This document shows, piece by piece, positions 1 to 64,000 of a stretch of 64,000 bases of DNA. Source of the DNA: Niastella vici (GTDB taxonomy: Bacteria; Bacteroidota; Bacteroidia; Chitinophagales; Chitinophagaceae); contig NZ_LVYD01000056.1 of the NCBI RefSeq assembly GCF_002077945.1, positions 1 through 64,000 of the forward strand, written 5' to 3'. Position 1 is the first letter of the stretch. Each line of letters opens with the position of its first letter. A program made the position numbers and the translations under genes. Below the pieces are notes generated by a model. It had not been told where the DNA came from. It saw only the letters and a list, made by a program, of their open reading frames with translations, and did not search any database.

Positions 1-54
1 AATCTTTGATTAAAGACGCAACGCTTGTGGTTAATGGCACCTGATCAGTTTTTA

Positions 55-113
55 AAAAAAAAGGCCTTAAGTCTTGTTTTGACCTAACGCCTTTGTCTTT
101 CATTACAAATATA
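55..113 (-). promoter_or_regulatory. Promoter followed directly by a terminator-like hairpin (leader copy 1)
   Basis: On the minus strand a perfect Bacteroidota -7 element, TATATTTG (106-113), is followed 11 nt later by an imperfect 14-bp stem, AAAGGCGTTAGGTC with GACTTAAGGCCTTT (60-94), and a T-rich run. Transcription would run left, out of the window, so the controlled gene is not visible. A second copy with identical spacing lies in front of the DoxX operon at 2523-2578. The hairpin with its T run could act as an attenuator or could release a very short RNA. It could also be only the terminator of an upstream unit. Confidence 0.5.
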
Positions 114-173
114 AAGAACGGGGGCACATCGGCCAACATTCAATGTACACATACAGTAACTACTTGTGCATCA

Positions 174-587
174 TCAGCTTGCATTTCCGGCTCCTACCAA
201 ATAAACTGTAATAAATATGGAAGTAAGGTAAGTCCAGAAAATAGCGAATACGATGTGCACGGTGGTTTCAAACGTCTTGCCTTTCCAGAGTTTTGGAGAA
301 TAGCCAAAGAACTGGATCACCAAACGGGCGCCCCAGAATACGCCGATGCCTAATGAAATTCGTTTACCCAAAGCGGTATTTACCAGTTCGGCAGCAGAAG
401 AGATACAAAGCACACCCAACAACAACACCATAAAGGCAATAAAGAAAGAATGCACGTACATGATCTGGCGATTTGCCAGGCTCAATGAACTTAACTCCTG
501 CTTCCAGTTAAAATACCTTGGAAAAACGACGTGGATCAACGCTAATACGATCAATAAGCTACCAATAACTTTTAAATGAGTTTCCAT
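174..587 (-). CDS. Small four-helix membrane protein, function unknown
   Basis: A 137-residue protein with four predicted membrane segments: IGSLLIVLALIHVVF near residue 8, IMYVHSFFIAFMVLLLG near 43, LGIGVFWGARLVIQFFGY near 77, and a last one near 110 (HIVFAIFWTYLTSIFITVYL). The ATG giving METHLK was preferred because it lies 22 bases after the methyltransferase stop and puts helix 1 at the N-terminus. The open frame continues upstream, but that part overlaps the neighbouring gene. It is the last gene of a four-gene minus-strand operon. I do not recognise the family. Confidence 0.7.
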   Translation of the reverse strand: METHLKVIGSLLIVLALIHVVFPRYFNWKQELSSLSLANRQIMYVHSFFIAFMVLLLGVLCISSAAELVNTALGKRISLGIGVFWGARLVIQFFGYSPKLWKGKTFETTVHIVFAIFWTYLTSIFITVYLVGAGNAS

Positions 588-609
588 TTTCAGGTCTGGG
601 TTTAGGGTT

Positions 610-1362
610 TTATGGGGTACAGTTAAATACAGACATAAACGGCGTGAATTTCGTTTCCCGGAAAGTAGAAAAGCCCGCGCTTTCAAAAGCGTTCTTCCAG
701 GTTGCGCGCGAAAAAAAATGTGTAAAGCCCACAGAAAAAGCCAGCAGGTTGGGGAAGTCGCGCAGGTGTTCAACCATGATCACTTTTCCCTGTGGCTTGC
801 AAATGCGGAAGCATTCTTTTAGGAACCGGACCTTCTCTTCGTGCGAGCGAATTTCATGCACTGCCGACAGCAGAAAAACAATATCGGCACTTGCATCTTC
901 CAACGGTATGGCGTTGGAGGCTATTTGCTGGGTATTGGGATATACCCAACTCACTTTGCGGGCCCTCTTTATGGCCGGCTCCGTATGTTGCCGGGCGTTA
1001 TAGAAATCAAACACGCGCAAATCGGCTTCGGGATACCTGTTCTTTATAATAAAACTGGTTTCATCGAAACCCGCGTTAATATTTACGATCTGCATTACCG
1101 GCTCATCGCCCCTCACCTGTTTATTCAACCATTGAAAATTATAATAACCGGAGAAATCATATACCCAGGCCGATACCAGCAGCGGCATTATGAAGCCATA
1201 CAAAAAAGCGATGATGATCAATTCAAAGATCATGGGCGGCCAGGCAAAAAACAAGCGGCTGGCAAATAGTAATGCTAAAACGCCCAATCCTATTATATAG
1301 AAGTGCCGGTTAAAGCTGAGAATATTCAGCACGCCCTGAAATTTTCTTCTTCTTATTTCCAT
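610..1362 (-). CDS. Membrane-anchored class I SAM-dependent methyltransferase-like protein
   Basis: A 250-residue protein. Two hydrophobic helices (about residues 19-40 and 45-68) precede a Rossmann-type methyltransferase domain. The late motifs are recognisable: IVFLLSAVHEIRSHEEKVRFL, about 160-180, resembles the motif around the post-I strand, and CFRICKPQGKVIMVEHLRD, about 184-202, is the usual conserved block after it. Motif I is odd: where most enzymes read DxGxGxG this protein has VNINAGFDET, so SAM binding should not be assumed. It starts 10 bases inside the end of the DUF2071 gene, which implies translational coupling. The substrate is unknown; a small or membrane-associated one is inference from the anchor. 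Confidence 0.75.
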   Translation of the reverse strand: MEIRRRKFQGVLNILSFNRHFYIIGLGVLALLFASRLFFAWPPMIFELIIIAFLYGFIMPLLVSAWVYDFSGYYNFQWLNKQVRGDEPVMQIVNINAGFDETSFIIKNRYPEADLRVFDFYNARQHTEPAIKRARKVSWVYPNTQQIASNAIPLEDASADIVFLLSAVHEIRSHEEKVRFLKECFRICKPQGKVIMVEHLRDFPNLLAFSVGFTHFFSRATWKNAFESAGFSTFRETKFTPFMSVFNCTP

Positions 1363-2093
1363 TGCTCAATTTTTCCTTTTTTCCAGTAATAGGGAATATT
1401 GCGGATAACAAAAGCATTGGCCAGTTGTACACCGGTTAATTTCAAATTGTCAATGAATGAAAACCGACAGTCAATGACCTTAACGGGCGCCGGCTTCCAG
1501 TTTTGCCGTACGCCTTCAATGATCAGCACTTTCCGGTTGGGTTCATCATAGGTAAAAGTAAAAGGCAGGGGCCCGGCAAAGCGCCGCGCTTCCTTCCAAT
1601 CGGTAAAGGGTGAACCGGCGGGTAAAGAAATATTGTCATCGGCTCCCTCTTCAAGTTGTATATGGAATGCCGACCTGTTCGACTGAATGGCGGTTACCCC
1701 GTTTTGCACCGATTGTTCAATATCGGTTGTTGTGTAATTATAATGCGTGAAAATATTCCCGAAGAAGGTCATTTTCTTTTTGTCTGTCTCTGATTTCAGG
1801 ATATACAAACCGCGCAAATTTTTGCCGGCGCGGTTTATATATCGTACAAATACCCTGAAACCGATCAAAAAGAAGTCATTGCCCAGCATTTCAGGAAAAC
1901 CTTTTGGCCGCAGCCCTTTTGTTTGAACCATGGCCACAGCAATGAAAGCCCACTGGTTGTTCAGCGTATCCAGCTCAAGGCATGGTGGTATAAGCGGCTG
2001 CACCTGCCCTTTAGGAATGGCGTAGGTAACAACCAACGATTGTTCAAAAAATGCTTCAACCGCAAAGGGGTGATTTTTCAGAAATGAAAGCAT
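1353..2093 (-). CDS. DUF2071 (YqjF-like) family protein
   Basis: A 246-residue protein with the DUF2071/YqjF-like pattern. It opens with a segment about folding around a hydrophobic ligand (VVTYAIPKGQVQPLIPPCLELD), followed by repeated beta strands such as FFLIGFRVFVRYINRAGKNL. The biochemical role of the family is not established. The stop codon of the upstream DoxX-like gene is separated from this ATG by one base, and its own 3-prime end overlaps the methyltransferase start, so the genes are clearly co-transcribed. There is no signal peptide, so a cytoplasmic location is expected. Confidence 0.75.
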   Translation of the reverse strand: MLSFLKNHPFAVEAFFEQSLVVTYAIPKGQVQPLIPPCLELDTLNNQWAFIAVAMVQTKGLRPKGFPEMLGNDFFLIGFRVFVRYINRAGKNLRGLYILKSETDKKKMTFFGNIFTHYNYTTTDIEQSVQNGVTAIQSNRSAFHIQLEEGADDNISLPAGSPFTDWKEARRFAGPLPFTFTYDEPNRKVLIIEGVRQNWKPAPVKVIDCRFSFIDNLKLTGVQLANAFVIRNIPYYWKKGKIEQWK

Positions 2094-2094
2094 G

Positions 2095-2475
2095 TCAGGG
2101 GTTAGGGCTTAATTCAGGTTTCAAAAAATATTCGTTGTACAATATCAGCAGCATGAACAGGCAGGCAAACAATAAATTGAACCGGCCCCACAATAACAGG
2201 TCGGGCGCCAGTATAAATTCAAGTACATTCATTGTAGCAATGATAAGCACCTGTGTAAGGGCATTCTGCCTGGCCCGGTAACCGCTGATGATCCAAACGG
2301 CCATTGCTATTTCAGCCATTCCTATAAGCCGGGTCAGCAGGGTTGCATGGGCATTACCAAGAATTCTGGCAACAATTTCCTGGTGACGGGGTACAAGGTT
2401 CAGCAGTTTGCAAAAAAGGCCATTTGCTATCCAAACAGCGGCAATAAGAAGGTTTAACAATCTGTAAGTTGTCAT
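2095..2475 (-). CDS. DoxX-like integral membrane protein
   Basis: A 126-residue protein with four membrane helices: LLIAAVWIANGLFCKLLN near residue 8, LLTRLIGMAEIAMAVWIISG near 46, VLIIATMNVLEFILAPDLLL near 75, and LLFACLFMLLILYNEYF near 100. This is the size and topology of the DoxX-like family, whose members are often redox- or quinone-linked but poorly characterised. It is the first gene of a four-gene operon and sits behind a clear -7 element and hairpin leader. The ATG follows a 5-prime untranslated region of roughly 85-90 nt that contains the hairpin. Confidence 0.75.
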   Translation of the reverse strand: MTTYRLLNLLIAAVWIANGLFCKLLNLVPRHQEIVARILGNAHATLLTRLIGMAEIAMAVWIISGYRARQNALTQVLIIATMNVLEFILAPDLLLWGRFNLLFACLFMLLILYNEYFLKPELSPNP

Positions 2476-2522
2476 CTGTCAATATGTATAAACTGTTTTT
2501 AGCAGTTATTATTTTTCTGACA

Positions 2523-2578
2523 GAAAAAAAGGCCTTAAGTCTTTCGACCTAACGCCTTTGTCTGATGGTGCAAAGATA
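2523..2578 (-). promoter_or_regulatory. Promoter and terminator-like leader hairpin of the DoxX operon (copy 2)
   Basis: The minus strand carries TATCTTTG (2571-2578), a perfect TAnnTTTG -7 element. Eleven nt later comes the stem AAAGGCGTTAGGTC / GACTTAAGGCCTTT with loop GAAA (2528-2559) and then a T run. The stem halves are identical to those of copy 1, only the loop differs by 3 nt, and the distance from the -7 box is the same. The hairpin therefore begins at or within a few bases of the inferred start site. This resembles an attenuator but no ligand or antiterminator partner is visible. Confidence 0.6.
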
Positions 2579-2748
2579 TACAACACCTGCCATATCCTTA
2601 CAAAAAATAATGGCCCGGTAAGGCCACCTGTTGCTTTTTTTACTCAGCACCCATGGCATGCGTTTTTCAACTTTGTAGATGACAATCCAGGCCTACGGGC
2701 TTTTGCCCGGTACCTCGATCATATTTCATTCATTTAAAGCAAGTTTAA

Positions 2749-3531
2749 ATGAATACAGTGTCCCAACCAGACAAAAACATTATTTCAAAACGGGTCGACC
2801 GGTTCTTCATTGATCTTTATTCGGTCACCAGGTTCGCCCTTCTTTTCTTTAAGGAAGCCGTTACGCCTCCTTATGAATTTCAGGAAACTATAAAACAATG
2901 CTTTTATATAGGCTTTAAATCGCTGGGGCTGATCACTGTAACCTCATTTATAATAGGAATGGTGTTCACTGATCACTCCCGGCCGGCGCTGGCTGATTTT
3001 GGCGCCACTTCCTGGTTGCCTTCCTTAACAGGAGCAGCTATTATAAAAGCGCTGGCGCCCCTGATCACCTCGTTGATTTGTGCCGGTAAAATAGGCTCCC
3101 AAATAGGCGCCGAACTGGGATCAATGAAGGTTACTGAACAAATAGATGCCATGGAAGTTTCTGGCATCAATCCCTTTAAATTTTTAGTGGTGACCCGTAT
3201 TATAGCCACTACGTTCATGGTGCCTGTTTTAATGTTCTACAGCGCTTTTATAGGATTGACAGGGTCATTTATGGATATACATTTTGCCGATCAGGCCAGC
3301 TTTACCATGTTCATTCACGACGTGTTTATTAAGATCGACTGGAAAGAGATCATTTCAGCGGTTGTGCGTACTGTATTTTTTGGATTCACTATTGGTTTGA
3401 TCGGTTGTTATGAAGGATTTAATGCCACCAAAGGCACTGTAGGGGTGGGCAAGGCAGCCAACTCGGCAGTGGTAATTATAATGTTGTTGATATTTATTGA
3501 GGAGATGACCATTGTGAAATTATTCCGTTAA
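2749..3531 (+). CDS. mlaE: MlaE-family ABC transporter permease (lipid transport)
   Basis: A 260-residue permease of the MlaE/YrbE family, the inner-membrane channel of MCE-type systems that move phospholipids between inner and outer membranes. The conserved central block is present (AGKIGSQIGAELGSMKVTEQIDAM, about residues 111-134, with the EQIDAM motif), followed by several hydrophobic helices. It is the first gene of a three-gene unit, with the ATPase 14 bases downstream and the MCE protein after that. The ATG opens immediately after an AT-rich leader with no Shine-Dalgarno site, as is normal here. Confidence 0.9.
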   Translation: MNTVSQPDKNIISKRVDRFFIDLYSVTRFALLFFKEAVTPPYEFQETIKQCFYIGFKSLGLITVTSFIIGMVFTDHSRPALADFGATSWLPSLTGAAIIKALAPLITSLICAGKIGSQIGAELGSMKVTEQIDAMEVSGINPFKFLVVTRIIATTFMVPVLMFYSAFIGLTGSFMDIHFADQASFTMFIHDVFIKIDWKEIISAVVRTVFFGFTIGLIGCYEGFNATKGTVGVGKAANSAVVIIMLLIFIEEMTIVKLFR

Positions 3532-3545
3532 TCATATGTGCAGCT

Positions 3546-4313
3546 ATGAATAGCCAGCAGAAAGGTAATAAAGAGGAGGTCCTGGTGATCCGCGACCTGT
3601 ACAAATCGTTCGGAAATAAACATGTTCTGAAAGGAATAGATTTTGATTTATTCAAGGGCGAGAATGTAGTGATCATGGGGCAATCGGGTACCGGTAAATC
3701 GGTGCTCATCAGGATCATTGCGGGTTTGGTAGAACCGGATAAAGACATGGTAAAAGTTTTTGGACAGGAAGTTGATAAACTTGACCGGAAGGAATTGATA
3801 AAACTGCGTTTAAAGATCGGCTTTTTATTTCAGCATAACGCTTTATACGATAGCATGACGGTACGGGAAAATCTTGAATTTCCATTGATCAAAAACATCC
3901 GGAATATTACGCAGGATAAAATTAATGAAGCGGTAGACGATGTGTTAGATGCCGTAGGACTGGCAGAAACCGCCGATCAATATCCATCGGAGCTTTCGGG
4001 CGGACAGGAAAAGCGGATCGCCATTGCGCGCACGCTTATCCTGAAACCTGAGATCATCCTGTACGACGAACCAACCTCCGCACTTGATCCTATAACCAGT
4101 GTAGAAATGAACAACCTGATAAACCAGGTGAAGAAGAGATACAAAACAGGATCTATCATCATTACCCATGACCTTACCTGTGCAAGGACCACTGGCGACA
4201 GTATATTAATGCTGAACGAAGGAAAGTTTATCAGGAAGGGAAATTTTGAAGAAGTGTTTGATACGGATAATGAGGTAGTGAAAGGATTCTATGATTATTA
4301 CTTTATAAAATAG
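3546..4313 (+). CDS. mlaF: MlaF-family ABC transporter ATP-binding protein
   Basis: A 255-residue ABC ATPase that powers the adjacent MlaE-type permease. Walker A is GQSGTGKS (about 45-52), the Q-loop lies in FLFQHNALYDSMTV, the signature is LSGGQ (about 149-153), Walker B is IILYDEP (about 166-172), and the switch histidine is in IITHD. The domain order and length are standard for MlaF. It lies between permease and MCE genes with gaps of 14 and 3 bases, which supports one transcript. No MlaB-like STAS gene is seen here. Confidence 0.92.
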   Translation: MNSQQKGNKEEVLVIRDLYKSFGNKHVLKGIDFDLFKGENVVIMGQSGTGKSVLIRIIAGLVEPDKDMVKVFGQEVDKLDRKELIKLRLKIGFLFQHNALYDSMTVRENLEFPLIKNIRNITQDKINEAVDDVLDAVGLAETADQYPSELSGGQEKRIAIARTLILKPEIILYDEPTSALDPITSVEMNNLINQVKKRYKTGSIIITHDLTCARTTGDSILMLNEGKFIRKGNFEEVFDTDNEVVKGFYDYYFIK

Positions 4314-4316
4314 CAT

Positions 4317-5324
4317 ATGATGAAACCAGCACAAAAAAAACGGGCCGTTATTGTGGGCATCTTCGTTTTGCTGGGCGGCCTGTTCCTGATCGCAGGCCTG
4401 TTTATGGTAGGCGAAAAAAGGAGCAGCTTTGATAAAACGTTCCGCTTACATGCCGTTGTTGACAATGCGAACGGGCTGCAAAAAGGAAATAACATCTGGT
4501 GCTCAGGTGTAAAAATAGGGATCGTCAAAAAAGTACTGCTCATCAGGTACGACAAGGTACTGGTATCAATGAATATAGATAAAAAATCGCAGGAGCTTAT
4601 TTACGGGGATGCCAAAGCAAGGATAGGAACCGATGCGTTGGTGGGCAATAAGATCGTTATCATTTATGGCGGCACACCAGGCGTTAAACCTGTTAAACCA
4701 GAAGATACGCTGTTCTCGGAAAGTAGCAGCGACGGGGAACAAATGATGACCACGTTGAATGAAAGCAGTAAAAACCTGAGTGCCATTACCGGTGATTTCA
4801 AGATCGTTAGCAAGCGAATGGTGGAAGGCCAGGGCACGCTTGGCCGCCTGCTTACAGAAGACAGCCTGTTGAACATTTTACAATCAACAGCAGAAAGGTT
4901 AAAGCAGGGGTCTTTGCAGGTGCAAAAAATGGCAACGGATGTTTCAGATTTCACCTCAAAGCTGCATACGAAAGGGGCGCTTGCCAATGACCTGGTGACC
5001 GATACCGTGTTTTTCAGCAAATTAAAAGGGGCTGCAGAGCAAATACAGGAGGCATCAGAGAACGCAAAGGAACTTACCAATAACTTAAAATACATCAGCT
5101 ACAATTTAAAAGACAGCAGCAATTTAGCGGGCGTTTTTTTCAATGATACGGCCAGCGCCAACAACTTACGACTAACGGTTGAAAACCTGCAGGCCGGCAC
5201 CAAAAAATTCGATGAGAATATGGAGGCGCTTCAGCACAATTTCCTGTTCAGGGGATTCTTCAGAAAAAGGGCGAAACAACAACAACAGCAGAAGCAGCAG
5301 GAGCAAAAGGTAGCGAATAAGTGA
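4317..5324 (+). CDS. mlaD: MCE-family (MlaD-like) periplasmic lipid-binding protein
   Basis: A 335-residue protein with one N-terminal anchor helix (AVIVGIFVLLGGLFLIAGLF, about 10-29) followed by an MCE domain (about 40-125, including the segment LQKGNNIWCSGVKIGIVKKV). A long helical, coiled-coil-prone tail follows. MCE proteins form the periplasmic ring of lipid transporters. The very C-terminus is glutamine-rich (RAKQQQQQKQQEQK), encoded by a CAA/CAG tract prone to length change. Two ATG codons are adjacent at the start, and the first is used here. No MlaC-type shuttle is present in the window. Confidence 0.88.
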   Translation: MMKPAQKKRAVIVGIFVLLGGLFLIAGLFMVGEKRSSFDKTFRLHAVVDNANGLQKGNNIWCSGVKIGIVKKVLLIRYDKVLVSMNIDKKSQELIYGDAKARIGTDALVGNKIVIIYGGTPGVKPVKPEDTLFSESSSDGEQMMTTLNESSKNLSAITGDFKIVSKRMVEGQGTLGRLLTEDSLLNILQSTAERLKQGSLQVQKMATDVSDFTSKLHTKGALANDLVTDTVFFSKLKGAAEQIQEASENAKELTNNLKYISYNLKDSSNLAGVFFNDTASANNLRLTVENLQAGTKKFDENMEALQHNFLFRGFFRKRAKQQQQQKQQEQKVANK

Positions 5325-5421
5325 AACATGCCTATCCCTTTCACTCGCTTTGTATTACCAGGGTTTCCAGCTGTTCCCAAATTTCAACTGAATTTTCATC
5401 ATACTTACTTACTTTAGCCGC

Positions 5422-6729
5422 ATGAAATCGCGGTTCCTGATTGCTGCAGCGCATAGTGGCGCCGGCAAAACCACTGTTACGCTTGGTTTATTAAGGGCTT
5501 TGCAGAAAAGAGGCTGCCCTGTTCAGCCGTTTAAATGCGGGCCCGACTACCTTGACCCCAAACATCATTTTGCAGCGTGCAATAATGAAAGTATCAACCT
5601 CGACCGGTTTATGATGAGCGATAGTCATATACTGCAATTGTATCAGGATAACAGTATCAATGCAGCTGTATGTATAACCGAGGGGGTAATGGGTTTATTT
5701 GATGGCTCACTTAAAATGGAAGGCAGCAGCGCAGACATTGCCAGGTTGCTGCAAATGCCGGTTATACTGGTACTCAATGCCAAAGCCATGGCGTATTCGG
5801 CCGCAGCTATTTTATATGGGTTGAAAAATTTTTGCCGGGACATTCATATTGCCGGCGTAATATTCAATTTCGTTGAAAGAGAATCGCATTACCGGATCCT
5901 GGAAGAAGCCTGTAATGATGCAGGTGTTAAAGCGCTTGGCTATCTTCCTTACAATGAAGAGGTGGTCATAGCTTCCCGGCACCTGGGGCTTGACGCCAGT
6001 TCCGATTCAAAAATGCAAACGATGATAGCAGCCGCAGCTATCCACATCGAAAAACATATTGATATTGATACATTATTACAGTCAACGCAAATAAGAGAAC
6101 AGCCTGTTCCCTCTTCTACCCCAGCTCTTTCGGCTGGTAAGCTGAAGATACTCGTGGCCAGGGATGCAGCATTCAATTTTATTTATCCTGAAAACATCCG
6201 TGCACTACAAAAAAAAGGCACGGTGCAATTTTTCAGTCCTTTAACCAGTGACCAATTACCAGCTGCAGATCTTATTTATCTGCCGGGAGGGTATCCTGAG
6301 TTGTACCTGCAACAGTTATCAGCAAACCAGTTCATGCAGCAACAACTGCAGCGCTATTATGCCAATGGAGGTAAAATTCTTGCAGAATGCGGTGGCATGA
6401 TGTATCTCGGCAAATCCATAGCCGATGAACAGGGGAAAACCTATCCCATGACGGGTATTCTTGACATTACTACCAGCATGCAGCACAAAAAGATCAGTCT
6501 TGGTTACCGTACCATCAGGGCGGGCGATCTTTCTGTTAAAGGGCATGAATTTCATTATTCCCGGTTTACCGGTCCTGTTGCACAACGCGGAAACATACAG
6601 GTATACAGCGTGCGTAATGAGCCTGTTGATGCCGTAGTGTTTAGTAATGAGCAATTGTTTGCCAGTTATATCCATTTGTATTGGGGCGAAAACCCTGATC
6701 TTATTGATTCATTATTTCATTTACCATGA
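5422..6729 (+). CDS. cbiA: Cobyrinate a,c-diamide synthase
   Basis: A 435-residue CbiA/CobB-type enzyme that amidates side chains a and c of the corrin ring using glutamine and ATP. The N-terminal synthetase domain shows the P-loop AAHSGAGKTT (about 8-17) and the family motif KCGPDYLDPKHH (about 38-49). The C-terminal class I glutamine amidotransferase-like domain has the nucleophile in AECGGMMYLG (about 320-329) and a histidine in GHEFHYSRF (about 373). Length is normal. bluB follows 40 bases later on the same strand. No other corrin-ring genes are in the window, so the rest of the pathway is elsewhere or the cell salvages intermediates. Confidence 0.92.
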   Translation: MKSRFLIAAAHSGAGKTTVTLGLLRALQKRGCPVQPFKCGPDYLDPKHHFAACNNESINLDRFMMSDSHILQLYQDNSINAAVCITEGVMGLFDGSLKMEGSSADIARLLQMPVILVLNAKAMAYSAAAILYGLKNFCRDIHIAGVIFNFVERESHYRILEEACNDAGVKALGYLPYNEEVVIASRHLGLDASSDSKMQTMIAAAAIHIEKHIDIDTLLQSTQIREQPVPSSTPALSAGKLKILVARDAAFNFIYPENIRALQKKGTVQFFSPLTSDQLPAADLIYLPGGYPELYLQQLSANQFMQQQLQRYYANGGKILAECGGMMYLGKSIADEQGKTYPMTGILDITTSMQHKKISLGYRTIRAGDLSVKGHEFHYSRFTGPVAQRGNIQVYSVRNEPVDAVVFSNEQLFASYIHLYWGENPDLIDSLFHLP

Positions 6730-6769
6730 CATTCCATTTAACGGATTGTTGCTATTTTAACAGCCTTAT

Positions 6770-7423
6770 ATGCAACCATTAAACGGTAAATTATTTACAC
6801 CCGAAGACGTGGCTATATTGCGCGATATCATTTGTAACCGGCGTGATGTACGCGGCAATCGTTTTCTCGACAGGCCGGTTGAAGAAGATGTGCTGCAACA
6901 GTTGCTGGATGCCGCTATGCATGCGCCTTCCGTTGGTTTTTCTCAACCCTGGGAGTTTGTATTGATAAAAGACACCGGCATTAAACAACAGGTAAAGGAA
7001 AGTTTCATTATAGAAAATGAAAAAGCAGCCCCTGTCTTTGAAGCGGAGAAACAGGCAACGTATATTCACCTGAAACTGGAAGGCATTATGGAAGCGCCAC
7101 TCAACATCGCCGTCTTTTATAAACCTGCTGACCGGCCGGTGCTGGGGCAAACATCGATGGAAGAAGCAGGCATGTACAGCGTGGTTTGCGCCATCCAGAA
7201 CATGTGGCTAATGGCACGGGCATTGAATTTGGGTATCGGATGGGTGAGTATCCTGGATGCCGAAAAGGTGAAACGCATTGTAAAGGCTCCGGAACAAAAT
7301 AAACTCGTTGCTTACCTGTGCGTAGGTTATACAGACGGCTTTTATACGCAACCAGAACTGGAGCTGGTACACTGGGAGAAACGGAAAGCTGTGGAGAAAG
7401 CTGTTTTCTATGAAAGGTATTAG
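6770..7423 (+). CDS. bluB: 5,6-dimethylbenzimidazole synthase
   Basis: A 217-residue nitroreductase-fold protein of the BluB family, which breaks down reduced FMN with oxygen to give 5,6-dimethylbenzimidazole, the lower ligand of B12. The diagnostic N-terminal block is RRDVRGNRFLDRPV (about 24-37), followed by DAAMHAPSVGFSQPWEFVLI (about 46-65), and later GIGWVSILD. Location directly after cbiA supports a cobalamin role over a generic nitroreductase. Transcription is probably shared with cbiA. Confidence 0.9.
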   Translation: MQPLNGKLFTPEDVAILRDIICNRRDVRGNRFLDRPVEEDVLQQLLDAAMHAPSVGFSQPWEFVLIKDTGIKQQVKESFIIENEKAAPVFEAEKQATYIHLKLEGIMEAPLNIAVFYKPADRPVLGQTSMEEAGMYSVVCAIQNMWLMARALNLGIGWVSILDAEKVKRIVKAPEQNKLVAYLCVGYTDGFYTQPELELVHWEKRKAVEKAVFYERY

Positions 7424-7427
7424 GCGT

Positions 7428-7943
7428 TCAGGACCCCTTAATAAGGGCCTCTAACCTACCTGTAGACTGCCCGCGAACTTCAACTTTCGTGAACGAATTG
7501 GGGTAATACCTGCAAATTACAACAGGATCTATTTTTATTGTGGTTGCACCTGCTCCTGTTTCCAATATCCGGATGTTCCATTGACTGTATATTGTTTTCG
7601 GGATCCATTCTTTTTCTTTTACAGATACTTTATTTAAAACTACCCAGGCATCCCCATTACTTATTTTCCCATTATTATCTTCGAATGTATAAGCAGGAAT
7701 AAAGGAGGTTTTCTTTGAAACAATCAGCCCTTTCTTTTTGTCGACTTTGTCAATAGCCAGCCCTTTTTCTGCAAACAATTTCGTTACCGTTAACCAAAGT
7801 GTATCTGCTGATTTATTTGAGGTGATTTCGAATTGGCTGGTCCCATAATTGCCTTTAAGAGCCATCATATTGGGAGTACACCCATTAATAATTATTAATG
7901 CAAAGATTGCTGGTAATGAATACACCTTAGTCAAACTTTTCAT
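7428..7943 (-). CDS. Predicted lipoprotein, function unknown
   Basis: A 171-residue protein with a lipoprotein signal: a short basic start, a hydrophobic stretch and the lipobox IINGC with the lipidated cysteine at about residue 22. The mature part contains a domain with alternating strands (DTLWLTVTKLFAEKGLAIDKVDKKKGLIVS), of the sort seen in small envelope lipoproteins with a TBP-like fold. I do not recognise a named family. It is convergent with bluB, with only 4 bases between the stop codons, so read-through or overlapping terminators are likely. Confidence 0.7.
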   Translation of the reverse strand: MKSLTKVYSLPAIFALIIINGCTPNMMALKGNYGTSQFEITSNKSADTLWLTVTKLFAEKGLAIDKVDKKKGLIVSKKTSFIPAYTFEDNNGKISNGDAWVVLNKVSVKEKEWIPKTIYSQWNIRILETGAGATTIKIDPVVICRYYPNSFTKVEVRGQSTGRLEALIKGS

Positions 7944-8240
7944 AAGCAGTTGAATTATAAATTGACGATCACTTTAAGGACCAAGGTTAAAGATAACGAC
8001 TATACGTCAATGATTCTTCCACTTTAATAACGCTTACTGTACTTTGTTTCACCTTTTTTTTCGCTAACATCAGTGAATAAAACGCCAACAGAGACCTCTG
8101 TTCGTTACAGATCTTTTCGTTAGTTAGTATCAAATAAAACGATTGCCTGGCACTGCTTATTCTGCACGATCATACCATTCCAAAGTACGCCACCGGTTTA
8201 CTTCACTACCGCTTATTTCCTAATCATTAAATATTATCAA

Positions 8241-9860
8241 ATGAACCAATTCAATTGCAAATGCCATTGTTACAGGATCACAAAGATATTTTTCCAGCTA
8301 TTACAAAAAGGTTGCATTCTGCTTTTGTTTAGTATGCAGACATTTCATCTGCACGCACAGGCTACATTAACGGCCACAGCCAGTTCGGGTAGCGCCTACC
8401 CGGTAATTTCAGCGGCCGGTTTTGGCAATGAAAACCCCGATTGCATACATACCTCTTTCGGCCCCCATGTTACCCAGGCCTTTGATTCGGATCTGGGAAA
8501 GAACGTATTTGTTTTTCATAGTCATATCGTTGATGACAATGATCGCTGTATCAATCTTGACCGGGTTCGCATGGAAATCAAGGGAGGAGGCAGCACAGAA
8601 GAGCAGGCACAGGGAGAAACAGGCTATTTCAGGTGGAAATTTAAGCTGGACGCCAATTTTATCGGTGGTTCTTCCTTCTGCCACATCTTCCAGATCAAAG
8701 CTGTAGGCGGTGATGATACCGGTTCTCCGCTTATTACAATTACCCCCAGGGCCAGTATTCTGGAAGTGATCCATGACGGAGGTGATGAAGCAGGCTCGGT
8801 TGATCTTGGGCGGTTGGTGTCGGTAGACCTGGCACCGTTTAAAGGTACCTGGGTAGAGGGTTATATAAAGTATGTAAGCAGTGATAATGGATCTTTCGAG
8901 ATCACTTTGAAAAGGATCAGCGATGGCGCTACCCTGCTCAGCTATAGCAAAACCAGTGGCATTGATCTCTGGCGTACCGGTGCCTCCCGCAACCACCCAA
9001 AATGGGGCATGTACCGCTCTAAAAACAGCACGGGCCTGCGCGATGAACAGGTTCGCTTTGCCGATTTTTGTATCTCAGAAAGCAGTGCGACCCAATGCCC
9101 GTCAGATGCAGGCACAGGAGGTAGTACGTTTTCGGGATTTTACCGGTTAACTCCCCGGCATAGCGGCAAAGCCCTGGTGGTGCAAAATGCTTCTACCAGC
9201 AACAGCGCAGCAGTTATTCAATATACTTATGGAGGTAGCGCCACCAACGATGAATGGCAGTTGATGAGCATAGGCAGCGGCTATTACAGGATCATCAATC
9301 GTAACAGCAGTAAAGATATGGTTGTTCAAAGTGCTTCAACCAGCGATGGAGCGGCCATTATTCAATATACTTACGGTGGCAGCACCACGAATGATGAATG
9401 GCAACTGGTAAACGCCGGTGGGTCGTATTATCGTATTGTAAACAGGAACAGTGGCAAGGTAGTGGAAGTAGCCGGTAGCTCTGCAGACAATGGTGCAACC
9501 GTTGATCAGGCTACCTGGAATGGTGGAGAAAATCAGCAATTCCTGCTCGAAAATATCAGCAGCGCCCGTATAGCACAAACAGCAACAAACACCTTACCGG
9601 ATGCGGAAAAAGGAACAATGGCTTTTCAAAATCCCTTACCAGGTGCGGGCGTAATAAATATTTACATTGAACAGGATGGGCCCGTTAATCTTACACTTTA
9701 TGATATGGCGGGGCGACCGGTATCTGTACTGGTGAATACCAATTTGCAAAGAGGCTATCATTCGGCTCTTTTAAATGGGAAGAAGCTGGCAACGGGGGTG
9801 TACATATTAACGTTGTCGCAAAATAATAAACGGGTTTCAAAGCGTTTTATAGTTCCATAG
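8241..9860 (+). CDS. Secreted polysaccharide-lyase-like protein with ricin-type lectin repeats and T9SS tail
   Basis: A 539-residue exported protein. The signal peptide ends near residue 40 (LLLFSMQTFHLHAQA). Residues about 50-285 look like a concanavalin-like beta-jelly roll of the heparin-lyase-I type (GYFRWKFKLDANFIGGSSF, HIFQIK, HPKWGMYRSK), so cleavage of an acidic polysaccharide is inferred, not proved. Residues about 300-440 are three ricin/CBM13 repeats. Two of them share the nearly identical block IQYTYGGS(A/T)TNDEWQL, which also shows as a direct repeat in the DNA. The last 75 residues are a T9SS type A sorting domain (LYDMAGRPV, GVYILTLSQ). The enzyme is expected on the cell surface or outside the cell. 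Confidence 0.75.
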   Translation: MNQFNCKCHCYRITKIFFQLLQKGCILLLFSMQTFHLHAQATLTATASSGSAYPVISAAGFGNENPDCIHTSFGPHVTQAFDSDLGKNVFVFHSHIVDDNDRCINLDRVRMEIKGGGSTEEQAQGETGYFRWKFKLDANFIGGSSFCHIFQIKAVGGDDTGSPLITITPRASILEVIHDGGDEAGSVDLGRLVSVDLAPFKGTWVEGYIKYVSSDNGSFEITLKRISDGATLLSYSKTSGIDLWRTGASRNHPKWGMYRSKNSTGLRDEQVRFADFCISESSATQCPSDAGTGGSTFSGFYRLTPRHSGKALVVQNASTSNSAAVIQYTYGGSATNDEWQLMSIGSGYYRIINRNSSKDMVVQSASTSDGAAIIQYTYGGSTTNDEWQLVNAGGSYYRIVNRNSGKVVEVAGSSADNGATVDQATWNGGENQQFLLENISSARIAQTATNTLPDAEKGTMAFQNPLPGAGVINIYIEQDGPVNLTLYDMAGRPVSVLVNTNLQRGYHSALLNGKKLATGVYILTLSQNNKRVSKRFIVP

Positions 9861-9903
9861 TGGATCATTCCCCTTTTGCTTTTTTAAGATTTTGTCAAAG
9901 AAT

Positions 9904-9942
9904 AAGCCCGGCCTTCTGAACTCATGTTCAAAAGGCCGGGCC
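9904..9942. terminator. Bidirectional terminator between convergent genes
   Basis: A long hairpin, AGGCCCGGCCTTTTGAAC paired with GTTCAGAAGGCCGGGCTT, with a four-base loop, lies between the convergent lyase-like and gliding-type genes. It can terminate both. Confidence 0.75.
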
Positions 9943-9948
9943 TTCCCC

Positions 9949-11877
9949 TCACCTCAATAACATCACCACACCTTTCAATATCCTTTTGCCATTGCCAATG
10001 TTAAGCATATATGCATATCCGCCGGAGGGTTGATCGATGCCTTTGAACTGTCCGTTCCAGCTTATATCATTGTTTTTAACATGATAGATCAGTTGGCCCC
10101 AGCGGTTAAAAACACTTAATTCAAAGACCGGAATGGCCTTTAAGGCAGGAATATGCCAGGTATCATTATGGCCATCTCTATTAGGTGTAAACGCATTCGG
10201 TATATAAATATCGGGAAAAACAAATACGTGCACAGTATCGCTCGCTATACCGCAAAAGCTATTGGAGGTGGTTGATAAAATGTAATCAATATCCGCCGGA
10301 GGGCTAACCTGGGGTGTAAGCGAGGTTGCATTCATTATGTAGGCAGTGGGCGTCCAATTGAATATACTATTCGCGCCATTTAGGGTACCGTTCAATGTTG
10401 TGGTTTCTCCTTTTAAAATGCTTCTGTCGGGACCGGCATTTACGGTTATCCTGGCACCCACATTAATCACTACATAAGCGGTATCCCTACAAGTAGGGGC
10501 TGTTGATACAATTACCATATAGCTGGTTGTATCGGCTGGCCTGGCTACCGGGTTGGCAATATTATCTGCAGATAGGCCGGTGGATGGCAGCCATTGGTAT
10601 GTGGTACCGCCGCTGCTGGTTAACTGCACACTTTCATTTTCGCAAATACTGGTATCGGCATTTACGGTTGCCACCGGGGCCGGACTGATGCTCACATCAA
10701 TAGAATCTGAATACGGGCAGGCGCCAGGAGCGTTTGCCTGCACATAATATTTACCCGATTGCGCCGCCTGAACATTAGGGATGGAAACGGAGGCGCCGGT
10801 AGCGGTAAACCCATTAACACCCGTCCACTGATAGGTTGCACTGCCTGTAACTGATAACAACAGGGTACTGCCTGCACACAAAGGAGCATTGCTGCTGACG
10901 GCGCCTGTTAGTGTTGGCATAATCGTTACTGACAATACCTGTGAAGTAGTTCTGCATATGGAAAGGCTGCCTGCCGCTACCGCGCTCAGCCGGTACTGGA
11001 AGGTGCCAGGTGTTTGAGCGGCAACGTAGTTCTGCAACAAAGTAGTGCCTGTTGCACCTGGGATATCCTGCCAGCCGCCGCCATTGATATTCTGCTGCCA
11101 TTGCATAACCGGGTTAGACAGACCCGACATCACATTACCCGTAAACGTTACTGAGTGCGGGCTTCCTGCGCATAAAGACAGGCTGGTAGCCGGTGATCCG
11201 TCAATACTCGCCATAATGGTGGGCCCGCAGGGACGAAACGTAATATCATCCAGCGCCAGGTCGTTACCACAGCCTCCCGAAGCATTGTTTACGATACGTA
11301 ATACAACATCCTGGATACCCGGCGGTGTTGTAAAATAAAAACCCATCTGTTGCCAGGTGAAAGTGCTTTGTTCAGGAATACCGCCGGTATTAAAAGTTTT
11401 TAATACTGTACCGTCTGTTTTTTCTATAGTAAAAGTAAGATCAGGTTGTATACTGGGCTGGCAGCCCTGGCCAGCCATCAGCACATTGGCTATCCAGGCG
11501 GCAAATTCAAAAGTGGTATTGCTGCAAAGCCCATGCACGGTATCGAGGTAAAAAGCGCTGGGGTTGTAAGAGGCGTTGACAAGCATAAAATAACCATTGG
11601 GATCACCGGTGTGGTCGGCAGCGATCGTATGCCAGGCGCCAAAACAACCACTGGTGCTATTGCGAATGGCATAATAACCGTCTGAAGGACAATCAGCCGA
11701 TGTATACACGTAGGTAGTAGTAGCTGCAGAAAATGGTTGGCCCGGGTTAGGGCCGCTTCCAAAGGTGATGTTTACGATAGGATCTCCCAGACTGCCCTGG
11801 CAAAGCTGCGCATTCGCCAGGTTGGTGATCAATAGAAATAGAACGGTTATGGTGTAGGTATGGATAAGCGTTTTCAT
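9949..11877 (-). CDS. Secreted multi-domain protein with gliding-motility-type (T9SS type B) C-terminal domain
   Basis: A 642-residue exported protein, signal peptide ending at about residue 23 (NLANAQ). The N-terminal 190 residues form a jelly-roll-like module containing several cysteines (FEFAAWIANVL, ALDDITFRPCG). They are followed by Ig/PKD-like repeats (APLCAGSTLLLSVTGSATYQW; ATVNADTSICENESVQLTSS). The C-terminal 90 residues are the gliding-motility-associated CTD-B tail (IPNAFTPNRDGHNDTWHI, LSVFNRWGQLIY, GGYAYML), which directs T9SS export. No catalytic motif is visible, so an adhesin or matrix role is likely. Confidence 0.85.
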   Translation of the reverse strand: MKTLIHTYTITVLFLLITNLANAQLCQGSLGDPIVNITFGSGPNPGQPFSAATTTYVYTSADCPSDGYYAIRNSTSGCFGAWHTIAADHTGDPNGYFMLVNASYNPSAFYLDTVHGLCSNTTFEFAAWIANVLMAGQGCQPSIQPDLTFTIEKTDGTVLKTFNTGGIPEQSTFTWQQMGFYFTTPPGIQDVVLRIVNNASGGCGNDLALDDITFRPCGPTIMASIDGSPATSLSLCAGSPHSVTFTGNVMSGLSNPVMQWQQNINGGGWQDIPGATGTTLLQNYVAAQTPGTFQYRLSAVAAGSLSICRTTSQVLSVTIMPTLTGAVSSNAPLCAGSTLLLSVTGSATYQWTGVNGFTATGASVSIPNVQAAQSGKYYVQANAPGACPYSDSIDVSISPAPVATVNADTSICENESVQLTSSGGTTYQWLPSTGLSADNIANPVARPADTTSYMVIVSTAPTCRDTAYVVINVGARITVNAGPDRSILKGETTTLNGTLNGANSIFNWTPTAYIMNATSLTPQVSPPADIDYILSTTSNSFCGIASDTVHVFVFPDIYIPNAFTPNRDGHNDTWHIPALKAIPVFELSVFNRWGQLIYHVKNNDISWNGQFKGIDQPSGGYAYMLNIGNGKRILKGVVMLLR

Positions 11878-12159
11878 ATGATACAGGTACGGATAAGCGA
11901 ATTAACAGGATCATTCACTTCAACAATTTAAAAGCCAGTTTTACCTACAGACCAATTATGTTAAGAACTTTTGGAGAAAGAGGCCAATTTTATTGATTCA
12001 CTTTCATTAATAATTTAATACCAGGAAAACGTCCATTGAAATAAGATAATAAGTCAGGTGTTATTACTGCTATAGATCTGCCAGTAAAAAATGAGTTAGC
12101 AGTCAGCAAAAAAATTTTTAGCAGCGCTCTTCGCATTGGCTGGAGTATGTCGCCAACAC

Positions 12160-13476
12160 CTATTGTTTAATCACCTTCTGCATAAGTTTTTTATCGGAAC
12201 AAATTGCCTGTACAAAATATACGCCGGGGGCAAAACGGCTCATGTTAAAAGTATATTGGCCTGTACCATTCTCCCTGGCAACCTGCTCCCCTATTTTTTG
12301 TCCCGCACTATTATATAAAATAATGGCTTTTAAAGTAAGCGGATATGGATAAAATTGCACCGTAATGGCATCGGTAGCAGGATTCGGTGTAACCATAAAA
12401 CCTTTTGATATAAGATTGGGATTGGGTACCGGATCGGCGCCATTGGAAGTATAATAACCCGCATGGTAATTGTTTAAGGCTGTCTCCATACGTGCAACCT
12501 GTCCCCAGGTAAACAGGCACATACAGGCATCATCTGTATAATCCATATAATCCTGGTACAAAATACCCGGAGCAGCAGGGCTGCAGCCATCCGTTACCAT
12601 AACTCCTCCAGGGCAACCGCTGGTGAGTGTCGCCTGGTTAGGGGTATCATCTACAAAATCGGTTCCAGTGCAACCATTTTCATCGCCCCATATATGATAC
12701 AGATAAAAAAAATGACCGGCTTCGTGGGTAAGCGTACGCCCTCTATTGATGGGAGTAAGGGAGTCGGCGGGCAGTGTTGCATAATGAATAGCTATTCCCT
12801 CTTCGGCAGGCACGCTGCTGCCGGGCAGCGTGCTATACCCTAAAACATAACCACCAGATAAGTTGGTAATCCATACATTAAGGAACCGGTTGGGGTCCCA
12901 GGCATCATCTCCTCCCAGCGTGCTGTATTTAAGACTTGTATCAAAAGTGCTATATACAGAACGCGCAGCAGTAACGCGTACAATGCCCTTAGAAGGTTCA
13001 TTACCGGGTGTTCGTTGCGCCAGTTTAAACTGAATCTGGCTTTTGCCAAACAAGGGTTTAAAAGCGGCAGGTATGTTTACTGAATCACTGTTCATACCTG
13101 CAAAATCTTTATTCAAGACATTCAGCTGGGCCTGTATTTGTGCATCGGTAATTACAGCCGGGTTGGTGAGAACAACATGAAATACAACCGGTATATAGAT
13201 AACATTTCCCTCAATACGAAAAGAGGGATCTGTTGTTTTTCGTTTATTTACTGACTGCTGAAATTCGACGGTTTGTTTTTGAAATTTTGTTTTCAGTAAC
13301 GGACTATTCCCGAAGGCATGTTCCAATACCTGCATGGCGCCGCATGAACGAATCAATCCCTTTTCCTGCGCAAGTAAGCAATTCCTGTTACCCAGCACAC
13401 AGACACTCAAAATTGCCAAACGGCTGATTACTTTTACATATATGATCCTTTTCAGATGGTAACTCAAAGATGTCAA
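12160..13476 (-). CDS. Secreted zinc metalloprotease, M43 (pappalysin/cytophagalysin)-like, with T9SS tail
   Basis: A 438-residue protein with a zinc motif HEAGHFFYLYH (251-261), which fits the metzincin pattern HExxHxxxxxH. The glycine usual at position 8 is tyrosine here. Downstream cysteines (CTGTDFVDDTPNQ, TSGCPGGVMVTDGC) match the M43 pattern of disulfide-rich secreted proteases. The last 80 residues are a T9SS type A domain (NPATDAITVQFY, GVYFVQAICSDKKLMQKV). No ATG exists before residue 49, so the TTG start is a compromise that puts the signal peptide (LAILSVCVLG..LLAQ) near the front. A sequence error or rare start codon is possible. Confidence 0.8.
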   Translation of the reverse strand: MTSLSYHLKRIIYVKVISRLAILSVCVLGNRNCLLAQEKGLIRSCGAMQVLEHAFGNSPLLKTKFQKQTVEFQQSVNKRKTTDPSFRIEGNVIYIPVVFHVVLTNPAVITDAQIQAQLNVLNKDFAGMNSDSVNIPAAFKPLFGKSQIQFKLAQRTPGNEPSKGIVRVTAARSVYSTFDTSLKYSTLGGDDAWDPNRFLNVWITNLSGGYVLGYSTLPGSSVPAEEGIAIHYATLPADSLTPINRGRTLTHEAGHFFYLYHIWGDENGCTGTDFVDDTPNQATLTSGCPGGVMVTDGCSPAAPGILYQDYMDYTDDACMCLFTWGQVARMETALNNYHAGYYTSNGADPVPNPNLISKGFMVTPNPATDAITVQFYPYPLTLKAIILYNSAGQKIGEQVARENGTGQYTFNMSRFAPGVYFVQAICSDKKLMQKVIKQ

Positions 13477-13626
13477 TTGAATAGATTTGTAGTTCTATGG
13501 CTGACACCTAAGTTTCGAATAAGGTTGCATAAACCTTCATAACTATCATTTTCTAATAAATCAACAATGGAGCTACCACCTTTATATCACCTGACGTTAA
13601 CAAGGTCTTAGCAGTTCCCAGCTTTA

Positions 13627-14130
13627 TTACCCCTTCTTCTCTTCCATCAATTCCATTTCACCCTGGCATAACCTTACTTTTTTCCAGCCTGCATCACCCT
13701 GCAAATTGATGATGTATATGGTTGGATGATCGGGCGTTTCTATTTCCTGCACTATAAAGATCTTGTAATCGTAGTAAGTGCTTTTTACCTGGGCACGAAT
13801 ATTACGGGCCATCTTTTTCTCTTCATAATACTTCATTGTATAACTTAATTCACCGCGATTGGTATATATAACGCGGTACCGTACACTATACCGGGTAAAC
13901 ACCGCCACATAACTGGTATTGGTTTGATGCCATTCCGCTTCTTCCGCATCGCCATAGCGGCTTATAAAATCACGCATGGCCCGCACATTAACATTATTCA
14001 GATATTGGTTCTCCGGCCTCGCTGTTTTCACATTGGCAGTAGCCAGTGAACGGCTGGATAAAGGCTGCCGGGCAGCAACGTACAGGCACGGTAAAAGTAG
14101 CCCCAATGCCATTAATAGAGGTTTGCACAT
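13627..14130 (-). CDS. Small exported protein, PepSY/BLIP-like
   Basis: A 167-residue protein with a signal peptide (PLLMALGLLLPCLYVAA, cut near residue 20). The mature part has a helix then antiparallel strands: MRDFISRYGDAEEAEWHQTNTSYVAVF and YRVIYTNRGELSYTMKYYE. This layout, with acidic residues and an aromatic-rich strand, is typical of small periplasmic PepSY-like proteins common in Bacteroidota. The assignment is by pattern only. It shares direction with the next upstream gene 24 bases away, so the two probably form one unit. Confidence 0.6.
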   Translation of the reverse strand: MCKPLLMALGLLLPCLYVAARQPLSSRSLATANVKTARPENQYLNNVNVRAMRDFISRYGDAEEAEWHQTNTSYVAVFTRYSVRYRVIYTNRGELSYTMKYYEEKKMARNIRAQVKSTYYDYKIFIVQEIETPDHPTIYIINLQGDAGWKKVRLCQGEMELMEEKKG

Positions 14131-14153
14131 AGTTATTTATTGGATAATGGTGA

Positions 14154-15035
14154 TTATAATATTCCCTTTGAAATGAGCAGGTTTACAATCTGGTATTCAG
14201 CATTGGTGTGGTCGCTTGTTTTAAACTTGATTATGCTTTTGTCGGTCATAAGCACCAGTTCATTATCAAATTCGCTGCTACCGTCTTCAAGGAAGGCAAG
14301 TATGCCAAATTTCATTGTTTTTCCTTCGAATGTATAAGGTGTAAGTACCCGTTTCCAGATGACATAATAGGCTTTGATGCCAAAGTTCAGGCTGGGGATG
14401 GTCTTTTTCTCTACCTGTCCTAATAAAACGCCATCCTGGTATATATCATACCTAACAGTATATTCCGTGCCGCGACCTGATGTTTGATTGCTTTTTCCAA
14501 CTACATTCAATGTGGTGGCCACCTTTTTATTACGGCTCAGCGGTTCCATGATCCGGTCTTTATTATCTTTCTCGAACTGCCGGATGTACTGAGAGTCGGC
14601 TACAAAATCGAAATTATTCGCTTTTATATAATCATTTACAGCCTGTTCATTCAAAGCTTCACCCTGAACCAGTGAGGTAGTACCGTCTTTAAATAATAAG
14701 CCGATCAGGTCTCTTTCAATTAAGCGGCCATCATTAGGAAAATGGTAGTTCATTTTTTTCTCCGGATCATTCAGAAAGGTTATTTCGGCCCAGCGATCGC
14801 CATCACGACGCAGGGGATTTTTAAAATCAACCCATTTTTCCTGAATATGAATGAGTGGTTTTTTGCTGGGTGAACTAACAGTAAGGTCAAAAAGTTTAAA
14901 GATGCTACCCTTGCCATCATAAGTTGCTATAAGGTTTTTCTCTACCGATATCTTCCCTTTCTTTACATCATAGTTTTGGGCAAAAATCAACGATGGAATG
15001 AAGGCTACTGCTGTTAGTGCGCTTTTAATTTTCAT
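14154..15035 (-). CDS. Exported protein of unknown function
   Basis: A 293-residue protein from the ATG that begins MKIKSALTAV. An upstream frame adds ten residues before the signal peptide and was rejected. The signal is LTAVAFIPSLIFAQ. The rest is soluble, strand-rich and charged (VDFKNPLRRDGDRWAEITFL, TTLNVVGKSNQTSGRGTEYT), with no catalytic motif I can name. It precedes the PepSY-like gene on the same strand. Both could be envelope stress or storage proteins, but nothing in the sequence decides this. Confidence 0.65.
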   Translation of the reverse strand: MKIKSALTAVAFIPSLIFAQNYDVKKGKISVEKNLIATYDGKGSIFKLFDLTVSSPSKKPLIHIQEKWVDFKNPLRRDGDRWAEITFLNDPEKKMNYHFPNDGRLIERDLIGLLFKDGTTSLVQGEALNEQAVNDYIKANNFDFVADSQYIRQFEKDNKDRIMEPLSRNKKVATTLNVVGKSNQTSGRGTEYTVRYDIYQDGVLLGQVEKKTIPSLNFGIKAYYVIWKRVLTPYTFEGKTMKFGILAFLEDGSSEFDNELVLMTDKSIIKFKTSDHTNAEYQIVNLLISKGIL

Positions 15036-15175
15036 TGGGTTGATCATATAAAGATTTAAGCGCAAATGTAATATGGGGGCTATTGTTATTTAAAACAAAC
15101 CACTGAATGGATGATTATTCTTTGTGAATGACCAAATAAAGGATTGGGCAGCAATTAATATTCAGAAATGAAGTG

Positions 15176-17594
15176 TTATTCAATGCGACTGTAAGGTAGT
15201 ATAATCTCTACCCTTGTTCCTTTTTGGGAATAACCCATTTCCTGTTTATCCCGGATCGTAAACGCATGTCCTTTTCTGCTTTTATTCAGCAATGCAAACC
15301 GGCCCTGGATAATTTTTAATCCACGGGAAGGTTTTTCCCGTTGTTCCGCTTCCTTTCTTTTTAGAGATGTTGTTAATCCTATGCCATCATCTTCAATAAG
15401 AATATACAAACTGTGCTCTTTGCGTAAAACCCTGATTGAAACACAGCCTGGCATCTGTGCTGGAAGAACGCCATGCCATATAGCATTTTCTACAAATGGT
15501 TGCAGCACCAGGGAAGGTATCAGCAACTCATCGGCATTGATACCAGGCTCCAGTTCAATGGTATAGGTAAGATTATCTGAAAACCGCAGCTTCTCAAATG
15601 TGAGGTATAATGTTACATTCTGCAATTCCTTTTCGAGCGTAATGGTATTGGTTTCCAGCAATTCAAGATTTACACGCATCAATTTTGCGAACCGCGAAAG
15701 ATAGTTCAGCGTTGCACGCTGGTCATTGCGGGTTACAAAGGTCTGGATAGAATTCAATGCATTGTTCATGAAATGCGGGTTCAGCATATTGAGCAATGCT
15801 TTCTGTTCCAGTTCAAGCTGTTGCTGCCCTGCCAGCAATGCCTGTTCCTTTCGCCGGCTATTTCGCCTGGTGATATACCTGGTAACCAGTATTACCGGCA
15901 ACAATAAAGCGCAACCTGTTAGTAATAGAAACCAGTACCGCAGGTACAAAGGCTTTGGATTATTAAATTGCACTGTCGCCACAGGAGTCGCACGCAATTC
16001 TTTATCCATTGCTTTCAATTCAATATTGAACTTCCCGAAAGGCAGTTTGTAAAACAACAGCTCATTCTTTTTTTCCGATAGCTGCCATTCCCTTCCATTA
16101 ATACGGCTGTAAATATTCCATGCCCCCTGTTCTTAAGAACAGGTATCGATATTTTCAGGTTTACATATTCAGGAATAGGTGAAAACGAGATAACGCCCCT
16201 GGAGTGGGGTATATTTTTACCATCTGGCAGAATTGCATCGACTGTCACCGCAGGAATACGTTTAGACTGCTGTTACAAAAATTGCGCTACGTCAATTTCC
16301 AATAGCTGATTAGGGCTAAGCATGTACAGCTTATCTTCTTCCTCATTGTAACACAATTTGTAAATATCTGATGGCATACGATCCTTTTCGTTAAAGAGAG
16401 AAAATATGCCATGAGCATACTTCACCAGCCCTGCTGTGGTTGCAATCCATACATTGTTTTGCCGGTCGCATGCAAAGGCATTGCAACGCAGCTTCGCCAA
16501 TGGGTCGTTAAAATTGATGACCTTTCGCCCATACTGCAACAAACAAACTCCTGCATTGGTACCTATCCAGTGGCTGTTATTTTTTCTGTCAAAGAACACT
16601 GCGTTTACATAATCATCGGGAAGTCCGTTAAGCCGGTCAATGTGTTTCCATACTTTTTCGCTTTGCAAAAAGAGCCCATGATTCGTGCCTGTCAGTATAC
16701 GTCCATTACCATCTCCAGCAATGCTTCGAACAATATAACCATCGAATTCCTTAAACAGGGTGATCTGTTTAAAATCGGGATGTATCTTTACCAGCCCAAT
16801 GCGCAGCCCTGCCCAGCAGTAGCCATCTTCGCTTTTATAAATAGAAGCAACCACCCCTTTTAGCAATATGCTGTCAATATGGTTGTTTCGCTGACGAAAC
16901 AATATTTTTTTTAAACCACCGGTGATATATTCATTACCTGTGCAAAGCATGGTAGTGAGAGGATCGTATGATCTTTTAGCTCAAGTAAGGCATTGAACAT
17001 AACATTGACCGGCAGCCCTGGTATACTGAGTTTTTCCAATTTATTTCCGGCAACATACCTGCACAGATAACCACCTGTTGCCAGGAACAAGTCGCCGGAG
17101 CTGGTTTCCAATAACTTTGAAGCAATACATTTTTCCATTCCCGGAACAAGGAACCGTTTAAACCTGTTTCCCCCGAAACGGTAAACAATACCATTGCGGT
17201 CGATTGACCATAGCCCTGCCTTGTTGCGAAAAAGGTCAATCGGGTATTTCAGTTCATCATTGTCGCTGCTTATCCGGTAACAGGTATCCGGTAAAAAATT
17301 AACCACTCCTGCACCATATGAAGATACAAGCAGTGAACTGTCTGTTTCGAGTGTGCCGAAAATAAAACTTGATTGCAGGCCATCCTTAGTTGAGTAGGAG
17401 GTAAAATCTGAACCATCGTAACGCATGAGTCCATCGTCGGTAGAGAACCAGAGAAAACCATCGCGTGTTTGTGTAATGCGATATACAATAGAATTGCTCA
17501 ATCCGTTGCGGGTGGTGAATTTTTGAACAGGTAAATCCTGGGCAGATACAACAATGGAGAAACAGGCAATAAACAGGCAGAGCAGATACCTCAT
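15176..17594 (-). pseudogene. Broken sensor histidine kinase (Reg_prop propeller, Y_Y_Y domain, LytS-type kinase)
   Basis: Four consecutive reading-frame pieces together make one typical Bacteroidota sensor. The first (17594-16911) has a signal peptide and two-component propeller repeats (DGFLWFSTDDGLMRYDG). The second (16950-16273) continues the propeller. The third (16272 to about 16125) starts the Y_Y_Y domain. The fourth (to 15176) has a membrane helix and a His_kinase/HATPase region (LNMLNPHFMNNALNSIQTF with the phospho-acceptor His, VENAIWHGV, EDDGIGL). The breaks are a -1 shift between 16911 and 16950, an in-frame TAA at 16273-16275 (CAA to TAA would explain it), and a -1 shift at a run of five G (near 16121-16125). 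Three independent lesions plus the truncated partner argue for decay over sequencing error. Confidence 0.8.
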
Positions 17595-18009
17595 AGTGCC
17601 AGTATCTTTTTAATAATGGGTTTGTATTGCCTTGAAACCCTGGCTTCCAGGGTTCCGTTCAACTGCACTATCCAGTCATTTCCCGAAGTACTATAGCTGG
17701 TAATATAGCGGGTGTTGATTACATACGAACGATGTATGCGTACAAACCAACCCGCCGGTAAATCGGCTGTTACCTGTTTAATATTTTTTGCAGAGATTAT
17801 GGATGGGGCATTCGCGAGAAATATTCTCACATAGCTGCCTTCTGCTTTCAGGCAAACGACAGCATATAGTCGAACACCCCTGCCTTCACAGCTTTTATGC
17901 CATAATCAGGGTGGCCGGTAGTTAATACGGTATAAAAGTTTTTTTCAGGAAAGCGTTCCAGTAAATTGAAACCATTTGCTCCGGGCATGTGAATATCGAG
18001 AAATTCTGT
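17591..18009 (-). pseudogene. Broken LytTR response regulator
   Basis: Remains of a receiver plus LytTR DNA-binding regulator, partner of the broken kinase, whose start overlaps its end by 4 bases. The receiver fragment begins mid-domain at the phosphorylated aspartate (FLDIHMPGANGFNLLERF) and runs to GVFDYMLSFA followed by TGA at 17848-17850. The first half of the receiver is missing; an in-frame TGA sits at 18010-18012. The LytTR part resumes in another frame, VVCLKAEGSYVRIFLANAP, and continues to the end through the RIHRSYVIN signature. The linker of roughly 50-60 residues is gone. So there is an N-terminal truncation plus an internal deletion. Confidence 0.8.
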
Positions 18010-18017
18010 TCAAACCT

Positions 18018-18054
18018 AAAAACGCCTCCAAATCGAACGACTTGAAGGCGTTTT
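18018..18054. terminator. Rho-independent terminator-type hairpin
   Basis: AAAACGCCTCCAA pairs with TTGAAGGCGTTTT (12 of 13) around a ten-base loop, with A and T runs at both ends, so it can work in either direction. It lies exactly at the truncated 5-prime edge of the response-regulator remnant. Confidence 0.6.
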
Positions 18055-18091
18055 ATCTGTTTCACCGGGGGGTGAAAACCCGTTTTAAACT

Positions 18092-18128
18092 AAAAAGGCC
18101 TTAAGTTCAACGACTTAAAGCCTTTTTT
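18092..18128 (-). terminator. Terminator of the aquaporin gene
   Basis: Minus-strand hairpin AAAAAAGGCTTTAAGTCG / AACTTAAGGCCTTTTT with a T run, 22 bases past the aqpZ stop. The words are shared with the hairpins at 60-94, 2528-2559 and 19103-19138. Confidence 0.7.
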
Positions 18129-18149
18129 GTATCTTATATAAAGCCAGGA

Positions 18150-18827
18150 TTATTCGGTCTTGAAATATTTATATACTAATCCTGCCAGTGCCGCACCAGC
18201 TACAGGGATTAAAATAAAAAGCCAAAGTTGAGACAACGCCCAGCCGCCCACAAACAATGCCTGGCTAATACTTCTTGCCGGATTAACGGACGTATTTGTT
18301 ACAGGAATGCTTACTAAATGAATCAATGTCAACGAAAGTCCAATTGCGATACCAGCAAATCCTTTAGGTGCCTTTTCATCAGTTGCACCTAAAATCACTA
18401 GTAAAAACATAAACGTCATTACAAATTCTGTAACTATAGCTGCAAGCATGCTATACTTCCCTGGTGAATGTTCTCCATAACCGTTAGCAGCAAAGTTGCC
18501 AATAGAACTTTCATTGCCGGTTACAATCAGGTAAAGAACAGCCGCAGCCGTTATTCCCCCTGCTACTTGTGAAATAATATATGGTACTATTTCTTTAGAA
18601 CTAATTCTGCCACCCGTCCATAAACCAATTGTAACGGCTGGATTTAAGTGAGCTCCGGAGATATGTCCAAATGAATAGGCAATTGTTAATACGGTCAAAC
18701 CAAATGCTAAAGAAACACCTAATAAACCAACCCCAACATTTGGAAAGCCTGCGGCCAGCATTGCACTACCGCACCCGCCCAGGACGAGCCAGAAAGTCCC
18801 GATAAATTCTGCAAGATATTTTTTCAT
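18150..18827 (-). CDS. aqpZ: Aquaporin Z (water channel)
   Basis: A 225-residue major intrinsic protein. Both NPA boxes are intact ([11 protein letters not shown], about 61-71, and NTSVNPARS, about 177-185). The selectivity-filter residues expected for an orthodox water channel are present: Phe in SLAFGLTV, His in LIHLVSIPV, Thr in VTNTS and Arg in NPARS. Six membrane helices are evident. This indicates water rather than glycerol transport. It stands alone, between a regulator remnant and the substrate-binding protein gene, with its own terminator. The translation start is preceded by A-rich sequence only. Confidence 0.93.
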
Positions 18828-19238
18828 TTTTTCTGATTTTAGTTTTTCTGCTCTTGTGATTATCTGGTGATACCCCGTTTTTTATATGCCGGATATCCAC
18901 TACTTTCTATAACAGATGAGGACGGATAGTAAATAGTTGATATTAATACGCTGAACTTAATCCGGAACAAAGAAGGGAATCAATCAATACTTTGGTTGGG
19001 ATACTGATGGCTCAAATAATACCACCGTTATTTTCAATGTTTGCGGGATTCTATAGCAATATAGCATTCCTTCTTCAGACTCCCAAATACACGCTATCGA
19101 CCAAAAAAGGCTTTAAGTGCAACGACTTAAAGCCTTTTAACAGCAGTGAATTATCTAATCTATATTTTTATTCCACTAAAATCCTGCGTAATTGCTGCTC
19201 CACTTGTTCTCCAACGATGGATTGGAGATCCTGTTTGT
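18828..19238. other. Gene-free stretch of 411 bases
   Basis: Holds the 5-prime region of aqpZ and the terminator of the substrate-binding protein gene (19103-19138). I see no further gene; short open frames here have no recognisable content. Confidence 0.6.
19103..19138 (-). terminator. Terminator of the substrate-binding protein gene
   Basis: A perfect 14-bp stem, AAAAGGCTTTAAGT / ACTTAAAGCCTTTT, loop CGTTGC on the minus strand, followed by a T run. It lies 100 bases downstream of the stop codon. Confidence 0.75.
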
Positions 19239-20363
19239 TTAGTTTAGCATACGCTCTTTGGGATCAATGATCCCGAGGCTCTTTACAATTTTGAACTTAC
19301 CATTGTTCGCCTGGGCAATGTACATGTTCATTCGAACGTGATGCTGACCGGGCACCATTTCAGCAGCACCACCCGGCCCCTCAGCAATCTTTGCGTGGTC
19401 CAGTGCCCTGATCACATCTTCCTGCTTTAGCGAGCCAGCCTCTTTAACAGCTGCTTCCCATAGTTTTAATCCCCGGTACATGCCTGAACACGCACTGCCG
19501 GCAGTGAACCTGGCGCTGCCCGGATAGAGCTTGTTGTACTCATCGATCAGTTTCTTACTGAACGGATCGCTGACGTTCTGGTAGTAGTCGAGGCAACTGT
19601 ACAGCCCTTCCACATGTTCGGGTGGCACTAAATTGAAGAAGTTCTCGTCGAAATACGTGCAGACGATATGTCCACCCTTTTTCGAGAAACCTGCTTTGTA
19701 AAGTTGTTCGAGGAATGGCGTGAGCCCGGGCGGAACGATCGTATTAAATACTACCTCTGTACCACCAGACATTACCTTGTGAACAGTCTTGCTATAATCA
19801 GCGTGATCAAGGGGAAAGTATTCTTCTCCCACTATCTCGCCACCGTGGGCCGTGACAGCTTCACGCACTTTCCTGTTCATCGTATGTGGCCAAATATAGT
19901 CAGCCGACGGCAGGTAAAATTTCTTTGCTCCTGTTTCCTTCATCAGCCAGGGAATAAGCGGGTCAACCTGCTGCGATGGCACGGGACCGGTACAGAAGAT
20001 GAGCGGGTCAGATTCCTCGCCCTCATATTGCTCGGGGTAAATGTACAATTTCTTACCCTTCACTACAGCAGGCCCCTTTATTGCCTGTCGCGTAGAGCTA
20101 TAAATGCCACCAAAGATCACATCTACATGATCCTGTTGAACAAGCTTGGTAGCTTTGGCTTCCGCAACACTATCTGTAGTTGCACTGTCCTCAAGGTAAA
20201 GATCTATGTGTCGGCCCAACAAGCCACCCTTTGCATTGATGTCATTAATCACCATCTTAGCTACGTTTGCATCGGCTGTACCCATGAACGAGAGTGCACC
20301 TGTTTGATCGGTGATGACTCCAACTCTGATGGTTCTACCATCTGAAGCAGTTGTTTTTTTCAT
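19239..20363 (-). CDS. Urea/amide-type ABC transporter substrate-binding protein, orphan and without signal peptide
   Basis: A 374-residue periplasmic-binding-protein fold of the type 5/6 family, closest in pattern to UrtA/FmdD/AmiC proteins that bind urea or short amides: RVGVITDQTGALSFMGTADA (13-32), DVIFGGIYSSTRQAI, YIYPEQYEGEESDPLIFCTG, YLPSADYIWPHTMNR, VVFNTIVPPG. Unlike exported relatives it begins directly at the domain (MKKTTASDGRTIRVGV), so it may act in the cytoplasm as an AmiC-like sensor, or it may have lost its signal. No permease or ATPase gene is near. It has a consensus Shine-Dalgarno, unusual for this genome, suggesting transfer from another phylum. Confidence 0.8.
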   Translation of the reverse strand: MKKTTASDGRTIRVGVITDQTGALSFMGTADANVAKMVINDINAKGGLLGRHIDLYLEDSATTDSVAEAKATKLVQQDHVDVIFGGIYSSTRQAIKGPAVVKGKKLYIYPEQYEGEESDPLIFCTGPVPSQQVDPLIPWLMKETGAKKFYLPSADYIWPHTMNRKVREAVTAHGGEIVGEEYFPLDHADYSKTVHKVMSGGTEVVFNTIVPPGLTPFLEQLYKAGFSKKGGHIVCTYFDENFFNLVPPEHVEGLYSCLDYYQNVSDPFSKKLIDEYNKLYPGSARFTAGSACSGMYRGLKLWEAAVKEAGSLKQEDVIRALDHAKIAEGPGGAAEMVPGQHHVRMNMYIAQANNGKFKIVKSLGIIDPKERMLN

Positions 20364-20368
20364 TGCAT

Positions 20369-20374
20369 CCTCCT
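20369..20374 (-). promoter_or_regulatory. Strong Shine-Dalgarno site of the substrate-binding protein gene
   Basis: The minus strand reads AAAAAGGAGG then ATGCA then ATG: a full anti-16S match with 5-nt spacing. Other genes in this window lack such sites. It fixes the start codon. Confidence 0.75.
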
Positions 20375-20833
20375 TTTTAAATTTTGCTTCTAGTGAATAG
20401 ACTTCGGCTTTATAAGATAACTTAACTGCATTGCACGATCTTTGTTTTTAATTTACAGCGTTCGCGCAGCAAATACCTATTTTCCGTTGGGGTAAATGAC
20501 TAATGTTTATCCGCCAAACATACTTGCTGAAAGGCGGCGGCCTGGAACAGGCGTCTTATTCAAATGAAGATTCTTAAGTACAAAAAACTTTTATAAAGAA
20601 AGCTGGTAGAATAGAACTCGGCTAATAAATATACCGAAAAGGCATATCAACTCCAAAAAATCTTATATCCGGGTTACCTTAACTATTATCCCAGATACGC
20701 AAGCAGCAGTTATTTAATTCAGTCTTGTAAAACTATTAAGAAATAGTTCGAGGAATATTTTGGGGTATTCAATCTTTCCAACTTTTTATCAATGGAAAGC
20801 TGTCGTTCCTGAATGTAAAGCTGACCTGATTTT
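20375..20833. other. Gene-free stretch of about 460 bases
   Basis: Upstream of the substrate-binding protein gene and downstream of the DUF2007 gene. AT-rich, with no open frame of recognisable content, no clear TAnnTTTG element and no strong hairpin. Confidence 0.5.
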
Positions 20834-21046
20834 TTATACCGCAAGAATTATTTCGGCTCTCTCTTTATCCTTAGCAAATATTTTCAGCTCTATTCCGCCC
20901 AAAGGGTTTAAACCGATGGGATTCTCATTTTCCAGAAAAGAATCTATTCCGTTTGCCTTCAGTTTTTCCTGAACGAAAGTAGCTTCCAGCGTATCATTGA
21001 ATGTACAAAGTACGATGGTCGTGTCATGTGTCATATGTGTGGCCAT
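20834..21046 (-). CDS. DUF2007 family small protein
   Basis: A 70-residue protein with the DUF2007 pattern: VLCTFNDTLEATFVQEKLKANGIDSFLEN, then a loop, then ELKIFAKDKERAEIIL. The fold is ferredoxin-like and the family is annotated as a putative signal-transducing protein without proven function. Length is standard for the single-domain form. It stands alone on the minus strand. Confidence 0.85.
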   Translation of the reverse strand: MATHMTHDTTIVLCTFNDTLEATFVQEKLKANGIDSFLENENPIGLNPLGGIELKIFAKDKERAEIILAV

Positions 21047-21168
21047 TGAATATGGTTTATTAATTTATGTTTATGAAAATGCTATTTAAAAAGAATATAG
21101 CCATACAAAGATAGCCCGTTTCAGGGAGTATAAAATGGATTCTAAAAAAGGCAATTCATCTATAATTG

Positions 21169-21203
21169 AAAGGGTGGCTGAGAATGCATCCCAGCCACCC
21201 TTT
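21169..21203 (-). terminator. Terminator downstream of a lost T9SS gene
   Basis: A perfect 12-bp stem, AAAGGGTGGCTG / CAGCCACCCTTT, around an 11-base loop. It sits 20 bases after the stop codon of the T9SS tail fragment and still marks the end of that vanished gene. Confidence 0.7.
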
Positions 21204-21222
21204 ACATCGAATTGGTGAATAG

Positions 21223-21325
21223 TTACAACTTGATGATCTGTTTGGTTATATGTTGTTTACCGCCAACAATTTTAACCAGGTAAACCCCTGCAGGACCCGA
21301 AGAACCTGAAAAACGCTTATCATCA
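21223..21325 (-). pseudogene. C-terminal remnant of a T9SS-exported protein
   Basis: The minus strand encodes the last 34 residues of a T9SS type A sorting domain: DDKRFSGSSGPAGVYLVKIV, then GGKQHITKQIIKL and a stop. The pattern GVYLVKI...TKQIIKL is characteristic. Nothing upstream continues the protein; within a few codons the strand meets the antisense of another broken gene and a stop codon. Confidence 0.75.
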
Positions 21326-21332
21326 GTTATGA

Positions 21333-21959
21333 TACGATACCAGCATTACTCCGCGCCAGCCCAATACGCCCGTATATAAAGCCGATATTATTGCAACAGG
21401 CTGGTATAATATTGACCGGGCTGTATACGAATCAACGGCTAGCCGTACAACGCTCAATGTTACTGATTCTACAACCGGCAAAACCGCCACGTTCAAATAC
21501 CAACCGGTTACATTCCAAATAAATAAACAGGAGCAGTTCGACCATCTGTATGTTTACTTGCTTCCTGATAAACTCAACAGCTTTATGCGACTGACTAACA
21601 ACAATGGAAAATACACCGAACAACTGAACGAGCTGATACAATATAAAATGATATGTATTGCTTATAAAGGGGAGCAGGTATTCTTTTACTCACAAGCCGT
21701 AATTGAAGCTAAGGTGTATACGGCTATTGAATTATCACCAATTGACCGACAAGAGTTAAAGCAACAATTAAACCGCGCAGGAATAGGCCATCAGGGAACC
21801 GACCTGCAAAAAGACCTTGAATTTTACCAATTCATGAATAAGGATGCCCAAAGGCAGCAACATTACCAGGACTTGCGGGAGTTAAGGATGAAAACAGCAA
21901 ATGTATTATTTAGCTGCAAAGAAGGTATATCCTGCTGTTATTTTGTTCCGGCCAAGTAG
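21333..21959 (+). pseudogene. Truncated protein fragment, family unknown
   Basis: An open frame of 208 codons that begins after a TGA without any start codon for about 75 codons. It has coding-like composition from its first residues (ADIIATGWYNIDRAVYEST, TTGKTATFKYQPVTFQINK) and ends FSCKEGISCCYFVPAK. It therefore looks like the C-terminal half of a larger protein whose front was lost at about 21330, exactly where the T9SS remnant on the other strand is cut. The content suggests strand-rich surface-protein domains, but I cannot name the family. Confidence 0.55.
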
Positions 21960-22080
21960 AGGGTATATAACAGTAAGGTTCAATTTCCATTTACCAAAAA
22001 TATCAACAGCGAGGTTGCTGCTATTCAACAGCTTCTGCCCGGGCGGCTTTATCTACTCAGGCTCCTGATCTTTTTTATAC

Positions 22081-25005
22081 TCAGAAAACGGGCAACTTTA
22101 TAATAGCCTGATGATGCAGCGAATGATCCTGTGCCAGGTAAGTACTGCGGATGCCGGCCTCGAAAGGAATCAGGAAACGCATAAAATTTACATCTGCCAT
22201 GAATTCCATTCCTACATTAGTATAGCGGCGCAGATGCCCGTCAACCAGGTCATTATACAAAGATTTTCCGACAGCCCATTCGGAAAACACATCCAGTTTC
22301 AGCCGCTGAAAATAGAGGAAGCCATTCAATACAGACAAATCAGGATAACACAGTGGTAGTTTATAGTCAATTGAATAGATCTGCAAATGATGGAACAACT
22401 GGTCTCTCACATTCCGCACAAATAAAAAGCGGTTTTCGAAATGATAATTACTGCTATCATCACGTTGCAGGCAGGCCCTGAGCGTTGCAGCATGATGTTT
22501 GAAGAAGCCGGGTAGATACACGTTTATATTTACCGCAGTTTGCGAAGCGTTGAAAAAACTATGGAAAGGTGCGTTCCGGAAACTGTAGGCGGTGATGACG
22601 CCTGCCCTTGGCCCCACATCCCGGATACTTTGCCGCAGCCGCCATTCAAATGATATATCATGTTGAAGAGAAAAAAAATTCCCAAAGTATTCACGTTTAT
22701 ATTGATTTTCATCAGGCTGGTGCACCAGTTTGTTAAAAGAGTTGTATACAACCTGTGATTTCAGAACCAGATTCCGGATATACGCACCGCTTGAAAAATT
22801 GAGCGGCAAGGCTGTCCCGAAATTAAAATTCCTGAATGCGATGAGATCGTAATAAACGGAATACGCCAAACCGGCCCCGGCTTCTCCCTTTGAAAAAATG
22901 GCCTTTCGCTTTCCATCGGTATAAGAAATAAAAAATTCCGGATAAAAACCATTATAACTCAGCTTCGCATATTTCCCCCACTGTTTTTCATTGTTGTCAT
23001 AACTAAACCCCGCTTCCAGTAACGTTGTGCTTAACATATCCTGCGATTTAACGCCGATGTTCAACAACCGGGGCAGATTGGACAGGGGCTCAGCACCCCA
23101 GCTGTAAATATTAATGGCATGTTTAAGTTTGTTATACCGAGCAGAAGGGTACACCGAATCGGGAATGCGGGATAATATATTGCCTGCTTCCTGCTGCGCA
23201 AATCTTTTATAATACTCTACTTTGTTCGCGGAATTCTCCGCAGTATCTATCTTTTCCCATGTATTTACATCTATGGGTATGGTAGCGATACGAAATCCGT
23301 CGGGCATAAAATCCTGAAAGCAGAGCGTTGTATTATCGGGAGAAACACAGGCATTAAAAGCCCCGTATTTTCTGTTTGTTACCCGGTATTGCTGACCTGT
23401 AATGGTATCAATGGCATAAATGTTATCGGTACCTGATCGCGGAGAATTGAACAATACGTAATTCTTATAATCCGCCGGGGCGGAAATATTTTCCGGAACA
23501 GAAGGCAGCACTGTTGAAACAGTTCCGGTTTCGAGGTTTACTTTCACAATACTTTTTGATCCCGCTTCTGCTATTATCAGCAGAATATTTTTGCCATCAC
23601 TGGTAAAATGTGGCTGAAGCAATTGCAGGTTTTCGGGGTTGGGAAATTTTCTGATCAGTGCACCGGTATTCCCATCCATCAATACAAGAAAATATTTGCA
23701 GGCAGTAGTGTATTCAATGGCAGCAATAAGTGTTCCATTCGGTGAAAAACAGGGGGCATGCAGGCGGCTGCGGTGAGTGAGCTGTTTTTGTTTATTGGTT
23801 TTTACATCCAGCGTTTTTACTACGGTATAGTTGCGGGCGCCCCACCGCGGATCGTAAGAATATTCTGTCCATACTACTTTGTTACCGGCACAGCTCATTA
23901 TGCCATTATCATCCAGCACACCCGACATGCAGATCCTTTTTTCTTTGCCGTCATTCGTGAGCAATACAAAAGCCGACTGATCTACGATGCTTGACTTGTA
24001 GGCAAGAAAGCTTCCGGTTTCCAATCCTGCTTTTTGCGCTACAATGCTGCCGTCTGACAGGTATTGCGGAAATTTATAATTGGAAAATACCTTTTCCTTC
24101 GGCTGATGAAAATATGTTACCGGTGTTTCTTTAACGTTGCTTACCTGTTGCCCCCACAGGTCTTTCAGTTCTTCTGTCATGGCAACATAGGCTTGATTGG
24201 CGTTAAGCCCGGTGATTTTTTTCATGCTGTTCGAAAAACAAAAAGGCAGGGGTGGCGTTCGGTAAGTGCGGTCGAGGATTTTTTCCCATACATCGGCACC
24301 ATAATGATTTTTGACGTAAGTGGTCATCAGGTAACCGAGCAAATAATGATTTGGAATCGCATTTTTCATTGAGCCGCAGGAGGCTTTGATGTAAGAGAAA
24401 GCACCCCGGGAAAGCAACTGGGTACGAAATGTTAAATCAAATGCAGGAATGCGGCCTCTGCCGCCGTAGCCTAAAACGGATTCTATTCCCACGGCATCAC
24501 CTTCCCAAAACCACCAGGGATTGGTAAGCCCCTGCATAACAGATGTTCCGGAGTTACCAAATAAATAAAAGATGTATTTTCCCCAGCCCTGTATGGTGTG
24601 ATCCATCTGCACTACATGCCGGTACTCATGCAGCGATAACTCATCAAACCAGTTGTTCATCCCCATATTTTGTGGGTTTTGGGGAGGAGTGGAAAAAAAT
24701 TCGGCCCTCCTTCCTTCTGATGTCACAAAGGCATTGTTATCTGTTGTCTGGTTTTGTAGTACTATGGGTATTTTCCTGGGCAGTACGTTTAAAGATTTGG
24801 CCACGTCGCGGTAAGCATTCATCATAGCATTGGCTGTTCGCTGTGCTACCGAATCCATTTCTTCCGGATAGATAATACGAAAATGAGGTGTCTGGATCTG
24901 CCGCCATTTCAGCTTCCAGGGCGATTGGCCTGGCGACTCGATGATTTGTGCCCGAAGTACGAAGGGGTAGAACCAAAATACAAGAAAAGTGTATTTCAAA
25001 AGCAT
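22081..25005 (-). CDS. Exported HExxH peptidase-like protein with TolB-type propeller and outer-membrane barrel
   Basis: A 974-residue protein from the ATG of MLLKYTF; an upstream frame crosses a terminator and was rejected. The signal peptide ends near residue 19 (FVLRAQ). Residues about 35-290 form a gluzincin (peptidase MA-like) domain with the zinc site HEYRH (126-130) and a third ligand E168 in WWFWEGDAVGIE. A WD40/PD40-type beta-propeller follows (about 340-640: APCFSPNGTLIAAIEY, LQPHFTSDGKNILLI). The last 330 residues are alternating amphipathic strands ending in a barrel-like C-terminus. This fits a surface-anchored protease or a sugar/protein-binding outer-membrane protein. Activity is not proved. 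Confidence 0.8.
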   Translation of the reverse strand: MLLKYTFLVFWFYPFVLRAQIIESPGQSPWKLKWRQIQTPHFRIIYPEEMDSVAQRTANAMMNAYRDVAKSLNVLPRKIPIVLQNQTTDNNAFVTSEGRRAEFFSTPPQNPQNMGMNNWFDELSLHEYRHVVQMDHTIQGWGKYIFYLFGNSGTSVMQGLTNPWWFWEGDAVGIESVLGYGGRGRIPAFDLTFRTQLLSRGAFSYIKASCGSMKNAIPNHYLLGYLMTTYVKNHYGADVWEKILDRTYRTPPLPFCFSNSMKKITGLNANQAYVAMTEELKDLWGQQVSNVKETPVTYFHQPKEKVFSNYKFPQYLSDGSIVAQKAGLETGSFLAYKSSIVDQSAFVLLTNDGKEKRICMSGVLDDNGIMSCAGNKVVWTEYSYDPRWGARNYTVVKTLDVKTNKQKQLTHRSRLHAPCFSPNGTLIAAIEYTTACKYFLVLMDGNTGALIRKFPNPENLQLLQPHFTSDGKNILLIIAEAGSKSIVKVNLETGTVSTVLPSVPENISAPADYKNYVLFNSPRSGTDNIYAIDTITGQQYRVTNRKYGAFNACVSPDNTTLCFQDFMPDGFRIATIPIDVNTWEKIDTAENSANKVEYYKRFAQQEAGNILSRIPDSVYPSARYNKLKHAINIYSWGAEPLSNLPRLLNIGVKSQDMLSTTLLEAGFSYDNNEKQWGKYAKLSYNGFYPEFFISYTDGKRKAIFSKGEAGAGLAYSVYYDLIAFRNFNFGTALPLNFSSGAYIRNLVLKSQVVYNSFNKLVHQPDENQYKREYFGNFFSLQHDISFEWRLRQSIRDVGPRAGVITAYSFRNAPFHSFFNASQTAVNINVYLPGFFKHHAATLRACLQRDDSSNYHFENRFLFVRNVRDQLFHHLQIYSIDYKLPLCYPDLSVLNGFLYFQRLKLDVFSEWAVGKSLYNDLVDGHLRRYTNVGMEFMADVNFMRFLIPFEAGIRSTYLAQDHSLHHQAIIKLPVF

Positions 25006-25012
25006 ACCTGAA

Positions 25013-25020
25013 CAAAAATA
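25013..25020 (-). promoter_or_regulatory. TAnnTTTG -7 element for the peptidase/propeller gene
   Basis: The minus strand reads TATTTTTG only 7 bases before the ATG, with a TTG about 20 bases further upstream as a possible -33 half. A start site at the usual distance would fall on or next to the ATG, so the mRNA could be leaderless. Confidence 0.45.
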
Positions 25021-25150
25021 ATTGAATTTACCAATCGCAACAATGGTAATCACTAAGGCATAAATGCTATAAGCAATGCCTGAAGGTATATTCAAATCCT
25101 GAATTACTTCTTTAAAATTGTAGCAAAGGGGAAAACAGCATAAAACAAAA

Positions 25151-25171
25151 AACCTCTCAAAAAGAGAGGCT
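25151..25171 (-). terminator. Terminator, minus strand
   Basis: CCTCTC / GAGAGG hairpin with a five-base loop and, on the minus strand, the tail GGTTTTTTGTTTTA. It would end transcription coming from the tRNA-like remnant region to its right. Confidence 0.65.
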
Positions 25172-25180
25172 TTTAAAGCT

Positions 25181-25446
25181 GTGTCCCTGAGAATTGAAAA
25201 CTCGAACCTTTTGCTGCTTGATTTGGTGAAATTGGGTGCATTTTTTGAAGCAATTGGGTGCAAATCGCAACAAAAAAAGTTCGTGGTGAATTTTGGGGTT
25301 GAGGCCGGACTATCCGCAGCAATACTTTTGGCTTGTGGTTATAATTCCCGGTTTCCGGTAACGGGGCGATTTGAGCTCATGTAAAAAAGGTGAAAGAGCT
25401 GCCCACTAACGTCAACGCACTCCAACAAAGGATTTACCAATAAAAA
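25181..25446 (-). other. tRNA 3-prime-like scrap and an 11-bp direct repeat
   Basis: The minus strand shows GGTTCGAG, then AATTCTCAGGGACAC, then a terminator: the usual order of T-loop, acceptor end and terminator of a tRNA gene. No D-arm or anticodon arm is found upstream. AATTGGGTGCA occurs twice (25231-25241, 25252-25262). This could be an attachment-site scar of a lost element, or chance. No gene is visible. Confidence 0.3.
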
Positions 25447-25468
25447 AACCAGCTTTTGCAAGCTGGTT
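25447..25468. terminator. Bidirectional terminator
   Basis: Perfect 9-bp stem AACCAGCTT / AAGCTGGTT with a TTGC loop, an A run before it and T-rich sequence after it. Confidence 0.65.
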
Positions 25469-25908
25469 CTGTTTTGTGTACCTTAAGTTACAGATTTCGA
25501 ACTTTTTTCTGTCGGATTTGAAGCTCTTGGCCAATATGATTGCTTAAGCTGGGTTGCGTATTTCATTGATAATCAAACATGTTCAAACTTACTGTATTTT
25601 GTCTTTTGGCCTCCTTATCTGACCGAAAAAACGTCTGCCAGCAACCATTGAAAGAAAAGTAGTCTTACCAAACCGTAAAAAAGAAAATTTTTCGTGTGCC
25701 AGGACACACGTATATCACAACCGCCTTCGGCCTACACTTCAGCAAATATGCTGCTGCACCTGGCAGCTTTTGTTAGGTTAAAGAAATGAAGTGTTTTATA
25801 ACAGAACACAAACATGTTGAAGAAAAATTTTTATTGATAGAAGTTTGTAACGATAGTTTTAACTTTATACAAATACATCATTTATTCTTCACCTAACAAT
25901 CAACGATT
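25469..25908. other. Gene-free stretch of 440 bases before the O-methyltransferase
   Basis: No gene. It holds a small hairpin CGTGTG/CACACG near 25695-25712 and the 5-prime region of the methyltransferase gene. A long 5-prime untranslated region is possible but no known riboswitch is recognised. Confidence 0.5.
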
Positions 25909-26979
25909 ATGCCGGCAGAAGCAATACCCGAAAAAAAAGTTGTGGAGACTCTCAATCCTTCCAAAATCATGCAAGTGGGCATGGGCTACTGGGCATCGAA
26001 AGTAGTGCTAACCGCCGTAAAGTTTGAGCTGTTCACTTTGCTGGCAAATGAACCTTCATCGGGCAAGAAAATTAAAGAAAAACTTGGCATGCATTGTTCC
26101 GACCGCCATGTGTATGATTTCTTAGACGCCTTGGTATCGTTGGGATTTTTGCAGCGTAAAGGTTTATTAGATGATGCAATCTATTCCAATGCCGAAGACA
26201 CAGATTTGTTCCTTGATAAAAAGAAGCCCTCTTACATGGGCGGCATCCTGGAAATGGCAAACAATCGCCTATATAAATTCTGGGGCGATTTGGATGAAGG
26301 ATTAAAAACAGGGCTGCCACAAAACGAAGGCAAAGGCAAAGGCCGTGGCAACATGGAATTTTTTACCGAACTATATAAAGACGAAATTAGGCTAAAAGAG
26401 TTTGTTGATGCCATGACCAGCATACAAATCGGCAACTTCACTGCATTGGCAAACAAATTGGATTTCAGCAAGTACAATACGTTGTTTGATGTGGGGGGCG
26501 CCGACGGATGGCTGAGCATTCAAATTTGTTTGAAACATCCCAACATTCAATGCACCACGTTTGACTTGCCTCCTGTTGAGCCGCTGGCAAAAAATAGAAT
26601 TGCATATTTCAATTTATCCAATCGCATTAATGTAGTAAGTGGTGATTTTTTGAAAGATGACTTTCAAAAAGCCGATGTGATTACCATGGGAAATATTTTG
26701 CATGGGGTAGATGAAGAAACCAAACAAAAGTTAATCAACAAAGCATATCAAGCTCTGAACGATGGTGGTGCATTGGTAGCCATTGAAAACATTATTGACA
26801 ATGAACGGCGCCAAAACACCTTCGGTCTGCTTATGAGTTTAAATATGCTGATTGAAAACGGCGATGCTTTTGATTATACCCTGAGCGATTTTGAGCGCTG
26901 GACAAATGCCGCCGGTTTCAAACGCACAGAACTTATTTCCCTGGCGGGACCAACCAATGCAGCGGTTGCATACAAGTAA
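25909..26979 (+). CDS. SAM-dependent O-methyltransferase (COMT/acetylserotonin type)
   Basis: A 356-residue enzyme. The N-terminal winged-helix dimerisation domain (about 15-100: KIMQVGMGYWASKVVLTAVK, FELFTLLA) is followed by a Methyltransf_2 catalytic domain with motif I LFDVGGADGWLSIQI (about 193-207), TFDLPPVEPLAKN, and the post-I blocks ITMGNILHGVDEETKQKL and YQALNDGGALVAIENI. Length and domain order match plant/bacterial COMT-like enzymes that methylate hydroxyls on small aromatic or polyketide compounds. No biosynthetic cluster surrounds it, so the substrate is unknown. It sits between tRNA-like debris and a GIY-YIG remnant, which may point to local rearrangement. Confidence 0.85.
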   Translation: MPAEAIPEKKVVETLNPSKIMQVGMGYWASKVVLTAVKFELFTLLANEPSSGKKIKEKLGMHCSDRHVYDFLDALVSLGFLQRKGLLDDAIYSNAEDTDLFLDKKKPSYMGGILEMANNRLYKFWGDLDEGLKTGLPQNEGKGKGRGNMEFFTELYKDEIRLKEFVDAMTSIQIGNFTALANKLDFSKYNTLFDVGGADGWLSIQICLKHPNIQCTTFDLPPVEPLAKNRIAYFNLSNRINVVSGDFLKDDFQKADVITMGNILHGVDEETKQKLINKAYQALNDGGALVAIENIIDNERRQNTFGLLMSLNMLIENGDAFDYTLSDFERWTNAAGFKRTELISLAGPTNAAVAYK

Positions 26980-27218
26980 TTTACGAAGTTGGTTTCTATA
27001 ATCATACCGTATTGAGCCGCATAGTTATAAAACAACTCATACTCCCGTTTCTTCTGTGTATAAGAGCTTCCATGCAATCCTGTACTTGTAAATTTTGTAT
27101 GACCATTATTGTGTTGATACAATCTTCTGCCCGCATCAATGCAAGCCCCTATAATACTTATACAATTTTTCCGAATATAGAGGGATAATAAATTTACTGA
27201 ATAAATGATATAAATCAT
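26980..27218 (-). pseudogene. Remnant of a GIY-YIG domain protein
   Basis: The minus strand reads YIIYSVNLLSLYI, then DAGRRLYQHNNGHTKFTSTG and SYTQKKREYELFYNYAA. This follows the order of small GIY-YIG proteins of Bacteroidota (VYILYS...YxG...RLxxHN.G...FT..G), but the middle YIG region is scrambled (RKNCISIIGAC) and the end runs antisense into the methyltransferase gene. It is interpreted as a decayed gene and fills most of the gap here. Confidence 0.55.
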
Positions 27219-27315
27219 ATAATCTTATTCACTTAATCACATTTTAACTTTTATATGTCCAATATACCCAAACAGTTTAAGGGTAGGATTAATTAATATA
27301 CTAACTATAACCTAT

Positions 27316-27618
27316 ATGAATAGACTGTACTTGTCTTGTGTGGCCCTCTTACTTTGCAAAGGTGCCGCTGCGCAACAGCGAACTGACACCATTAAATGCT
27401 ACGTTCAGGTGATGATCCCCGCCGATGGCGCGTTAGGCATCAGCAAACAGATAGAGAACAACCAGGTGTATATGAATGGCGGGATGTTGATCTACACGAA
27501 AGCCTATGCGATAATGGAGGGCGGGAAGTATGTGAAGTTTCTCAGCCCTCGCAGGAAAGAATTAAAAGATATTTGGACCCCGGACGACAAGCCGGTGATT
27601 ATGAAAAAGGATTGGTAA
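27316..27618 (+). CDS. Small exported protein of unknown function
   Basis: A 100-residue protein with a signal peptide (YLSCVALLLCKGAAAQ, cut near 20). The mature 80 residues contain strands and several lysines (GGMLIYTKAYAIMEGGKYVKF, KPVIMKKDW). No family is recognised. The next small exported protein begins 15 bases downstream, so they form a two-gene unit. Confidence 0.6.
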   Translation: MNRLYLSCVALLLCKGAAAQQRTDTIKCYVQVMIPADGALGISKQIENNQVYMNGGMLIYTKAYAIMEGGKYVKFLSPRRKELKDIWTPDDKPVIMKKDW

Positions 27619-27633
27619 ATCTAAAAACATATC

Positions 27634-28074
27634 ATGAAATTAATAGCACTTATAACACTTGCGCTGCTTGCTTCAAATTGTTTTGCTCAGCGATATGTAA
27701 TTATTGATCGAAAGCTAAAGAAGCCGCTCCGTTTGGCAGACACCATTACAAAGGCGCAAATGGATAAAGGCTTTTTTGCGGTCGAGAAACAGAATACCGA
27801 TACACTGATAGCCAAATTGGAATTAATCAGGGAAAGGCTGAAACAGGTTGCCAGGGAAAAGTACGATGAAGTCAAGTGGAATGTTGGCTCTACTTTATTA
27901 ACGATCCGGGTGGTTAAATGGACCTATGGGGATAGGCTCAATGTTGCGCTAAGTACCGATACCGGCAATGGCCATGACCGGGCATTCTACATAGTTGATT
28001 CCAGATATACCAACCATGATAATGCAGGGTACCTTAAAAAGTTAATCGCCTATATTGAAAAAGGGAAGTCGTAA
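27634..28074 (+). CDS. Small exported protein of unknown function
   Basis: A 146-residue protein with a signal peptide (LIALITLALLASNCFAQ, cut near 19). The mature part has a charged helix (DTLIAKLELIRERLKQVAREKY) and strands (STLLTIRVVKWTYGDRLNVAL). No family is recognised. It is co-oriented with the preceding small exported gene, and a hairpin terminator follows 38 bases later. Confidence 0.6.
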   Translation: MKLIALITLALLASNCFAQRYVIIDRKLKKPLRLADTITKAQMDKGFFAVEKQNTDTLIAKLELIRERLKQVAREKYDEVKWNVGSTLLTIRVVKWTYGDRLNVALSTDTGNGHDRAFYIVDSRYTNHDNAGYLKKLIAYIEKGKS

Positions 28075-28111
28075 TAATGTTCCCTCGCATTCCCCCGAAC
28101 TTTTATAAAAC

Positions 28112-28147
28112 AAAAAAGCCAACTGAAGATCAATCAGTTAGCTTTTT
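28112..28147. terminator. Bidirectional terminator between the small exported genes and the tRNA
   Basis: AAAAAGCCAACTGA pairs with TCAGTTAGCTTTTT (one mismatch) around a seven-base loop, with A and T runs at the ends. Confidence 0.75.
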
Positions 28148-28153
28148 ACTATG

Positions 28154-28226
28154 TGTCCCCGCAGAGACTCGAACTCTGGACCCATTGATTAAGAGTCAAT
28201 TGCTCTACCAACTGAGCTACGGAGAC
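28154..28226 (-). tRNA. tRNA-Lys (anticodon CUU)
   Basis: A 73-nt cloverleaf on the minus strand. The acceptor pairs GTCTCCG with CGGGGAC, the D-arm is GCTCAGTTGGTAGAGC, the anticodon stem is ATTGA/TCAAT with loop CTCTTAA (anticodon CTT), and the T-arm is CAGAG-TTCGAGT-CTCTG. The discriminator is A and no CCA is encoded. It lies behind a broken tRNA-Lys(UUU) and shares its promoter. Confidence 0.93.
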
Positions 28227-28234
28227 ATTTTATC

Positions 28235-28306
28235 TAATCTCGTTTTCCGAACCCTGAACCCTCCCGACTAAAAGTCGGGATGCTCTATCAACTGAGCTAC
28301 AGAGAC
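28235..28306 (-). pseudogene. Broken tRNA-Lys (anticodon UUU)
   Basis: The 5-prime two-thirds is intact: acceptor GTCTCTG, D-arm GCTCAGTTGATAGAGC, anticodon stem CCCGA/TCGGG with loop CTTTTAG (anticodon TTT). From the T-arm on the pairing is lost: CAGGGTTCGGAAAACGA gives no stem, and the expected CAGAGAC acceptor strand is replaced by CGAGATT. It sits between the promoter and the intact tRNA-Lys(CUU). Confidence 0.7.
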
Positions 28307-28345
28307 GAAAACTTTCCTTTCGGTATATCCGGGTGGAAAGGGCTG

Positions 28346-28353
28346 CAAAAATA
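28346..28353 (-). promoter_or_regulatory. -7 element of the tRNA-Lys unit
   Basis: Minus-strand TATTTTTG, a perfect TAnnTTTG, about 40 bases upstream of the first tRNA, with a TTG 21 bases further upstream as the -33 half. Confidence 0.6.
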
Positions 28354-28515
28354 AGGAGTTAATTCATTCCCGCCAACATCCTGAGGTCGAAAAATGAACA
28401 AATTGTTATTTTAAGCTGCTGATTTGCAAGGAAAACGGAGTGTAACAGGTACATTCAGCCCGCATTTTGATGCATATCTCGCTTAAAATTCAAAAAAATG
28501 TCGGCGCTCATGGGT

Positions 28516-28893
28516 TTAATCGGCTACATCAATCAATTCCCCGCCGCTTTCTCCCAATCCCCTTCCCCATTTGGCAATTGCATTTAATGCAGGAATGAGT
28601 GTAGCCCCGAATTCTGTAAGTGAATATTCAACCCGCATTGGCGGTTTCTTTCCATAAACCTTTCTCACAATCAGCCCATCTTCCTCCAGCGCCCGTAATT
28701 GAATACTCAGCATTTTTTCCGTTATATCCGGAATTAACTTTTTCAGTTCCGCAAAACGGTGCGTACCATTTTTCAAATACCACAACACTACACTTTTCCA
28801 CTTTCCACCAATATAATCCATGGTAATATCCATGGCGCAGTGATACACTTTTCCCTGTAGTTTATAGGCAACATTTTTCCCCTTGATGATCAT
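28516..28893 (-). CDS. HxlR-family transcriptional regulator
   Basis: A 125-residue winged-helix regulator: CAMDITMDYIGGKWKSVVLWYL, about 19-40, then RFAELKKLIPDITEKMLSIQ and LEEDGLIVRKVY. This is the standard HxlR layout. Most members sense reactive aldehydes, quinones or redox stress through a conserved cysteine; here C19 lies in the usual place before the first helix. The ATG of MIIKGK was chosen over an upstream TTG. It is divergent from an MBL-fold hydrolase gene, with a perfect palindrome between them, and so is its likely regulator. Confidence 0.87.
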   Translation of the reverse strand: MIIKGKNVAYKLQGKVYHCAMDITMDYIGGKWKSVVLWYLKNGTHRFAELKKLIPDITEKMLSIQLRALEEDGLIVRKVYGKKPPMRVEYSLTEFGATLIPALNAIAKWGRGLGESGGELIDVAD

Positions 28894-28912
28894 AAACAGC
28901 AATTATTTTAAC

Positions 28913-28928
28913 CTGTCAATTTTGACAG
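28913..28928. promoter_or_regulatory. Palindromic operator between hxlR-like and MBL genes
   Basis: CTGTCAA-TT-TTGACAG, a perfect 7-bp inverted repeat with 2-nt centre, lies 20 bases before the regulator start. HxlR proteins bind as dimers to such sites, so autoregulation and control of the divergent hydrolase are inferred. Confidence 0.6.
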
Positions 28929-29000
28929 TTATTGTCTTGTAAATATACAATACTCATTTTTGCTACTGTAAAAAGTATAGTTCAAATTAAATATTTATCA

Positions 29001-29834
29001 ATGTTGACAAAAATTCATGCATACACTTCGAAGGAACCTATGCTACAGGTGAATGCTTATATTGTAGAAACCGTTAAGGAACTTATTATCGTTGATACTA
29101 CGTTAACGATGAGCGATAGTAAAGCGCTTAAACAAATGACCAACAGCCTGGACAAACCTGTTGCAGGTATTATTCTTACCCATGGTCATCCAGACCATAT
29201 TGCCGGCACCTACAACATTGCTCCTGAAGGCGAGGTCCCGATCTATGCGTTATCCTCCGTAAAAAAGCTGATGGAAGAAACAGAAGCTGCCAAGCACAGC
29301 CAATGGTCTGCCCTGTTTGGCAATGAATGGATCCCCCGATGGGTTTACCCCAATCACCTGGTACGTGACGGTGAAACAGTTTCTATTGCGGGAGTAAACT
29401 TTACGGTGCTGGATATTGGCTCCGGCGGAGATTGTGATGCCAACTCCCTTTGGCTGATGGAGGATGATAATAAAGCCGCATTTATCGGTGATTTTATTTA
29501 CAATAACAATCACACGTATATGAATGACGGCAGCATCCTTCGCTGGCTGGGCAATCTTGAAAAATATGCTCCCATTTTAAAAGCATTCAACACTTATTAT
29601 GCAGGCCATGGCGCTCCCTGTAATTACCAGTCAATCAACAAACAGAAAGAATATTTTATTACTTATTGTGCCCAGGTATTAAAAGCAACAAACGGCACCG
29701 GTATTTTTACCGATGAAACAAAAAGCTCATTTGAGCAGGCGATGCTTTCGGCATACCCCCATTATGGCTGCCAGTTCATGGTGGCTCTTTCGGCAGACCG
29801 TATCGGAAAAGAACTCGTAAGCCAATCTCATTGA
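29001..29834 (+). CDS. MBL-fold metal-dependent hydrolase
   Basis: A 277-residue metallo-beta-lactamase-fold protein with the metal motif THGHPDH (HxHxDH, about 60-66), further ligands in DIGSGGDCDANSLWL and a histidine in AGHGAPCNY. The ATG at MLTKIHAYTS was chosen; the frame extends upstream from a TTG through AT-rich leader sequence. It is divergent from an HxlR regulator, an arrangement typical of genes induced by reactive small molecules. Substrate unknown; lactone, thioester or quinone-adduct hydrolysis is possible. Confidence 0.85.
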   Translation: MLTKIHAYTSKEPMLQVNAYIVETVKELIIVDTTLTMSDSKALKQMTNSLDKPVAGIILTHGHPDHIAGTYNIAPEGEVPIYALSSVKKLMEETEAAKHSQWSALFGNEWIPRWVYPNHLVRDGETVSIAGVNFTVLDIGSGGDCDANSLWLMEDDNKAAFIGDFIYNNNHTYMNDGSILRWLGNLEKYAPILKAFNTYYAGHGAPCNYQSINKQKEYFITYCAQVLKATNGTGIFTDETKSSFEQAMLSAYPHYGCQFMVALSADRIGKELVSQSH

Positions 29835-29846
29835 CCACTGCAGAAA

Positions 29847-29882
29847 CAAAAGGCATCAATTCTTTCGAACCGATGCCTTTTG
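29847..29882. terminator. Bidirectional terminator between two convergent MBL genes
   Basis: Perfect 11-bp stem CAAAAGGCATC / GATGCCTTTTG with a 14-base loop. Confidence 0.8.
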
Positions 29883-29910
29883 CTTTATATATTTTACCTT
29901 ACTCTGGCGG

Positions 29911-30738
29911 TTATTTCACCCTGATAACCCCCTCCGTTATTATCGGAAACTTCGAAAAAGTGGCGGCATCATAACCGGGCATAATGAGTTTTTCATCTGT
30001 CACCAGCATCTGCATCCTCTGCATGGCCTTTATATACCCATTGGCATCAAAACTGCTGAAAGTAGGCGCCGGCGTTACAAAATTTGAATTGTAATAGATC
30101 CATACATTATCCGAAGCAAGGGCCATATTGCCAAGGGTCGTTTTTACCAGCGCATATTGAGGCAATGAAGGTTTTCTGGAACCGGGGAACATCCTGAGCC
30201 CCGGAATGATCTCTTTGTTATACCCTTCTATCAGCGATACACGGCCGGCAGAATGCAGCTCTATCAGTTTCTTCACTTCCTTCTTATTGAACTCACCATT
30301 TGTTCCTCCCTTCTGCCAGGCAGTGGTCGTGAAATAATTGTAATCATCCTGCTGTACCCATACCTGTGCATTGGGGAACTGGTCGATGCTGTTCACATGG
30401 TCAAGATGCGGATAACTTAAAATGATATCTGTAATTTCTTCCGGGCGAATAGTAATCTTTTGCAAAGTAGAATCAGGCCGCAGATCATCGATCATATCAA
30501 AATTCTTTGCCGATTCCACACTATACAAATAACCGGCATCCATTAAAATGTTCTTGCCATTGCCTTTAATGAGCCAGATCATAAAATCAATGCTCACACT
30601 GTCTTTTTCTGTTCTTGTAGCAAGGGAATCATGCACAAAAGAGGCGTATTTCAATGCATATACTTCAACTGGAGTGGTTTGGGAAATAGCGACACACGAA
30701 ATAAATAACCCTAACAGAATCAACTGGATTTTTTTCAT
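29911..30738 (-). CDS. Exported MBL-fold protein (lactonase-type) with a degenerate metal motif
   Basis: A 275-residue protein with signal peptide (LILLGLFISCVAISQ, cut near 19), a lactonase-like MBL core and late ligands in ALASDNVWIYYNS. The canonical HxHxDH is SYPHLDH (about 107-113): the first histidine is tyrosine, so one metal site is probably altered or lost. The rest of the fold is normal in length. It is convergent with the HxlR-linked MBL gene. A clear promoter with an overlapping palindrome lies upstream. Confidence 0.8.
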   Translation of the reverse strand: MKKIQLILLGLFISCVAISQTTPVEVYALKYASFVHDSLATRTEKDSVSIDFMIWLIKGNGKNILMDAGYLYSVESAKNFDMIDDLRPDSTLQKITIRPEEITDIILSYPHLDHVNSIDQFPNAQVWVQQDDYNYFTTTAWQKGGTNGEFNKKEVKKLIELHSAGRVSLIEGYNKEIIPGLRMFPGSRKPSLPQYALVKTTLGNMALASDNVWIYYNSNFVTPAPTFSSFDANGYIKAMQRMQMLVTDEKLIMPGYDAATFSKFPIITEGVIRVK

Positions 30739-30795
30739 AGTACTGATTAAATGCTATTTAAAGGGGTGGGCTCACCGCCCTGATCATACGGCGAA

Positions 30796-30825
30796 CAAAT
30801 TTACTAATTAGCAGCAATTAGTAAA
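30796..30825 (-). promoter_or_regulatory. Promoter with overlapping perfect palindrome, exported MBL gene
   Basis: TAAATTTG (minus strand, 30796-30803) is a perfect -7 element. A perfect 10-bp inverted repeat, TTTACTAATT-N6-AATTAGTAAA (30800-30825), overlaps it and covers the spacer. It is a likely repressor site; the regulator is not identifiable from the window. Confidence 0.65.
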
Positions 30826-31040
30826 AAAAGTCCCGTTTAAAGTCGGGATGATATTACAACTTATATGCCTGTTTTATTAATAAGAGGCATTGGACTTATA
30901 TATTGTTCTCTTAACGTTTATTTTTTCCCCATTTTTATGTTATACCCACTGACCTTGAGTTAGTCAATGTTTAATGACATCTGCGACATTGGCAGATATT
31001 ATATCGAAACAATAAGTGTCTTCTCTTAGGACAAACATAA

Positions 31041-31083
31041 AAAAACCGGCAGCTCAAAGCACCAGGGTGCTTCAAACTGCCGG
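31041..31083 (-). terminator. Terminator of the M16 protease gene
   Basis: An 18-bp imperfect stem starting CCGGCAG and closing on GCACC/GGTGC with a two-base loop. On the minus strand it is followed by a T run. Confidence 0.75.
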
Positions 31084-31116
31084 ATATAATAACTACTAAT
31101 CCCGATGCCCGGGAAC

Positions 31117-34056
31117 TTAATATCCAAACACTTCTTCCAGACTCAGCTGCTTCACTTCACCGATCGACTTCAGGTCATCGAGCTTTATTTTTTTATCTGA
31201 AGCCACTACACAATAAGTATACGGCTTGCCACTGATTTGTTCCTTATGCATTTGCTGAATGTCCTGCAATTTCAGGTTCGAGAGGGAAGCGTATTCATCC
31301 TTGCGGTAATCGCCTTTCCAGCCTTTTTGCTGGGCTTTCAGGTAAGATGCAATGATACCTTCCTTGGTAATGCGTTCCGTTTCCAGGTCTTTCTTAAAGC
31401 CGGTACGCGCCAGCTCAAAACGTTGATCCGATGCAGGCAGCTCATTCAATAACTCATTCATGCCTTTGATAGCCTCGTTCATTTTATCGGCCTGGCAACC
31501 TACATAAGCCACCATGTAGAAAGGATACTCTTTCTTTGTTGGCGTACTATAATAAGCATAAGTTGAATAGGCCAGCGCTTTTGATTCACGAATGGTCTGA
31601 AACACCACAGAACCCATACCACCACCAAAATAATTATTGAACACATTCACCACCGCTTCTTTACTGGCATCATACCCCACATCATTTCTTACCCAGGTAA
31701 TTTCACTTTGTACCATTTCATAATTGGCAAACAACAACTGGTTTGATGATTGTACCGCAGGGGCAAAATTCACTTTTTCGGGATAATCAGTGAACGCAGC
31801 CGGTAAGGGATGCAATTTAGCCACAGCCGCTGTGAAGGCGCCATTTTGGAGCGGACCATAATACATAATGCGATGCTTATACTTCATGAGATCATGCAAT
31901 ACTTTCACCAGGTCATCGGCTTTCAACGAGTTTATCTCAGCATCAGAAAGCCCGGCATTGAACGGGTTTTTGGCGCCATACCGCGCATAGGAGATCAGGC
32001 CCTGCATAATGCTTTGCTTATCGGTTTTGGCGTTTGCGCGGGCCTTCATCAGGCGGGTCTTCAATGCTGCCAGTGCCGCTTCATCGGGTTTGCAATTGGT
32101 GAGCACTTCTTCAAACAAACCAACCGCCTTATCAAAATTCTCCTGCAAACCAATGATGGTTACTGTAGTAGCTTCATTGGTTGCGTTTATGCTGAAGTTA
32201 CAGGCAATATTGTAAAACGATTTACTGATCTGTTCGGCAGAATATTTATCGGTGCTTAAGAATTGCAGGTACTGGGCAGCCAGGGGCAACAGTTTATTGT
32301 TCCAGGTACCCATATCAAACTGATAGTACAAAGAGAACAGTTCGTTCGATTTGTTCTGTACATACAATACATCGGCAATGCCCGATTTGGAAAGCGTGAT
32401 GTCTTTATCGTAATCGAGCCACAGCGGTTGAATGTCTGATACAGGGATCGCTTCCATTTTCTTCAGAAAATCTGATGATTTGCCGGCATTCGTCTCTATG
32501 GGGGTGATCAGTGGCTTTTCCACTTTTGCAATGCTCTTGTCATCACCTTTTCTTTTATAGATGAGTACGTAGCTATTCTCGCCCATGTATTTGTTTACGG
32601 TAGCTACCAGTTCAGCCTTCGTTACTTTCGCCATATCATCGAGGTACGATACCTCTTTATCCCATTGCGTGCCACGGTTCTTGATAAAAGCATCCATCAA
32701 TTGCTGTGCGCTGTTGGTGCTGTTATCGAGCCTTTGCAACATGCCTAATTTTTCGTTGGTAACGATTGCCTTTATCATGGATTCTTCAAACGCTCCTTTT
32801 TTCAGCAATTCCAATTGCCCCATCAGCAGGTCTTTCACTTCTTCCAGCTTTTGCCCCTGCTTGGGTGCACCCACCATCATGAAAATGCCATAGTCTTTAT
32901 ATTGCTGTACACCAGCCTGTGTTCCCTGCGCTTTTTGCTGTTTGTTCAGGTTCAGATCGAACAAACCGGCCTTACCATTCGATAAAATGGAAGAAGCGAG
33001 GTCAAGCACCATGGCATCGTGCGTGCTGGCAGCCGGTATGCGAAAACAAATACGCATGTTCTCGGCTGATGGTCCAAACACTTCCTTCACAACAGGTGCG
33101 GTGAAGGGTTTCTCGGAGGCAGCTTTATATTCCTGTACCGGTTTGGCTTGCATATAGGCAAATGCCTCATCAATCTTTTTGATCATTACATCGGGATCAA
33201 AATCACCCGACAATATTAAACCCATGTTATTGGGTACATAATATTTGTTGTAATAGTTCCTGATGGCTATCAGGGAAGGATTTTTCAAATGTTCAACCGT
33301 ACCAATGGTTGTTTGCTGACCATAATTATGGGTTGGAAACAAACCGGCCATCATGGCTTCCTGCACTTTGGCGCCATCATTATCGAGTGTGCGGTTCTTT
33401 TCTTCATATACTGCTTCGAGCTCGGTATGGAAAAGGCGGAAGACCGGACTGCGGAAACGTTCTGCCTGTATGGTCAGGAATTTGTCGATGGCATTAGCCG
33501 GAATATCTTCTTCATAAACCGTTTCTTCAACCCAGGTATGGGCATTGGTTTTTTGTGAGCCAATATTGCTCATCATTTTATCATACTCATTGGCAATGGC
33601 AAAATGGGAAGCGACGCCTGAAATGCTGTCAATGGTTTTATAGAGCGCCTTGCGGGCTGCTACATCTTTGGTAGCACCGTATTGTTCGTACAGGCCGTCG
33701 ATATTGTCTAAATAAGGTTTTTCTTTTGACCAGTCGAGCGTACCGAATTTATCGGTTCCTTTGAACAACAGGTGTTCGAGGTAATGGGCCAGCCCGGTAT
33801 GATCTTTAGGATCATTGTTGCTGCCGGTACGCACGGCCATACGATACACAATGCGCGGCTCTTTGTGATTAACAGTCAAAATAACAGACAACCCGTTTTT
33901 CAGGGTATAGAACCTTGTCTGAATGGGATCATTGGTTACATATTTATAGGTGTAACCACCAGCGGATGCCTGTTTCCACTGGTACTTGTTCTGCGCAAAA
34001 CTTCCGCAGGCGACCGAAAGGAGCAGTAGTAGAGCAAAAACCTTGTTTAATTGCAT
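31117..34056 (-). CDS. M16-family zinc metalloprotease (pitrilysin/insulinase type), exported
   Basis: A 979-residue protein with signal peptide (VFALLLLLSVACGSFAQ, cut near 22). The inverted zinc motif HYLEH (91-95) in GLAHYLEHLLFKGTD and the distal glutamates in ELEAVYEEKNR (about 170) are intact, so the N-terminal M16 unit is catalytic. The second, inactive M16 unit covers about residues 520-960. Length and domain pattern fit periplasmic or surface peptidases that degrade short peptides in Bacteroidota. It stands alone, with its own terminator. Confidence 0.92.
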   Translation of the reverse strand: MQLNKVFALLLLLSVACGSFAQNKYQWKQASAGGYTYKYVTNDPIQTRFYTLKNGLSVILTVNHKEPRIVYRMAVRTGSNNDPKDHTGLAHYLEHLLFKGTDKFGTLDWSKEKPYLDNIDGLYEQYGATKDVAARKALYKTIDSISGVASHFAIANEYDKMMSNIGSQKTNAHTWVEETVYEEDIPANAIDKFLTIQAERFRSPVFRLFHTELEAVYEEKNRTLDNDGAKVQEAMMAGLFPTHNYGQQTTIGTVEHLKNPSLIAIRNYYNKYYVPNNMGLILSGDFDPDVMIKKIDEAFAYMQAKPVQEYKAASEKPFTAPVVKEVFGPSAENMRICFRIPAASTHDAMVLDLASSILSNGKAGLFDLNLNKQQKAQGTQAGVQQYKDYGIFMMVGAPKQGQKLEEVKDLLMGQLELLKKGAFEESMIKAIVTNEKLGMLQRLDNSTNSAQQLMDAFIKNRGTQWDKEVSYLDDMAKVTKAELVATVNKYMGENSYVLIYKRKGDDKSIAKVEKPLITPIETNAGKSSDFLKKMEAIPVSDIQPLWLDYDKDITLSKSGIADVLYVQNKSNELFSLYYQFDMGTWNNKLLPLAAQYLQFLSTDKYSAEQISKSFYNIACNFSINATNEATTVTIIGLQENFDKAVGLFEEVLTNCKPDEAALAALKTRLMKARANAKTDKQSIMQGLISYARYGAKNPFNAGLSDAEINSLKADDLVKVLHDLMKYKHRIMYYGPLQNGAFTAAVAKLHPLPAAFTDYPEKVNFAPAVQSSNQLLFANYEMVQSEITWVRNDVGYDASKEAVVNVFNNYFGGGMGSVVFQTIRESKALAYSTYAYYSTPTKKEYPFYMVAYVGCQADKMNEAIKGMNELLNELPASDQRFELARTGFKKDLETERITKEGIIASYLKAQQKGWKGDYRKDEYASLSNLKLQDIQQMHKEQISGKPYTYCVVASDKKIKLDDLKSIGEVKQLSLEEVFGY

Positions 34057-34301
34057 AATAATACGTGGTTTACTTCATTTAAACTGACCGGGCGTGCAAT
34101 CATGTAGTAAAGCAGGCACTTGGGGTCAGCAGGTGAAAAAATAAGACTATCTATTAAGACGCTTGGCGGTGTGCAATGTATTAGCCGGTGACAAAAATAT
34201 TTTTCCGGAAACTGTATAACTGGTTTATATCCCATACGAACGGTCATTGAAAGCAAACATTACCCAAAAAAGCGAGCAACACTACATATATTAATAAAAA
34301 A

Positions 34302-34323
34302 CCCTCCCGATGTATCGGGAGGG
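34302..34323 (-). terminator. Terminator of the CBM9-like protein gene
   Basis: Perfect 10-bp stem CCCTCCCGAT / ATCGGGAGGG, two-base loop, T run on the minus strand, 24 bases after the stop codon. Confidence 0.8.
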
Positions 34324-34346
34324 CATTTTCCCTATTTGTATGGAAA

Positions 34347-35870
34347 TTATACCAACAAGGTCAAATTGCGATGGTAGGTTGAATAGCCAACATAGCCATA
34401 GCCATTGGTTGTGCGGGCCCAGGCCTGCACAATAAAGCTGTAGGCGCATTGAACGGGCGGCCGCCAGGCTGCAGGCACCGTAGGAACGGCGAAGTTCAGC
34501 ACACCGGCCCAATTGGTTCCCGGCGGAACGGCCGATTCATAGGCCTGGCTGTAAATGGCCACTGATTGGTTCTCACCATATGTTGCGCTAAAGCTCCAGG
34601 CGCGCAGATTGCCTTCGGGATCATTGGCTGTAACATTGAAACTTATGCCATCTGCTCCCGGGCCTATTTTTTCAATGGCGCAGGCCGTTACTTCCGTAGC
34701 GCCATGTTTTATACTATTGATGTTGACGTTGGGCACATTGTTATCGATATACAGCGTCAATACCTGTGGAGCAGAAGGTACCGGTGTTACGCCGTCGGCC
34801 TTAAAGAATTCTACCCTGAATTTATGCAAACCGGTATCCATGCCGTAGGTAGAGAACTGGATCAACAGGTCATCGATCGAGTATTCTGCAGCCGGGTTCA
34901 CCAGCGTATATTGTTTATTGACATCGGCCGAAAATGATTCCGGCACATAGTTCGAGCCCGTCCAACGGTAATTGGTCCACGCCGATACCAATGGAAGGAA
35001 GGTAGCGCTGCCGGGTACTGCATGCAGAATGCGGTATTTATTGGCGCCAATGCCAATAAGCGCGGTAACATTTACACGATTGCCGATAAAATTCAGCACA
35101 TCGCCAAAAGCGGCGTTATGCGCTTCTACATAATAACCGGGTGTAGTAGTTGCGCGACCGGTAACAGCATTCAATACAGAAGCGGAAGTAGGGATCAGGC
35201 CAACCGTACCTATGATGGCTCCCAGCAATGCCGGACTGACCGCTGGTTTGCGGGCAAAGTACAACTTCGTAAGATTGGAAAAGTTCTGGTAGAAGTTGAC
35301 GGGATCATCGGCAGTAAAGGCGGGATTGGAAGAACTTACGCGGAAACCAAAATACGTATAGGGCAAACCGAATGGTGAGAACAGGCTGGCGCTTATTTCA
35401 GTTAACGCAATTTTGAATTTCCAGATGCGGTGCGGAATCGCAGATTTTGGCGAAGGGCCAAACTCAACGCGGCTCTTTGATTCGGGCGGTTCAGAAATGC
35501 CGGTCCACACGCCGGGGCCCAGGTATTTTTGGATACCCATTTTGTTGGGGAAGCCGGGGAACAGGCCATAGTTCACGTCTTTATTGGCCGAGATGCCGCG
35601 GTTCTCATCAACATCAAAGCTAAGCCAGTAATAATCGTTGGTGCCGAAGTCGTTTCCGGTATCGGCAGTAACATCGAGTACCATGTACAGGAACTTAGCA
35701 TCGTTCTTGGCATATACCCAACCTTTGGGGAATTGGTATTCACCGGCCCCGTTCCAGGCGCTGTCCATAACGGAGGTGGTAGGATCGATCGGAGATTCGG
35801 TCCACTTACTGATCAACGCTGTAGCAGCGGTAAATGAGTGCGATAGGGAGATACTCTCTTCTGTTAGCAT
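34347..35870 (-). CDS. CBM9-like (DOMON-type) beta-rich protein without signal peptide
   Basis: A 507-residue protein. The first 200 residues resemble a CBM9/DOMON-type beta-sandwich: GWVYAKNDAKFLYMVLDV, NDYYWLSFDVDENRG, IWKFKIALTEI. The remainder is strand-rich, with a segment TLYIDNNVPNVNINSI that resembles Ig-like bacterial surface modules. No signal peptide, lipobox or T9SS tail is seen, which is surprising for this architecture. It could be leaderless by design (phage- or contractile-system-associated, or cytosolic), or an upstream start may have been lost. There is no clear functional partner nearby. Confidence 0.6.
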   Translation of the reverse strand: MLTEESISLSHSFTAATALISKWTESPIDPTTSVMDSAWNGAGEYQFPKGWVYAKNDAKFLYMVLDVTADTGNDFGTNDYYWLSFDVDENRGISANKDVNYGLFPGFPNKMGIQKYLGPGVWTGISEPPESKSRVEFGPSPKSAIPHRIWKFKIALTEISASLFSPFGLPYTYFGFRVSSSNPAFTADDPVNFYQNFSNLTKLYFARKPAVSPALLGAIIGTVGLIPTSASVLNAVTGRATTTPGYYVEAHNAAFGDVLNFIGNRVNVTALIGIGANKYRILHAVPGSATFLPLVSAWTNYRWTGSNYVPESFSADVNKQYTLVNPAAEYSIDDLLIQFSTYGMDTGLHKFRVEFFKADGVTPVPSAPQVLTLYIDNNVPNVNINSIKHGATEVTACAIEKIGPGADGISFNVTANDPEGNLRAWSFSATYGENQSVAIYSQAYESAVPPGTNWAGVLNFAVPTVPAAWRPPVQCAYSFIVQAWARTTNGYGYVGYSTYHRNLTLLV

Positions 35871-36181
35871 AAATGGGAGATTTGTTGGTTATTGACAATA
35901 GTGATAAAACATGACATGGCAGCTCATCATGCAACTGTTACAGTATATGGTTGGATCAATGTTCGGGAAGCAGGGTGAAGCGGATCAGGCTACAAATAAA
36001 ATAAATGCCATTAACCAGAGAGAGATTACTTACGTGGATGGTACAAAGGTTCATGATTTTATTTAAACATGAACCCGTACTAGCACGGGAAACAAAACGT
36101 AATACTACGGGAAATTAATGGAAGAACATGAATTCGCAAGATTTAATGATCATGGTCATTTTTTTTAACAACTTGTAGTAC
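35871..36181. other. Gene-free stretch of 311 bases
   Basis: A short hairpin, CCCGT/ACGGG (near 36071-36086), and AT-rich sequence. No gene or clear promoter element found. Confidence 0.5.
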
Positions 36182-36694
36182 TTAATAAGTGTTACCGAAC
36201 AAGCCCGGCCCTTTGATTTCGTTTATAACGGTGGCGTGGTCTTTAAGCTTTCCCTGTTCGTCAATATGCTTAACGATGATATTACCGGCGGTTAATACGG
36301 GAGCAATCAGTTTGCTTCTATGGCATTCGCAGGGATTTCTTTCACTGCACATGATGGCGAGGTTGAGATCTTTATTGTACGCTGTTTTAAGTCTTTCAAT
36401 ACCACTTTTAAAAAATTCCTTTGTCTTCAATATATCATAATCGACCTTTCCTTTTATATAGCAGGAAACATCTTTAGGCCGGCCGCCCAGTTCATCGCTC
36501 ATGAAAACATAACGAATGCCATGCTGCGCTAAGAATGACTCCAATGCATTCCGGTTGAATTGGGGATGAAATCTGGAGAAGGGAACAGAGCGAACATCAA
36601 CGAGGTATTCAATACCATACTCTTTCAGCAGGGCAAGAAAGTCCTCCGCTTTGCGATTGCCATGGCCGATGGTGTATAGTGGATGGTTGTTCAC
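36182..36694 (-). CDS. DUF488 family protein
   Basis: A 170-residue protein with the DUF488 pattern: YTIGHGNRKAEDFLALLKEY (7-26), LVDVRSVPFSRFHPQFN and the C-terminal CSERNPCECHRSKLIAP motif with conserved cysteines and histidine. Members are uncharacterised, possibly nucleic-acid or nucleotide related. Start is GTG, the only suitable codon in front of the conserved N-terminus. The neighbours are unrelated. Confidence 0.87.
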   Translation of the reverse strand: MNNHPLYTIGHGNRKAEDFLALLKEYGIEYLVDVRSVPFSRFHPQFNRNALESFLAQHGIRYVFMSDELGGRPKDVSCYIKGKVDYDILKTKEFFKSGIERLKTAYNKDLNLAIMCSERNPCECHRSKLIAPVLTAGNIIVKHIDEQGKLKDHATVINEIKGPGLFGNTY

Positions 36695-36799
36695 AATGCA
36701 AAATTACTGCATTAATTGTGCCTGCTAAAAAGCGTAACCATTATCAGAAAATGGGAATATTAGCCGACATCTCCTACACACAACATACACCGAACATAT

Positions 36800-38437
36800 C
36801 TAATCCATCTTCATAAACTCCACATTCCTCGCCCTGCTAACACTGATCTTCATCTTTACGATCTTGCTTTTTTCATTCCTTTCGAAGGTGATCACACCAT
36901 CCGCATCTACAATGCGAAAAGCATCCTTATATATCGGTTTCAAATCGTAAGAAGTATAACTGTTTACCTGCACAAGCAATGTACCGTTTTGTTGGGCAAC
37001 GGTGAGGCCCGACTGGGTTTCATCTGAAAAGTACTTTCCGGTGTACGCTCCAATGGTGGCTGCTGAAACGTCTGCAGGCTCAACTCGAATGTATCTGACC
37101 GTATCCTGATCTTCATTCCCCCAACAAAACGCATCCGGCTTATCAAAGGATAATAAATCGTTCTGTACTTTAAAAACATTTACCCCCACCGGTTTAAGAG
37201 GCATTCTATTATCAATAAATAATTGCCCGTCTTTTATTTCCAGCTGTATGACATTGGCGGTTCTCTCATTACGATACCGCCCTGAATAAACTTTAATTTT
37301 CTCCAACGGAACAGTCTGTGGTTCGTCTTTTTTTGACAACAAGGGAGCTTTTTTCCTGAAGAATAGTTTTTCGACTTCTCCAACGACATTATATTTTGAT
37401 GTATCGAACTGCGAAGTATTGCTAAGCCACGCTATAGACAACTTCAGCTCAGGATAATACCCCAAATAACACCGGTAACTACCGGTGGCACCGGTATGCC
37501 TTATAACTTTTATGCCACCAACCGATTGAATAAATAATCCAGCGCCATAATAATTTATAAGCTTATTGTTAAACGTATCCACGGCAGTTTGCTTTTGCAA
37601 CAATGATGGATTTCCAAACTTTCCTGAAAAATGCCAGGCATTCCATTTAAGCAGATCTTCGGTTGTTGTAAGCAACCCGCCATTGCCATATACATACTCA
37701 TTCGGCATATCAGCCTCATAGCCTGAATCAACTTTTACATACGCTATTGACCGGTTGGGAACAATTCTTTTGTAATTATCCCGCCATTGCGTTTGGGTCA
37801 TTCCAGCCGGTATGAAAATATATTCCCTGGTAAACGCTGCCAGACTCATTCCACTGGCTCTTTGAACAATGATGGCTAATAAATTGTAGTTCGAGTTGCT
37901 ATAAAGAAATTCTGCACCGGGCACATTATTCAATGTCTTTTGCCGTGCCACTATTTCCAACGCATCTTCATTGCGGTAAGCTTTTGTGCCGCGCGCCCAC
38001 CCTGTCATTTGCGCAATGCTTCCCCAGTCTTTCAGTCCACTGGTATGGTGTATCAGATGTTTGATCCTGATCACTATTCCGTAATTGGGCAATTCAGGGA
38101 TAAATTTCCGAACATCATCATTCACGGAAAGCTTTCCCTGTTGTTCCAATAAAAGGATCGCTGCTGCAGTAAACTGTTTGGATACAGAGCCTGCTTCAAT
38201 AATAGATCTTGTCGTTAGCGGGACATTATTTTCAAGGTCAGCATTTCCCCAGGCCCTGGAAAAAATAACCTCATCATTTCTACTGATCGATAATTGACAG
38301 CCTGGATTTTGTGGTGTATAGCGGGAAAAGATCTTTTCTATTAAAATGGCGGTATCTGAAAATGCCTGTGAAAAGGAAGCAAACGGAATAATTGTACAAA
38401 GAAGGAAAAGGATGCGACTCCTATAAATAATTTTCAT
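36800..38437 (-). CDS. Exported serine hydrolase of the beta-lactamase / penicillin-binding (S12) family
   Basis: A 545-residue protein from MKIIYRSR, an ATG that gives a clean signal peptide (ILFLLCTIIPFASFSQ). The S12 catalytic motifs are present: SxxK as SVSK in GSVSKQFTAA (about 85), and YxN as YSN in FLYSNSNYNLLAI. The domain ends at about residue 340 and a beta-rich C-terminal extension (YSGRYRNERTANVIQLEI, IGAYTGKYFSDETQSGL) follows, typical of Bacteroidota members. Likely a peptidase or esterase of the envelope; a true beta-lactam resistance role is not implied. Confidence 0.85.
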   Translation of the reverse strand: MKIIYRSRILFLLCTIIPFASFSQAFSDTAILIEKIFSRYTPQNPGCQLSISRNDEVIFSRAWGNADLENNVPLTTRSIIEAGSVSKQFTAAAILLLEQQGKLSVNDDVRKFIPELPNYGIVIRIKHLIHHTSGLKDWGSIAQMTGWARGTKAYRNEDALEIVARQKTLNNVPGAEFLYSNSNYNLLAIIVQRASGMSLAAFTREYIFIPAGMTQTQWRDNYKRIVPNRSIAYVKVDSGYEADMPNEYVYGNGGLLTTTEDLLKWNAWHFSGKFGNPSLLQKQTAVDTFNNKLINYYGAGLFIQSVGGIKVIRHTGATGSYRCYLGYYPELKLSIAWLSNTSQFDTSKYNVVGEVEKLFFRKKAPLLSKKDEPQTVPLEKIKVYSGRYRNERTANVIQLEIKDGQLFIDNRMPLKPVGVNVFKVQNDLLSFDKPDAFCWGNEDQDTVRYIRVEPADVSAATIGAYTGKYFSDETQSGLTVAQQNGTLLVQVNSYTSYDLKPIYKDAFRIVDADGVITFERNEKSKIVKMKISVSRARNVEFMKMD

Positions 38438-38560
38438 GATAAAAGTCATACCGGTAAGTGTGTGCGATAAATATACGCAATGCAAGCCAAATCAAGGGCT
38501 CATTTGAGCACTGCGTGGCCGTTGCCACAAAAATTACAAATCGTTAACAACTCGGGCACC

Positions 38561-38596
38561 AAAAAGCGCAATCCCGGCCAAACCGGGATCACGCTC
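38561..38596 (-). terminator. Terminator of the reductase gene
   Basis: AGCGCAATCCCGG / CCGGGATCACGCT stem (11 of 13) with loop CCAAA or its complement and A/T runs nearby; about 20 bases beyond the stop of the F420-reductase-like gene. Confidence 0.6.
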
Positions 38597-38616
38597 ACCT
38601 ATGTCAATACTTTTTA

Positions 38617-39273
38617 CTAAGCAATAGCTGCTTCTACTTTCTCCTTCGCTTCACTTAACGTAACGGTTTTTCCCAGCGCTCCATATTCGTGCAGGTCGCC
38701 AAAAACTTCAATGCGAATTGACTGATCAAGACCGCCCACCCGCACCGGTGCAAAACCGCTGTCGTGGAGCAGTTCTTCAATAGCCGCATTGATGCTGGTA
38801 TCGTCTGTTGCATAGAAAAGAACATTTTCGGGGTTTTGATGTGCCGCACTGGCCAATGTTGCAGCGCCCAATGTACCCAATGCTTTGGCCAGCCTGGCGC
38901 CTTTGGGTAATAAACTGGAAAGGATCTGTCCGGCCGACTCCTTCTCCCCTATCGCTTTTACAAAACCACCCTTGCCGTCCGGCGCAATGGGGTTCGAAGG
39001 ATCAATGATGATCTTTCCCTGCAGTTCAGCCGCATATTGCACGAGGAACTCTTTAATAACGGAGAACCATACCGACAAAACAACAATATCTGCTTCTTTG
39101 ATAGCGGATGGAATATCTGATGGCTTTGCCAGCTTGCCCAGTTTGCCTGCCAGTTCCTGTGCTTTTGACAAGGTGCGGTCGGCTATAATTACGGAACGGT
39201 TTCCTTTTACCAGGTTGGTGGCCACTATCTGGCCAATATTGCCTAATCCTATAACTGCGATCTTTTGTGTCAT
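38617..39273 (-). CDS. NADP-binding oxidoreductase, F420-dependent reductase-like
   Basis: A 218-residue protein whose Rossmann start is IAVIGLGNIGQIVATNLVKG (GxGxxG, about 5-24). It matches the NADPH-dependent F420 reductase-like group (FSVIKEFLVQYAAELQGKII, DPSNPIAPDG, LHDSGFAPVRVGGLD). The ATG of MTQKIAV is used; upstream the frame extends without a domain. Most Bacteroidota lack F420, so an NADP-linked substrate other than F420 is more likely. A Crp/Fnr-type regulator gene lies directly upstream on the same strand. Confidence 0.82.
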   Translation of the reverse strand: MTQKIAVIGLGNIGQIVATNLVKGNRSVIIADRTLSKAQELAGKLGKLAKPSDIPSAIKEADIVVLSVWFSVIKEFLVQYAAELQGKIIIDPSNPIAPDGKGGFVKAIGEKESAGQILSSLLPKGARLAKALGTLGAATLASAAHQNPENVLFYATDDTSINAAIEELLHDSGFAPVRVGGLDQSIRIEVFGDLHEYGALGKTVTLSEAKEKVEAAIA

Positions 39274-39374
39274 AACTAATTTTTTGAGATTTAATAGTTG
39301 TTTGATGACACAAATTTCCGGCAAAGACTGTCCTGCGTCCAATGACCTGAATTAAGAAAAAGTATTGATCTGGT

Positions 39375-39983
39375 TTAAGATTTTGTCTTTGGCGGTTTGC
39401 TCATCCGGTTCCGTAACCGGCTCAGAAACTCGGGCGTAATCCCTAAAAAAGCAGCTATTTGTACCTGTGCCAACCGGTTGGCCAGGTGGGGGTATACCTC
39501 GAGGAAGGACTTATACCGCTCTTCTGCGGTGGAACTAATATTCTGTAACAATCGTTGCTGCAACCGCACATAACTGTTTTCAATCAGTACGCGAAAGATG
39601 CGGTCGAACTTGGGCGCCTGGGTATACAGCGTGATCATGTCGTCCCGGCTGATCTGTAAAACAACGGTATCTTCCAGGGCATCTATATTCAAACCAGAGG
39701 GGTGCAAGCCATGAAAGCTACCCAGATCATTGATCCAGTAATTTTCGGCGGCAAAATGCAGAACATGCGTATTGCCCTGGTCATCTATTTTATACATCCG
39801 TAAACAGCCCCGCACCACAAAATTTATGTGAACACATACATCGCCTTCCTGCAATACATATTGCCGTTTTCGATACAGGCGGTGATGAAACGTCTTTTTC
39901 ACCAATTCCTTTTCATCATTATTCAACGGTATCATCTTGTCGAAATAGCTGATCAGTGCATCAATGGAATCCTGTGCGGGCAT
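39375..39983 (-). CDS. Crp/Fnr-family transcriptional regulator
   Basis: A 202-residue regulator with a cyclic-nucleotide-binding-type beta roll (RKRQYVLQEGDVCVHINFVVR, about 32-53) and a C-terminal helix-turn-helix (LAQVQIAAFLGITPEFLSRLR, about 173-194). It lacks iron-sulfur cysteines, so it is not an Fnr oxygen sensor. In Bacteroidota such short regulators are commonly paired with oxidoreductases, and the adjacent co-directional reductase is the likely target. Confidence 0.85.
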   Translation of the reverse strand: MPAQDSIDALISYFDKMIPLNNDEKELVKKTFHHRLYRKRQYVLQEGDVCVHINFVVRGCLRMYKIDDQGNTHVLHFAAENYWINDLGSFHGLHPSGLNIDALEDTVVLQISRDDMITLYTQAPKFDRIFRVLIENSYVRLQQRLLQNISSTAEERYKSFLEVYPHLANRLAQVQIAAFLGITPEFLSRLRNRMSKPPKTKS

Positions 39984-40334
39984 AACTGGCTTTTGATGGA
40001 GTCAAATATACCAATTAGCCAATAAAAAACGTGGCCCCGGCAAACCGTACTACGGCATGGGTTCGTTGGCTTTTATTGCATTATTCAATTACTGCAACTG
40101 GGTTATACCGTAAAAACAACCGTGCACCTTTTTGCCGTGCTCAACCCCGTGCTTACCGATATTATTGCCCGGTTTTGCAGAAACAAGAAAGCAAGCAATA
40201 AAAAAGCAAAAAAATTACCCGGCTGGCAACCTCGCAATCATGAAGAAGTTATCTTAGCAGTTGCCGGAAGCCTGTTCCATTAGCAGACTTTAAAAAGAAC
40301 AGTAATTAAATACGCATATACTCAATATATTTTT
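39984..40334. other. Gene-free stretch of 351 bases
   Basis: Lies between the divergent regulator and namZ. No gene recognised, no clear TAnnTTTG element. Moderately GC-rich in the middle with scattered short inverted words only. Confidence 0.5.
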
Positions 40335-41540
40335 ATGAAGCTATACTGTATAATCGCAATACTGTTGATTGTAAGTTGGACATCGCCCACTCATCATTCA
40401 CCACTCGCCATTCACCCAATAATCACCGGCGCCGATCAAACGGAGAAATATATTGATCTTCTTAAAAACAAACGTGTAGGCATTCTCGCCAACCCTACTA
40501 CCACCATCGGTAAAAAACACCTGGTCGATAGCCTCATTAACCGCGGTATCAAATTCGTAAAAGCATTTGGTCCCGAACATGGTTTCAGGGGCAAGGCCAG
40601 CGCCGGCGCCCATGTATCAGACGAAACCGATGCGGCAACCGGCATCCCTATTATCTCTTTATACGGTAATAAAAGAAAACCAACAGAAGCCGATCTGGCC
40701 GATGTTGACATCATGATCTTCGATGTACAGGATGTAGGTTGCCGCTTCTATACCTATATTAATATTCTGCGCGATGTAATGGAATCGTGTGCCGAGAACA
40801 ACAAACCACTGCTGATACTCGACCGGCCCAATCCCAACGGTTACCTGGTTGATGGGCCTATTCTCGATATGAATTATAAATCGGGGATCGGACAATTTCC
40901 CATCCCGATTGCGCATGGCATGACGATTGGCGAATTTGCCCAAATGATCAATGGCGAAGGCTGGCTGCCCGGCAAAAAGAAATGCCAGATCACCATTATT
41001 CCGGTAAAGAACTACAACCATGACATGGAATACGTGCTGCCGGTAAAACCCTCGCCCAATTTAAATACCCAGCAAAGTATTATGCTGTATCCCTCCACCT
41101 GTTTGTTCGAAGGCGTGGCATTAAACCATGGCCGCGGTACCCAATTTCCGTTCACCGTTCTGGGCGCTCCTGCATTGAAGGGCAAATACGCCTTCTCCTT
41201 TACCCCGGTTAGCATTCCCGGCATGGCCGAATCGCCGCTGTATATGAACGAGGTTTGTTATGGACTCGACCTTCGCCCCTACGATGTTTCGAAATTGCGC
41301 AAAAGCAAAAGGATCAATATTGAATGGATGATCGAATTATATAAGGCATACCCCGAAAAAGAACGCTTTTTCGACCGCTCCATCAGCAAACAGATCGGCA
41401 ATATCGACTTCCTCGCCGGCACGGCCGAATTCAAAAAACAAATTATGGAAGGAAAAACCGTAAAACAGATCCAGAATTCCTGGGAGCCCGGGCTTTCCCA
41501 ATACAAAATAATGCGGAAAAAGTACCTGTTATACCCGTAA
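40335..41540 (+). CDS. namZ: DUF1343 / NamZ-type exo-beta-N-acetylmuramidase
   Basis: A 401-residue protein of the DUF1343 family (GH171), whose characterised member NamZ removes terminal N-acetylmuramic acid from peptidoglycan fragments. Conserved blocks: RVGILANPTT (about 47-56), FGPEHGFRG (75-83), DVQDVGCRFYTY, LDRPNPNG, LYPSTCLFEGVALNHGRGT, FTPVSIPGMAESP. The signal peptide is LYCIIAILLIVSWTS. Directly behind it, codons 19-28 are made of four near-identical heptads (ACTCATC, ATTCACC, ACTCGCC, ATTCACC), like one arm of the palindromes found between later genes, an apparent insertion into the mature N-terminus. Confidence 0.87.
   Translation: MKLYCIIAILLIVSWTSPTHHSPLAIHPIITGADQTEKYIDLLKNKRVGILANPTTTIGKKHLVDSLINRGIKFVKAFGPEHGFRGKASAGAHVSDETDAATGIPIISLYGNKRKPTEADLADVDIMIFDVQDVGCRFYTYINILRDVMESCAENNKPLLILDRPNPNGYLVDGPILDMNYKSGIGQFPIPIAHGMTIGEFAQMINGEGWLPGKKKCQITIIPVKNYNHDMEYVLPVKPSPNLNTQQSIMLYPSTCLFEGVALNHGRGTQFPFTVLGAPALKGKYAFSFTPVSIPGMAESPLYMNEVCYGLDLRPYDVSKLRKSKRINIEWMIELYKAYPEKERFFDRSISKQIGNIDFLAGTAEFKKQIMEGKTVKQIQNSWEPGLSQYKIMRKKYLLYP
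40389..40416 (+). repeat. Heptad tract inside the namZ coding sequence
   Basis: Four consecutive 7-base words, ACTCATC ATTCACC ACTCGCC ATTCACC. They resemble a single arm of the intergenic heptad palindromes, preserved in frame and encoding HHSPLAIH. A related word (GAGTGGCGAGCAGG) is at 54489-54502. Confidence 0.6.
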
Positions 41541-41550
41541 GCAGAAAGTA

Positions 41551-41655
41551 TTTGCTGATCTTGAGATTTTGGGATTTGCTCAGGCTTGAACATTTTCGGC
41601 AAATCTCAAAATCTCTAAATCCCCAAATCTCAGAATATTTTACTTCCTGCCTGCT
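41551..41655 (+). repeat. Octad palindrome A (GAGATTT-word), copy 1 of the GCTGAT-ended family
   Basis: Left arm TTGCTGATCTTGAGATTTTG then GGATTT, loop about 20 nt, right arm made of the complementary words AAATCTCAAAATCTCTAAAT and CCCCAAATCTC. The unit is about 8 nt, GAGATTTN. Outer flanks pair again (GCAG..AAGTA with TACTTCCTGC). The same left end, TTGCTGAT, starts copies at 47130 and 53733. Confidence 0.75.
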
Positions 41656-41767
41656 GCTTATTTTTTCTTCCCTTCATTTTTTTCCTTAACTTAATAGAGT
41701 ATTAAACGATTGCCTTCAACGCTCATTATCATTAGTCCGTTCCCTGCGGTCTTTAAAACCATGCCAT

Positions 41768-42220
41768 ATGCAACTAGCGGGGAAATATGTATTACATGCA
41801 GCACCACCCAAAGTTTGGGCGGCCCTGATGAATCCTGATACCCTCGCCCACATTGTGCCCGGCATTTCACGCCTTGAAAAAACAGGCGATCATACCTTTA
41901 ACTCAATTCTCGATATTAAACTGGGTCCGGTTAGCGGCTCTTTTACCGGCAACCTGCAACTCGACGACCTGCAGGAACCCAATGCATTTACCCTAAAAGC
42001 ACAACAGAACAGTAAAATAGGCAATGCCAATGCCGCCGTTAAAATTAACCTGTCGCCCATAGGCGACAGCGACACGGAGATCGCATTTGATGGCGATGTT
42101 AAAATCAGCGGCATGCTGGCTTCGTTGGGACAACGGGTCATGGGTGGGGTTTCGAACACGCTCACCAAACAATTTTTTTCAAACCTCGAAAAGGAACTGG
42201 CCAAAACATCAGCATCTTAG
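41768..42220 (+). CDS. coxG: CoxG-type SRPBCC protein of the molybdenum hydroxylase cluster
   Basis: A 150-residue SRPBCC/START-fold protein matching CoxG (carbon monoxide dehydrogenase subunit G): GKYVLHAAPPKVWAALMNPDT (5-25), HIVPGISRLEKTGD, LGPVSGSFTGN, FDGDVKISGMLASLGQRVM. CoxG-like proteins accompany CODH-type enzymes and probably help attach them to the membrane. It is first in a plus-strand series of six genes, which supports co-expression, with word-repeat palindromes in several of the gaps. Confidence 0.88.
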   Translation: MQLAGKYVLHAAPPKVWAALMNPDTLAHIVPGISRLEKTGDHTFNSILDIKLGPVSGSFTGNLQLDDLQEPNAFTLKAQQNSKIGNANAAVKINLSPIGDSDTEIAFDGDVKISGMLASLGQRVMGGVSNTLTKQFFSNLEKELAKTSAS

Positions 42221-42257
42221 AAAATAATATTGTTCATACATAATTAAACCACACTAC

Positions 42258-42743
42258 ATGAGCACCAGAATACATGTTACGGTCAATGGTGTTGAATACA
42301 GTCACTTTGTTGAACCCCGTTTACTGCTCGTAAACTATTTACGCGATGTATTGCGGCTGACAGGCACCCATGTGGGCTGCGACACCAGCAGCTGCGGCGC
42401 CTGCACCATACACGTGAACGGCAAAGCCACCAAATGCTGCACCATGCTGGCCGTGCAGGCCGATGGCTGCCAAATAACTACCATTGAAGGATTGTCGCAC
42501 AACGGTGAGCTGCATCCGCTACAGGAAGGATTTAACGAATGCCACGGATTGCAATGCGGCTTTTGCACACCAGGCATGATCATGACGGCTGCCGATCTGC
42601 TGCAACATACCCCCCAGCCAACGGAACAGGATATTCGCCATGCACTGGAAGGCAACTTCTGCCGTTGTACGGGATATCATAATATAGTGAAATCTGTACA
42701 GTATGCAGCTAAGAAAATAAGTGAAGCTGCTGTGGTACATTAA
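42258..42743 (+). CDS. coxS: (2Fe-2S) small subunit of a CODH/xanthine-dehydrogenase-type hydroxylase
   Basis: A 161-residue two-domain iron-sulfur protein. The plant-type ferredoxin cluster cysteines are in [16 protein letters not shown] (C41, C46, C49) and KCC (60-61). The second cluster is held by [10 protein letters not shown] and [11 protein letters not shown]. Length and both motifs are standard for CoxS/CutS. It transfers electrons from the molybdenum site to FAD. It lies between coxG and the large subunit, as in cox operons. Confidence 0.93.
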
Positions 42744-42808
42744 ACCAGTTGCCAGTTACCCAGGTACCGGTTGCCGGGCCTGGTAACAGGAAACCAGTAA
42801 CCGGTAAC
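42744..42808 (+). repeat. Heptad palindrome E (GTTACCxG-word)
   Basis: Words such as CCAGTTG, CCAGTTACC, GGTACC, GGTTGCC form the left arm, and their complements (GGTAAC, ACCAGTAACCGGTAAC) the right. It lies between the small and large subunit genes. Confidence 0.65.
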
Positions 42809-42858
42809 ATTCATCATGCCCTCAAAGCAACATTAATAACGATTCAACATTATTATAT

Positions 42859-45234
42859 ATGAGTACCAACGGACTGATAGGCCGAGCCGTTAAACGCGTT
42901 GAAGATAAACGGTTCATTACCGGCCATGGTAATTACACCGATGATATTGTACTGCCGCATCAAACCTATGCGGCATTTGTAAGAAGCCAGTATGCCCACG
43001 CACGCATCCTGAATATTGACACCAGTGCGGCGAAGGAAATGCCGGGCGTTATCGCCATTTTCACCGGCGCCGACCTGGCAGCAGTAAATGGCGTTCCCTG
43101 CGGCTGGCAGGTGAATTTCAAGAACGGCGATACCATGAAGGAACCCAAGCATCCCCTGCTGGTGGCCGATAAAGCCCGGCATGCCGGTGATGCCATTGCC
43201 GTCGTTATTGCCGAAACAAAAGAACAGGCCACCGATGCCGCCGAAGCAGTAAAGGTTGAGATGGAAGAATTGCCCTGCGTGGTAGATGCCGCCAAAGCGG
43301 TTCAGGCCGGCGCCCCGCTGGTGCACGATGACGTGCCCAACAATAAAAGTTTCGACTGGGTACTGGGCAATCCCATTGAAGAAGTGAACGAGGCCATGGA
43401 CAAGGCAGCACATGTGACCACGCTTGATTTTGTGAACCAGCGCCTGGTGCCCAATGCCATTGAACCCCGCAGCTATAACAGTTCGTACGATCCTGTTAGT
43501 GAGAAGTACACTTTATATACCAGCTCGCAAAATCCGCACCTGATCCGTCTGCTGATGTGCGCCTTTGTACTGGGCATTCCGGAACACAAGGTACGCGTGG
43601 TGAGCCCCGATGTAGGCGGCGGTTTTGGCAGCAAGATCTTTCATTATACCGAAGAAGCATTGCTCACCTGGTGCAGCAAAAAGATCGGCCGCCCGGTAAA
43701 ATGGACTTCTGAAAGATCCGAAAGTTTTTTACTGGATGCGCATGGCCGTGACCACGTTACCAAAGCCGAAATGGGTTTCGACGCCAATGGAAAAATAGTG
43801 GCGCTACGGGTAAAGACCTATGCCAATCTCGGCGCTTATCTTTCTACCTTCAGCAGCTGCGTACCTACTTATTTACATGGCACTTTGCTGCAGGGCTTAT
43901 ATACCACACCCAAAATAAATGTAGATGTAACGGCCGTATTCACCAATACCACTCCTGTGGATGCTTATCGCGGCGCCGGCCGCCCCGAAGCCACCTACTT
44001 ACTGGAACGGCTGATAGACCTGGCCGCACATGAAATGGATATGGACCCGGCCGAATTGCGTTTCAGGAATTTCATTCCGCCGTTTGATGGGGTGCAACAA
44101 CCGGGCTATCAAACCCAGGTAGCGCTGCAATACGACAGCGGTAATTATGAAGGCGTTTTAAAGAAAGGGTTGGAAATGGTGAATTATGCCGATGTACGGC
44201 GCGAACAACAGGAAGCGGCGCACAATGGAAAACTGGTAGGCATTGGTTTCTCCACATATATAGAAGCTTGTGGCATTGCCCCTTCGGCCATTGTAGGTTC
44301 ACTGGGTTGCCGGGCCGGCTTGTTTGAGTCGGCACAGGTACGGGTGCAGCCTACCGGCAAGGTAAGTGTGTATACCGGTTCGCATTCGCACGGTCAGGGG
44401 CACGAGACCACCTTTGCCCAGATAGTGGCCGATAAATTAGGCATCAACCTCGATGATGTGGAAATTGTACATGGCGATAGCGAAGCGGTGGCCTTTGGTA
44501 TGGGCACGTATGGATCGCGGAGCCTGGCAGTAGGCGGAAGCGCTATTATGAAAAGCATTGATAAAATAATAGAAAAGGGAAAGAAAATTGCCGCCCATAA
44601 ACTCGAAGCCAGTGCAGACGATATAGAATTTAAATCGGGCAATTTCACCGTAAAAGGAACCGACAAATCGATCGGGTTTGGCGAAGTAGCCCTTACGGCC
44701 TATGTACCGCATGTATATCCGAAAGACCTGGAACCGGGCCTTGATTTCGCCAGCTTTTACGACCCGGCCAACTTTACGTATCCATTCGGTTGCCATATTG
44801 CGGTGGTAGAAGTGGATAAGGAAACCGGCAAAGTGTCGCTAAAGCGCTTTATTGCGGTTGATGATGTGGGCAATGTGATAAACCCCATGATCGTGGAAGG
44901 ACAAATTCACGGCGGTGTAGTGCAGGGCATTGGGCAGGCCTTGTTCGAAGGCGCTGAATACGACGACAACGGCCAGCTTACCAATGCTTCGTATATGGAT
45001 TACTGCATGCCGCGGGCCGATGACTTCCCGATGTTTGAAACAGCCAGCCAGGTAACGCCTTGTCCGCACAACCCATTGGGCGTAAAAGGTGCGGGAGAAG
45101 CCGGCACCATTGGTTCTGCCCCAGCCATCGTGAATGCCGTGATAGACGCGCTCTGGAGCGGCGGCCACAAGGTGAAGGATATAAGAATGCCATTGACACC
45201 TGAAAGGGTTTGGCATGCCATGGTAGATGCGTAA
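42859..45234 (+). CDS. coxL: Molybdopterin-binding large subunit, form II CODH-like
   Basis: A 791-residue molybdenum hydroxylase. The active-site loop reads AYRGAGR (369-375), the form II CODH signature, and not the AYRCSFR loop with the copper-binding cysteine found in true CO dehydrogenases. So CO oxidation is doubtful and the substrate is unknown. Other family motifs: GGGFGSKIFHYTEEALL (about 253-269), ECG-type glutamate loop VKGAGEAGTIGSAP (about 743-756). It forms the catalytic subunit with CoxS and CoxM. Length is normal. Confidence 0.9.
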   Translation: MSTNGLIGRAVKRVEDKRFITGHGNYTDDIVLPHQTYAAFVRSQYAHARILNIDTSAAKEMPGVIAIFTGADLAAVNGVPCGWQVNFKNGDTMKEPKHPLLVADKARHAGDAIAVVIAETKEQATDAAEAVKVEMEELPCVVDAAKAVQAGAPLVHDDVPNNKSFDWVLGNPIEEVNEAMDKAAHVTTLDFVNQRLVPNAIEPRSYNSSYDPVSEKYTLYTSSQNPHLIRLLMCAFVLGIPEHKVRVVSPDVGGGFGSKIFHYTEEALLTWCSKKIGRPVKWTSERSESFLLDAHGRDHVTKAEMGFDANGKIVALRVKTYANLGAYLSTFSSCVPTYLHGTLLQGLYTTPKINVDVTAVFTNTTPVDAYRGAGRPEATYLLERLIDLAAHEMDMDPAELRFRNFIPPFDGVQQPGYQTQVALQYDSGNYEGVLKKGLEMVNYADVRREQQEAAHNGKLVGIGFSTYIEACGIAPSAIVGSLGCRAGLFESAQVRVQPTGKVSVYTGSHSHGQGHETTFAQIVADKLGINLDDVEIVHGDSEAVAFGMGTYGSRSLAVGGSAIMKSIDKIIEKGKKIAAHKLEASADDIEFKSGNFTVKGTDKSIGFGEVALTAYVPHVYPKDLEPGLDFASFYDPANFTYPFGCHIAVVEVDKETGKVSLKRFIAVDDVGNVINPMIVEGQIHGGVVQGIGQALFEGAEYDDNGQLTNASYMDYCMPRADDFPMFETASQVTPCPHNPLGVKGAGEAGTIGSAPAIVNAVIDALWSGGHKVKDIRMPLTPERVWHAMVDA

Positions 45235-45258
45235 TTCTCAAACAAGCAAATTAGTGTT

Positions 45259-46092
45259 ATGATCCCAGCAACATTCGAATACGAAAAAGTAACAACAGTT
45301 GATGAGGCCATTGCGGCCCTGTCGAACGACGATACCAAAATACTGGCCGGTGGCCATAGCCTGATACCAGCCATGAAGCTGCGACTGAACCGTCCGGCGA
45401 AACTGGTTGATATTGGCGGCATCAGGGGCCTGAAAGATATTAAAGAAGAAGATGGAGAAATAGTGATCGGCGCAGCAGCCTCGCATGCCGATATTATGTA
45501 CCACACACTCATCAGGCATCACCTGCCCCTTTTTACCGAAGGCGCAGCCATGATCGGCGATATGCAGGTGCGCAATCATGGTACCATTGGTGGCAGCCTG
45601 GCCCATGCCGATCCTGCAGCCGATTGGCCGGCCATGGTGCTGGCAGCCGGGGCAGCCATTGAAGTACAGGGCCCCAATGGCCGCAGAAGAATTCCTGCTA
45701 CAGAATTCTTTACGGGTTTGTTCTCCACAGCTCTTGAACCAAATGAGATCATCACCGCCGTTCGCATTCCGGTTCCAGCCAATGGCGCCAAAAGCACCTA
45801 TCAAAAATTTGCGCAACCCGCCTCGCGTTTTGCCCTGGCTGCCTGTGCCGTAATGCGCTTTGCCGATGGTAAAACGAACATAGCATTCACCGGCGTAGGA
45901 GAAAATGCATTCCGCGATACGGGCGCCGAACAGGCGATTACCGGAAAAGCAATTGATGAAAACACCATCAACGCGGCTGTAAATGCAGCATTAGAGGGAG
46001 TAACTGTAATGAGCGATCATTATGCGTCGGAAGCTTACAGAAAACATTTGGCTAAAGTTTACCTTAAGAAAGCTTTGATGATGGTAAAGTGA
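45259..46092 (+). CDS. coxM: FAD-binding subunit of the molybdenum hydroxylase
   Basis: A 277-residue FAD_binding_5 protein with the flavin motifs AGGHSLIPAMKLRLN (about 31-45) and TIGGSLAHADPAADW (about 110-124), followed by a CO_deh_flav_C domain (AEQAITGKAIDENTINAAVN). It receives electrons from CoxS. The gap from coxL is 24 bases. In canonical clusters the M gene precedes S and L; here the order is S-L-M. Confidence 0.9.
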   Translation: MIPATFEYEKVTTVDEAIAALSNDDTKILAGGHSLIPAMKLRLNRPAKLVDIGGIRGLKDIKEEDGEIVIGAAASHADIMYHTLIRHHLPLFTEGAAMIGDMQVRNHGTIGGSLAHADPAADWPAMVLAAGAAIEVQGPNGRRRIPATEFFTGLFSTALEPNEIITAVRIPVPANGAKSTYQKFAQPASRFALAACAVMRFADGKTNIAFTGVGENAFRDTGAEQAITGKAIDENTINAAVNAALEGVTVMSDHYASEAYRKHLAKVYLKKALMMVK

Positions 46093-46126
46093 TATGGGTT
46101 TGAGAAAGATCCGCTGTGATCAAAAA

Positions 46127-46198
46127 CTGTTACAAGTTACAGGATTCAGGTTGCAGGGATTGGAGAACCTGAAACTTGTAACCTGCAACCTGTAACAT
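46127..46198 (+). repeat. Heptad palindrome F (GTTACAG-word)
   Basis: Left arm GTTACAAGTTACAGGATTCA then GGTTGCAGG; right arm complement GTTACAGGTTGCAGGTTACA then AGTTTCAGG. Both arms have strict 7-nt periodicity (GTTACAG, GTTGCAG, GTTACAA, GTTTCAG). It separates coxM and the MoxR-type gene. Confidence 0.75.
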
Positions 46199-46200
46199 TC

Positions 46201-47103
46201 ATGCCCAGCAATAATTTACAACTTTCCGACATTCAGTCGATGCTACAACAACAGGGGTACATTACAGACAAATCCGTTGCCATGTCGGTGTTCCTTTCGT
46301 TGCAGTTGAATAAACCCCTGTTAATTGAAGGGCCGGCCGGCGTGGGTAAAACCGAAATTGCCAAAGTGATGGCCAATGCCCTGCAAACCGATCTAATTCG
46401 CCTGCAATGCTACGAAGGACTTGATGCCACGCATGCCCTGTACGAATGGAATTACCAGCGCCAGTTGCTGCACCTGAAAATGACGGAACACGACACCCAC
46501 ACCATTGATGAAAAGGAAAGAACGATCTTCAGCGAACCCTTCCTCATGAAGCGGCCCTTGTTGCAGGCTATTAGCCAACCCAAAAAACCGGTACTGCTGA
46601 TAGATGAAGTTGACAGAAGCGATGAAGAGTTTGAAAGTTTTTTGCTGGAAGTGCTGAGCGACTGGCAGATCACCATCCCCGAGATCGGCACCATTAAGGC
46701 CACGCATATTCCCCAGGTAATTTTGACCGGCAATCGCACCCGCGAATTAAGCGAAGCGTTGCGGCGGCGATGCCTTTACCTGTATATCGATTATCCCGAT
46801 TTTGAAAAAGAATGGCTGATCGTAAAAAATAAAGTACCAGGTATTGATGCAATCCTCAGTGAACAGATCACCCGGTTCATGCAGGAATTGCGTAAAATGA
46901 AACTGGAGAAAACACCCGGATTGGCCGAAACCCTCGACTGGGCCATGGCGCTATCGGCCCTGCACATAGAGCACCTTGACAAAACAATCATAGAGCAAAC
47001 ATTAGGCGTTGTGCTAAAAGAATGGCAGGATACAAGGCAGGTGCAGGTTTCGTTGGGGGAATTGTTGGAGAAAACAGGGATAATTGCAAAAATTGAAACA
47101 TAA
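46201..47103 (+). CDS. coxD: MoxR-family AAA ATPase, CoxD-like
   Basis: A 300-residue MoxR AAA+ ATPase: Walker A GPAGVGKTE (about 40-48), Walker B VLLIDEVDRSDEEFE (about 129-143), sensor VILTGNRTRELSEALRRRC (about 173-191). CoxD-type chaperones mature the molybdenum or metal site of the large subunit. The paired VWA protein follows, so this is the standard CoxD-CoxE couple. Confidence 0.9.
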   Translation: MPSNNLQLSDIQSMLQQQGYITDKSVAMSVFLSLQLNKPLLIEGPAGVGKTEIAKVMANALQTDLIRLQCYEGLDATHALYEWNYQRQLLHLKMTEHDTHTIDEKERTIFSEPFLMKRPLLQAISQPKKPVLLIDEVDRSDEEFESFLLEVLSDWQITIPEIGTIKATHIPQVILTGNRTRELSEALRRRCLYLYIDYPDFEKEWLIVKNKVPGIDAILSEQITRFMQELRKMKLEKTPGLAETLDWAMALSALHIEHLDKTIIEQTLGVVLKEWQDTRQVQVSLGELLEKTGIIAKIET

Positions 47104-47110
47104 AAGCCTT

Positions 47111-47225
47111 GTAGGAAAATTGCTGATTTTGAGATTTCTTGATTTTGGGATTTGTACAGGATTGTATTTTCCGATAAATCTCTAAATCCCGAAATCTCTA
47201 AATTTCTTACTTCTTACATCCTATT
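47111..47225 (+). repeat. Octad palindrome B, copy 2 of the GCTGAT-ended family
   Basis: Left arm TTGCTGATTTTGAGATTTCT then TGATTTTGGGATTT; right arm words AAATCTCTAAATCCCGAAAT and CTCTAAATTT, then CTTACTTCTTACATCC. The outer flank words GTAGGAAAAT and CTTACTTC resemble element D. It lies between coxD and coxE and includes the coxE leader. Confidence 0.75.
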
Positions 47226-47235
47226 TCTTTTACCT

Positions 47236-48354
47236 ATGAGCACGCGTCTTACAGCACTTTCCCAGAATATAGTCCAATTCGCCCGCTTCCTGCGGCTGCA
47301 GGGGTTTACTGTGGGCATAGAAGAAGAAACGATGATACTGCAATCGCTGCAGCATTTTGATTATACCAGTCACGAATCATTTTTCCTGTTGTTGAAGATG
47401 ATCATCTGCCGCAGCAAGAGTAACCTGAATGATTTTGATGAGCTTTTCCGCCAGTACTGGAAACAACTTGACAAACTACTTGATGCCAAACGAAAAGAAG
47501 GCACAAAAAAGAAAAAACCGCCCACCCCCAAAGCGCAATTTGCGGCGCTCAATGCCTGGTTAAAAGGCCGGCCTAATAAAGAAACAGAAGAAACCGCCAG
47601 CTACAGTGTAAAGGAATCCCTGTCGCAAAAAGACTTTTCTGCCGTTCCCGATAATGAAGTAGCGGAACTGATGAAATGCATCCGGAGCTTATCGCGGCGG
47701 CTGGCAGCCAAAGCGAACCGCCGGTATGAGTTATCGAATAAGACCGACCTGCCCGATCTGCGGCAAACCCTGCGCAAGAACCTGCGCCGCGGCGGTGAGC
47801 TCATCGACATTATGCATCGCCGCCCCAAACGCAACCGCGTAAAGCTGCTGATGTTATGCGACGTAAGTAAATCAATGGAATTGTATTCTTCCTTCCTGCT
47901 GCAGTTCATGTATGCCTTTCAACAGGTATACCAGCGCATGGAAACATTCATCTTCAGCACCTCCCTGCAACGGATAACGCCCATGCTGAAACAAAAACAT
48001 TTCGGGGAAGCCCTTGAACTGCTGAGCACGGCCAATGAAGGCTGGAACAGCGGCACCCGCATCGGCGAATCGCTTAACACATTTGTGAACGAATACAGCC
48101 ACAAACTGATCGACTCAAAAACCATCGTCATTATTCTAAGCGATGGCTGGGATACAGGTAATATCGAGCTGCTGAAACAAAGCATGCATCATATTCACTA
48201 CAGATCGAAAAAAGTGATCTGGCTAAATCCACTGGCCGGCTACACAGCCTACCGGCCCGAGGTGGCCGGCATGAAAGCTGCCATGCCGTTCATTGATGTT
48301 TTTGCTGGGGTATACAATATTGAAAGCTTGAGAAGGCTTTCGAAGTGGATATAA
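47236..48354 (+). CDS. coxE: VWA-domain protein, CoxE-like
   Basis: A 372-residue protein starting at ATG of MSTRLTALSQ; an upstream frame runs through the repeat and was rejected. N-terminal helical region, then a von Willebrand A-like domain with a MIDAS motif DVSKS (about 212-216), the later conserved threonine in GTRIGESL and aspartate in ILSDGWDTG. It partners the MoxR ATPase in metal-centre maturation of the hydroxylase. A basic segment PRRRFLR-like (RRPKRNRVKLL) precedes the VWA domain. Confidence 0.88.
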   Translation: MSTRLTALSQNIVQFARFLRLQGFTVGIEEETMILQSLQHFDYTSHESFFLLLKMIICRSKSNLNDFDELFRQYWKQLDKLLDAKRKEGTKKKKPPTPKAQFAALNAWLKGRPNKETEETASYSVKESLSQKDFSAVPDNEVAELMKCIRSLSRRLAAKANRRYELSNKTDLPDLRQTLRKNLRRGGELIDIMHRRPKRNRVKLLMLCDVSKSMELYSSFLLQFMYAFQQVYQRMETFIFSTSLQRITPMLKQKHFGEALELLSTANEGWNSGTRIGESLNTFVNEYSHKLIDSKTIVIILSDGWDTGNIELLKQSMHHIHYRSKKVIWLNPLAGYTAYRPEVAGMKAAMPFIDVFAGVYNIESLRRLSKWI

Positions 48355-48360
48355 AAAACC

Positions 48361-48427
48361 GAAGTAGGAAGTAAGAGGTATGAAGTTCCCGAAATTTTAG
48401 AATTCCTACTTCTTACCTCCTACTTCA
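48361..48427 (+). repeat. Octad palindrome D (GAAGTAGG-word)
   Basis: GAAGTAGGAAGTAAGAGGTA on the left pairs with the complement of TACTTCTTACCTCCTACTTC on the right. The unit is about 8 nt. It lies after coxE and before the DHFR-like gene on the opposite strand, so it may also serve as a bidirectional terminator. Confidence 0.7.
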
Positions 48428-48482
48428 TAAACCTATAATCTCAAAGGTTCATTATTAGCAGTTAACATTCATAGACCACAAA

Positions 48483-49049
48483 CTAACCCTTCTTATAATG
48501 CAAACACACTACCCCCGAAGCAAATTGATAGCTTTTCACCAGGTTCAATTTGGTGACCTCTTTTACATCTTTAAATAAGGGAATGCCCTGGCCCAGTATA
48601 ATAGGATTTATAAACAGCCAGAACTCATCTATGAGGCCATGATGCATAAGCGTATGCGAGGCGCCGGGACTGCCAAAAATAATGATCTCCCTGCCTGCCT
48701 GTTGTTTCAATGCCTTCACGCGGTGAGCAATATCCTCGCCGATAATAATGGTATTCGGCAATTGTTGTCCCTGCATGGTCTTTGAAATGACAACTTTGTC
48801 AACCTTTTTATACCAGGCAGAATGCTCTTTATCATGTTTGCTGGCATTGGGCTGATCGGCTGCCGTTGGCCAGTAAGCTTCCATCATTTGGTAAGTAACC
48901 CGGCCATATAAAGCGGTATCGCTTTCATTGGTGCGCTGGCCTGCATAGTCAAACATTTCATCATCTACTTTTATCCAATCCATTTCACCATTTGGGCCGG
49001 CTACAAAACCATCCAGAGAAACGTGCATAAATTGAACCAGTGGTCGCAT
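48483..49049 (-). CDS. Dihydrofolate-reductase-like (RibD C-terminal) protein
   Basis: A 188-residue RibD_C/DHFR-like reductase: VSLDGFVAGPNGEMDWI (near 8-24), TALYGRVTYQMMEAYWP, EIIIFGSPGASHTLMHHGLI, DEFWLFINPIILGQGIPLF. The start at MRPLVQF is used; the upstream frame adds nine residues without homology. Such proteins are widespread in Bacteroidota and rarely characterised; NADPH-linked reduction is inferred. It is convergent with coxE. Confidence 0.86.
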   Translation of the reverse strand: MRPLVQFMHVSLDGFVAGPNGEMDWIKVDDEMFDYAGQRTNESDTALYGRVTYQMMEAYWPTAADQPNASKHDKEHSAWYKKVDKVVISKTMQGQQLPNTIIIGEDIAHRVKALKQQAGREIIIFGSPGASHTLMHHGLIDEFWLFINPIILGQGIPLFKDVKEVTKLNLVKSYQFASGVVCLHYKKG

Positions 49050-49142
49050 ATACTTTTGTTTTAATTGATAGAACAAAGCTATACATGAAAACCGGTTTTA
49101 CCGGGGGTGTATTGCGACAATCGCGCGGGGCAATTCCGTCAA

Positions 49143-50369
49143 TTAAAAATAAGTAGAGAACCCGAATTGAAAACCTGCCGTAGTCGCTGGAGGATTGCCT
49201 AATATATCCTGTTGCTGGTTGCGGCGGTAATTTAACCGGATCACCGTTTGTGACGTTGGCCGCCAGCTGATGGCGGGAACGATCGCATATACATCATCAG
49301 AAATATTGCCACCGGTTGATTTAAACGTTCCTTTGTTCCAGTCAACATACTCGAGGCGAACCGCAAGGTTCAGCATGGCGTTTTCAAAACCCATCATCGG
49401 CTTTTTAAGCACAGGTTGAACAATATCTACAAAACCACCCTGCTGTTTGCGGCCAAATTGTTCGGTATAGGTATCGGGTACATCTACATGCACCCAGGCC
49501 CATTCGCCATTGATGTAGGTATTCATTTTTGGTAAAGTGGTATTGAAGTCAACCGCCACTACATTCACCCTTCTTTTTTTGTCAATAACGAGGCCGTCTT
49601 CCTGGTATTTATTGTAAACGCCGCCCATGTACGACAAACCCAACTCCCCTATTTTCCGGTTCTTCACGGCTACTTTACCGGTGAACAGCGGGCTGCCATT
49701 AAAGCTCTCTTCAAACCGGTCGGGATTTTCTTTTGATGCCGGCAGAAAAGTTTTACCAGTCTTATTATCGATGATCTTGTCGTCGAACCCATTGGTGAAA
49801 TAGGCTTCATAGGCGTATACCCAGTCTTTTGAATACTTCTTGCCAAAAACGCCAAACCCCACATTGCTCCAGGTAGCGGGCAACATTTGAGTGGCAGAAA
49901 TCGGCCGGTCAATAAACTCCCATTTGGGGCCATCATGGTTCTGATTAAATGCACCAATAGGGTTCATGATCACCCCACCGCGGAAATTCAGCAGGGGCGA
50001 CAGCTCAAAATCAACCGAAGCAAATTCTATACTGATCTCTTTTGCGCCGTCCTCAAACTCAATCTCACTCAGGAATTTTATGCGTTTGTAAATAGAAGAA
50101 GAAACAAACAGGGTCATCCGCCGCATCTGGAACTGGTGGCCTTCACTGATGCCATTTGTTTTCAGGTACTGGTAATTCGCTTCCACATACCCGCCCAACG
50201 CCACGGGCAGTTTGCCCAACTGCAGGAATGGGCGGTTATATACCGCATCCATATTCATTTGTACGCCGCCGGTATCTTTGGGCGTGCGCCGCAACAATGT
50301 TGGATCTATTTGGGCAACCGATGCAGAAGCTGTATAAAGGGCTACTAACAGTGTAAAATACTTTTTCAT
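49143..50369 (-). CDS. Outer-membrane porin, O/P (phosphate-selective porin) family
   Basis: A 408-residue barrel protein with signal peptide (FTLLVALYTASASVAQ) and the OprP/O-type pattern: YVEANYQYLKTNG, MRRMTLFVSSSIYKRIKFLS, NFRGGVIMNPIGAFNQNHDG, with the terminal Phe in FQFGFSTYF as needed for barrel assembly. The substrate is not fixed by sequence. Its ATG overlaps the Rieske gene stop by 4 bases, so translation is coupled. It is the last gene of the cytochrome-Rieske-porin operon. Confidence 0.83.
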   Translation of the reverse strand: MKKYFTLLVALYTASASVAQIDPTLLRRTPKDTGGVQMNMDAVYNRPFLQLGKLPVALGGYVEANYQYLKTNGISEGHQFQMRRMTLFVSSSIYKRIKFLSEIEFEDGAKEISIEFASVDFELSPLLNFRGGVIMNPIGAFNQNHDGPKWEFIDRPISATQMLPATWSNVGFGVFGKKYSKDWVYAYEAYFTNGFDDKIIDNKTGKTFLPASKENPDRFEESFNGSPLFTGKVAVKNRKIGELGLSYMGGVYNKYQEDGLVIDKKRRVNVVAVDFNTTLPKMNTYINGEWAWVHVDVPDTYTEQFGRKQQGGFVDIVQPVLKKPMMGFENAMLNLAVRLEYVDWNKGTFKSTGGNISDDVYAIVPAISWRPTSQTVIRLNYRRNQQQDILGNPPATTAGFQFGFSTYF

Positions 50370-50815
50370 ACTTTTCTGAGATCAATAAATAACTCATTAT
50401 TGTTTACCGTAACAGGGAAGTTGCGCAGGTCTTTATCGGCAGGGCCGCTGGTCACTTTTCCTTTGTTATTGAATTCGCTTCCATGCGCCGAACATTGCAG
50501 CTGATCGCCCGAAGCCTGCAGTTCCGCTCCCTGGTGGGTGCAGCGCATCCATAAAGCGCTGTATTCGGTTTCACCAAAGCGATAGACGTATATATTATAT
50601 TGAAGGCTTTCGTTATTCACAATGATAAACGGCCGGTAACCGGCGGGTTTGCCTTTCTTTTTTATTACAAACTCTTCCAGCCCAACGGTCAATCCATCTT
50701 TTCCCATGGTGCCTTTTGCATAGCGGGTGGTTGCGCAGGACGACAACAAACCCGATACAGCAGTAGCACCCAAACAGGCTGAACAACTATTTACAATGAA
50801 TTCTCTGCGGTTCAT
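50366..50815 (-). CDS. Rieske (2Fe-2S) lipoprotein
   Basis: A 149-residue Rieske protein with N-terminal RR motif (MNRREFIV) and lipobox LLSSC (C27), so a Tat-exported, lipid-anchored protein is likely. The cluster ligands are C92 and H94 in RCTHQG, and C108 and H111 in QCSAHGSEF. The spacing and GAELQ/GSEFNNKG context are normal. It belongs to an operon with a di-haem cytochrome and a porin. No partner cytochrome b gene is nearby, so it is not part of a bc complex here. Confidence 0.87.
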   Translation of the reverse strand: MNRREFIVNSCSACLGATAVSGLLSSCATTRYAKGTMGKDGLTVGLEEFVIKKKGKPAGYRPFIIVNNESLQYNIYVYRFGETEYSALWMRCTHQGAELQASGDQLQCSAHGSEFNNKGKVTSGPADKDLRNFPVTVNNNELFIDLRKV

Positions 50816-50832
50816 CTACTTGTATTTAGTGA

Positions 50833-52032
50833 TTACAATGATTCAAGGAATTTGATCAGCAGCGATCTGTCGGCCGCCGATAATTGCTGAAAACGCGTAT
50901 TGCTGGTCTGCCCTTCCCCACCATGCAGCGTGATCGCCTGTTCAATACTGGTAGCACGCCCATCGTGCAGCAAGAAGTATTGCTGGCCCTGCGAGTTTTT
51001 CGAAAGCCCCAGTCCCCACAGCGGCGGCGTACGCCATTCAGCAGGCAATGCAGAACCTTCAGTATAACCATCGTTGAGGCCGCTGCCCATATCGTGCAGC
51101 AACAGATCAGTATAAGGTTGAAATGTTTTATTGGCCAGCGCAGCAATGGCGTAAGTACCTGTTTTCAATTCGGGGGTATGACATTTGGCGCAGCCGATAT
51201 TGATAAAGAGTTGTTTTCCGCTCATTACATCGCCATTGTTCTGGTTGCGTTGTACCGGCGCTTTCAGCGTTCTTAAATAAAATACCAGATCAAGCACTTT
51301 CTGGTTTGTTACTTCCGGATCTACTACCTCGTGGGTATACGAATCGTATGGTTCATAATAAGAACAAATACCCATATCCTGGTTGTAGGCATTGGCCGTT
51401 TGCTGCATCAGGTCGTACACGGCTGCTTTTTTACCAAAGCGCCCGATGTATCTGTTATTATGCTCCACGGTGCCGGGGCGATAAGTAATATACGAGGGTA
51501 GCGTTATCCAGTTTACCCGCCCCGATATTCCATCGCCGTCGGCATCGTTAGGGTCAGCCATTGATAATAGGGTATTGTCGGGCACCGCATCCAGAAAACC
51601 AAGCCCGGTATTGGCGGGTGGGGTGAATTTGGAAAAAGTGGCGCCAACAGGTATTTGCTCCGGCATAAAAGAAGGAATGGCGCGGTTTTGCAATTGCGGA
51701 CCGCCCTGGTCCTTAAAATGATTTCCGGTACTATCGGTTTGCCCAAACCGCGTTAGCGTGGTAAACGGGTGGCCCTTGCCATCACCTGCATGGCAACTGC
51801 CGCAGGAAGTGGAAACAAATAAAGGCCCCAGTCCGTTTGCGGCGGTAAATACATCATCGTTAAACGCTACATCGCCCCGCAGGAAGATCTGGTGCTGCTC
51901 GCCGGTGAGCCCTTCCACCGGCCCGTCGAGGATTGCATCATTAGCCGGCTGTTTTGTAAGCACTTTATCACAAGCCAGCGCAGCCAGTATAATAGTAACG
52001 AGCGAGCCCATCACCACCCATTTCTTTGTCAT
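50833..52032 (-). CDS. Di-haem thiol-oxidoreductase-type cytochrome c (DUF1111), lipoprotein
   Basis: A 399-residue DUF1111 (di-haem oxidoreductase) protein with two c-type haem sites, CGSCH (77-81) and CAKCH (about 280). The lipobox is LAALAC (C21). Further conserved: LFVSTSCGSCHAGDGKGHPF, GRFGKKAAVYDLMQQTANAY, TPPLWGLGLSK, LLHDGRATSIEQAITLHGGE. Members resemble MauG-type peroxidases and occur in iron-acquisition loci of Bacteroidota. It is the first gene of the operon and lies next to a DtxR-type operator. Confidence 0.88.
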   Translation of the reverse strand: MTKKWVVMGSLVTIILAALACDKVLTKQPANDAILDGPVEGLTGEQHQIFLRGDVAFNDDVFTAANGLGPLFVSTSCGSCHAGDGKGHPFTTLTRFGQTDSTGNHFKDQGGPQLQNRAIPSFMPEQIPVGATFSKFTPPANTGLGFLDAVPDNTLLSMADPNDADGDGISGRVNWITLPSYITYRPGTVEHNNRYIGRFGKKAAVYDLMQQTANAYNQDMGICSYYEPYDSYTHEVVDPEVTNQKVLDLVFYLRTLKAPVQRNQNNGDVMSGKQLFINIGCAKCHTPELKTGTYAIAALANKTFQPYTDLLLHDMGSGLNDGYTEGSALPAEWRTPPLWGLGLSKNSQGQQYFLLHDGRATSIEQAITLHGGEGQTSNTRFQQLSAADRSLLIKFLESL

Positions 52033-52086
52033 ACAGAAGAATTAAAGTTGCCCAAAAATATATAATTAGATCAATAAAACAATAAA

Positions 52087-52104
52087 AATTAGGCAAGCCT
52101 AATT
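52087..52104. promoter_or_regulatory. DtxR/IdeR-type operator with overlapping divergent -7 elements
   Basis: AATTAGGC-AA-GCCTAATT: an 8-bp inverted repeat that matches the DtxR-family box TTAGGxxnnnxxCCTAA. TAATTTTG (52100-52107) is a perfect plus-strand -7 element for the regulator. The minus-strand equivalent, TAATTTTT, is near-consensus for the cytochrome operon. A repressor bound here would block both promoters. Confidence 0.75.
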
Positions 52105-52153
52105 TTGCAACTTTTGTGCATCTTTCCCTAATTTGCCCGAAAATTGGGAGCCC

Positions 52154-52810
52154 GTGCATTCATCTGCCGAAGAAAATTATCTGAAAGCCATCTATAAATT
52201 ACAGGAAGCCAACGGCGAAATGGTTGCCACTTCTGCCCTGGCGCAAGTTTTAGGCATCCACATGGCCTCGGTGACCGACATGCTTAAAAAGATGAGCGCC
52301 AAAAAATTGGTAGCCTATCAAAAATCAAAAGGATTCAAGCTTACCGAAAAGGGAAGGCTGGCGGCCATTGGCATCATTCGCAAACACCGCCTGTGGGAAG
52401 TATTCCTCGTAGACAAGCTGGGTTTCCGGTGGGATGAGGTGCATGAGATCGCGGAACAGCTGGAACATATCCATAGCCAGGAACTGATCGACAAGCTGGA
52501 TGCCTATCTCGATTTTCCCAAAGCCGACCCCCATGGCGACCCCATTCCCGATGCCAAGGGCAATTTTGCCCTTAACAAATCGGTGCTGTTGGCGGCTTTA
52601 CCGCCCGGCAGCCAGGGCAAATTCACGGGGGTTACCGACCACTCCTCGGCTTTTTTAAATTACCTCGACAAGATCGGCCTGTCACTTGGCGACCCGGTGA
52701 AAGTGAAAGAGGTGGAAGAATATGATAAGAACTATACCCTGATGCTTAAAGGAAAGAAAGCAGTGGTGGTGAGTTTTAAAGTAGCCAACAGTTTATTGAT
52801 CAGCGAGTAG
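52154..52810 (+). CDS. DtxR-family metal-dependent transcriptional regulator
   Basis: A 218-residue (from GTG) regulator with the standard winged helix (EENYLKAIYKLQEANGEM, TSALAQVLGIHMASVTDMLKKM), the dimerisation/metal domain (RLWEVFLVDKLGFRWDEVHEIAEQLEHI) and a C-terminal SH3-like FeoA domain (YLDKIGLSLGDPVKVKEVEEYD). It lacks the second-cysteine signature I would need to tell iron from manganese sensors. A TTG 21 bases upstream is an alternative start. Divergent from the cytochrome-Rieske-porin operon across a matching operator. Confidence 0.87.
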   Translation: MHSSAEENYLKAIYKLQEANGEMVATSALAQVLGIHMASVTDMLKKMSAKKLVAYQKSKGFKLTEKGRLAAIGIIRKHRLWEVFLVDKLGFRWDEVHEIAEQLEHIHSQELIDKLDAYLDFPKADPHGDPIPDAKGNFALNKSVLLAALPPGSQGKFTGVTDHSSAFLNYLDKIGLSLGDPVKVKEVEEYDKNYTLMLKGKKAVVVSFKVANSLLISE

Positions 52811-52858
52811 ATCAATACCATAAAAAATATTTATTATTGGGTCCTGTTAACCAATACC

Positions 52859-53731
52859 ATGGCCGTTACTAATCCATTGCTGGAGCTACCCCAATCGGTG
52901 GTAAATGTACCTTTCGAGATACATACCATGGAGTGGATAGCCCAGAACCGGTTCCAACAAAATGAAACCCCGCACCGGCATAATTACTTTGTGATCATCT
53001 GGGTAAAAAAAGGAACAGGCCAACACCTGATCGACCTGGAAAAATATGCGCTGGAAGACAATACCGTTTATTGCATTACGCCCGGGCAGGTGCATCAGCT
53101 GAACACTACCGGTGAAACTGAAGGATATGTGATCTCGTTCATGGCCGAGTTCCTGGGTGTGGCTGAAGAAAATTACGATCTGCTGTTCAATACCGGGCTC
53201 TTCTATACCTTTTCCAATTCACCGATGATAAAAGTGAACGCGGAAATGAGTGCCGAAATGCAGGATGCCGTTGACAAAATGCTGAAAGAGTACAATAACT
53301 TTTTTATTTTAAGGGCCGAGATCCTGCGTGGTTTTCTGAAGATATTTCTCATATACCTTACCCGCCAGTTCGAAAGACCACGCGAAACTGAAGCACAATC
53401 AAAAAGCATTGACCTGGTAAAACAATTCTTTGCCCTGGTTGAAAAAAATTACACCACAAAGAAAATGGTTACCGATTATGCCGAAGCGCTGGCTGTTACG
53501 CCTAACCATTTGAATGAAGTGGTGAAAAAAATAACCGGTTCCCCCGCCAGTCATCATATTCAGCAACGCATTATCCTGGAAGCAAAACGCCAGGCAGTGT
53601 ATTCACGGGTTACCATGAAAGAGATCGCCTATGAGCTGGGATTTGATGACACGGCCCATTTCAGCAAGTTCTTCAAAAACGCTTCAGGGGAAAGCTTTTC
53701 GGATTTCCGGAGCCGGAACCAGAAGGAATAA
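52859..53731 (+). CDS. AraC-family transcriptional regulator
   Basis: A 290-residue regulator. N-terminal cupin-type sensor (HRHNYFVIIWVKKGTGQHLI, about 41-60; ITPGQVHQL), C-terminal double helix-turn-helix (YAEALAVTPNHLNEVVKKIT and MKEIAYELGFDDTAHFSKFFKN). A perfect TATTGG-N10-CCAATA inverted repeat (52835-52856) lies directly before the start codon and may be its own operator. It precedes the YceI and mhqO-mhqD genes, which it might control. Confidence 0.87.
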   Translation: MAVTNPLLELPQSVVNVPFEIHTMEWIAQNRFQQNETPHRHNYFVIIWVKKGTGQHLIDLEKYALEDNTVYCITPGQVHQLNTTGETEGYVISFMAEFLGVAEENYDLLFNTGLFYTFSNSPMIKVNAEMSAEMQDAVDKMLKEYNNFFILRAEILRGFLKIFLIYLTRQFERPRETEAQSKSIDLVKQFFALVEKNYTTKKMVTDYAEALAVTPNHLNEVVKKITGSPASHHIQQRIILEAKRQAVYSRVTMKEIAYELGFDDTAHFSKFFKNASGESFSDFRSRNQKE

Positions 53732-53843
53732 TTGCTGATTTAGAGATTTAGAGATTTTGGGATTTATTTAAAATCAGGGCCGCACTATAATTCTCCAATC
53801 TCAAAATCCCGAAATCCCGAAATCTAAAAATCCCCAAAATCTT
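53731..53843 (+). repeat. Octad palindrome C, copy 3 of the GCTGAT-ended family
   Basis: Left arm ATTGCTGATTTAGAGATTTA then GAGATTTTGGGATTT; right arm CAATCTCAAAATCCCGAAAT then CCCGAAATCTAAAAATCCCC. The unit is 8 nt with minor variation. Loop holds GGGCCGCACTATAATTC, whose GCCGCRCTAYA core recurs in element G. Confidence 0.75.
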
Positions 53844-53923
53844 ATCCATGATTTGTACAACATTATCCTGCGATCATCAATTGCCTGCGGGCCCCATTTT
53901 TTGTTATTTTGACAGTTGAAATT

Positions 53924-54466
53924 ATGAGTACAACAGTAAATAAAGCAACCTGGGCCATCGATCCCGTTCACTCAACCATCAGGTTCGATGCCAAATACCT
54001 GTTGATCACGTCGGTATCAGGCTGGTTCAGGGAATTTGAAGGAACCCTGCTGAGCGACTGTACTGGTTTTAACAACAGTGAAATTCAGCTTACTATATAT
54101 ACCCATTCGCTGAATACCGGCAATAATGAACGCGATAACCATTTGCGTTCACCCGATTTTTTCGATGCCCGGCAATTCCCCACTATACAGTTTCGCTCAA
54201 CCGCAGTTACCACCAACGATAAACGTATTGAGGTAACCGGCATATTAACGGTAAAAGGCATTGAGCATCCCTTTACATTTAATGCCACTTTCCTAGGTAT
54301 GTGTGCCGATCCCCTGGGCAATACAAAGGCCGCATTTGAAATGGATACCGTGTTGAACCGGAAGGATTTCAATATTACCTGGAACCAGTTGTTCGATAAG
54401 AACGGCTTATTATTAAGCGATGAAGTAAGGGTGCATTGTGACCTGCAATTGTTAAAGCTTTCTTAA
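53924..54466 (+). CDS. YceI-family protein (cytoplasmic form)
   Basis: A 180-residue lipocalin-like YceI protein: WAIDPVHSTIRFDAKYLLIT, LNTGNNERDNHLRSPDFFDA, VTGILTVKGIEHPFTF, FNITWNQ. YceI proteins bind isoprenoid-like ligands; function is otherwise unclear. It has no signal peptide. The ATG of MSTTVNK is used; five extra residues upstream were rejected. It is the first of two tandem YceI genes. Confidence 0.86.
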   Translation: MSTTVNKATWAIDPVHSTIRFDAKYLLITSVSGWFREFEGTLLSDCTGFNNSEIQLTIYTHSLNTGNNERDNHLRSPDFFDARQFPTIQFRSTAVTTNDKRIEVTGILTVKGIEHPFTFNATFLGMCADPLGNTKAAFEMDTVLNRKDFNITWNQLFDKNGLLLSDEVRVHCDLQLLKLS

Positions 54467-54479
54467 CACAATTATTAAA

Positions 54480-54664
54480 TAGCATATATGAGTGGCGAGC
54501 AGGGGTCCTGTTCGCCATTCGCTTTTAATGGCTCTTCTTCAGGAAGTTGTGGGGCTTCCATAAAATGTACAACAGATTCCAGTATATCACTATTCTCCAG
54601 CCCCTGTTTCCTGACGACATTTGTGATGTCAATTAAACAATAAATAATCAAAAAAATAAAAACA
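54480..54664 (-). other. Possible short coding remnant on the minus strand
   Basis: The minus strand encodes an open segment with protein-like content, VVRKQGLENSDILESVVHF then MEAPQLPEEEPLKANGEQ, ending in a stop near 54471-54473. No good start codon is present. It could be the tail of a lost gene or chance. Confidence 0.25.
54488..54523 (+). repeat. Short palindrome of GAGTGGC words
   Basis: GAGTGGCGAGCAGG pairs with CCTGTTCGCCATTCGC. The words match those in the namZ tract (GGCGAGT, GGTGAAT on its reverse strand). Confidence 0.5.
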
Positions 54665-55201
54665 ATGGCACAAGTTAAATGGACCCTCGATCCGATGCAC
54701 AGTGAAATTACTTTTAAAGTAAAACACCTTATGATCAGTACTGTTACCGGTCAGTTCAGAGCTTTTAATGTAACAGCAGAAACAGCTGGCAATGATTTCA
54801 GTCAGCCCGGTTCAATAGATGTAACCATCGACGTTTCCTCTATCGATACCAATAACGAACAAAGAGATGGCCACCTGAAATCAGAAGATTTCTTCAGCGC
54901 CGCCAACCACAACCAGATCGTCTTCAAAGGAACCAAACTGGATGTTAAAGGTGATGAAGGCAAACTCCATGGCGACCTTACCATTAAAGGCATTACCAAA
55001 CCTGTAGTGTTGACTGTAGAGAACGGCGGTGTGGTAGTTGACCCATATGGACAAACAAAAGCTGGTTTTACCGTAACCGGTAAATTGAGCAGAAAAGAAT
55101 TTGGTTTAACCTGGAGTGCAGTGACTGAAGCTGGTAATGTAGTGGTAGGTGATGATATTAAGATCACTGCTGAAATACAGCTGGTTAAACAAGCGGCCTA
55201 A
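54665..55201 (+). CDS. YceI-family protein (second copy)
   Basis: A 178-residue YceI protein without signal peptide: KWTLDPMHSEITFKVKHLMI, DTNNEQRDGHLKSEDFF, LHGDLTIKGITKPVVLTV, GKLSRKEFGLTWS. It is clearly related to the preceding YceI protein (shared pattern of N(N/E)(E/Q)RDxHLxSxDFF) but diverged, so it is an old duplication or separate acquisition. Close spacing suggests a role alongside its neighbour and the mhq genes. Confidence 0.88.
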   Translation: MAQVKWTLDPMHSEITFKVKHLMISTVTGQFRAFNVTAETAGNDFSQPGSIDVTIDVSSIDTNNEQRDGHLKSEDFFSAANHNQIVFKGTKLDVKGDEGKLHGDLTIKGITKPVVLTVENGGVVVDPYGQTKAGFTVTGKLSRKEFGLTWSAVTEAGNVVVGDDIKITAEIQLVKQAA

Positions 55202-55216
55202 GTTGTACCATCCCAA

Positions 55217-55261
55217 ACCGGTGAAACACCGGCTTTCAACAAGGCTGGTGTTTCATCCGGT
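55217..55261 (+). terminator. Long hairpin between yceI and mhqO
   Basis: ACCGGTGAAACACCGGC pairs with GCTGGTGTTTCATCCGGT around a short loop. No T run follows, so termination is plausible but unproved. Confidence 0.45.
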
Positions 55262-55310
55262 GATACAACATATTAAACCTTATCGTAGCTTCATATAAGA
55301 ATTTACAATT

Positions 55311-56249
55311 ATGGAAGATAAAATTTTGGGCATACATCACATTACGGCGATAGCCGGTGACGCCCAGCGCAACTACGATTTCTATACAAAAGTGCTCGGT
55401 TTAAGACTGGTAAAGAAAACGGTGAACTTTGATGACCCGGGCACTTACCATTTCTATTATGGTAATGAAAACGGTACCCCTGGTACCATTCTTACCTTTT
55501 TTCCCTGGACGCATGTAAAACCGGGACGTGTTGGAACGGGTATGGCTACCGATATCGGCTATGCGGTTCCCGCCGGCAGTCTCGATTTCTGGAGCGATCA
55601 TTTTGAGAAATACCAGGTACGGTTCGGACAAAAAGACGAACAGTTTGGCGAACAGATCCTTCGTTTTGAAGACCCGGACGGTTTACGTATACAACTGGTT
55701 GAGCCTAAAAAGGCCGACAACCGCACACCCTGGGCAACCAGTGAGGTAAGCAAGGATGTAGCGATAAAAGGATTTCACAGTATTGTGCTGACGTTGCGGA
55801 ATATAAAACCCACCGCCAGCATTCTCACCGATATTTTCGGTTATAAATTGTTACAACAGGAAGGTAACAGGTACCGCTTTGTAACTGATGCCATAGAGAA
55901 CGCCGCTATAGTTGATCTGGTTGAAGAACCGGAAGTAACCCATGGACTGGTAGCCGGTGGCACCAACCACCACGTAGCCTTCCGCGTGAAGAATGAGGAA
56001 GTACTTATGAACTTCCGTGAAAAAATTGTCAGCAAGGGACATAATATAACACCGAAGATAGACCGTAATTATTTTTACTCTTTGTATTTCCGCGAACCCG
56101 GCGGCGTGTTGTTTGAACTGGCTACAGATAATCCGGGTTTTGCGATCGATGAGCCGGTGAATGAACTGGGTACGCATTTGAAACTGCCTGTGCAGTATGA
56201 ACCCGAACGGGCCACAATTGAAAAAGTGTTACCCCAACTGATACAGTAA
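55311..56249 (+). CDS. mhqO: Ring-cleaving dioxygenase of the MhqO type (VOC superfamily)
   Basis: A 312-residue protein with two glyoxalase/VOC modules: IHHITAIAGDAQRNYDFYTK (8-27) and FHSIVLTLRNIKPTASILT (about 154-172). The metal ligands expected are H in HHIT, H in GTNHHVAFR and E in PGGVLFELATDNPG. The pattern matches MhqO/MhqA extradiol dioxygenases involved in resistance to hydroquinones. mhqD follows 4 bases later, so the pair is one operon. Confidence 0.85.
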   Translation: MEDKILGIHHITAIAGDAQRNYDFYTKVLGLRLVKKTVNFDDPGTYHFYYGNENGTPGTILTFFPWTHVKPGRVGTGMATDIGYAVPAGSLDFWSDHFEKYQVRFGQKDEQFGEQILRFEDPDGLRIQLVEPKKADNRTPWATSEVSKDVAIKGFHSIVLTLRNIKPTASILTDIFGYKLLQQEGNRYRFVTDAIENAAIVDLVEEPEVTHGLVAGGTNHHVAFRVKNEEVLMNFREKIVSKGHNITPKIDRNYFYSLYFREPGGVLFELATDNPGFAIDEPVNELGTHLKLPVQYEPERATIEKVLPQLIQ

Positions 56250-56253
56250 TACT

Positions 56254-56877
56254 ATGCATACAAAACAAATTATACAAACTGGAAAGCAAACAGGCGAAGC
56301 CACAAAAGCATTGGTGATGGTACATGGACGAGGCGGCAGTGCAGAAGACATTCTGGGGCTTGCGAATTATTTGCCGGTAAACGACTTCGCTTTGTTTGCG
56401 CCCCAGGCTACCAATAATACCTGGTATCCGTATTCATTTCTTACGCCCCCCAAAGAAAATGAACCCTGGCTATCCAGCGCCCTGGCGGTGTTGAAAGATA
56501 CAGTAGCAGACGTGCAGGCCACCGGTATTAAAACAGAAAACATCTATTTCCTCGGCTTTTCGCAGGGCGCCTGTTTAACGCTGGAATTTGTTACCCGCAA
56601 CGCCACTAAATATGGCGGGGTGGTAGCCTTCACCGGCGGACTGATAGGCGATAAAATATATGATCAAAATTATGCCGGTGATTTTGCCGGAACACCCGTT
56701 TTCATTGGCACCAGTGATCCCGACCCGCATGTACCGGTTGAAAGAGTGCATGCCACGGCTGAGATCTTATCGGGCATGCACGCAAAGGTGACAAAGAAAA
56801 TTTACAAGAATATGGGGCACACCATTAGCCAGGATGAGATAAACCTGGTGAATGAATTGATCTTTAAAGAATTGTAA
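56254..56877 (+). CDS. mhqD: MhqD-type carboxylesterase / hydrolase
   Basis: A 207-residue alpha/beta hydrolase of the phospholipase/carboxylesterase type: MVHGRGGSAEDIL (about 24-36), nucleophile in GFSQGACLTLE (about 103-113), catalytic aspartate in SDPDPHVP and histidine in NMGHTI. In Bacillus the MhqD protein acts with MhqO in quinone detoxification. The 4-base spacing after mhqO supports the same role. Confidence 0.85.
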   Translation: MHTKQIIQTGKQTGEATKALVMVHGRGGSAEDILGLANYLPVNDFALFAPQATNNTWYPYSFLTPPKENEPWLSSALAVLKDTVADVQATGIKTENIYFLGFSQGACLTLEFVTRNATKYGGVVAFTGGLIGDKIYDQNYAGDFAGTPVFIGTSDPDPHVPVERVHATAEILSGMHAKVTKKIYKNMGHTISQDEINLVNELIFKEL

Positions 56878-56896
56878 CTTTGGAAAAACCATAGTT

Positions 56897-57208
56897 ATGT
56901 ACGCATACGATACCATTACCGAAGCGGTTGCCGAATTAAAGAAACGCGGTTATACATACGATTTCAATATCCGCGACAACCGCCTTGCCAGCGATCACCT
57001 GGGTGAGCATTATGGACACGATGATTTTGAGATCATAGAAGTGTACCGCTTTGAAGGAGAATCCGATCCCGCTGACGAAGCAGTGGTTTATGCCATTGAA
57101 GCGCCTTCCGGTGCAAAGGGTATTTTAGTGAATGGATACGGTACCTATGCCGATGATAAGAACACAGAATTTTTGCAACAGTTACATGAGAGAATACAAA
57201 AACTCTAA
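56897..57208 (+). CDS. Small conserved protein of Bacteroidota, function unknown
   Basis: A 103-residue protein (AYDTITEAVAELKKRGYTYD, DEAVVYAIEAPSGAKGILVN) with no signal peptide. Relatives of this size are often labelled phosphoribosylpyrophosphate synthetase in annotation, but it lacks the length and the PRPP-binding motif of such an enzyme. A small cytoplasmic regulator is as likely. It closes the mhq unit. Confidence 0.7.
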   Translation: MYAYDTITEAVAELKKRGYTYDFNIRDNRLASDHLGEHYGHDDFEIIEVYRFEGESDPADEAVVYAIEAPSGAKGILVNGYGTYADDKNTEFLQQLHERIQKL

Positions 57209-57336
57209 GACCTTAGTTATAAGTTCTTAGTTGGTTCAGCAATTTTAAAGCCGCGCTACAGCTTGATTTCTCAAACCGTGGCACGGCTTATTTGCTTTTT
57301 TTCAAAACTTAATAACCGACAAACTAAAAACTTACT
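57209..57336. repeat. Heptad palindrome G (CTTAGTT-word) with an inner hairpin
   Basis: Outer arms: CTTAGTTATAAGTTCTTAGT (7-nt period) on the left and words AAACTTAATAACCG and AAACTAAAAACTTAC on the right. An inner stem pairs AGCAA..AAGCCGCGCTAC with GTGGCACGGCTT..TTGCT. It fills the gap between two convergent genes. The GCCGCRCTAYA core is shared with element C. Confidence 0.65.
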
Positions 57337-57338
57337 AT

Positions 57339-58508
57339 CTATTGCTTAACTGTTACAGTTGAACCATTCCGCACTTCTTCACTCCCCTGCTTTACGATAA
57401 GGTCGCCGGCAGCCAGTTCGCCAAACACTTCCACCTTTCCATCATTTTCGCGGCCCTTCTTTACATCAACCCATTCTGCTTTATTATTGACTACCTTAAT
57501 TACAAACACGCGTTCCTGCGAGCTTACGATGGCCGATTTGGGAAGAATATAGGTACTGTCCTTGGTTGACAGTGGTATACTTACATTCGCTACCATTCCC
57601 GGTAATAATTTTTTATTATCATTGGTCACGTCCATTTCAATCCGTTGCGAACGCAGGCGGTTGTCGAGAGCGCCGGCCAGCCTTTTTACCTGGGCCGAAA
57701 ACTTTTCGTTGGGGAAAGCATTCACATTAAATTTCACTTTATCCTGTTGGTTCAAATAACCGGTATACGCTTCAGGTACGTAGATCACCAGACGCAATTT
57801 CTTTTGCTCCTGCAAAGTGAACAGCGGAAACTCTGATCCTTTACCGGAGGGGCCAACATAAGCGCCGGGGTTGGCATTACGGGAAGTGATGACTCCGTTG
57901 AACGGCGCCCTTACTTCCAGGTAATTCCTTCTGTCGGCAATTTCGCGGTATTGCGCTTTTGCTGCATCCCATTGAGCAAAGTCTGAGTTCTTTTTAGCCA
58001 GCGCCTGGTCAAGGTCATTTGATGAAATGGTGCCGGGCGTTTTGCTTGTCTCCAGCAAACGGTCATAATTTGATTTGCTGGCGATGTAGATCGCTTCCTG
58101 CGATTTCAATCGTGATTGTGCAGCTGCTTCCAGCGAATTCAGCTCAGGCGCTTCCATGGTCACCAGTAATTGTCCGGCCTTTACTTCAGAGCCCACATCA
58201 ACATACAACTTACGCACAAAGCTGTTTTCCTTTGCATACAGGTCAACCTGTTGAAAGGCAACCAGCTCACCGGGTATTTGCAGGTCTGAAGACAGCATGC
58301 CCTTTTCCAATGGCACTACCGGTGTAACAACAGCTGCCACGGGAGCTGCTATTGAATTGTTGGCTGGTTCTTTTCCGTTGGTTGAACTGCAGCTTTGTAA
58401 CAAACCCAGCAACCCGGCAGTGGTTATCAAAACCATGCCGGCAGAATAAGGCGTATTGACTATTGCCGTCAATCCCTTTGCTTTACGTATTAAATTTCTA
58501 AGTTGCAT
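57339..58508 (-). CDS. RND efflux periplasmic adaptor (membrane fusion) lipoprotein
   Basis: A 389-residue MFP protein. An N-terminal lipobox LLQSC (near residue 40) follows a long basic leader; a later ATG (MVLITTAG, residue 25) gives a shorter, cleaner signal. Then the lipoyl/hairpin region (LYAKENSFVRKLYVDVGSEV, VKAGQLLVTMEAPELNSL), a beta-barrel and the C-terminal domain. It links the inner-membrane pump encoded upstream to the TolC-type channel. It is last in the order tolC-pump-adaptor. Confidence 0.9.
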   Translation of the reverse strand: MQLRNLIRKAKGLTAIVNTPYSAGMVLITTAGLLGLLQSCSSTNGKEPANNSIAAPVAAVVTPVVPLEKGMLSSDLQIPGELVAFQQVDLYAKENSFVRKLYVDVGSEVKAGQLLVTMEAPELNSLEAAAQSRLKSQEAIYIASKSNYDRLLETSKTPGTISSNDLDQALAKKNSDFAQWDAAKAQYREIADRRNYLEVRAPFNGVITSRNANPGAYVGPSGKGSEFPLFTLQEQKKLRLVIYVPEAYTGYLNQQDKVKFNVNAFPNEKFSAQVKRLAGALDNRLRSQRIEMDVTNDNKKLLPGMVANVSIPLSTKDSTYILPKSAIVSSQERVFVIKVVNNKAEWVDVKKGRENDGKVEVFGELAAGDLIVKQGSEEVRNGSTVTVKQ

Positions 58509-58570
58509 ATGCGCTCTTTTTCTATAATGTCTTTACAAAATTACTAATTGCATTGTCGATTGCTTATTGT

Positions 58571-61500
58571 CTATTCCCCTTCTTCATAAAACTTGCTCTC
58601 CTTATCTGTGGGGTCTAATGAAACTGACTGCGTTGAAGCTTTCCCCTGCACCCACGCAAATACCATTGGCAGAATAAATAAAGCTGCAAATGTAGAGGCG
58701 ATCAAACCGCCAATTACGGCGCGGCCCAAAGGTGATGCCTGATCGCCGCCTTCACCTAAACCCGAAGCCATGGGGATCATACCTGCCACCATCGCAATAG
58801 TGGTCATTAATATGGGGCGTAACCGCAATGCCGCCGCTTCTTTGGCCGATTCCCAGGCATTGCCATTGTGCATGCGCAAATGTTCTGCATTGGTAATCAA
58901 CAGCACCGAGTTGGCAATGGAAACCCCTACCGACATAATGATACCCATATACGATTGCAGGTTAAGGGTAGAACCGGTTAATTTCAACATGACCAGCGAG
59001 CCTAAGATCACCGCCGGGATGGTAGCCAGGATCACCGCCGATACTTTGAACGACTGGAAGTTTGCCGCCAGCATCAGGAAGATCACCACAATGGCCACCA
59101 ACAAACCACCCTGCAAACTATCAAGCGTATCGGTAAGTACATTACTAAGCCCTATCGGTTCAACCGTTAAGCCACGGGGTAATTCACCCATCGATTGAAG
59201 GGCTTTTTGAACATCACGGGTGGCAGTCCCCAGGTCTTTATGATTCAAATTGGCAGTAACACTCAACACAGGCATGGCGCCCAGGTTGTCGTTTTCGCCA
59301 TAAGTAATATCAGGCGTAATTGAGGCTACGTCGCTCAATACCGGCCGGGGCTGATTGTTCAGGATGGGGATTTCACCAATGCTGCTCACGCTGGTCATTT
59401 TGTTTTCAGGTACGTACACCATCACACTGTACGACAGATTTGATTTCTCATCAACCCACACGTTCTTTTCAGTATACCGGGAGGAAGAAGTAGAGGTGAT
59501 CAGCGAACGGGAAATATCATTGATATCAACACCCAGTTGGGCAGCCCTGGTCCTGTCAATATTGATATTGATAGCAGGGTATTTGGTACTCTGGCCCAAC
59601 TGTACATCACGCAGGTAAGGGATTGTTTTTAATTTATCGATCACCTTATTGGCGTATTCTTCATTCAGTTTTTTATTTCTCCCCGCAATGCGCACCTCGA
59701 TCGGTGTAGGCGATCCCTGGCTTAATATTTTATCGGTTAACTGAATAGGCTCAAACGAAAGTTTTATCTCTGGCATAACCGTATTCAATTTCGCCCTGAT
59801 CTTTTCCTTCAGGTCATCCAGGTCTTCTTCATAATCTTCACTTAACTGTACCTGCACAACGGCTTCATTGGGACCAGGCATAAACAGGTAGATGGGGCTG
59901 GAACTGAACAAAGCAGGGTGTTGACCAATAAAAGCCGATGTAACGGAAATATTCTTTTTGCCAACCAATTCATCCAATGCACCCAATGTTTTGATCATGA
60001 GCGCTTCCGTACGCTCGATACGTGTACCCTCGGGAGCCTTTATGCGCAACTGGAATTGCCCTGAACTGGTACGGGGCAGTACGTCGCGGCCAATGTTCGC
60101 AAGCAACAGCACCGCAGCGCCGCTTACCAATACAATATAGGCCAGCACTACCGGTTTACGGTAAGGCAATATCCGTTGCAGGAAACGCAGGAACCGGGCG
60201 CGTAATTTCTCGAAGCGGGTAGCATCCTTATCTGCTTTTTCCAACAACACTTTCTTTTGGTCCCAGGTATCGGTATTGTGTGCTGTTGCTGCCTTTACCT
60301 GTTCAGCCATACTATGATTGACAGGATGCGCTTTCATCACCCAGTTAGCCATGATCGGCACAAATGTTTGCGCCAGGAAGTAAGAAGTGATCATAGAGAA
60401 TGCAATAGCGAGGGCCAGCGGCAGGAACAGGGAACCCGGTATGCCCCCCATCGTGAATGCAGGCGCAAAAACCGCCAGGATACACAACAGGATAAGCAAC
60501 TTGGGGAAAGCAATTTCCTTACACGCATCCCATATGGCCATTGCCTTGGGCTTACCCATCGCAAAGTGCTGGTGTATATTTTCGATCGTCACCGTACTTT
60601 CATCGACCAGGATCCCAATGGCGAGTGACAGACCGCTTAAGGTCATGATATTTATGGTTTGACCAAACAGCGAAAGGAATAATACCCCTGAAATAATTGA
60701 GGCAGGAATGGTCAGTATCACGATCAATGCGCCCCGGGCATCACCCAGGAATAATAACACCATTAAACCGGTGAGAATAGCGCCAATAGCGCCTTCAGAG
60801 ATCAAACTCTTTACCGAGTTGATCACATATACCGATTGATCGAATTCGTACGACAGCTTTACATCCTCTGGTAATTGGGCCTGGAATTTTGGAAGGGCGG
60901 CTTTCAATTTCTGCACCACTTCCCAGGTGCTGGCATCGGCCGATTTGGTAATGGGGAGGTATACCGACCGTTTCCCGTTCACCAATGCATAACCGGAGGT
61001 AATATCGGCGCCATCTTCCACCGTAGCCACATCACGCAAATACAGGTTCTGCACCCCCCCTTTAAATAAAGGAATATTCTCAAAATCTTTTATGGTCCTG
61101 ATGGTGGTATTGGTAGGCGTTATATAGTTTTTATCTTCGATACGCACATTACCCGAAGGGGACGTTTGGTTATTGATGCGGAGGGCCTGCACCAGCTGAT
61201 CGGGTGTGAGGTTATGCGCCCGCAACAGTTCCGGATCGGCCTTGATAACAATGGTACGCACGTTACCGCCAAAAGGCGCGGGCGAAACCAGACCAGGAAT
61301 GGAGGTAAAGGAAGAACGCACATAAACGTTGGCCATGTCCAACAATTCGTTGTTGTTACGGGTAGGGCTGCTCAATACCAGCTGACCTACCGGCAGCGTC
61401 GACGCATCGAAGCGTAGAATAAACGGCGGCTGCGAGCCATTCGGGAAGATCGCCTGCGCCCGGTTACAGTACGCGCTCACTTCCGCCGCTGCCTGCGCCA

Positions 61501-61801
61501 TATTGGTGCCGGGGTAAAAGGAAAGCTTCATTAACGTTAGTCCCTGTATATTCTTTGTTTCAATGCTTTTTACGCCAGATACATACAATAACAGGTTCAC
61601 ATATTGTTTTCCAAAGAAGGCTTCCATTTGCGTAGGGGTATAACCGCCAAATGGATGGGAAATATAAATAACCGGCAGATCGAGCGAAGGGAAAATGTCG
61701 ATCTTGATATTGCGCACTGCATTAACACCAAAAAAGCAAAGCCCCGCTACCAATACCAGTATCGTTATAGGTTTCCGTAATGCTAATCGAATCAAATTCA
61801 T
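58571..61801 (-). CDS. RND-family efflux pump (AcrB/MexB-like)
   Basis: A 1076-residue RND permease with twelve predicted helices and two large periplasmic loops. The proton-relay helix reads GLSLAIGILVDESTVTIENI (about 394-413), with Asp-Glu where most HAE pumps have Asp-Asp. Other family blocks: IDIFPSLDLPVIYISHPF, GNVRIEDKNY, AAALRLRPILMTTIAMVAG. The substrate cannot be read from sequence. It lies between the TolC-type and adaptor genes. Confidence 0.92.
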   Translation of the reverse strand: MNLIRLALRKPITILVLVAGLCFFGVNAVRNIKIDIFPSLDLPVIYISHPFGGYTPTQMEAFFGKQYVNLLLYVSGVKSIETKNIQGLTLMKLSFYPGTNMAQAAAEVSAYCNRAQAIFPNGSQPPFILRFDASTLPVGQLVLSSPTRNNNELLDMANVYVRSSFTSIPGLVSPAPFGGNVRTIVIKADPELLRAHNLTPDQLVQALRINNQTSPSGNVRIEDKNYITPTNTTIRTIKDFENIPLFKGGVQNLYLRDVATVEDGADITSGYALVNGKRSVYLPITKSADASTWEVVQKLKAALPKFQAQLPEDVKLSYEFDQSVYVINSVKSLISEGAIGAILTGLMVLLFLGDARGALIVILTIPASIISGVLFLSLFGQTINIMTLSGLSLAIGILVDESTVTIENIHQHFAMGKPKAMAIWDACKEIAFPKLLILLCILAVFAPAFTMGGIPGSLFLPLALAIAFSMITSYFLAQTFVPIMANWVMKAHPVNHSMAEQVKAATAHNTDTWDQKKVLLEKADKDATRFEKLRARFLRFLQRILPYRKPVVLAYIVLVSGAAVLLLANIGRDVLPRTSSGQFQLRIKAPEGTRIERTEALMIKTLGALDELVGKKNISVTSAFIGQHPALFSSSPIYLFMPGPNEAVVQVQLSEDYEEDLDDLKEKIRAKLNTVMPEIKLSFEPIQLTDKILSQGSPTPIEVRIAGRNKKLNEEYANKVIDKLKTIPYLRDVQLGQSTKYPAININIDRTRAAQLGVDINDISRSLITSTSSSRYTEKNVWVDEKSNLSYSVMVYVPENKMTSVSSIGEIPILNNQPRPVLSDVASITPDITYGENDNLGAMPVLSVTANLNHKDLGTATRDVQKALQSMGELPRGLTVEPIGLSNVLTDTLDSLQGGLLVAIVVIFLMLAANFQSFKVSAVILATIPAVILGSLVMLKLTGSTLNLQSYMGIIMSVGVSIANSVLLITNAEHLRMHNGNAWESAKEAAALRLRPILMTTIAMVAGMIPMASGLGEGGDQASPLGRAVIGGLIASTFAALFILPMVFAWVQGKASTQSVSLDPTDKESKFYEEGE

Positions 61802-61873
61802 AAATTACTCTTATTTAAGGAACGCTTGTCTTTGTCTATTGGCCCTGATCCCGAAGCTCACATTGACCATTCA

Positions 61874-63292
61874 CTACTTAACTTGCTTTACAAACAGCTC
61901 AAAATCACCCGAAGCGGCCGCTTTTAACAACAAGGCCTGCCACACATTTAGATAAGCCACATACAGATCGGTCTCGGCGCGGTTCAGGGCAAACTGGGCC
62001 TGTTGCAGGTCGACCAAATTGGTAAGCCCGTTCCTGTACAACACGCTCTTTTGCAAAAATGCATCGGCAGCAGCCTTGTATTGTTGCGGCACCTCGTGCA
62101 CACTTTGCAAACTATTCTCGAACCGCTGATCGGCCAGTATCAATTGGTCCTGCAATTGCGTGGCCACCTGGTCGTATTCATTTTTATAGGCATTGGTAAC
62201 AAATTGCTGCGCTTTCACCTGTTGTTTGATCTTTGCAATGCTGGTGATATTCCAGGCAATGGACAACCCGGCCACATAGTTGGTACGGGTTGGCTTTATG
62301 CCATCCATAACATCATGTGAATATTTGGGATTGGTAGCCGGCGAATAATCATAATTAAAACCGGAGCCCCGGGTTTGAATAATACCAAAAAGGTTCACGC
62401 CGGGCAATATGCTTCTTTTAAGGTACGCCGTAGCCACATCGCTTTGATTAATGCGCGACTGGAAAAACTTCACCTGCGGGTTTTGCGTAATGGAGCTGTT
62501 GGTTTTCGCCACAGCAGGTATGGTAATAAAAAAAGTAGTGTCTAAATTGAAAGCTGCCGGTGACATGTTCAGGAATTGCGCCAGTTGGTTGCCTACCTGC
62601 AGCTCGCCATTCCGCGCTTCTATCAGGGCCAGCCTTGCCCGCGACACTTCGGCGTTGGCAATGGAAGAATCAACCCCGGCATTTAAACCCGAACGGGTAC
62701 GCGCAATTACTGCCTGCTGCACATACAGGGCCCTTTCCAGATTCTTCTGAGCATTGTCAACCAGCTTTTGGGTGGCCAGCAGGTTCAGGTAAGCGCCCGA
62801 GATCTTTACGCTATGAATAAACTGTTCCTGCACCAGATCGGCCGAATCTTTTTGCACCTGGGCATTGGCCAAACTGATCTTTGACTTCAACCGGCCGAAT
62901 GTAAAAAACTCCCAGTTCGTATTTAAAAAATACAGCGAGCCAAAGGCGGCATTCCAATTTTGCGAAGGGGTTATAGGGCCACTTGAAGAAACACCCGGTA
63001 CGCCCACAGCGGCGAGCGGACCGTACTGCCCATTGATGGTACCATAATCCTGTTGCACCGAAGCAATCACATTCGGCAGGTACTCATTACGGGTATTTTG
63101 CACCAGGGCTGTGGAAGCCTGCAGGTAATTGCGTTTAGCCTGGATGCTTTGATAATTTTTTAACCCGGTATTAATGGCATCAGACAATAATAATGGTTGC
63201 GATGACTGGGCTGTTACTGTTTGTTCTCCTGCCAGCAAAAGCATTAGCAAAATGGCGACACCCGGGAATGCATGCATAGTTCTTTGGGTCAT
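61874..63292 (-). CDS. TolC-family outer-membrane efflux channel
   Basis: A TolC-type protein of about 472 residues from the ATG of MTQRTMHAF; an earlier ATG (63340) would add 16 residues to the signal region. Signal FPGVAILLMLLLAGEQTVTAQ. Two OEP repeats: AINTGLKNYQSIQAKRNYLQ and RALYVQQAVIARTRSGLNAG, followed by the second-half helices (LQDQLILADQRFENSLQSV, RNGLTNLVDLQQAQFALNRA). First gene of the tripartite RND operon. Confidence 0.9.
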   Translation of the reverse strand: MTQRTMHAFPGVAILLMLLLAGEQTVTAQSSQPLLLSDAINTGLKNYQSIQAKRNYLQASTALVQNTRNEYLPNVIASVQQDYGTINGQYGPLAAVGVPGVSSSGPITPSQNWNAAFGSLYFLNTNWEFFTFGRLKSKISLANAQVQKDSADLVQEQFIHSVKISGAYLNLLATQKLVDNAQKNLERALYVQQAVIARTRSGLNAGVDSSIANAEVSRARLALIEARNGELQVGNQLAQFLNMSPAAFNLDTTFFITIPAVAKTNSSITQNPQVKFFQSRINQSDVATAYLKRSILPGVNLFGIIQTRGSGFNYDYSPATNPKYSHDVMDGIKPTRTNYVAGLSIAWNITSIAKIKQQVKAQQFVTNAYKNEYDQVATQLQDQLILADQRFENSLQSVHEVPQQYKAAADAFLQKSVLYRNGLTNLVDLQQAQFALNRAETDLYVAYLNVWQALLLKAAASGDFELFVKQVK

Positions 63293-63594
63293 AGCTGTAA
63301 TGATAACTTTTACCCCGTAACTTCTTTCGCGTAAAACCATGGTTGGTTGTTAATTGAGCGTTAACGGTAAAACAACCCTTCCCTGTTGAAGAGGATGTGC
63401 TTCACCTTTTTTAATCTATTTTTAATGGCAGCATCGTTGAAGAGACATTATGTTTGTCCGTAGTTCATTGAGCAGATTGTCAATAGATCAGGTAGTTACC
63501 AGGACGTATACTTTTAAAACGAGGATGTAAAGGTGCGAATACGGTAGCGATTTTCTGTTGTACAATTTTGGGTTTATTCTGTACTTTTACAGGT

Positions 63595-64000
63595 ATGAAC
63601 GCGGAGAACCTTCACCAACCATTTGAAATAGTATACAAAGAAACAGACGAATGTCTTAAACCAGCCCACAAACATAATTTTTTTGAACTGGTATATATTA
63701 TTGATGGTAGCGGCACCCACTGCATCAACAAGAACAAATTCGAATACAGGAACGGTCATTTGTTTTTGCTTACCCCCCAGGATTTACATAAATTAACGGT
63801 CAGGACAACCACTAAATTTTTCCTGATCCGCTTCAACGATATTTACTTCAAATCACAGAACGAACAGGCGAACAGCCAGCAAAGCGAATGGATAAAAAAG
63901 CTGGAGTTCATTTTTCATAATACCACGCATTCACCCGGTTGTATCTTAAAAGGTATGAACGACCGCGTGCTGGTAAAGGCGTTGATTGATGGATTGATAA
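63595..64000 (+). CDS. AraC-family regulator, N-terminal part (runs off the window)
   Basis: The 135 visible residues are a cupin-type sensor domain of an AraC regulator: HKHNFFELVYIIDGSGTHCI (near 25-44), GHLFLLTPQDLHKLTV. The DNA-binding half is outside the window. It is divergent from the RND operon and is a likely regulator of it. The ATG (MNAENLHQP) is close to a T-rich leader without a clear -7 box. Confidence 0.8.
   Translation, partial: MNAENLHQPFEIVYKETDECLKPAHKHNFFELVYIIDGSGTHCINKNKFEYRNGHLFLLTPQDLHKLTVRTTTKFFLIRFNDIYFKSQNEQANSQQSEWIKKLEFIFHNTTHSPGCILKGMNDRVLVKALIDGLI

Follow-up and report, generated by a model that had tools for sequence, protein, structure and literature searches.

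Convergent arrays of 7- and 8-base words as dispersed intergenic elements in Niastella

Background

The closest described relative of the elements analysed here is the inverted GGGANTN pair of Xanthomonas. In the excerpted text of PMC4692102, (GGGANTN)n heptamers form convergent inverted pairs of a single G-run word for which quadruplexes were shown in vitro, and heptamer slippage is cited there as an earlier proposal. REP stems, in the excerpt of PMC3733652, are 5–13 bp long with a GTAG or CGTC foot. TAACTGA direct repeats occur in Beggiatoaceae, Cyanobacteria and five Bacteroidetes, and the excerpt of PMC4679880 gives S1, Csp and Csr proteins as their proposed readers. The open-licence PubMed Central literature yielded no description of elements like ours in Niastella or Chitinophagaceae, and PMC3751351 mentions Niastella in its excerpted text solely for genome size. 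The preliminary description of this DNA knew of no name for the elements, which is right only in part: the Xanthomonas pairs share their layout (PMC4692102, excerpt).

Like REP/BIME palindromes and their RAYTs (PMC3733652, excerpt), the Niastella elements are dispersed palindromes near gene ends, with several families per genome and a species-specific abundance. Unlike those of REPs, their arms run to 14–43 bases and consist of word repeats; inspected by eye, families A and C as printed showed neither a GTAG nor a CGTC foot. With the TAACTGA repeats they share heptamer arrays in intergenic DNA; those repeats differ in being direct, of one word and mostly just before start codons, with a single inverted case in the most-studied genome (PMC4679880, excerpt). 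Unlike the Xanthomonas arrays as excerpted, the Niastella elements draw on roughly a dozen words, of which some have 8 bases and most lack GGG, and they show family-specific loops, nesting and a change of word between species in one gap. Judged from the letters of the cores GATTT, GANGTA, GTTNCC, GTTNCA and AATGG, none of which contains GGG, the quadruplex explanation of the Xanthomonas case does not fit the Niastella words. Eukaryotic foldback transposons likewise have inverted arms of short tandem subrepeats, but they are much larger, and no target duplications or coding copies were seen among the Niastella elements.

We read the elements as REP-like, composed of iterated convergent recognition words that are remodelled by slippage. 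The whole proposal is tentative and in our estimate falls a little short of an even chance: these would be dispersed non-coding convergent-array elements, with a putative unit-wise reader and a REP/BIME-like hairpin at the mRNA 3' end. A putative sequence-specific factor would contact the fixed core letters, one unit per binding, and the head-to-head layout would make the element identical to transcription or replication arriving from either side. Transcribed directly behind a stop codon, it may act as a REP/BIME hairpin, tolerated or useful at mRNA 3' ends and presumably selected against in promoters. No binding factor or copying enzyme was found, which counts against this proposal.

The elements of the window

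The window, a stretch of 64,000 nucleotides, sits inside the 10-Mb genome of the soil bacterium Niastella (Chitinophagaceae). Six of its gaps carry period-7 or period-8 inverted arrays, and the periodic intergenic palindromes of the preliminary description are borne out, far above chance. Family A (GATTTNGN, period 8) is represented at 41550–41628 (arms 41550–41579 and 41599–41628; score 17.5; folding z −3.9) and directly behind an AraC-type gene at 53737–53842 (z −2.2; 4 of 200 shuffles fold equally well). An irregular family C element (GTTNCCN, period 7) lies at 42748–42812 (z −2.9; 2 of 200 shuffles), a family D element (GTTNCAN, period 7) at 46128–46197 between an FAD-subunit-like gene and an AAA ATPase gene (z −5.9), and a family B element (GANGTAN, period 7) at 48361–48426 between convergent genes (z −7.7). 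The remaining gap (47119–47229) holds a family A element (GATTTNGN; 47119–47196) nested in the remnant of an older family B element (GANGTAN) that surrounds it and whose 3' arm lies at 47204–47229; by eye the flanks are TGTAGGAA before and TTCTTACTTCTTAC after, and B elements are present in the same gap in genomes G195, G199 and G200. Although these elements are visible, the gap (47104–47235) was scored empty in all seven species of the occupancy comparison because, in our longest-ORF gene calls, a TTG start cut it at 47151.

A weak CTTAGTT-type stretch with an inner hairpin, in a convergent-gene gap at 57209–57345, was also put forward as such an element; it folds (z −3.9; 1 of 200 shuffles equal), but it was not found as an array, had no counterpart in any of four species compared and is absent among the 130 inverted repeats listed. 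Measured against 200 shuffles each, all seven stretches fold better than average, with z between −2.2 and −7.7; in three of them 1 to 4 of the shuffles match the native folding. Over positions 41000–58000 the Rfam 15 covariance models gave nothing convincing, the single match (41538–41647) reaching 24.8 bits against a threshold of 67.5.

Periodicity and abundance

Strict tandem runs in 464 kb number 14 at period 7 and 13 at period 8, with none in shuffles and none at periods 4, 5, 6, 9 or 10; strict intergenic runs are confined to periods 7 and 8, their multiples, a separate 11-base class and, in a few cases, periods 3 and 20. At a looser setting 32 runs appear at period 7 and 27 at period 8, and 1 to 3 at 5, 6, 9 and 10, where shuffles yield 0 to 1.3. 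A scan of the sampled genome found 180 inverted repeats, 120 of them with period-7/8 arms, and shuffled sequence makes no such palindromes (none scoring at least 14). The elements are indeed present at 41–57 kb, where they were first placed, but they are not local to it and recur throughout the genome and the genus as sampled. In 100 kb sampled from G195 there was no period-7/8 inverted repeat, which counts against the proposed reading. Some sampled stretches were picked from contigs or places with matches (those of G071 and G150 from GATTT matches), so the densities given here, including gap occupancy, clusters and the other-genome samples, lean upward.

Word families and the structure of the unit

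The palindromes had been described as having a different word at each site. Instead, about a dozen words, among them GATTTNGN, GANGTAN, GTTNCCN, GTTNCAN and AATGGNN, are each widely reused (the first-look scoring of reuse was limited to 40 candidates), and the vocabularies vary among species. The GAAGTAGG array, taken earlier as period 8, has period 7. The families A–H are our own patterns, and the unit is a fixed core plus about two free letters. In families A–D the two freest positions carry 0.28–1.02 bits and the rest at least 1.17, except position 7 of A (1.04); the freest positions of B are 7 and 3, of which position 3 still favours the base A (0.78). The heptamer of the Xanthomonas excerpt, in which two letters vary around a fixed core, has its like in families B, C and D, all of period 7. 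Family A has period 8, and E breaks the two-free-letter rule, with three positions at 0.86–0.96 bits, which counts against our proposal.

Layout and position between genes

An element is about 60–130 bases long and consists of two convergent arrays separated by a short spacer, both repeating the same 7- or 8-base word about 3–5 times. Among 283 array clusters 125 are of the '><' type and one is '<>', so paired arrays are convergent as in the Xanthomonas excerpt; the other 157, more than half, are single arrays and weigh against our proposal. In the 120 periodic inverted repeats the inward arm has more G than C in 99 cases, fewer in 14 and equal numbers in 7, and in the 60 non-periodic ones the figures are 27, 32 and 1.

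Elements occupy 45 of 114 convergent gaps, 121 of 428 codirectional gaps and 18 of 141 divergent gaps, where they are scarcer. Within codirectional gaps they lie a median of 25.5 nt behind the upstream stop and 70.5 ahead of the next start. Closeness to the upstream ORF and rarity between divergent ORFs also mark the Xanthomonas pairs as excerpted. The same location behind stop codons would suit RNA hairpins selected as such, serving as mRNA 3'-end protectors or attenuators with any word sufficing, and so would the folding of the window elements and the different words found across species in the same gap. We nevertheless judge this explanation unlikely, as it needs neither tandem words nor a G-rich inward arm, and the details of arm pairing speak against it as well.

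Arm pairing and termination

The statement that both sides of the palindrome evolve together is true of the word core, but only weakly so letter by letter. Between arms the free letters match no better than chance in families C and D and slightly better in A and B, and the suggested selection for structured RNA is therefore unsupported as the sole cause. In comparisons that are mutually dependent and restricted to alignments whose arms reach 70% identity, 188 changes between species are both-sided, against 104 expected if the sides were independent, and 85 of these are still paired; pairing therefore matters too, and the excess favours RNA hairpins. Against them stand 475 one-sided pair-breaking changes versus the 85 compensated. 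Letter-by-letter compensation, being weak, was rejected as the main constraint. Mismatches (81 G-U, 69 A-C) show no clear preference, and wobble was likewise rejected as an indication of paired RNA.

The suggestion that the palindromes are terminators is likewise unsupported. A run of at least four T occurs at 13 of 78 3' ends and 7 of 78 5' ends of codirectional elements, versus 15 of 34 and 5 of 34 for codirectional non-periodic inverted repeats; in convergent gaps such a run is found on either side of 10 of 34 periodic and 10 of 22 non-periodic repeats. With hardly any T run behind the periodic elements, intrinsic terminators were rejected.

Dispersal and change between species

The elements disperse as wholes. 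Within word families 45 pairs of loops are alike at 30 bits or more, with none in three shuffled sets, and across families there are three such pairs, all involving one B element with a nested A; words and loops are common to distant copies, which therefore were copied around the genome entire. In our comparison of loop and core divergence, the way the mask was built brings core values close to zero, and the pairs were preselected to have loops 75% alike or more, a choice that inflates loop conservation.

Comparison of orthologous gaps showed elements recurring in the same gaps across species with their words changed: occupancy clumps by gap, and a gap often retains an element while its word differs. 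In one gap of G196, G198 and G200 most units of both arms have shifted from AATGG to AATCG. Such a both-arm change at one site is unexpected under a fixed reader unless whole elements are replaced, and counts against our reading. At gap 9714 in the aro region, G000, G071, G195 and G197 were set against one another in six comparisons; arms were 93–98% identical and loops 59–82%, and in each comparison two or three mismatched arm columns had stayed unchanged. Relatives are about 80–87% identical, and no clean empty site with a target duplication was seen among them, which also counts against the preferred reading.

The two-arm shift would be natural if this were self-made DNA of little or no function, arising in place by slippage of one or two units and by arm-to-arm template switching (quasi-palindrome correction). 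We consider that rather unlikely. One 5' arm (L064, 9090–9850) has expanded unit by unit until it counts about 50 double units of 14 bases, the 85 both-sided changes preserve pairing, and heptamer slippage has been proposed before (cited in the excerpt of PMC4692102). Words and loops, however, are shared among distant sites, there is hardly any copying of free letters from arm to arm, and particular letters of the unit are free while others are fixed across the copies counted, which neutral homogenisation would not yield. Strand slippage, as first suggested, thus acts, as the array gain in L064 attests, but alone it cannot explain the same words and loops genome-wide.

Relation to REP elements and the breadth of the class

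All ten Niastella genomes have one strong Y1_Tnp match each (E <1e-19, open frame of 146–171 aa), with weak additional matches in seven, and an element with AATGG/AATCG words lies upstream of the Y1 gene at eight of nine loci at a low threshold (six of nine at a stricter one). A REP/RAYT-type system mobilised by the Y1 transposase-like protein nonetheless seems very improbable: the neighbouring gap 8548 of the aro region, which lacks such a gene, is occupied in nine of nine species, families A and C as printed lack the REP foot, and Y1_Tnp is present in 106 of 148 Bacteroidota, with elements in only one of ten sampled genomes of that phylum (G004, which has a match; five had one and five did not). 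The RAYT link does not appear to be specific. By the tests applied the palindromes are not REPs, and no IS/MITE signature was seen; the statement that they are neither has so far stood.

A broader claim, which is possible but to which we incline less than to its denial, is that convergent 7/8-base arrays form a widespread unrecognised intergenic class in Bacteroidota, Xanthomonas and perhaps Latescibacteria and Armatimonadota, with a putative core-contacting reader whose word preference drifts among species, such that words turn over and places stay. If so, scattered reports of bacterial heptamer repeats would unite in one class with a common grammar: words of 7 or 8 bases in which about two letters are free, arrays that face each other with G on the inward arm, and a place behind stop codons. 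The quadruplex explanation of the Xanthomonas case could then not be general. Two-arm word changes would occur at known gene-to-gene addresses, where sequencing can distinguish slippage from template switching, and both of these from transposition and from maintenance by a protein.

Stop codons in the arrays

A six-frame stop-codon barrier was considered, given that neither 7 nor 8 is divisible by 3, and was rejected: 69 of 121 elements have a stop in all three frames, where 56.8 would be expected. Of 20 hand-picked words, 18 contain a stop on at least one strand, compared with 14.3 after permutation (p 0.025), a weak excess.

Periodic inverted arrays in the intergenic DNA of Niastella vici

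The intergenic hairpins considered here, in which two convergent arrays of one 7- or 8-base word flank a loop, are a real, dispersed class of element that recurs in the same gaps. When the intergenic portion of 464 kb of the N. vici genome (10.06 Mb in 134 contigs, the window lying on contig C56) was scanned for tandem runs at a strict setting, 14 runs of period 7 and 13 of period 8 appeared, against none in shuffled gaps. It found no runs at periods 4, 5, 6, 9, 10, 12 or 13, and the remainder had period 3 (one), 11 (four), 20 (three) or multiples of 7 and 8; a looser setting added 1 to 3 runs at 5, 6, 9 and 10, where shuffles gave 0 to 1.3. Over 1.264 Mb, the real gaps hold 125 inverted repeats with scores of ≥14 and the shuffled ones none (180 and 5 at ≥12), so palindromes like those of the preliminary description are not made by shuffling. 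The arm period is 7 in 67 and 8 in 31 of the best 130 of these 180, and a slightly different rule counts periodic arms in 120 of the 180.

That description also held that each site has a different word, which is incorrect; the same words recur widely across the genome. Three window elements used as queries, with 40 candidates scored per query, gave 50, 33 and 115 matches within this genome (self, overlapping and opposite-strand ones included, and one long array within the 115). There are 300 copies of GATTTNNNGATTTNNNGATTT in this genome and 428 and 301 in two other Niastella genomes, versus 4, 2 and 2 of the reversed pattern, and at most 36 in any other of 195 family genomes. Seven word-family patterns gave 283 clusters in the sample, with 9- to 303-fold intergenic enrichment.

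Organization and position of the elements

The paired arrays of these 283 clusters are head to head in 125 cases and in the opposite layout in one; 157 are single arrays. In 99 of 120 periodic elements the inward arm has more G than C (less in 14, equal amounts in 7), a bias that is absent from 60 non-periodic inverted repeats (27, 32 and 1). The units of families A to D, as defined by our own patterns, consist of a fixed core plus two less constrained positions: GATTTNGN (A; period 8, GATTT core), GANGTAN (B; A is still preferred at position 3, 0.78), GTTNCCN (C) and GTTNCAN (D); family E departs from this pattern. Free letters pair between arms slightly above expectation in A (0.56 versus 0.51, p 0.043) and B (0.56 versus 0.49, p 0.018), a generous estimate because the repeats were picked for complementarity, and show no excess in C (p 0.91) or D (p 0.39).

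Elements occupy 45/114 convergent, 121/428 codirectional and 18/141 divergent gaps, and 93 of 128 in codirectional gaps lie closer to the upstream stop (median 25.5 nt). Among 118 loops, 45 same-family pairs reach at least 30 bits and three shuffled sets give none; three cross-family pairs do so, all involving the same B element, which has an A element inside. At least 7 of 34 listed family A elements, read by eye, sit centrally in a B element, including that at 47119-47196, whose gap holds plain B elements in three other Niastella genomes (G195, G199 and G200). Pairs preselected for loops at least 75% alike differ by 0.10–0.20 in the loop and 0.46–0.50 in free letters, the latter being 0.53–0.61 in random same-family pairs. 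At 9090-9850 of L064, a stretch of N. vici contig C43, the 5' arm of a B element has expanded into some 50 near-perfect repeats of a 14-base double unit beside a short 3' arm; this expansion is a record of slippage, and the locus is likely variable.

Evolution in orthologous gaps

The closest named relatives are other Niastella; the ATPase at 46201-47103 is 91–94% identical to its N. soli, N. populi and Niastella MAG counterparts. Ten Niastella genomes were searched. In 32 orthologous gaps, 52 of 186 gap-species cells are occupied, compared with 0 of 177 shuffled, and occupancy clumps by gap (chi-square 79.9; maximum of 5000 simulations 73.4); by gap type it is 9/19 convergent, 43/152 codirectional and 0/15 divergent. 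Raw counts for the 98 species pairs in which both members carry an element in the gap are a different period in 15, similar words (similarity ≥0.6) in 55, and the same period with words less alike in 28. In 108 species comparisons, columns changed on both sides 188 times where 104 were expected, with pairing kept in 85, yet 475 one-sided changes break pairs; the arms thus evolve jointly at the word level and only in part at that of base pairs, and the earlier claim that both sides evolve together holds for the word core and weakly for single letters.

The word stock varies among species. GATTT arrays number 65–88 per Mb in N. vici, G071 and G150 (the last two partly sampled at GATTT hits) and 21 in G196; small samples (41–140 kb) of the other five species contained none. 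Ahead of a conserved Y1-transposase-like gene, in its upstream gap, the word is mostly AATGGNN in N. vici, G071, G150, G195 and G197; both arms use mostly AATCGNN in G196, G198 and G200, and G201 lacks an element there. All ten genomes have one strong Y1_Tnp match (146–171 aa), perhaps a domesticated gene; at L175 1473-1900 it is a 146-aa open frame whose neighbours look to us like aroG and aroB.

Period-7/8 inverted arrays occur at 82.5 per Mb in 60 N. vici stretches and 84.8 in 42 other Niastella loci. The figure is 18.4 in 40 named loci from other Bacteroidota (8 positive), 2.5 in 40 kb from each of ten further Bacteroidota genomes, and 5.5 (three cases) in 37 loci that are non-Bacteroidota or unassigned by title. 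Two of the three, convergent period-7 arrays at L132 19403-19470 (Latescibacteria) and L135 5663-5774 (Armatimonadetes), are alike by eye and hint at a cross-phylum class. Within the genus, 100-kb samples gave 9 (G196), 3 (G200) and 0 (G195). The named loci have a neighbourhood in common and were not drawn at random.

Relationship to known repeats

Xanthomonas GGGANTN heptamers, with 70 and 75 convergent pairs and function left open, share the layout of the Niastella elements and form quadruplexes in vitro (PMC4692102); quadruplexes cannot serve those Niastella words that have no G runs. TAACTGA repeats are direct (PMC4679880). REPs are defined by GTAG/CGTC (PMC3733652), with stem and foot features that the Niastella elements, their feet read by eye in families A and C, do not share. 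The likeliest reading is that the elements work as REP-like elements in which each word would be one recognition step and slippage would reshape the arrays; we infer a reader, a mover and an effect on genes.

Genes around the gaps resemble three molybdenum-hydroxylase subunits, an AAA ATPase (top match MadB family) and its VWA partner (matches under the curated cut-offs), regulators of the iron-dependent-repressor and AraC types, YceI proteins and others. At 42258-48354 the hydroxylase-like subunits adjoin the ATPase and VWA protein (weak MadB/MadC matches), an order largely kept in other Niastella loci. Non-periodic hairpins with TCCCGA...TCGGGA stems between A/T runs (window 34296-34329; L024 16772, L027 17676 and L068 16559 in sampled stretches) are likely ordinary terminators. 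Period-11 arrays form a separate class (L026 574-801, L014 19195-19232, L020 6312-6355), and two in G200 (L221-L225) are palindromic (TGTGTCAACCA).
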